Shown piece after piece: positions 1 to 20,251 of a stretch of DNA of 20,251 nt. A program made the translations under genes and the position numbers. How positions within the stretch are numbered: position 1 is the first letter of the stretch; the number at the start of each line of letters is the position of its first letter. Under the pieces are notes generated by a model. It saw only the letters and a list, made by a program, of their open reading frames with translations. It was not told the DNA's origin and ran no database searches. The stretch covers positions 1 to 20,251 of the IMG/VR virus record IMGVR_UViG_3300044627_003797. The stretch is one strand, 5' to 3'. The stretch comes from a virus.

Positions 1-212
1 AGATTATTAAGTAGACTTTCTTCTAGTTTTTGAATATCTTTCCACTCGACGAGAATAGCTGATCTACGATCAGTTAATTCGGTTTTGGTTTGGTCCAATT
101 CAATTTCTTCCAATTGCAGTTGTCCGAGTTCAAATATTTTTTGTTGATATTTGGATTGAACGATTGCGATTTCTTGCATTTCTTGTTCTGTAAATTTAGT
201 AACATCACTCAT
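1..212 (-). CDS. Partial coiled-coil protein, function unknown (C-terminus beyond window)
   Basis: An open frame starts at the ATG complementary to 210-212 and stays open for 70 codons to the left edge, so the C-terminus is missing. The protein begins MSDVTKFTEQEMQEIAIVQS and is rich in Glu, Gln, Lys and Leu with heptad-like spacing. I infer a long amphipathic helix or coiled coil. No signal peptide or membrane segment is visible. It is the third gene of the leftward block, 51 bases after the collagen-like gene. A 16-base inverted repeat (219-234) sits six bases upstream of its start. A weak match (TATCTAAA, two mismatches) to the TATWWATA box is also there, and there is no Shine-Dalgarno. 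I do not recognise the family. The open frame, start and codon use resemble the neighbouring genes, so the gene is very probably real. Confidence 0.75.
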   Translation of the reverse strand, partial: MSDVTKFTEQEMQEIAIVQSKYQQKIFELGQLQLEEIELDQTKTELTDRRSAILVEWKDIQKLEESLLNN

Positions 213-218
213 AATATT

Positions 219-234
219 TTAGATACATATCTAA
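219..234. other. 16-bp inverted repeat before the partial coiled-coil gene
   Basis: TTAGATA and TATCTAA are perfect 7-bp arms separated by CA. The element ends six bases before the minus-strand ATG at 212. It resembles the palindrome at 14459-14474, which sits in the same position before another small gene. It could be an operator for a dimeric protein or a short mRNA hairpin. The sequence does not decide between these. Confidence 0.4.
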
Positions 235-263
235 TAATTGTTTTTGTAAATTATTATATTGTG

Positions 264-2162
264 TTATTTTGATAAAGAATCGATTGAATTTTTTACTTTG
301 GGATCTATTACTAAATCTTGTGTATTTTTATTAACTATCGCTTTTAAGAATTTCTTTAAAACACCCATTAACATTTTATCCTCGTTTGAAGATATTTTAC
401 TTTTTGAAAGTTCTTTTAATAACATTACCATTGAGGGTAAACTTTTCTTTATATCTTCAATTATAGATTTTGATTGTGCTAATAAATTAGAAGAAGGTGT
501 GATTCCAGTTTCCACCGCCTTGCCGAGACTCTCGGCCGACTCTTGTTCATTTATTTTACCAATTAAATCTTTGACTTGAGAAATTGAAGGAGTGTTATTC
601 AATTCCCATAAAAATCGTTTGATAAATTTTTTCTTTAATTTTTTTGCTATAGGTTTATTTTCTACTGAAATAAAATCAAGTAGTTTTAATGATTCCAATG
701 AATTTTTTAAAGTGGAGAAATATCTACTTACGCCTTTATTTATTTGTAAATCTTTGCCCAATCCTTTTTTAAGTTCGGATTGAAGTCTTATTAATTGTGA
801 ATAATAAGCACCAAATTTATTTATTTCATCCGGTGTCAATTTATCTTCATCTATACCTGATGTGCCTGTTGTGCCTGCAGTACCTGTTGTGCCTGCAGTA
901 CCTGTTGTGCCTGCAGTACCTGTTGTGCCAGTTGTGCCTGCAGTACCTGTTGTGCCAGTTGTGCCAGTTGTGCCTGCAGTACCTGTTGTGCCAGTTGTGC
1001 CAGTTGTGCCTGCAGTACCTGTTGTGCCAGTTGTGCCAGTTGTGCCTGCAGTACCTGTTGTGCCAGTTGTGCCAGTTGTGCCTGCAGTGCCAGTTGTGCC
1101 AGTTGTGCCAGTTGTGCCTGCAGTGCCAGTTGTGCCTGGATCACTTGGCAACGTTACATTTGAAAAAGCATCTTCTATAGATTTGCCAGCTTTTAATACA
1201 ATATAAGCAGCATATAATTTATTGAAAATCGGACCTATGCCATTTTTATGTAAAATGATATAAAGTTTTTTAAGTTCATATGGTTCAATACCCAATGATG
1301 GAGCAACTGTCTTAATTATTTTTTCGAAACTACTTATAAATTCATTCTTTTTAGTATTATCGTCCCAATAAGATAATTCATCTATTTCTTTTATAACAGT
1401 AGATTTAATAGGTAATTCTATATTTTTAGGTATTATTTTACTATTATCTGTTATATTATTTAAAACATTCTTGGCATCCACCGGCAAATTATCATATAAA
1501 TTCTCAAAATCTTGTTTTATTTTACTTACATCTATTTGTTTTAATGTAATTCCACGTCCAATATCATCACCCCAATTTAAATTAGCAATTTTTGTAGTTT
1601 GATATCCAGATCTACCTGTTGTGCCTGATGTGCCTGATGTGCCTGTTGTGCCTGTGGTACCTGTTGTGCCCGATGTGCCTGTTGTGCCTGTGGTGCCTGT
1701 TGTGCCTGTTGTACCTTTTGTGCCTGTGGTACCTGTTGTGCCTGCAGTACCTGTGGTGCCTGCAGTACCTGTTGTGCCTGTGGTACCTGTTGTGCCTGTG
1801 GTACCTGTTGTGCCTGCAGTACCTGTGGTGCCTGCAGTACCTGTGGTGCCTGCAGTACTTCTTACCGATTTAATCTTATTTGATAAATCTGTTAACTGTG
1901 TTGCATATGGAATTATTTCGGGGGTAATTAAATATTTACTTGGGCCATTTGTGAGATCGTTAATAAGATTTTCTTTGGTGGATCCTATTTCATCTGCAAT
2001 ACTGGTTAAAAGAGCGTCTACATTTTTATCCAAAACTTCAAGATCATTAGCTGACAATTCTTTTTTTCCGCCTAAGCCCACTGATCCTTTTAGTTTATCT
2101 AAAAAACCAGCTTCGTTTAAAAATTCTTTATACAACTCTTCGGTGTAATTTATTTCGTTCAT
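264..2162 (-). CDS. Collagen-like virion protein with two Gly-X-Y tracts
   Basis: This is a 632-residue protein. Residues 1-104 are mostly helical and acidic. Residues 105-185 form about 27 Gly-X-Y triplets (mainly Gly-Thr-Thr, some Gly-Thr-Ala, Gly-Thr-Ser, one Gly-Thr-Lys). Residues 186-342 form a mixed Lys/Ile-rich globular region. Residues 343-435 form about 31 triplets of GTT and GTA. Residues 436-632 are helical and lysine-rich. Collagen-like tracts are known in phage fibres and other virion proteins, where they trimerise into rods, so a trimeric surface or tail appendage is a reasonable inference. No signal peptide or enzyme motif is seen. The start is one base after the stop of the 803-residue gene, so the two are probably co-expressed. 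A TATATATA box lies four bases before the ATG, inside the last codons of that gene. The exact virion location is unknown. Confidence 0.85.
858..1136 (-). repeat. Collagen-like tract 2 (about 31 Gly-Thr-Thr/Ala triplets)
   Basis: At the DNA level this is a tandem array of 9-base triplet codons. The dominant higher-order unit is four triplets (GTT, GTT, GTT, GTA; 36 bases). The Ala-containing triplet usually carries a CTGCAG hexamer, and codons are almost identical between copies. Such uniformity suggests recent expansion by slippage or unequal recombination. The array encodes residues 343-435 of the collagen-like protein. Confidence 0.9.
1608..1850 (-). repeat. Collagen-like tract 1 (about 27 Gly-X-Y triplets)
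   Basis: This encodes residues 105-185. Triplets are GTT, GTA, GTS and one GTK, with more varied order and codons than tract 2 (alternating GTTGTG and GTGGTA type units on the plus strand). It ends in Gly-Arg-Ser-Gly where the next globular region begins. The two arrays share sequence but differ in unit order, so they have probably expanded separately. Confidence 0.9.
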
Positions 2163-2163
2163 A

Positions 2164-4575
2164 TTATATATATAGTTTTTTAATCAGCGTCTTGTATACT
2201 GATTCTTTTACTGTTGAAGCAACTATGGATTGTGGTAAACCGCCGGCTGAATTTATAACTTTAGCGAAGATATCTAGATTTTCTTGAGAAACGTCTTTGC
2301 TAGCTATACTATTAGCAAGAGAAGTAAGAACCCTGTCGGGTTCTGAGCCGGGATACATTTTTTCCAAAGCTGGTTTTAAAAATTTATTGTAATATTCTGG
2401 ATCCTCAAGTTTTTCTATTAAATTTCCATATCCAAGTGATTGATTTAATGTTTTTAACTGTTCACCAGTTATATTTTTAAGACCACTTACAGCGGTAGAC
2501 GCAACGTTTGTTACTGCCTTTCCAGCTTTTGTTGCCAGCTTAGCTAAAGCATCTTCATCAACTGCATTTCCCATCTGTTTAGCCACACTCATTGCAACGT
2601 GTGCAGCCTTCGCTTCATCCGGAGTCAATTTATCAATAACATTTACGCCATTTATAGATATTGGTATATGACCTCTTAATTCAGCAGTCAAATTGAGTGT
2701 TTTTGTTCCAACTCCTGAATAAAATTGTTGTTTATCAATTATTCCGGCATCCAGAGCTGTTTTCAAGATTCTATATTGATCTTCGCCTCCTCTACCCGAT
2801 ACCAAAAACTTTTGCATATAGTCATCTGCTGCTTTTGCATCTCCGCCCAGTGCGAGTTTTCCAAGTTCTTTTAGGGATTGTGTAGCACCAGTTGCTGTGC
2901 GTGTTACGGCTTGTGATGCTACATCTGCTGCATTTGATGTTGATTTGGATGCTGCTCCATTCAATATTCCTCTGTTTTTTACTCTACGTGACATCCAATC
3001 TAACCATTTATCAGTATGAGACTCTCTAGCATCAAACCAATCACTAAATGAATCTATTTGTCCTGCTTTTTCACCTACAAGTTTTTTTACTATGGCGTTG
3101 ACTGCATTTTCATCATATCCTTTGGTTTTGAGAAATGATTTGAGAACTTCTATACCATCATTGTTGTCAACAGTTTCTGCAAAATTCTTGAGCTGATCAG
3201 CAAAATCATTTGGTTTTAATTTCATCAAATCAATATCAGCAATTGTATTTGATGCGCCTATTTTCATTGCACTTGCTGCATCTGCAGCTACATTTAATAA
3301 ATTTTTAGGTAATCCACCTGCGCCATTAATAACAACGCTAATGTCATCGTTGGCCGTTAATCTAAGATATTGTTTTATTCCTGACAAGTCTGCACTAAAA
3401 TTTTGTGATTCTGCTTCTTCTTTAAAAGCGTCATACAATTTTTTATTTGTACTGATAATATCAAATAACTTTGTATTACCACCCGGAAGCTTGCTAACCA
3501 TTAATTTTGATATATCAACTTCAGATACTTCGACATTTCCACTGATAACGTTTTTATCTGATATAGCAGTCGCCGCATCTCCTGTAAAGTAAGATTTAGC
3601 ACCGTCAATAAATCCCCCGCCTTTGAAGTAACTAAATAATCCTTTTGTAAGTGATCCACCAACTAAAGATAAACCTGTGACTACTAATGACTTCTTAAAT
3701 GCTTCTCCCCAAGTTTCTTTTTTGAGATAATGACCAGCGACTGTTCTTATTAATAAACCAACGAAAACGCCGATTGCCAATGATGTGCCTACAGTAGCAC
3801 CCGCGAATGATACCGATAACATTTTTGTGATGTTAATTAACAAACCGATTATTGTATTGGTCCATTTTGGATTCAACTTTGTAAAATCTTGTAATTTGCT
3901 CAACATTGATGTTCCAGAAGAATCAGTCTCATATGTTATGGTACCATCAGCTGCTCTTTTCGCAATCTTCATACTTGGGCCCAATTTGGCCATTATCATT
4001 TGCCAAGCTGATCCTTGTTTTTTAGCGTCTAAAATATCTGATTTTAATGTAGACGACCACTTTACAAATCTATTGAGTGCATTTACCACAATTGATTGAA
4101 ATAAAGTTATTGCAATCTGGCCAGCTTTACCACCCAATTCTTTTGTTTTTAATGCGGCCTTTTGAATGATGCTTGGCTCGGCTCCAATATTTTTTGGTAA
4201 CGATATGTCTTTTAGTCTTGCATCAGAACCAACATTATCTAGATATTGTTTATTATCTGTATGGAATTTATTGATTAGAGATAATATCTTTTTTGAAGTA
4301 TCCGCTGTTGATACTGGATCGGTGGCGGCTTCTACTAACAGTGATGTGTCTGAAATTTGTTGATTGTGTTTGTATATTTCTCTTAATGTTTTGCGGGTAC
4401 CAACACTTAGTTTAAATTCTGCTAAATGTAGAGTGTTATTTTCTATACATCCGTGTAGAATAGATAATTCATTTAACATTCGATTGAATGTAAATTCGGA
4501 TTTTTTAAAATTATCAATCTCTCGTTTAGATAAATTCAGATTTAACCATTGATTTTCCCCCAATAAAGATATCAT
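2164..4575 (-). CDS. Large protein with hydrophobic helices, probable virion or ejected protein
   Basis: This is an 803-residue protein of unrecognised family. Residues 1-150 are helical and charged. Residues 152-172 are moderately hydrophobic. Residues 240-282 and 296-316 are strongly hydrophobic, Gly/Ala-rich and long enough to span a membrane. The remainder is Ala, Lys and Asp-rich and helical. No signal peptide or catalytic motif is apparent. It is first in the leftward block and directly precedes the collagen-like gene. A TATTTATT box lies four bases before its ATG (4580-4587), with no Shine-Dalgarno. Large Ala-rich phage proteins with buried hydrophobic helices are often tape-measure or internal ejected proteins. 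Either is possible, but nothing here is decisive. It shares an Asp-Lys-Leu-Thr-Pro-Asp-Glu stretch with the collagen-like protein. Confidence 0.8.
2167..2174 (-). promoter_or_regulatory. TATWWATA start box of the collagen-like gene
   Basis: TATATATA on the minus strand, four bases before the ATG at 2162, overlapping the last codons of the upstream gene. It fits the box found before most block-leading genes here. It could be chance, because these codons also encode Leu-Tyr-Ile-stop. Confidence 0.35.
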
Positions 4576-4579
4576 ATTT

Positions 4580-4587
4580 AATAAATA
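4580..4587 (-). promoter_or_regulatory. TATWWATA-like start box of the leftward block
   Basis: TATTTATT on the minus strand, one mismatch from TATWWATA, with AAAT between it and the ATG at 4575. No purine-rich ribosome site precedes this start. It is a candidate late promoter or SD-independent initiation element. Confidence 0.45.
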
Positions 4588-4620
4588 TATAGATGTAAAT
4601 AAATGTTGATTAAAATAAAG

Positions 4621-4649
4621 TTGACATAGTTGTTATTTGTATGTATTAT
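4621..4649 (+). promoter_or_regulatory. Sigma70-like promoter of the 4727-5151 block
   Basis: The -35 box TTGACA (4621-4626) is a perfect consensus. A 17-base spacer follows, then TATTAT (4644-4649), one base from the -10 consensus. A start site near 4656-4657 is expected. It lies in the divergent region between the leftward block and the small genes at 4727 and 4918. A host-polymerase early or constitutive promoter is the natural reading. Confidence 0.75.
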
Positions 4650-4657
4650 CAGATTAT

Positions 4658-4682
4658 GTTCTGAGACTGGTAATCTTAGAAC
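4658..4682 (+). promoter_or_regulatory. 5'-end hairpin of the rightward leader RNA
   Basis: GTTCTGAGA (4658-4666) pairs with TCTTAGAAC (4674-4682) in a 9-bp stem with one G-U pair and a 7-base loop. It begins nine bases after the -10 box, so it would lie at the extreme 5' end of the transcript. There is no U-run after it, so it is not an intrinsic terminator. A 5' hairpin protecting mRNA from decay is a plausible role. The same arrangement occurs at 12739-12760. Confidence 0.6.
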
Positions 4683-4715
4683 TCGTAAATATATTACCAC
4701 GTTTAAATATTAAAG

Positions 4716-4723
4716 TATAAATT
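4716..4723 (+). promoter_or_regulatory. TATWWATA-like start box before the 63-residue gene
   Basis: TATAAATT, one base from the T4 late-promoter core TATAAATA, three bases before the ATG at 4727. This gene would then have two possible modes of expression: a longer RNA from 4621-4649 and this start-proximal box. Confidence 0.35.
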
Positions 4724-4726
4724 AGT

Positions 4727-4918
4727 ATGACAGTTAAAAGTGACAGTGTTATAGATAGCAATATTAAGTACGTAATTCTACGTGATGGCAGACGAGTTTC
4801 AGATTTGGAATATGTTTCCAAAGTCGAAGCTAAAACTGAATATGAACATTGGTCATCAATCCTTAATCGGTGGCCTGATGGATCTAAAATTGAAATTGTA
4901 GAAGTGAAAGGTAAATAA
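4727..4918 (+). CDS. Small protein, function unknown
   Basis: This is a 63-residue soluble protein with no signal peptide or membrane helix. The middle contains Arg-Asp-Gly-Arg-Arg-Val-Ser and a later Trp-Pro-Asp-Gly, which suggests short beta turns around a helix. I do not recognise a characterised family. It is the first gene after the sigma70-like promoter and its 5' hairpin. Its stop codon overlaps the next start (TAATG at 4916-4920), which points to translational coupling. No clear Shine-Dalgarno precedes its ATG; only an AAAG about ten bases away is visible. The tight overlap, normal composition and operon position support a real gene. Host-directed early function is one possibility given the promoter, but this is inference. 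Confidence 0.7.
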   Translation: MTVKSDSVIDSNIKYVILRDGRRVSDLEYVSKVEAKTEYEHWSSILNRWPDGSKIEIVEVKGK

Positions 4919-5151
4919 TGAGTGGTAATATATTTGGCTTAAAACAGAAGATTAACGCAGCTAGCACAGAAAAAGAAGTATTAGATTTATTACAGTTGAG
5001 CAAAACATTTGTAGATGCGTCTCCAGAAACAATTCGTTCTTGGAAAAATTCATCCACAAAAAAATTACATCAGTTAAATTCAACTAAACCAGCAATAGAA
5101 AATGTTGAAACTGACAACAATAAACCCGTAAAGAAGAAAAAGAAAAAGTAA
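4918..5151 (+). CDS. Small basic-tailed protein, function unknown
   Basis: This is a 77-residue protein. Residues 1-45 look helical (a Leu-rich segment with Asp-Leu-Leu-Gln-Leu). It ends in a run of lysines after Lys-Pro-Val, which could bind nucleic acid or simply be a disordered tail. The start is set by a good ribosome site: GAAAGG (4906-4911) six bases before ATG. The block GAAAGGTAAATA is identical to the one before hsp20. It overlaps the upstream gene by one base and is followed by a strong terminator (5174-5206), so it closes a two-gene unit. I do not recognise the family. Confidence 0.7.
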   Translation: MSGNIFGLKQKINAASTEKEVLDLLQLSKTFVDASPETIRSWKNSSTKKLHQLNSTKPAIENVETDNNKPVKKKKKK

Positions 5152-5173
5152 GAGGTGGTTAAATTGATTGTGA

Positions 5174-5206
5174 AAAGACGTTACTTCGGTAACGTCTTTA
5201 TTTTTT
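5174..5206 (+). terminator. Rho-independent terminator with UUCG tetraloop
   Basis: AAAGACGTTAC (5174-5184) and GTAACGTCTTT (5189-5199) are perfect 11-bp arms around TTCG, closed by a C-G pair. This is the extra-stable C(UUCG)G loop. A TTTTTT run follows after one A. It ends the 4727-5151 unit. Confidence 0.93.
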
Positions 5207-5212
5207 CTTATA

Positions 5213-5220
5213 TACTTATA
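5213..5220 (+). promoter_or_regulatory. TATWWATA-like start box before the 5222 gene
   Basis: TACTTATA has one mismatch from TATWWATA. It is one base before the ATG at 5222 and four bases before the second in-frame ATG at 5225. The four-base gap is commonest at the other boxes, which favours the second ATG as the real start. It lies just after the terminator. Confidence 0.4.
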
Positions 5221-5221
5221 T

Positions 5222-5575
5222 ATGATGATAGATAAATACTCTTCATTAACTTTGCCATCTGATTATAGTCAGATGGAGGGTTTGATTAAAGTCAATAAAA
5301 TTAAGTTGATGGAACAAATTGTTTCGTCTATATGTTACGCGGTGAAGAACAATTTGAATGCGATAGAGGTCTTTAATTTTAAAGATTCTGATTTCATAGT
5401 AGTATTAGTCCGTGATTCATTTGAAAGTAATTTAAATAGCATTTATAATTACTATATCTCATCTGAGACATATGAACATTGCGGACGTGTTTTAAATATT
5501 AAACAACAACTAAACCAAAAAAATGAACAAGAAAAAAGACACAAGTCCAAAGGTTCACCAAAACGAAAAAATTAA
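5222..5575 (+). CDS. Small protein upstream of and overlapping phoH, function unknown
   Basis: This is a 117-residue protein (116 if the adjacent ATG at 5225 is used). Residues 20-80 alternate helix and strand, with Phe-Ile-Val-Val-Leu-Val as a probable core strand. The C-terminal 20 residues are Gln, Lys and Arg-rich. The last 53 bases overlap phoH in another frame, so the basic tail may largely reflect constraint from the phoH N-terminus. There is no signal peptide, membrane helix or known motif. It opens a new unit directly after the 5174-5206 terminator. No Shine-Dalgarno is present. Family not recognised. The upstream terminator and box support expression. Confidence 0.65.
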   Translation: MMIDKYSSLTLPSDYSQMEGLIKVNKIKLMEQIVSSICYAVKNNLNAIEVFNFKDSDFIVVLVRDSFESNLNSIYNYYISSETYEHCGRVLNIKQQLNQKNEQEKRHKSKGSPKRKN

Positions 5576-6233
5576 AGAATCAGTTAGAATAGATGAACGA
5601 CAACTTACATCTAAACAGATTGAATTATTAAATTTATTACAAAATAAAACAACCAAACTAGTCTTTATTTCTGGGCCAGCTGGAACTGCCAAAACATATA
5701 CGTCAATATTAGCAGGTTTAACCTTATTGAATCATAAAAGGGTGAGTGAAATTATATATGTTAGAAGTATAGTTGAAAGCAGCGATAGTAAATTAGGATT
5801 TTTGCCTGGTGAAATGGATGAAAAAATGAGTCCATACATCCAACCATTGATAGACAAATTAGAGGAATTGTTGCCAAAACACGATATTGATAAATTGAAA
5901 AAAGAGGAACGTATTCACGGATTCCCAATCAATTTTTTACGTGGTTTAAGTTGGAATGCTAAATGTATCGTAGCAGATGAAGCTCAGAATATGAGTAAAA
6001 AAGAACTAATAACATTGATCACACGTGTGGGTGAATTCAGTAAGTTATTTATCTGTGGCGATCCAGATCAAAGTGATATCAACGGTAAAAGTGGATTTGT
6101 GCCAATGATGAATGTTTTCGACGATGAAGAAAGTAGAAATAATGGAATTTATGTATTCAAATTTGATGAAGACGACATTGTTCGGAGTGGTTTAGTAAAA
6201 TTTATATTAAAAAAACTAAAAAACGTTAGTTGA
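5523..6233 (+). CDS. phoH: PhoH-like P-loop ATPase
   Basis: A 236-residue PhoH family protein, a superfamily-1-like P-loop ATPase common in marine phages. Visible motifs are Walker A GPAGTAKT (51-58), a RSIVES-G-LPGEMDEKM stretch (81-102) typical of PhoH, Walker B CIVADEAQN (148-156), and the motif-III-like CGDPDQSD (178-185). The length is that of the phage form, which lacks extra PIN or KH domains. In phages PhoH is used as a marker gene. Its exact role is unsettled, with phosphate stress and RNA metabolism proposed. The start at 5523 lies within the upstream gene (53-base overlap) and has no clear Shine-Dalgarno, so coupling to that gene is likely. The first 20 residues are Lys-rich and poorly constrained, so the true start could be further downstream. 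Confidence 0.95.
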   Translation: MNKKKDTSPKVHQNEKIKESVRIDERQLTSKQIELLNLLQNKTTKLVFISGPAGTAKTYTSILAGLTLLNHKRVSEIIYVRSIVESSDSKLGFLPGEMDEKMSPYIQPLIDKLEELLPKHDIDKLKKEERIHGFPINFLRGLSWNAKCIVADEAQNMSKKELITLITRVGEFSKLFICGDPDQSDINGKSGFVPMMNVFDDEESRNNGIYVFKFDEDDIVRSGLVKFILKKLKNVS

Positions 6234-6241
6234 TTAATAAT

Positions 6242-6249
6242 TATTAATA
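6242..6249 (+). promoter_or_regulatory. TATWWATA start box of the fibre block
   Basis: TATTAATA, an exact TATWWATA match, four bases before the ATG at 6254. The region 6234-6253 holds no Shine-Dalgarno. Candidate late promoter for the four-gene fibre block. Confidence 0.5.
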
Positions 6250-6253
6250 TAAT

Positions 6254-8680
6254 ATGGCGATAGTATCCAATCAAGGTAGGACCGTTCCCGAATTACCAAC
6301 ATTAACATCTGGTAATATTGGCGACAATGATTATTTAATCATACAAAGTGTGAGTAGCAACTCAACTAAAAAATCTACTGTCAATAGTTTTGTACAAAAG
6401 ACCGGCGATCTTTTAACGTCGTTTGATAGTTTAAATTTTACAGGTCCAAATAACAGATACATAGGTTCATTCAGAAGTTTTGAAGGTGATAACTATTCCG
6501 TCATAAGTCAAAATGTACCAAATGTATTTAAAAGAGCCATAGTAAGCGATTATCTTACTATTGGATATAATCCATCCGCGCCAACCTTTTTGGGAATCTA
6601 TGCAAAGACAATAGATGTTAATCAAGCAACTGGCGGTGGTGGTAATATTACGTTTACTGGAAATTCTATAAATAGTCAAATAACAATGCTTGACTATTCA
6701 AATGGATTGGTTCTTGAAAATACACCTTTTAAACTTGAACAAATTACAGCTAGTGCGGGTATAACAGGCAGTTTAAAAGGACGTTTATTAGGCAATGTAA
6801 CGATTGGCACAGGTAAAAGTTCATTTAACAATGTAGACGTAAATAATAATTTATATGCTGTAAATGCCGAGGTAAACAACGTTACTATAAGTTCTGGTGT
6901 AATTGAAAACGTTACTATTAACAATTCTACAATTGGAACAATTTTACCGAGGATTATATCAGGGTCAAAGATATATTCCGTAAATGGATTTTCAGGAGTA
7001 TTTTCTGGCAGTGGTAATATTTCAATGACGGGTAGTTTAAAAGGCAAATTAAGAGGCAATGTAACATCTACAACAGGCACAAGTGATTTTAACAATATAT
7101 CAGCTGCTAGTATATATTCTAGTGTGTATATTGAATCCCCATTATTTGTAGGCACATCCAGTTATTCTTACAACGGATTGGGTGAGTTATCATCTTTATC
7201 AAGTAGCTATGCACAAACTTCAAGTATGTGTATGTCAACCACAGCAGATTCAGCTTCATATTTGAATTGGTCTAATTTAAGATCAAACGGCACAGCTAGT
7301 TATTCATATAATGGCAATTTAAAATATTCTTCTTTTTCAAGTAGTTACGCACGTACTTCAAGTAAAGCTATAAGTGGTAGTTATTCTACTAGAACCACTA
7401 GCGCTTCATACGCATTGCGAGCTTCAACGGTTCTTGGAACAGTTGATAATGCTTTATACGCCATAGCAGCTGATTCATCAACTACTTCATTAACATCCTC
7501 TTATTTATTAAAAGGATCTTTAAATAGTTCAAGTGCTGTACCATATTTTTTCGGTAATAGATTAACAACATCCCCACTATTTTATAAAAATGAGTCTGGA
7601 CAAATTAATTTTTATATATCAGCTTCCGCTAAATATGCACAATCTAATTTGACAGTGGTCAATAGAGGATCTGGTATATATAGTTCAGCTGCGTTTGTAT
7701 TACAAAATAAAAACAGATCAACCGGTTATCCAAACCAAGATCAATGGTTTATATCATCTGTTACTAGTGGTAGTTTGACATTGAGTATTACCACAGGATC
7801 CTATCATCTTAAAAATAGTACCATTACAACAAGAATATCGGATACACCTTTATCGGGTGGTATATCAGGTGGCGGAAGTTGGAATGGTGTATCTGGCACA
7901 GCAGGTGTAATGGTTGCACTTAAACAAGTACGCAATGGTTTTTACTTCTGGCCATATATCCAGTCAGATTCAGCTGCGAGAGATGGTTCAGTTGGTATAG
8001 GCGTACAACCTCCAGCAGAGCCAACTGGTTCTATAGACAAGTATTTACGTGCTAAGTTGCAAATTAGAATGTTTAGTGGTAGTAATCAAGCAGCGAACGT
8101 TGCTGGATCAGTATTAGCTGGTAAATTTGTTGGCGGAGCACCAGTTGGTGTAGAAAATAAACAAACCGCAATATTGGTACAATATGGATCAAGTAGTTTT
8201 GCAAATACATTTTATGTATCCAGTAGCGGTGATATGCGTGCGTATGGATCTATCAGTGGTAGCAAGATGTATTCATATGGAAGTATCAAAGTTGATAATG
8301 GTTCGTATATTTCCAAAACAGATAGTGCTATTATAACTGGATCTTTTAAAGGCAATTATCAAAAAGATTATACAACTGTAAGTGCTACTATTGCAGCTGC
8401 AACAACTAATTTGAGTTTTGATGATTATGATATGATTTATCTAACGGCTACAGCCGCTCAAACATTTAATGTAAATCTCACACAGAAGAAAGTGTGTTAT
8501 TTATATTTCTATAATAATAGTGGCGGTACATCATTTATCTGGCAAACCGGTACTACCAATTCTTTAAAGTGGCCAAGTGGTGCAGCGTCAAATCCATCAA
8601 ATGGATCCAGAGATCTATATTCCATCATATTGATGGGCAGTGAAATTCTTATAAATAAGATCGCAGCTTCTTACTCTTAA
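6254..8680 (+). CDS. Large tail-fibre protein
   Basis: An 808-residue protein rich in Ser, Thr, Gly, Asn and Tyr, typical of beta-structured phage fibres. Residues 1-48 form a small module (…LTSGNIGDNDYLIIQ…KKSTVNSF) that resembles the starts of the next two genes and probably attaches the fibre to the tail. Two copies of a Gly-Ser-Leu-Lys-Gly…Gly-Asn-Val-Thr unit occupy 171-194 and 259-282. Two copies of a Ser-Tyr…Ser-Ser-Tyr-Ala unit occupy 302-324 and 348-370, followed by further Ala-Ser-Tyr-Ala motifs to about 390. Residues 430-650 look like a globular beta domain. The final 110 residues, with Trp and Tyr clusters, form a compact C-terminal domain that may bind receptor. No S74 chaperone is present in this gene. 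The start is preceded by TATTAATA four bases away and lacks a Shine-Dalgarno. Confidence 0.85.
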   Translation: MAIVSNQGRTVPELPTLTSGNIGDNDYLIIQSVSSNSTKKSTVNSFVQKTGDLLTSFDSLNFTGPNNRYIGSFRSFEGDNYSVISQNVPNVFKRAIVSDYLTIGYNPSAPTFLGIYAKTIDVNQATGGGGNITFTGNSINSQITMLDYSNGLVLENTPFKLEQITASAGITGSLKGRLLGNVTIGTGKSSFNNVDVNNNLYAVNAEVNNVTISSGVIENVTINNSTIGTILPRIISGSKIYSVNGFSGVFSGSGNISMTGSLKGKLRGNVTSTTGTSDFNNISAASIYSSVYIESPLFVGTSSYSYNGLGELSSLSSSYAQTSSMCMSTTADSASYLNWSNLRSNGTASYSYNGNLKYSSFSSSYARTSSKAISGSYSTRTTSASYALRASTVLGTVDNALYAIAADSSTTSLTSSYLLKGSLNSSSAVPYFFGNRLTTSPLFYKNESGQINFYISASAKYAQSNLTVVNRGSGIYSSAAFVLQNKNRSTGYPNQDQWFISSVTSGSLTLSITTGSYHLKNSTITTRISDTPLSGGISGGGSWNGVSGTAGVMVALKQVRNGFYFWPYIQSDSAARDGSVGIGVQPPAEPTGSIDKYLRAKLQIRMFSGSNQAANVAGSVLAGKFVGGAPVGVENKQTAILVQYGSSSFANTFYVSSSGDMRAYGSISGSKMYSYGSIKVDNGSYISKTDSAIITGSFKGNYQKDYTTVSATIAAATTNLSFDDYDMIYLTATAAQTFNVNLTQKKVCYLYFYNNSGGTSFIWQTGTTNSLKWPSGAASNPSNGSRDLYSIILMGSEILINKIAASYS
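6764..7099 (+). repeat. Diverged repeat pair A in the fibre gene
   Basis: 6764-6835 and 7028-7099 encode the same 24-residue pattern: Thr-Gly-Ser-Leu-Lys-Gly, then Gly-Asn-Val-Thr, then Gly-Thr, then Phe-Asn-Asn. The copies differ at many third positions, so the duplication is old. Such spaced units usually correspond to shaft repeats in fibre trimers. Confidence 0.7.
7157..7363 (+). repeat. Diverged repeat pair B in the fibre gene
   Basis: 7157-7225 and 7295-7363 encode matching 23-residue units, Ser-Tyr-Ser-Tyr-Asn-Gly … Ser-Ser-Ser-Tyr-Ala-x-Thr-Ser-Ser, with a 46-residue period. The Ser-Ser-Tyr-Ala core recurs downstream and also appears as Ala-Ser-Tyr in the S74 fibre gene at about residue 203. 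Confidence 0.7.
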
Positions 8681-8687
8681 TACTTTA

Positions 8688-8695
8688 TATTTATA
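8688..8695 (+). promoter_or_regulatory. TATWWATA start box before the 180-residue fibre gene
   Basis: TATTTATA, exact match, four bases before the ATG at 8700, in the 19-base gap after the large fibre gene. No Shine-Dalgarno. Confidence 0.5.
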
Positions 8696-8699
8696 AAAT

Positions 8700-9242
8700 A
8701 TGTCAACGCCGTGTAACAGTTTAAATGTTCAATTAATAAAAGTCAGTGATCTTGCGAGCTATAATAATATAAAAGCCGCAGACCAATTGATGCTTATTGA
8801 AAATACAGGTGGTTCAAAATATTCTAGAAAATCCACTTTATCAGATTTAAAAGATTATGTTAATTCAGATGGTATATCTGGTTATACAACGTCTTTATTT
8901 AACACCACAACAGACTTGAATAATATTTATACATATTCGTTGGGAAATGTATTTTCTTTTTCGCATGGTTTTTCTTCAACACCATCTTTAGTAAGAGTAG
9001 TTTTACAATGCGCAGCTAATGATGGTAGATTTGTTATAAACCAAGAAGTTGATGTAACTTCATTTTTTAATAATGAAACAAAACCAATATGTAGTGTTGT
9101 TTCACGTTCAAGTAATATATTAGTAATAGTACCCACTTTCACTAGTATTACCACATATGATTACAATAGTAGTACTAGTGTAATATCGCAATATAACATC
9201 GATACGTCAAAGTGGTATATTAAAATTTACGCCTGGAAGTAA
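8700..9242 (+). CDS. Small tail-fibre or fibre-tip protein
   Basis: A 180-residue protein. Residues 11-54 match the N-terminal module of the next gene: Ile-Lys-Val-Ser-Asp-Leu, Tyr-Asn, Leu-x-Leu-x-Ile-Glu, then Tyr-Ser-Arg-Lys-Ser-Thr. The rest is a beta-rich domain with a Phe-Ser-His-Gly-Phe…Thr-Pro-Ser-Leu-Val-Arg-Val-Val-Leu-Gln-Cys pattern. I associate this with phage fibre tip domains, and it ends Trp-Tyr-Ile-Lys-Ile-Tyr-Ala-Trp-Lys. The role is inferred as a receptor-binding accessory or short fibre. The TATTTATA box lies four bases before its ATG, and the next gene begins two bases after its stop, so 8700-10735 is expressed together. Confidence 0.8.
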   Translation: MSTPCNSLNVQLIKVSDLASYNNIKAADQLMLIENTGGSKYSRKSTLSDLKDYVNSDGISGYTTSLFNTTTDLNNIYTYSLGNVFSFSHGFSSTPSLVRVVLQCAANDGRFVINQEVDVTSFFNNETKPICSVVSRSSNILVIVPTFTSITTYDYNSSTSVISQYNIDTSKWYIKIYAWK

Positions 9243-9244
9243 TT

Positions 9245-10735
9245 ATGTCAACTACCTGCAATTTAATACAACAAATAAAAGTTAGTGATCTTGTAAGATA
9301 CAACACATTAACAGCTAAGGATTTAATTTTAACAATTGAATCTGGATCATCCAATAACTTGTACTCTCGAAAAAGTACATTTGGCGATATAGTTACATTT
9401 TTATCAGATGTTACGGGATCTTACACAGGAAGTTTTTCTGGATCCGCAAAAACATTAAAAGGTATTTTTACTGGTAGTTTTACAGGCAGTTTTAAAGGAA
9501 AACATTCAGGTAGTTTTAGTGGAAATTTTAATGGCCGTAATACAGGTAGTTTCACAGGCAGTTTTAAAGGATTAACTACAGGTAAATCCCAAACATCTGG
9601 ATCGTTGAGTGGTAGTTTTAACGGTTACATATTAACTAAAAAAGCAAATGCTAGTGGTAGTTTTAGTGGAAGTTTGTATGGAACTATAATTAGTAAAAAT
9701 TCAAAACTAACAGGTAGTTTCAGTGGAATTTCAAAAGGACAATTTTCAGGAAGTGTTTCAGCTAGTATAAAAGGTTACATCAGCGCTTCAAATCATTATA
9801 ATGCCAATAGAAAAGTAGCATTTTATGGCACAGCTAGTTGTGCTAAAACCGCATCTTATTCTTTAAATTCAGGTGGAAATATAACAGGTACAGGTACTAC
9901 AAATCAATTTTCATATTGGTCAGGAACAAGTGCATTGGGTTCTACTAATTATCTTGTAAGAAATAGTACTATTAATAATTTAGGTAGTATGGCAGCTGGC
10001 AGAGTAACTGCGAATAATCCTCTGCAATTTTCTACTGCTGGCGAACAAATTATTCAACATTCGGCATCTGGACAATCGGTCTCTGGATTAGGATTACAAA
10101 CTTCTAATAATTATTTAAGAACAACTGCTAATTTTGCAATTTATTATTCAGGATCTCATATAAATACATCAGCGTTACCAGGCAAAGATGTAATTTGGCA
10201 GTCTGGTAAATCAGGATGGGGAATATTAGGCGCAAGACAAAGACTATTAAGTGTGGGTAACATAGTAAGTTCTGATAATGTAAATGCTCAATTACATTTA
10301 CATTTAAGTGGATCCACTGGTTGGCCAACAGGTTACAACCCAAATACCAATGTATTTCTAATTACATCAGGTAGCAATCAAACAAAATTGTTACGTGTAA
10401 GTGGCAGTGGTCAATTGGACGTGAGAGGTGATATAGTTGCACTTTCAACATTCGCTTCGTCCGATATAAGACTCAAAGACAATATCAAAACTATAGAAAA
10501 TGCTTTATCTAAAGTTAATCAAATACGTCCAATAGAATTTAATTGGAAGTCAAATGGAAAACAAGACTTTGGTGTTATTGCTCAACAAATTGAAGAATTG
10601 TATCCTGATTTAGTAACTGAAAATCTTGAAGGATATAAAGTTGTAAAATATAATCCACTTATCGCATTGTTATTAAAATCTATTCAAGAACTACACAAAG
10701 AAGTTCAAGAACTAAAAAATAAGATCGAATCTTAA
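9245..10735 (+). CDS. Tail fibre with C-terminal peptidase-S74 chaperone
   Basis: A 496-residue fibre. Residues 8-54 are the shared N-terminal attachment module. Residues 58-178 form a Gly-Ser/Thr-Gly-Ser-rich shaft (TGSFSGS, TGSFKG and similar). Residues 180-400 are a beta-rich region. Residues 405-496 are an intramolecular chaperone of the S74 family. Ser406 and Lys411 of SDIRLK fit the known Ser-Lys pair that releases the chaperone after the fibre trimer folds, and the domain ends in a Lys/Glu-rich coiled coil. In known S74 proteins the C-terminal piece is cleaved off and absent from the mature fibre. The start is two bases after the previous stop with a weak GGAAG upstream. Confidence in the S74 domain is high. 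The receptor and exact fibre type are unknown. Confidence 0.93.
   Translation: MSTTCNLIQQIKVSDLVRYNTLTAKDLILTIESGSSNNLYSRKSTFGDIVTFLSDVTGSYTGSFSGSAKTLKGIFTGSFTGSFKGKHSGSFSGNFNGRNTGSFTGSFKGLTTGKSQTSGSLSGSFNGYILTKKANASGSFSGSLYGTIISKNSKLTGSFSGISKGQFSGSVSASIKGYISASNHYNANRKVAFYGTASCAKTASYSLNSGGNITGTGTTNQFSYWSGTSALGSTNYLVRNSTINNLGSMAAGRVTANNPLQFSTAGEQIIQHSASGQSVSGLGLQTSNNYLRTTANFAIYYSGSHINTSALPGKDVIWQSGKSGWGILGARQRLLSVGNIVSSDNVNAQLHLHLSGSTGWPTGYNPNTNVFLITSGSNQTKLLRVSGSGQLDVRGDIVALSTFASSDIRLKDNIKTIENALSKVNQIRPIEFNWKSNGKQDFGVIAQQIEELYPDLVTENLEGYKVVKYNPLIALLLKSIQELHKEVQELKNKIES
9416..9778 (+). repeat. Thr/Ser-Gly-Ser shaft repeat in the S74 fibre gene
   Basis: This encodes residues 58-178, with irregular tandem copies of (Thr/Ser)-Gly-Ser-Phe-(Ser/Thr/Lys)-Gly, many sharing a GGTAGTTTT or GGCAGTTTT core at the DNA level. 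It is a likely hotspot for length change by recombination. Confidence 0.75.
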
Positions 10736-10743
10736 TATATATA
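10736..10743 (+). promoter_or_regulatory. TATWWATA start box before the 648-residue gene
   Basis: TATATATA, exact match, six bases before the ATG at 10750. This is the one box-bearing start that also has a short purine run (AGGA, 10743-10746) between box and ATG. Confidence 0.4.
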
Positions 10744-10749
10744 GGATAT

Positions 10750-12696
10750 ATGCCTGTCAATATATTAAACAGATCTGGTCCATTGAGTTTCAAAAGTGAA
10801 ACAAATAATAGCGAAAATCTTTCGATCAACAGTTTATTAAGCAACGTTTATAATCCAGGCTCAAATAATTTTTCTATATCGCAAAGTTATTACCAATTGC
10901 AAAATAGAATTGGCAATTCAAACTCTGATTCAAGTACGATTAATATTACAAAACCTTTAGGAGTTGGATTCATAAATAAAGACAATCGGCGACCAATAAA
11001 GTTTAGTGAATTTTATGGTGCTTCTTATATAAGTAGTTCTTTCAGTGTAGCTGCTTCTACTGGTGTCGCTACTGTTAAAATTTACTCGCCAAGTGTAGTA
11101 CAAAATAATAACTTTTTGACTAATAATATACAAGACAAAGTTTATCAATACACACTATATTCTAAGTCAGATGTCGTTACACCTATTGTAGATTCTGGGT
11201 GGAATAAGATGTTTTCTTACGCTAAATCAGGTGATAACATTGAATCATTTTATAATTTAGTTAATACAAACGCATATAAATTGGTTTGTAAGGATTGTTT
11301 GTCAAATGCGTTTACATCTAGTATGTTTATAGGCACTTGTACAAGTACGGTTATTGATAATACAACCTATACATACACAATATCCGATGTAGATTTACCT
11401 ACAGCAAGTTCTTTGTTGTTCCAGAAAATAAATAATGATAAAACTACCAATGGGTATACGAATACAAAGATAACAGATTTGTCTACCACATTGAATAACT
11501 TAAATAGTTTATTGCCGAATCCAAACATTACAACTTATAAATCGAGTGGACAACTTTTGCCAGTTATATCATATAAAGACAATTTAGGATATACTAGAAC
11601 GTTGACCTTCGCTGGATTGATTTTACAAAAATCAACCACCCCTGATGGTCCACTTGGATATTTTTATACTGGATTGGTAACAGCTACTAGCTTAGGCGGA
11701 ACAAATCCTACATACCAATACTCGTTTGAAAATACATCAACATTTGGTCAAATTACACTTTACATTTTAGGTGATCAAGATTCAACTACCTCAACGTGTA
11801 CGGCACTACCAACACTAGTTGGTAATTTTCCAACCAATATTTCATTTACAGGCCCAAGATGTGGTTACTTGGATTGCGGAGATGGTTATACTCAACCAGT
11901 TTGTAATCCAACTACAACTACACAAATAAAACACAGTGGTAGTTTCATAATGACAAATAATAACAATGCGGAGTTATTAGCTACTATCAGTCCTACTTGG
12001 ACTAACTTAGATGGAACTGCTTTAAATTCGTTAATTAGTACCGTTGATTTTACTCCAACTGGGATGTTTTCTATTTCAGCTAACAGTACACGTAAAATTA
12101 ACATTGGTTTTGGGATTTCTAATTATCAAAATACACTTCAGCCAAAAACCTTTACTGCTAAAGGTTCGGTTAGTCTAACCTTACCACCAGGATATTCACC
12201 GCAATCACAGAATTGTGAAATTATAGCTAGTTTTGATAAAAATTCATGCGTTATTTCTCCGGTAACACCCACTGTAGTTACGCCTGTAACAAGTAATTTA
12301 GGATGTGTAAATTACAATTCCAATATGTTGGAAAGTTGGACGCAGATAAAATCTGGTACCGTGGTAATAATTGCCTATAAAACTGGTACATCGGCTGATA
12401 AAACTTTTGCGAAGGCGGTTGTCAATGCTTTACCAAATACAGAATGTACATTACCTACAACTATATCCCAAGATGGATATACCATTAATATTTCTTGGAC
12501 AGTAGATCCAGCTGGCGATCAGTCATATGATTGTACATCTGGACAATTTTCAGGCACTTATACAGTTGTAACAAGCAATGCTATATTAGGAAATGCAAAG
12601 TTTTATATCTTATTTTTGAGAAGAAATAATAATAATCCAAATGCTGAAAATTACATCAATTTATGCCAAACAGGCGGAGTTTCGTCTGTTGGATAA
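10750..12696 (+). CDS. Cysteine-rich structural or adhesin protein of the fibre block
   Basis: A 648-residue protein rich in Ser, Thr, Asn and Tyr, last in the fibre block. Residues 70-92 hold Lys-Pro-Leu-Gly-Val-Gly-Phe-Ile…Pro-Ile-Lys-Phe-Ser-Glu-Phe-Tyr-Gly-Ala-Ser. This resembles the short 'Ile-Ser-Phe-Ser-x-Phe-Tyr-Gly' element I associate with aquatic phage fibre and structural proteins. The remainder looks like several beta-sandwich domains. There are 13 cysteines, including Cys-Lys-Asp-Cys and a cluster with Cys-Gly-Tyr-Leu-Asp-Cys-Gly-Asp-Gly-Tyr…Val-Cys near residue 375-390. That is unusual for a protein assembled in the cytoplasm; metal binding or post-lysis disulfides are possible. 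No signal peptide is seen. Virion surface role is inferred from position and composition. The next unit's promoter begins six bases after the stop. Confidence 0.75.
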   Translation: MPVNILNRSGPLSFKSETNNSENLSINSLLSNVYNPGSNNFSISQSYYQLQNRIGNSNSDSSTINITKPLGVGFINKDNRRPIKFSEFYGASYISSSFSVAASTGVATVKIYSPSVVQNNNFLTNNIQDKVYQYTLYSKSDVVTPIVDSGWNKMFSYAKSGDNIESFYNLVNTNAYKLVCKDCLSNAFTSSMFIGTCTSTVIDNTTYTYTISDVDLPTASSLLFQKINNDKTTNGYTNTKITDLSTTLNNLNSLLPNPNITTYKSSGQLLPVISYKDNLGYTRTLTFAGLILQKSTTPDGPLGYFYTGLVTATSLGGTNPTYQYSFENTSTFGQITLYILGDQDSTTSTCTALPTLVGNFPTNISFTGPRCGYLDCGDGYTQPVCNPTTTTQIKHSGSFIMTNNNNAELLATISPTWTNLDGTALNSLISTVDFTPTGMFSISANSTRKINIGFGISNYQNTLQPKTFTAKGSVSLTLPPGYSPQSQNCEIIASFDKNSCVISPVTPTVVTPVTSNLGCVNYNSNMLESWTQIKSGTVVIIAYKTGTSADKTFAKAVVNALPNTECTLPTTISQDGYTINISWTVDPAGDQSYDCTSGQFSGTYTVVTSNAILGNAKFYILFLRRNNNNPNAENYINLCQTGGVSSVG

Positions 12697-12702
12697 AAAA
12701 TA

Positions 12703-12731
12703 TTGACATTTTTCAGAAGTTCGTTTATATA
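12703..12731 (+). promoter_or_regulatory. Sigma70-like promoter of hsp20
   Basis: TTGACA (12703-12708), 17-base spacer, TATATA (12726-12731). This is the same architecture as 4621-4649. The expected start site is near 12738. It follows the end of the fibre block with no recognisable terminator between them. Confidence 0.72.
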
Positions 12732-12738
12732 TATTTTT

Positions 12739-12760
12739 AGATAGTACGTGTGTATTATCT
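12739..12760 (+). promoter_or_regulatory. 5'-end hairpin of the hsp20 leader
   Basis: AGATAGTAC (12739-12747) pairs with GTATTATCT (12752-12760) in a 9-bp stem with one G-U pair and a GTGT tetraloop, starting eight bases after the -10 box. No U-run follows. It mirrors the hairpin at 4658-4682 in length, wobble content and position but not in sequence. A weaker second hairpin (12764-12784, ATAG/CTAT and CTC/GAG) lies next in the 90-base leader. Confidence 0.6.
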
Positions 12761-12828
12761 ACTATAGTGCTCGAGTGAGGCTATTAGGTTAATAAGTTCA
12801 ATTGAATTATTAAAAGAAAGGTAAATAT

Positions 12829-13311
12829 ATGTCAGTAATTAAATATAGTCCGTTTGCATTACGTCACGTTGATCGTGATGAGTTTTTAACGCCATTTGAC
12901 CGTGTATTCGATGAAGTATTCGCGGCACATTTCCCAGAATTAAATAAAGAATTGGGAGTTGGTTTCTTTGAAAAACAAAGTTATCCACGTGTAGACGTTG
13001 TTGATTACAATGATCGAGTGGAAATTCTAGCAGAGATTCCTGGTCTCTCTAAAGAAGATGTTTCAGTTGATGTACAAGAAAATGTTCTTACTATTAGTGG
13101 TCAAAAGATTAAAAAGATTGATGATAGGGAATTTACAGGAAAGTATATTCGTAGAGAATTAAAACATAGCAATTTCAAACGAAGTTTTACATTAGGTGAT
13201 CAAATTGATCGCAGAAATCCATCCGCAAAATTTGAAAATGGGTTGTTAAAGGTTACATTGTCAAAGATCAAACCTACAATTCCAGAAACCAAAAAAATAA
13301 AGATTGAGTAA
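12829..13311 (+). CDS. hsp20: Small heat-shock protein (Hsp20 / alpha-crystallin)
   Basis: A 160-residue Hsp20 family chaperone. Residues 1-48 are the variable N-terminal arm, with Phe-Asp-Arg-Val-Phe-Asp-Glu-Val-Phe typical of the family. Residues 50-147 are the alpha-crystallin domain, beginning Pro-Arg-Val-Asp-Val, with Glu-Ile-Pro-Gly-Leu-Ser-Lys-Glu-Asp-Val and ending Phe-Glu-Asn-Gly-Leu-Leu-Lys-Val-Thr-Leu. The C-terminal Ile-Lys-Ile matches the I-x-I motif used for oligomer assembly. Such ATP-independent holdases are frequent in T4-like marine phages and may help assemble virion proteins or protect host functions. The start is clear: AGAAAGG seven bases before the ATG. It is a single-gene unit with its own promoter, structured leader and terminator, distinct from the late genes on both sides. 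Confidence 0.96.
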   Translation: MSVIKYSPFALRHVDRDEFLTPFDRVFDEVFAAHFPELNKELGVGFFEKQSYPRVDVVDYNDRVEILAEIPGLSKEDVSVDVQENVLTISGQKIKKIDDREFTGKYIRRELKHSNFKRSFTLGDQIDRRNPSAKFENGLLKVTLSKIKPTIPETKKIKIE

Positions 13312-13337
13312 TATTCATATTCAATCAAGGTTATATT

Positions 13338-13369
13338 AAACCCCGTTCATTTAATTGGATGGGGTTTTT
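13338..13369 (+). terminator. Rho-independent terminator after hsp20
   Basis: AAACCCC (13338-13344) pairs with GGGGTTT (13361-13367). The stem extends inward through a G-T, then TTCA/TGGA with one wobble, giving a continuous 12-bp stem with a 6-base loop. A T-run follows. Confidence 0.88.
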
Positions 13370-13379
13370 ATTTTGTAGA

Positions 13380-13387
13380 TATTTATA
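13380..13387 (+). promoter_or_regulatory. TATWWATA start box before the membrane-protein gene
   Basis: TATTTATA, exact match, three bases before the ATG at 13391 and right after the hsp20 terminator. The extended string TATTTATAGATAT recurs at 15969-15981, also between a terminator and an ATG. Confidence 0.55.
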
Positions 13388-13390
13388 GAT

Positions 13391-14425
13391 ATGATACAGT
13401 TTAAACATTTGGTAATATTCACATCACTTTTAATCGCTGGATGTGCTGCTTATTTTAGCGTATATGGTATAGGATTATTATTTTCAGGCGCAACGATTGC
13501 TGTTATGATAATGGCATCCTCTTTAGAACTGGGTAAATTGGTAACAACATCTTGGTTATTTAGATATTGGAACTATGCTAATATTCTAATGAAAATTTAT
13601 ATGATAACTGCAGTATTCGCATTGATGGCTATAACATCATTGGGTATATTTGGGTTTTTAACGGCGGCTTTTCAAAAATCATCTTTGGAAACTGAATTGT
13701 CATTGAATAAAATTTCAACATTAGAATCTCAAAAAAAAGAAGAGATTGGTAAAATTGAGTCTACAAAAAAATCTATAGAAAAATTGTATACGTTAAGAAG
13801 TAGTCAAGAAAATAGATTAAATGAAGTGCTTACAAATGTACTAATTGCTCGTAATCCAATTCAATTACAAAATATTCAAAATCAAATCAACGATCAAATT
13901 ACAGATCTCAATAAACAGTTAGAAAACGAAAATGATAAAATCAAAACCTATAGTGCTAAATCAACAGCTGTGGATGATGATATTTTCAAGTTAAAGGTAG
14001 ATAACAGTCAGAAGAAAGATATTATAACGTTTAAATTTGTTGCTGATCAATTTGATACAACGATCCAAAACGTAGTAAAGTGGTTTATTGTAGTACTTAT
14101 TACGGTATTTGATCCACTTGCTGTTGTATTATTATTGGCATATAATATAAGCACAAATAAAGTTTATTCAGAAAATGACAAAAATTATGAATTATACAAA
14201 AAACAAGAAAAACCCACAGATGAGTCCGCCGACAAACCAACACATTCAACAGTTGAGCGCATAGTTGAAAAGCCTGTTGAGGTTGAAAAAATAGTTGAAC
14301 GTATAGTGGAAAAGCCTGTTGAGGTTGAAAAAATAGTTGAACGTATAGTGGAAAAGCCTGTTGAGGTTGAAAAAATAGTTGAGCGAAAAGGTAAAACAGG
14401 ATTAAGAGGTATGTTTAGTTTTTAA
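13391..14425 (+). CDS. Four-helix membrane protein with coiled coil and VEK repeat tail
   Basis: A 344-residue integral membrane protein of unknown function. Hydrophobic helices lie at about 6-24, 27-45 and 68-92. A long coiled-coil region rich in Glu, Lys, Gln and Asn spans about 97-195. A fourth helix at 229-252 contains Val-Phe-Asp-Pro-Leu-Ala-Val-Val-Leu-Leu-Leu-Ala, which I recall from uncharacterised membrane proteins of marine T4-like phages. The tail (289-331) is three 14-residue copies of Val-Glu-Arg-Ile-Val-Glu-Lys-Pro-Val-Glu-Val-Glu-Lys-Ile plus a partial, and the protein ends Arg-Gly-Met-Phe-Ser-Phe. The coiled coil lies between helices 3 and 4, so it projects on one side of the inner membrane. 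It opens the block with the late sigma factor. Spanin or holin roles are possible only by analogy; the topology fits neither well. Confidence 0.85.
   Translation: MIQFKHLVIFTSLLIAGCAAYFSVYGIGLLFSGATIAVMIMASSLELGKLVTTSWLFRYWNYANILMKIYMITAVFALMAITSLGIFGFLTAAFQKSSLETELSLNKISTLESQKKEEIGKIESTKKSIEKLYTLRSSQENRLNEVLTNVLIARNPIQLQNIQNQINDQITDLNKQLENENDKIKTYSAKSTAVDDDIFKLKVDNSQKKDIITFKFVADQFDTTIQNVVKWFIVVLITVFDPLAVVLLLAYNISTNKVYSENDKNYELYKKQEKPTDESADKPTHSTVERIVEKPVEVEKIVERIVEKPVEVEKIVERIVEKPVEVEKIVERKGKTGLRGMFSF
14252..14390 (+). repeat. 42-bp tandem repeat (three copies plus partial)
   Basis: Units begin at 14252, 14294 and 14336, with a truncated copy at 14378. Copies 2 and 3 are identical; copy 1 differs at a few positions. 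It encodes the Val-Glu-Lys repeat tail of the membrane protein. Near-identity implies recent duplication, so copy number may vary between relatives. Confidence 0.92.
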
Positions 14426-14458
14426 TATTAAAATAATTTTTTTATCAATTTGTCACGG

Positions 14459-14474
14459 TTACATATATATGTAA
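14459..14474. other. Perfect 16-bp palindrome before the 47-residue gene
   Basis: TTACATATATATGTAA is fully self-complementary and ends eight bases before the ATG at 14483. It matches the inverted repeat at 219-234 at 13 of 16 positions. Position 4 and its partner position 13 are swapped together (G-C for C-G). Candidate operator or hairpin. Confidence 0.45.
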
Positions 14475-14479
14475 TTATA
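14472..14479 (+). promoter_or_regulatory. TATWWATA-like start box before the 47-residue gene
   Basis: TAATTATA, one mismatch, three bases before the ATG at 14483. It overlaps the right end of the 16-bp palindrome. Confidence 0.35.
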
Positions 14480-14482
14480 CGC

Positions 14483-14626
14483 ATGGATGAAACTGAACTT
14501 AAAGAATTGTATAGGCTGATCAAAAGATCATACGACGAATCGTGTTGGAAAACATTGAATGACGCTTTAGACTATATATCGGAATTTGTGGAAGTGGACG
14601 ACGAACTACCTACAGACAATGATTGA
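14483..14626 (+). CDS. 47-residue acidic protein, function unknown
   Basis: A short frame starting MDETELKELYRLIKRSYDES and ending at TGA 14624-14626. The first half is a charged amphipathic helix. The C-terminus is strongly acidic (Glu-Val-Asp-Asp-Glu…Asp-Asn-Asp). There is one Cys and one Trp, and no membrane helix. Support for a real gene: codon use like the neighbours, a start box and palindrome at its 5' end, and an ATGA-type overlap with the next gene (its ATG at 14619 lies just before the TGA). It sits between the membrane protein and a small membrane-anchored protein. Family not recognised. Confidence 0.6.
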   Translation: MDETELKELYRLIKRSYDESCWKTLNDALDYISEFVEVDDELPTDND

Positions 14627-14900
14627 AATTTTGTTATTAATATTACTGTTTATATCAGTAGCAGTTAATGTGTTTTTATTAATCACATCGAAAAAGTTAT
14701 TTAACCAGATTGACATTTTGGAAGACTGGATAATAAACTTTAAAAAATCGGTAGAAAATACTTATAATAAATTGAAAGCTATTGATAACCGTGGTATCTT
14801 TGAAAAAGATGACGACGTTGGTTTTCTCTTTTCCGATTTAAAACAAACAATGGAAACTTTGAATAAAAAAGTAAAAGAAGAAGAAACCGATAACGTTTGA
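14619..14900 (+). CDS. Small single-pass membrane protein with coiled-coil tail
   Basis: A 93-residue protein. I chose the ATG at 14619 over the upstream in-frame ATG at 14586 because translation from 14619 begins directly with the hydrophobic helix (Ile-Glu-Ile-Leu-Leu-Leu-Ile…, residues 2-24). The upstream option would instead add 11 residues lying inside the 47-residue gene. The 14619 start also overlaps that gene's end, which suggests coupling. After the membrane helix come a charged helix (29-55), a Gly-Ile-Phe-Glu-Lys-Asp-Asp-Asp-Val-Gly-Phe-Leu-Phe segment, and a final helix. The layout (N-terminal anchor, helix, short Asp-rich segment, helix) resembles a small uncharacterised membrane protein I recall from marine T4-like phages. 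Function unknown. Confidence 0.75.
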   Translation: MIEILLLILLFISVAVNVFLLITSKKLFNQIDILEDWIINFKKSVENTYNKLKAIDNRGIFEKDDDVGFLFSDLKQTMETLNKKVKEEETDNV

Positions 14901-14908
14901 TATTATTA
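14901..14908 (+). promoter_or_regulatory. TATWWATA-like start box before the late sigma gene
   Basis: TATTATTA, one mismatch, five bases before the ATG at 14914, immediately after the previous stop. No Shine-Dalgarno. Confidence 0.35.
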
Positions 14909-14913
14909 CTTGA

Positions 14914-15924
14914 ATGAAACAAACAAAAAAAAGTAAAGTTGTAAATAAAAAAACGACTAAAGTAGTAGCAGATAAAAAACGTAAAATTACTTCTATGGTA
15001 AATAGTGTTAACAAAAAAATCAAAAAACCAACCAAAATAACATCTTTTAAAAAAGTAGTTACACACCAACCGCCTAAAAAAAATAATAAAGTAAAATTAG
15101 ATATTACATACGAATCTAAAAACTTATCTGAAATTAATGTTCCAAGAAATATTACCAGTAAAGATATAATAGTAATTAATGATCTAAACGCTATTAATAA
15201 AGAAGTAGAAGAATTAACAGATGTTAGAAAAAAACGACGTGGTAGAAACAAAAAAGAAAAGATTTATTTTTCTAAAAAGACTGAGGAAGCAATTATTGAG
15301 TATAATTTAGCAACAGATATGGTAATAAGAAACGAAATATATGAAAATCGTATAAAGTATAGTTTTGATAAATTAGTTGAAAACATATTCAATACATTCA
15401 AATTTACTTATTTTGATAATAGTCCATTAGAAATTCAAAAAGAAACTGTAACGCATTTAGTTTCTAATATGCATAAATTTGAAGCGGGTAAAGGCAAAGC
15501 TTTTAGTTATTTCAGTATTGTTGCTAAAAACTATTTGATATTTCATAATAATAACAATTATAAACGATTCAATCAACATGTAGACATCAGTGACACGCCA
15601 GGTGACGACTGCGTTTGTTTGCAAACAGAAGATGCACATCATAAGACTATTCAAACACAAGAGTTTATGAAATTGTTAATTAACTATTGGGAAAAAAATC
15701 TAACAAAGATATTTACCAAACAAAAAGATCTTAATATAGCATATGCAGTAATCGAATTATTTCGTAGTAGTGATAGAATAGAAAATTTTAATAAAAAAAC
15801 ACTGTACTTATATATAAGAGAATTAAGTAATTGCAAAACACAACAAATTACTAAAATCATTAATAAGATGAAATCATATCAAAATGTAGTTATGAAAAAT
15901 TACGCAGACAGCGGTAAAGTATAA
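14914..15924 (+). CDS. 55: gp55-like late-transcription sigma factor
   Basis: A 336-residue protein related to T4 gp55, the sigma subunit that directs host RNA polymerase to late promoters. Residues 150-225 carry the region-2-like core: Leu-Val-Glu-Asn-Ile…Thr-Phe-Lys-Phe, His-Lys-Phe-Glu-Ala-Gly-Lys-Gly-Lys-Ala-Phe-Ser-Tyr-Phe, Ala-Lys-Asn-Tyr-Leu, then an Asn-rich basic turn. This parallels the Phe-Asn-Pro-x-Lys…Phe-Ala-Phe-Phe…Arg-Ala-Phe pattern of gp55. Residues 295-325 look like a helix-turn-helix (Leu-Tyr-Ile-Arg-Glu-Leu…Thr-Gln-Gln-Ile-Thr-Lys). T4 gp55 is about 185 residues. The extra length here is mainly a Lys/Arg-rich N-terminal extension (1-118), probably disordered and DNA- or polymerase-binding. 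Partners gp33 and gp45 are not in the window. The gene is last in its block, followed by a terminator. Confidence 0.82.
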   Translation: MKQTKKSKVVNKKTTKVVADKKRKITSMVNSVNKKIKKPTKITSFKKVVTHQPPKKNNKVKLDITYESKNLSEINVPRNITSKDIIVINDLNAINKEVEELTDVRKKRRGRNKKEKIYFSKKTEEAIIEYNLATDMVIRNEIYENRIKYSFDKLVENIFNTFKFTYFDNSPLEIQKETVTHLVSNMHKFEAGKGKAFSYFSIVAKNYLIFHNNNNYKRFNQHVDISDTPGDDCVCLQTEDAHHKTIQTQEFMKLLINYWEKNLTKIFTKQKDLNIAYAVIELFRSSDRIENFNKKTLYLYIRELSNCKTQQITKIINKMKSYQNVVMKNYADSGKV

Positions 15925-15941
15925 CACAAAACAAAACAAAT

Positions 15942-15967
15942 AAACCACTCCAAATGGAGTGGTTTTT
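15942..15967 (+). terminator. Rho-independent terminator after the late sigma gene
   Basis: AAACCACTCC (15942-15951) and GGAGTGGTTT (15956-15965) are perfect 10-bp arms around AAAT, with T residues following. It separates the regulatory block from the baseplate block. Confidence 0.92.
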
Positions 15968-15968
15968 C

Positions 15969-15976
15969 TATTTATA
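15969..15976 (+). promoter_or_regulatory. TATWWATA start box of the baseplate block
   Basis: TATTTATA, exact match, five bases before the ATG at 15982 and two bases after the terminator's T-run. It can only serve the baseplate block. No Shine-Dalgarno. Confidence 0.55.
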
Positions 15977-15981
15977 GATAT

Positions 15982-16323
15982 ATGGACTTAAATTTTGAAA
16001 TTTACAAAGGAAAGAATTTTTCGGGTCTTTGTAAGGATATAGTGAAAAATTCAGAGAATAAAAAAGATCAAATCGATATATTAATATCGGAGTTACGGAG
16101 TTTGATCAAAACCATCAATGATGCTACCATCATAGTTCCTATGATTAAAGATTACTATGATGTAGGAATTAAAAACGATGAACAGTTAGTTAAGTTAGCG
16201 TCTGTTGTACAACGTTTGGTGGCTAAAGGTGAAGCTAGCGGCGAAGGTTCTTCTATGATATTAAGTGAAGACGAACGTAAACAATTGATGGAGGAAGTTA
16301 TAACAATCAGTAAAGGCGAATAA
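15982..16323 (+). CDS. Small helical protein opening the baseplate block, function unknown
   Basis: A 113-residue soluble, mostly helical protein. It opens Asp-Leu-Asn-Phe-Glu-Ile-Tyr-Lys-Gly-Lys-Asn-Phe-Ser, then a long amphipathic segment with Ile-Leu-Ile-Ser-Glu-Leu-Arg-Ser-Leu-Ile-Lys (32-43). A Lys-Asn-Asp-Glu-Gln-Leu-Val-Lys-Leu-Ala region lies near 64-73, and the C-terminus is charged. I recall similar short proteins beside baseplate genes in marine T4-like phages, but no function is known to me. It begins one base block before the spike gene (ATG at 16325, directly after its TAA). It is therefore probably co-translated with the spike and may be a baseplate component or assembly factor. 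Confidence 0.75.
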   Translation: MDLNFEIYKGKNFSGLCKDIVKNSENKKDQIDILISELRSLIKTINDATIIVPMIKDYYDVGIKNDEQLVKLASVVQRLVAKGEASGEGSSMILSEDERKQLMEEVITISKGE

Positions 16324-16324
16324 T

Positions 16325-18001
16325 ATGGTAAGCACAGACGTATCCAAATCAAATAAATCACCACAGTTAAATGATCAACAAATAAAAGATTTGGTTGATA
16401 TTCGCTCACCCATACAACTTGCTGTCGTAGTCGATATAATTTTTGACGAAACTCATATAAAATTACAAGATGCGTATAAACAAAAAATAAATCCGCAAAC
16501 GGTTCCGCTTAATTATAAGAATGAACCAGCAAATGAAAACGATGTGGATTTTTCTTATATTGGACGTGCTAAAGTAAGAATATTATCACAAGAAAAAAAA
16601 TCATCGGTTGAAAAATTACCTTGGGCTATACCACTTGAACAAACTATAACACAATATCCACTGGTTAATGAATTGGTATTGGTGCAAAAGGTTGGAAACA
16701 ATTATTATTATAGTAAACCATTAAACAAATTCAACTTCCCCAATAATATTGATTATACAGTTGAAACAGTATATAGCGAAGATGGAACGCCGGCTGTCCC
16801 TTTTTATTTTGATGGTAATAGAGCCACTTATACATCCGCTCCAATTTATTCGAAGTATAATAATATAGGATATGTAGGACAATATTTCATTTCAAATCCA
16901 TTTATACGATTGGTCAAGAAAAATGAAGGGGATACTATAATAGAAAGTAGATTTGGTCAGTCAATTAGATTTAGTGCATATGATGATAATAGACAAAATG
17001 ATAAAGGTGTATATTCATCTTACGATTTGAATGGTAATTTATTGAAAGACTCAATCGGCGGTGGATATGGTAATCCTAAACTTACTATTAGAAATAGACA
17101 ACGAAATATTGCTTTGGATGAACCACAACAATTACATCCTAAGTTGCCACCTATTCGTAAAATTACACCGGTTGAAAAGAATTTTGGCGGACAAATACCA
17201 GAAGATATTAACAACGACGGGTCCACTATTCAGCTAACAAGTGGCAAAACATCAAGTGAATGGAAAACTACAGTTTATAAAAGTATATTTGGTATAACGT
17301 CAAATGGAGAGTCAACAGAAGAACAAATAAGATTCAATCCAAAAGGTTCGACATCATTTAAGTTTCCAACTTTAAACAGCGATCAAATTGTAATAAATAC
17401 AGATAGATTGGTACTAAGTAGTAGATTCGCAGAAACATTACATTTTAGTAAAAAACGGTATGCCATAACTACTGATAGTGAATATACAGTGGATGCTAAT
17501 GATAATGTAGTTATAACTACAAATAATACCGCTTGTATTAATGCGCCACAAATATTTTTGGGACAATATGGAGAAACAAATGAACCAGCATTGTTAGGTC
17601 AAACAACTGTAGATTGGATGTATGATCTTTGTAATTGGTTATTGGACCACGTTCATTGGTCTCATCATGTGCATCCACATCCACATACACATCCTAGATC
17701 AGGAAATGCAACTCCAGAGAATACAAGAGATGCTAATCCAGATCAAACACAAATACCAGTACAACAAATTAAACTACAATTATTAAGAGATAATTTACAC
17801 AAGACACTAAGTAGACGTGTATTTGTTACCGGAGGCGGATATGCGCCTGGTAGCAATGGAGTTAAACCAGCTGGTAGTGGCGGAGAGTGTAAAGATCCAA
17901 TAAAAATTAATACTGTTACAGGTGCTGGAGTTGTGGGGGATTTCAAAGGTAGAAATCGTCGAGAAGGGCCAGTACAAGTCGAATTTGAATTTCAGAATTA
18001 A
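16325..18001 (+). CDS. 5: gp5-like baseplate central spike with His-rich tip
   Basis: A 558-residue protein that I read as the cell-puncturing spike of the baseplate hub. Residues 28-135 form an OB-fold-like N-terminal domain (Leu-Ala-Val-Val-Val-Asp-Ile-Ile…Ile-Gly-Arg-Ala-Lys-Val-Arg-Ile-Leu…Leu-Val-Asn-Glu-Leu-Val-Leu-Val). Residues 200-420 are beta-rich with regular Val/Ile/Thr strands, as in spike beta-helices. Residues 408-456 hold Ala-Pro-Gln-Ile-Phe-Leu-Gly…Glu-Pro-Ala-Leu-Leu-Gly-Gln-Thr and then eight histidines in 15 residues (442-456). T4 gp5 has an internal lysozyme domain; I see none here. Phage spike tips often bind iron through His-x-His. The tail (490-558) is Gly/Lys-rich. 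A ribosome site AAAGG lies eight bases before the ATG. Homology is by pattern, so gene identity is less certain than the baseplate role. Confidence 0.7.
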   Translation: MVSTDVSKSNKSPQLNDQQIKDLVDIRSPIQLAVVVDIIFDETHIKLQDAYKQKINPQTVPLNYKNEPANENDVDFSYIGRAKVRILSQEKKSSVEKLPWAIPLEQTITQYPLVNELVLVQKVGNNYYYSKPLNKFNFPNNIDYTVETVYSEDGTPAVPFYFDGNRATYTSAPIYSKYNNIGYVGQYFISNPFIRLVKKNEGDTIIESRFGQSIRFSAYDDNRQNDKGVYSSYDLNGNLLKDSIGGGYGNPKLTIRNRQRNIALDEPQQLHPKLPPIRKITPVEKNFGGQIPEDINNDGSTIQLTSGKTSSEWKTTVYKSIFGITSNGESTEEQIRFNPKGSTSFKFPTLNSDQIVINTDRLVLSSRFAETLHFSKKRYAITTDSEYTVDANDNVVITTNNTACINAPQIFLGQYGETNEPALLGQTTVDWMYDLCNWLLDHVHWSHHVHPHPHTHPRSGNATPENTRDANPDQTQIPVQQIKLQLLRDNLHKTLSRRVFVTGGGYAPGSNGVKPAGSGGECKDPIKINTVTGAGVVGDFKGRNRREGPVQVEFEFQN

Positions 18002-18006
18002 ATACC

Positions 18007-19254
18007 ATGAGCAATTATTATGTATCTTATAAACAAGTAGTGTCTTGGAATGGCACGGTATTTAATGCTAATCAATATAGAAAAGCAATAAATGCTTTTT
18101 ATTCTAAAATTGATTTAGTTAATCCAAATTTAAAAACTGATCAATCAGCTTCATCTGTATTTGATGTACCCATAAGAAATCTATCACCTGATGCATCTTT
18201 TCCAAGTGAATGGAGTTTTGATTTAAATGGAAACTTTTCAACAACAGTCCGAGATGAAGTATCTGGTCTTTTTAGAGCATTTTTAGTTTTGAGCGGAGAT
18301 GTTAAAGTTCCAAGAATAACGTCAACTGGTAAAACTTTACGAGTAATTATAGCTGCTGCCAATAAAAGTTTAATTGCTATAGGTAAAACTCCTGAAGAAG
18401 CTTTTAATTATGCATTTAAAGAAGCAAGAGAATCTCTTTTACGAACACTAGCAGATCAAATTAATGTGTCGGGTAGGGGAATTAAAGTAGAAATACAAGA
18501 TCCATTTACCGATCCAGATCCAGCGTTGCCTGGTCCGCCTACACAAACGATATCAGGAGTTGCCAATAAAGCTCCTTTGGTAGACAATCCTAACATAAAA
18601 CTCCCCACCCAAGAAGCAAAGGGGTTAGACGCGAATGTAGCGCAACAAGCAGCTTCAAAAACCCAGGGCGCTACAAGTAATACTACGTCTGAAGTTCAAG
18701 GTGCCGCCGATAAAGCACAAAGCGCATTTGGTAAACCGGATGGATTGGGTAAGGATTGGTCGCCTGATAAGTTTAGTCCTGAATCTATAGCTGGAAATGA
18801 AAAAATTGTAAATGCTAAAACAGGTATAATTGAATCCACGTCCAAATTAGCTAAAGGGTTAAAAGGTGGATTGTTAGGTGGTGCTCTTGGTGCTGGAGTA
18901 GGGGCCTTAGCTGGAGGCGGTAAAGGAGCATTAATAGGCGGATTGAGTGGTACAGCACTTGGTGCCGGATTATCTGTTGGTGGTGTAACAGGAGCAGCAT
19001 TAGCCGGTGGTGGATTAGGAGCCGGAATAGGTGGAATAGTTGGGGGTGGAAAAGGTGCTTTAATTGGAGCTGTATCAGGAGGAGCAGTTGGTGCAGCTGC
19101 TGCTAAATTAGCAAGTGTTAAAAAAGGAATGCCTAAACCAAATATACCAAAACCACCCAGTACACCCCGTATCAAGACTATCAAGATACCCAGACCATCT
19201 GATACAAAAGGCGCACAAGCATTATTAAATTTACCTAAATCTCGTTTGGGTTAA
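18007..19254 (+). CDS. Baseplate-block protein with C-terminal glycine zipper
   Basis: A 415-residue protein. Residues 1-165 form a folded domain with Thr-Pro-Glu-Glu-Ala-Phe-Asn-Tyr-Ala-Phe-Lys-Glu-Ala (128-140). Residues 166-283 are a Pro, Gln, Asn and Asp-rich linker. Residues 284-366 are a glycine zipper of hydrophobic Gly/Ala-rich segments, with an internal repeat Gly-Gly-Gly-Lys-Gly-Ala-Leu-Ile-Gly at 303-311 and 346-354. A Pro/Lys-rich basic tail follows. Such zippers insert into or pack within membranes, so a delivery role (tail-tip protein entering the host envelope) is a fair hypothesis given its place between spike and gp25. It begins five bases after the spike stop without a Shine-Dalgarno. 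I do not recognise a named family. Confidence 0.75.
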   Translation: MSNYYVSYKQVVSWNGTVFNANQYRKAINAFYSKIDLVNPNLKTDQSASSVFDVPIRNLSPDASFPSEWSFDLNGNFSTTVRDEVSGLFRAFLVLSGDVKVPRITSTGKTLRVIIAAANKSLIAIGKTPEEAFNYAFKEARESLLRTLADQINVSGRGIKVEIQDPFTDPDPALPGPPTQTISGVANKAPLVDNPNIKLPTQEAKGLDANVAQQAASKTQGATSNTTSEVQGAADKAQSAFGKPDGLGKDWSPDKFSPESIAGNEKIVNAKTGIIESTSKLAKGLKGGLLGGALGAGVGALAGGGKGALIGGLSGTALGAGLSVGGVTGAALAGGGLGAGIGGIVGGGKGALIGAVSGGAVGAAAAKLASVKKGMPKPNIPKPPSTPRIKTIKIPRPSDTKGAQALLNLPKSRLG

Positions 19255-19258
19255 TAAT

Positions 19259-19266
19259 TATATATA
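19259..19266 (+). promoter_or_regulatory. TATWWATA start box before the 156-residue gene
   Basis: TATATATA, exact match, five bases before the ATG at 19272, in the 17-base gap inside the baseplate block. It suggests the block has an internal late start. No Shine-Dalgarno. Confidence 0.4.
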
Positions 19267-19271
19267 ATAAT

Positions 19272-19742
19272 ATGAAAATAGATATATTAAAAGAATTCAT
19301 TAAGAAAACAGTACAACAAGAGGTACGAAACGTAGTACAATCTGAACTTAAACTTCAATTGGCAGAAATATTCTCTAAAGAAGTTATTCAATCCAAGAAA
19401 AAATCATCTGATTCTGATTTAGAACAACAAATTCTAAAAGAATTGGATGTGATGAATGAATCTGCGGTTGTTGAGGAACCAGTTAAACCCACGAAAAAGT
19501 TTGTAAAGTATACCAGTAACCCAATGTTGAATGATATTTTAAACCAAACCACCGGTGGTGTGCCACAAGAAGGCAGTATGGTTAGTATGATGGGTGGATA
19601 TGGAAACAGTACACAAGAAGTTATTACAGAAACCAAAGTGCCTGAAAATGCTCCTGCTCCTGTAAAAGGCGTTTATTCAGCGATAAACAGAGATTATCGT
19701 GCTTTACTAAAAGCAGTGGATAGTAAAAAGTCTAAGGTTTAA
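19272..19742 (+). CDS. Helical baseplate-block protein, function unknown
   Basis: A 156-residue soluble protein. Residues 1-42 form a Lys/Glu/Gln-rich amphipathic helix, probably a coiled coil. Residues 43-75 are disordered and charged. Residues 78-95 hold Lys-Tyr-Thr-Ser-Asn-Pro-Met-Leu-Asn-Asp-Ile-Leu-Asn-Gln-Thr-Thr-Gly-Gly, a phrase I recall from uncharacterised proteins of marine T4-like phages. Residues 138-156 contain Asn-Arg-Asp-Tyr-Arg-Ala-Leu-Leu-Lys-Ala-Val-Asp and a Lys-rich end. Conserved position directly before gp25 suggests a virion or assembly role. No enzymatic motif is visible. Confidence 0.75.
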   Translation: MKIDILKEFIKKTVQQEVRNVVQSELKLQLAEIFSKEVIQSKKKSSDSDLEQQILKELDVMNESAVVEEPVKPTKKFVKYTSNPMLNDILNQTTGGVPQEGSMVSMMGGYGNSTQEVITETKVPENAPAPVKGVYSAINRDYRALLKAVDSKKSKV

Positions 19743-19744
19743 TT

Positions 19745-20146
19745 ATGGCTAAAAAAGCACTAGGACTTAAAATACCGTTTAGATTGGGTCAAGATGGTTA
19801 TTTTGAAACAAATACTGATACTATTTCACAAGTTTCTAGTAATATACGGAATCTTTTATTAACCAAACCTGGAGAACGTAGGTTTAATAATGCATTTGGT
19901 TCTTCATTATATAAAGTGTTGTTTGATCAAAATGAATTGGGTGAAATGTTGCCGATGTTAGTAAATCTTATTCAAAATGATGTAAATAGATTTATGAACG
20001 GTATAATAGTTGAAGACGTTAAAGTTCAATTATTGGAAAATGATGTTGTAAATAATAATTATAATAAAATATTTATAAAAGTAGCCTTTAGTTACAAAGA
20101 ATTACAATCCACAACTGAAGTGATCATCACAAACAATAATATATAA
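19745..20146 (+). CDS. 25: gp25-like baseplate wedge / sheath initiator
   Basis: A 133-residue protein of the gp25 (GPW_gp25) family, the small baseplate component that seeds polymerisation of the contractile sheath. It shows the family pattern: an N-terminal Leu-Gly-Gln-Asp-Gly-Tyr-Phe, then Ile-Arg-Asn-Leu-Leu-Leu-Thr-Lys-Pro-Gly-Glu-Arg-Arg-Phe-Asn-Asn-Ala-Phe-Gly-Ser (33-52). This matches the conserved 'pGER…pfGs' core. A helix (56-78) and C-terminal beta strands follow. Length matches the family (about 130). AAGG lies seven bases before the ATG. The stop overlaps the gp6 start (TAATG), reproducing the gp25-gp6 order of T4-like phages. This is one of the safest calls in the window. Confidence 0.92.
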   Translation: MAKKALGLKIPFRLGQDGYFETNTDTISQVSSNIRNLLLTKPGERRFNNAFGSSLYKVLFDQNELGEMLPMLVNLIQNDVNRFMNGIIVEDVKVQLLENDVVNNNYNKIFIKVAFSYKELQSTTEVIITNNNI

Positions 20147-20251
20147 TGCAACAATTAATTAACAAAACCTTCAAGGCTAATACAAAAGACGTTTTGTATT
20201 TAAATCGTGATTTTACTTCTTTAAAACAACAACTGATTGATTTCACTAAAC
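20146..20251 (+). CDS. 6: gp6-like baseplate wedge protein, 5' end only
   Basis: The first 35 codons are present and the rest lies beyond the window. The start MQQLINKTFKANTKDVLYLN is followed by Arg-Asp-Phe-Thr-Ser-Leu-Lys-Gln-Gln-Leu-Ile-Asp-Phe-Thr-Lys. The pattern Lys-Asp-x-Leu-Tyr-Leu-Asn-Arg-Asp-Phe-x-Ser-Leu-Lys is characteristic of the N-terminus of gp6 baseplate wedge proteins in marine T4-like phages. The ATG shares its A with the gp25 stop, so translation is coupled. In T4 gp6 is about 660 residues and dimerises to join adjacent wedges around the hub. Confidence 0.85.
   Translation, partial: MQQLINKTFKANTKDVLYLNRDFTSLKQQLIDFTK

Follow-up and report, generated by a model that had tools for sequence, protein, structure and literature searches.

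Late-promoter-like boxes abutting start codons in an uncultured T4-like phage and its relatives suggest nearly leaderless late messages

Late promoters of phage T4 share a single AT-rich -10 box of 8 bases with no conserved -35 element (PMC2988020), and this box, TATAAATA, is reported to occupy positions -13 to -6 (PMC1524935; PMC2988020). In the Aeromonas phage Aeh1, a diverged gp55 is described as paired with a diverged late word, CTAAATA (PMC1524935). In mycobacteria and Deinococcus, the messages of leaderless genes are described as opening directly with the start codon and as being translated by a 70S route (PMC9031893). Those are cellular genes read with a host sigma factor, whereas the genes considered here belong to phages. 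The Thermus phage P23-45, which is not T4-like, reportedly makes leaderless late messages. Its middle and late promoters are reported to form an extended -10 class used by the host sigma-A holoenzyme (PMC7403470), and a remark in PMC5312081 holds that phage transcripts are often leaderless. A survey of pelagimyophages reported that late-promoter prediction failed (PMC7029224); boxes abutting the ATG, as described below, are one possible reason. Altered late words and leaderless messages are each known; in a literature search, with most subscription journals outside its reach, no paper was found to describe late promoters of the T4 type that abut the ATG.

The window, that is the whole stretch of DNA analysed, is an uncultured virus record of 20,251 bases encoding PhoH, Hsp20, tail-fibre and gp25-like baseplate genes. 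A contig of 83 kb (G014) spans all of it at 99.8% identity. As gp23 is present in 11 of 12 related contigs, a T4-type portal in 5 of 6 and a tail sheath in 6 of 6, the phage is considered T4-like. Relatives of the sigma factor described below are encoded in 201 viral-contig stretches, and a scan of bacterial and archaeal genomes with this sigma returned a single match, on a 3.4-kb contig in a Methanoregulaceae bin that is probably misbinned. As host clues, WhiB was found in 0 of 14 records and Photo_RC in 0 of 12. Genes were called with a simple longest-ATG method of our own. Contigs were handled as 20-kb pieces, so that genes spanning piece borders are absent, and the counts exclude genes whose 5' end is open or that lie 100 bases or less from the edge of a piece.

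A first-pass annotation of the window had pointed to the octamer TATWWATA just before block-leading ATGs, and all seven exact boxes that it claimed were found at their positions. In the window, exact TATWWATA lies 1-7 bases 5' of the ATG at 7 of 18 called starts and at 0 of 579 non-start ATGs, and the total of 22 copies (9.8 expected) was attained in 0 of 100 shuffles, which is far above chance. The box is present at 15 of 71 starts in G014 versus 11 of 2607 other ATGs (p=3e-18) and at 11-19% of starts versus 0.2-0.4% of other ATGs in six further contigs (p = 7e-14 to 5e-24), tests that are not independent since the contigs are mutually related. In a 303-kb relative, TATTTATA precedes 25 of 367 starts and 7 of 11528 other ATGs. 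In an AT-matched control, at gap 4 (four bases between box and ATG) of 456 leading genes, TATTTATA occurred 38 times, compared with a mean of 0.44 for other A/T-only 8-mers; the highest of these, with 11 occurrences, is an overlapping register of the same box, and TATAAATA scored 0. The box is thus real.

The symmetric pattern masks an asymmetric word. Among 98 near-start occurrences, 74 are TATTTATA, 16 are TATATATA, 7 are TATTAATA and 1 is TATAAATA; the base before TATTTATA is A in 75% and C in 23%, so that the sense strand reads [A/C]TATTTATA. This word is the reverse complement of the T4 word, and equating the box with the latter, as had been proposed, was wrong in detail: the ratio of 74 to 1 on the sense strand rules out TATAAATA as the sense-strand word. 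Removal of near-identical upstream regions reduced the 74 sites to 57, of which 33 show gap 4, the commonest spacing. The profile upstream of these 57 exact sites is flat and shows no -35 signal, and a -35 partner for the box was therefore rejected. The eight box positions of the profile are fixed by selection of exact sites; an EM fit made without this selection gave similar motifs, with a second motif mixed in for G001 and G007. With the T4 geometry of -13 to -6, position +1 would fall on the A of the ATG when the gap is 5, and on the next base when it is 4. A T directly before the ATG was dismissed as a start-site signature, being equally common at genes without the box. The following boxes of the window were compared with those of relatives.

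2167..2174, minus strand: box TATATATA, gap 4 to the ATG at 2162(-), with an overlapping copy at 2165-2172
4580..4587, minus strand: one-mismatch box TATTTATT, gap 4 to the ATG at 4575(-); exact TATTTATA in G003
5213..5220, plus strand: variant box TACTTATA, gap 4 to the ATG at 5225, which is the likely start
6242..6249, plus strand: box TATTAATA, gap 4 to the ATG at 6254; relatives carry the variants TATTTATA and TATGTATA
8688..8695, plus strand: box TATTTATA, gap 4 to the ATG at 8700; 5 of 7 contig relatives keep the box, either intact or with one mismatch
10736..10743, plus strand: doubtful box TATATATA, gap 6 to the ATG at 10750 with AGGA in between; among relatives only in G001 and G003
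13380..13387, plus strand: box TATTTATA, gap 3 to the ATG at 13391; all 7 contig relatives have it exactly
15969..15976, plus strand: box TATTTATA, gap 5 to the ATG at 15982; TATTTAT[A/T] in 7 of 7 contig relatives
19259..19266, plus strand: box TATATATA, gap 5 to the ATG at 19272; most relatives keep the box with shifted gaps

Conservation across orthologues upheld the boxes at 13391, 15982, 6254, 19272, 8700, 2162(-), 4575(-) and 5225; those at 10750, 4727 and 14914 showed no conservation beyond close relatives, and the comparison was ambiguous for 14483. For both 2162(-) and 4575(-), N-terminally matching orthologues are present only in G001 and G003, and the box is kept in both contigs. 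Orthologues of the 5222/5225 gene begin at the second ATG, with TATTTATT 4-6 bases 5' of it, and 5225 is likely the start of the 5222 ORF.

An anticorrelation between box and Shine-Dalgarno motif, also anticipated in the first-pass annotation, is present although modest: the motif precedes 4 of 89 leading genes with a box and 48 of 367 leading genes without one (p=0.024). The p value is 0.0013 over all genes, and the G014 counts are 1 of 15 and 10 of 56, respectively. Among all exact-box genes, 4 of 92 carry the motif, or 6 of 92 with a wider window; where the box lies 8-45 bases upstream, the proportion is 8 of 25 (p=0.0019 against the 6 of 92 for near boxes). The 17 of 25 far boxes without the motif count against the reading favoured below. 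Among genes starting 8 bases or less after the upstream gene, 3 of 178 have a box, although such operon-internal genes offer little room for one; most of them are also devoid of a Shine-Dalgarno motif. The box is commonest at intergenic spacings of 9-25 bases (28 of 75 genes). Intrinsic terminators were detected just 5' of 10 of 92 box genes versus 3 of 310 other leading genes (0.2 per 92 in shuffles). Two intrinsic terminators, read from the sequence, lie in the window.

13341..13369, plus strand: intrinsic terminator stem, including G-T pairs, followed by a T-run, 5' of the box at 13380
15945..15967, plus strand: intrinsic terminator stem (15945-15962) followed by a T-run, one base from the box at 15969

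Terminators orthologous to the former are present at this gene in G001, G003, G007 and G008. The latter precedes the gene after the sigma gene, where 31 of 37 distinct orthologous segments combine stem, T-run, box and ATG; the stems vary in sequence while their pairing is preserved. There, the terminator T-run is separated from the ATG by 13-15 bases, box included, and the leader can therefore be at most ~13-15 bases wherever the message begins. This geometry, with no room for a leader, is seen at the gene after sigma and at a minority of other genes. At the sheath gene, the box lies 31-34 bases upstream of the ATG in 5 of 6 contigs and 53 bases upstream in G009; GAAAGG lies in the intervening stretch.

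A gp55-like sigma factor had been proposed to be encoded in the window. The candidate reader of the box is the following gene.

14914..15924, plus strand: gp55-like sigma factor of 336 aa, proposed box reader (AlphaFold model, structural alignment, hhalign)

The AlphaFold model has a mean pLDDT of 62.8, with much of the core at 80-90. Foldseek gave no match at E<=0.001 with this model, and its top ten are sigma factors. When these matches were examined again, T4 gp55 in its open-complex structure aligned best (7d7c_F; Z 11.1 over 111 residues, rmsd 4.6), and the remaining matches listed are almost without exception sigma factors. The fold thus bears out the proposal, while similarity in sequence is weak: hhalign against gp55 gave P=2.4e-4 and a probability of 44%, the family HMM matched a 115-aa gp55 fragment at E=1.9, and the relative in Flavobacterium phage immuto matched the PHROG late sigma at E=0.5. 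The C-terminal helical part (~238-333) aligns loosely with two-domain sigma factors and may correspond to region 4. When solved structures were searched with a profile of the sigma alignment, three T4 RNase H entries came up (E ~0.5) and were taken as noise. The gp45-type clamp (PF02916) was recognised in T4 (1 of 1), in 0 of 8 contigs, which are possibly fragments, and in 0 of 2 isolates (immuto and Microcystis phage Mel-JY01). The divergent gp55-like sigma probably reads the box.

Comparison with other phages covered 200 of 252 kb of P-SSM2, 100 of 484 kb of LR756508 and 300 of 304 kb of G006. Like the sigma of the window, T4 gp55 is phage-encoded and has the gp55 fold. In T4, which is rich in Shine-Dalgarno motifs, 19 of 21 exact sense copies of TATAAATA within 100 bases of starts sit 13-34 bases 5' of the ATG, whereas in the window group TATTTATA sits ~4 bases before it. 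The group resembles Aeh1 in its diverged gp55-like sigma and its altered late word, but the words differ. Immuto (Immutovirus) and Mel-JY01 encode the same sigma family and use the same TATTTATA. In immuto, 16 of 23 copies are 10-25 bases before the ATG and 4 within 4 bases; in Mel-JY01, 11 of 16 are 27-52 bases before the ATG; of the two phages, only immuto has near boxes. Relative to background, Shine-Dalgarno motifs are mostly depleted in immuto (AGGA 10 versus 19.2) and enriched in Mel-JY01 (AGGA 41 versus 7.5). The word was not seen near ATGs in T4, Syn9, S-TIM5 and P-SSM2, which do not have this sigma family. In Pelagibacter phage HTVC008M, a minor and separate instance involves the word of T4: TATAAATA lies 7 bases or less before 5 of 172 starts, always at gap 5, and before 3 of 5417 other ATGs, and Shine-Dalgarno motifs are abundant elsewhere in its genome.

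Our favoured reading, to which we assign a probability of roughly 0.8, is that the box is a -10-only late promoter whose transcripts start at the ATG or a few bases off, with the sigma at 14914-15924 as its probable reader. [A/C]TATTTATA would be the -10 element, used without a -35, and would be recognised by the phage sigma on the host RNA polymerase. In this phage group the promoter would have shifted against the start codon, so that transcription would start on the A of the ATG or no more than a few bases away, and ribosomes would bind the 5'-terminal AUG in a leaderless route of translation. Operon-internal genes without a box would depend on Shine-Dalgarno motifs or on translational coupling. 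The positional enrichment, the AT-matched control, the strict direction, the flat upstream profile and a sigma model nearest to T4 gp55 argue for this reading; the departure from the T4 word, the weak sequence similarity of the sigma, the clamp count, the detection of terminators at only 10 of 92 box genes, the three unconserved boxes and the shortage of room at operon-internal genes weigh against it.

The first-pass annotation had set a nearly leaderless late promoter against a Shine-Dalgarno-independent translation element. In the latter, UAUUUAUA in the RNA before the AUG would aid ribosome binding, on messages that start elsewhere and have longer leaders. Tight spacing to the ATG, the AT-rich context and the few Shine-Dalgarno motifs at box genes agree with such an element, but we consider it distinctly improbable. 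The same word lies at other distances in immuto and Mel-JY01, and at the sheath gene, so that the distance varies both among phages and among genes of one phage; the adjoining terminators leave at most ~13-15 bases before the ATG; the box is nearly absent from operon-internal genes, mostly without a Shine-Dalgarno motif themselves; and the direction of the word is strict. These observations speak for a promoter whose messages have a very short leader or none. The part of the earlier proposal that did not stand is the T4 word itself, together with the three unconserved boxes.

Unlikely, in our view, is a promoter that starts at the ATG and is read by a host sigma rather than by the phage sigma. 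Such a reader would fit the weak sequence similarity to gp55 and the lack of a direct link between box and phage sigma, but early-type promoters on the same contigs carry TTGAC and TAnnnT where box promoters have no -35, the word recurs in two phage isolates that encode the same sigma family, and the four phages without that family do not have it near ATGs. Since TATTTATA reverse-complements TATAAATA, a T4-type promoter on the opposite strand could drive antisense transcription leading away from the gene; this we hold to be very improbable, as the box keeps a fixed distance to the downstream ATG and is conserved together with the downstream gene. Chance occurrence in AT-rich sequence is hardly credible as a general account, despite a GC content of 27-38% in 2-kb windows (32-40% in the six further contigs), being ruled out by the non-start-ATG, AT-word and shuffle controls; it may hold for the boxes at 10750, 4727 and 14914, which are not conserved beyond close relatives.

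A second, early-type class of promoter also abuts start codons. TTGAC, a spacer of 15-20 bases and TAnnnT, with only 5-11 bases left to the ATG, precede 69 of 634 genes in six contigs, and 0 genes when the pattern is moved 30 bases upstream. The distribution is uneven (31 in G001, 16 in G007, and 9, 6, 4 and 3 in the others); 27 were found in the 303-kb relative, 2 in G014, 3 in G011 and 0-4 in other phages (HTVC008M 4, P-SSM2 2). The commonest distance from the -10 to the ATG is 9 bases, which would give a leader of ~3 bases. These genes are short, with medians of 64-108 aa per contig. Such promoters point to a host in which leaderless messages are readily translated, and TTGAC promoters would argue against a Bacteroidota host. 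Early-type and box promoters are significantly separated along three of the six contigs (p 0.0018, 0.0028 and 0.0002); the remaining three show no significant separation (p 0.057, 0.13, 0.79). DNA polymerase B, sought as an early marker, was found in 0 of 6 contigs. Few functions could be assigned when 10 G007 box genes and 10 early-type genes were compared with PHROG, so that late timing of the box genes is taken as probable from their position and from a small number of structural genes.

At about even odds, the whole T4-like lineage, including its 303-kb member, may use messages with no leader, or almost none, both for an early programme (TTGAC/TAnnnT) and for a late one (its own sigma and TATTTATA). 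The late sigma of the lineage would have diverged to read TATTTATA, with an extra C-terminal helical domain, and the leader would have shortened from ~35 to 12 to 0 bases from Mel-JY01 through immuto to this lineage, in adaptation to hosts with different translation initiation. The favoured reading would link T4-type late transcription to leaderless translation. As phages must suit the ribosomes of their hosts, promoter-to-ATG spacing could report the translation start mode of an unidentified host. It would also supply a model of start codons and promoters for annotating the sizeable group of uncultured phages represented by the stretches with a sigma relative. Two early-type promoters of the window, read from the sequence, contrast with the boxes in their longer leaders.

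4621..4649, plus strand: TTGACA-N17-TATTAT, upstream of 4727, leader ~70 bases
12703..12731, plus strand: TTGACA-N17-TATATA of hsp20 (12829), leader ~90 bases with GAAAGG

The GAAAGG before the hsp20 ATG is kept in 5 of 5 contig relatives that have the orthologue.

The predicted gp55-like sigma factor (the 14914 ORF) has a C-terminal helical region at positions 15625-15912 of the window. This region lies past the segment alignable to T4 gp55 and is perhaps a region-4-like helix-turn-helix. A sigma factor with 64% identity is encoded on a 3.4-kb contig from peat (L226) assigned to a Methanoregulaceae bin, and this contig is probably a phage piece that was misbinned.

In two related viral contigs, G007 (1-13 kb; L139) and G001 (68-78 kb, L148, and 104-109 kb, L150), arrays of short genes were observed in which each gene has its own early-type TTGAC...TAnnnT promoter, ending 5-11 bases before the ATG. 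Certain promoter endings recur in these arrays, for example TAGGATATATCCACG-ATG and GGTAAAGTAA. In the Pelagibacter phage HTVC008M (pieces L213-L215), five starts are preceded by the T4-type word TATAAATA with a gap of exactly 5 bases, and this pelagiphage may have leaderless late genes at these starts.

The portal ATG is preceded in four sequence pieces (L129, L136, L142 and L159) by TACTTATA, a conserved variant of the AT-rich promoter-like box, located about 15-17 bases upstream. In the related contig G008 (C1:69752-72001), the portal match lies inside an open frame of 1365 aa, about twice the 631-648 aa found in four other contigs.

Repeats were also present in window proteins. The tail-fibre gene (264-2162, minus strand) carries collagen-like repeat stretches at 868-1137 and 1617-1859, identified from family matches and from the repeats read in the sequence, and KPVEVEKIVER-like tandem in-frame repeats, spotted by eye, lie at 14258-14380, close to the end of the 13391 ORF.
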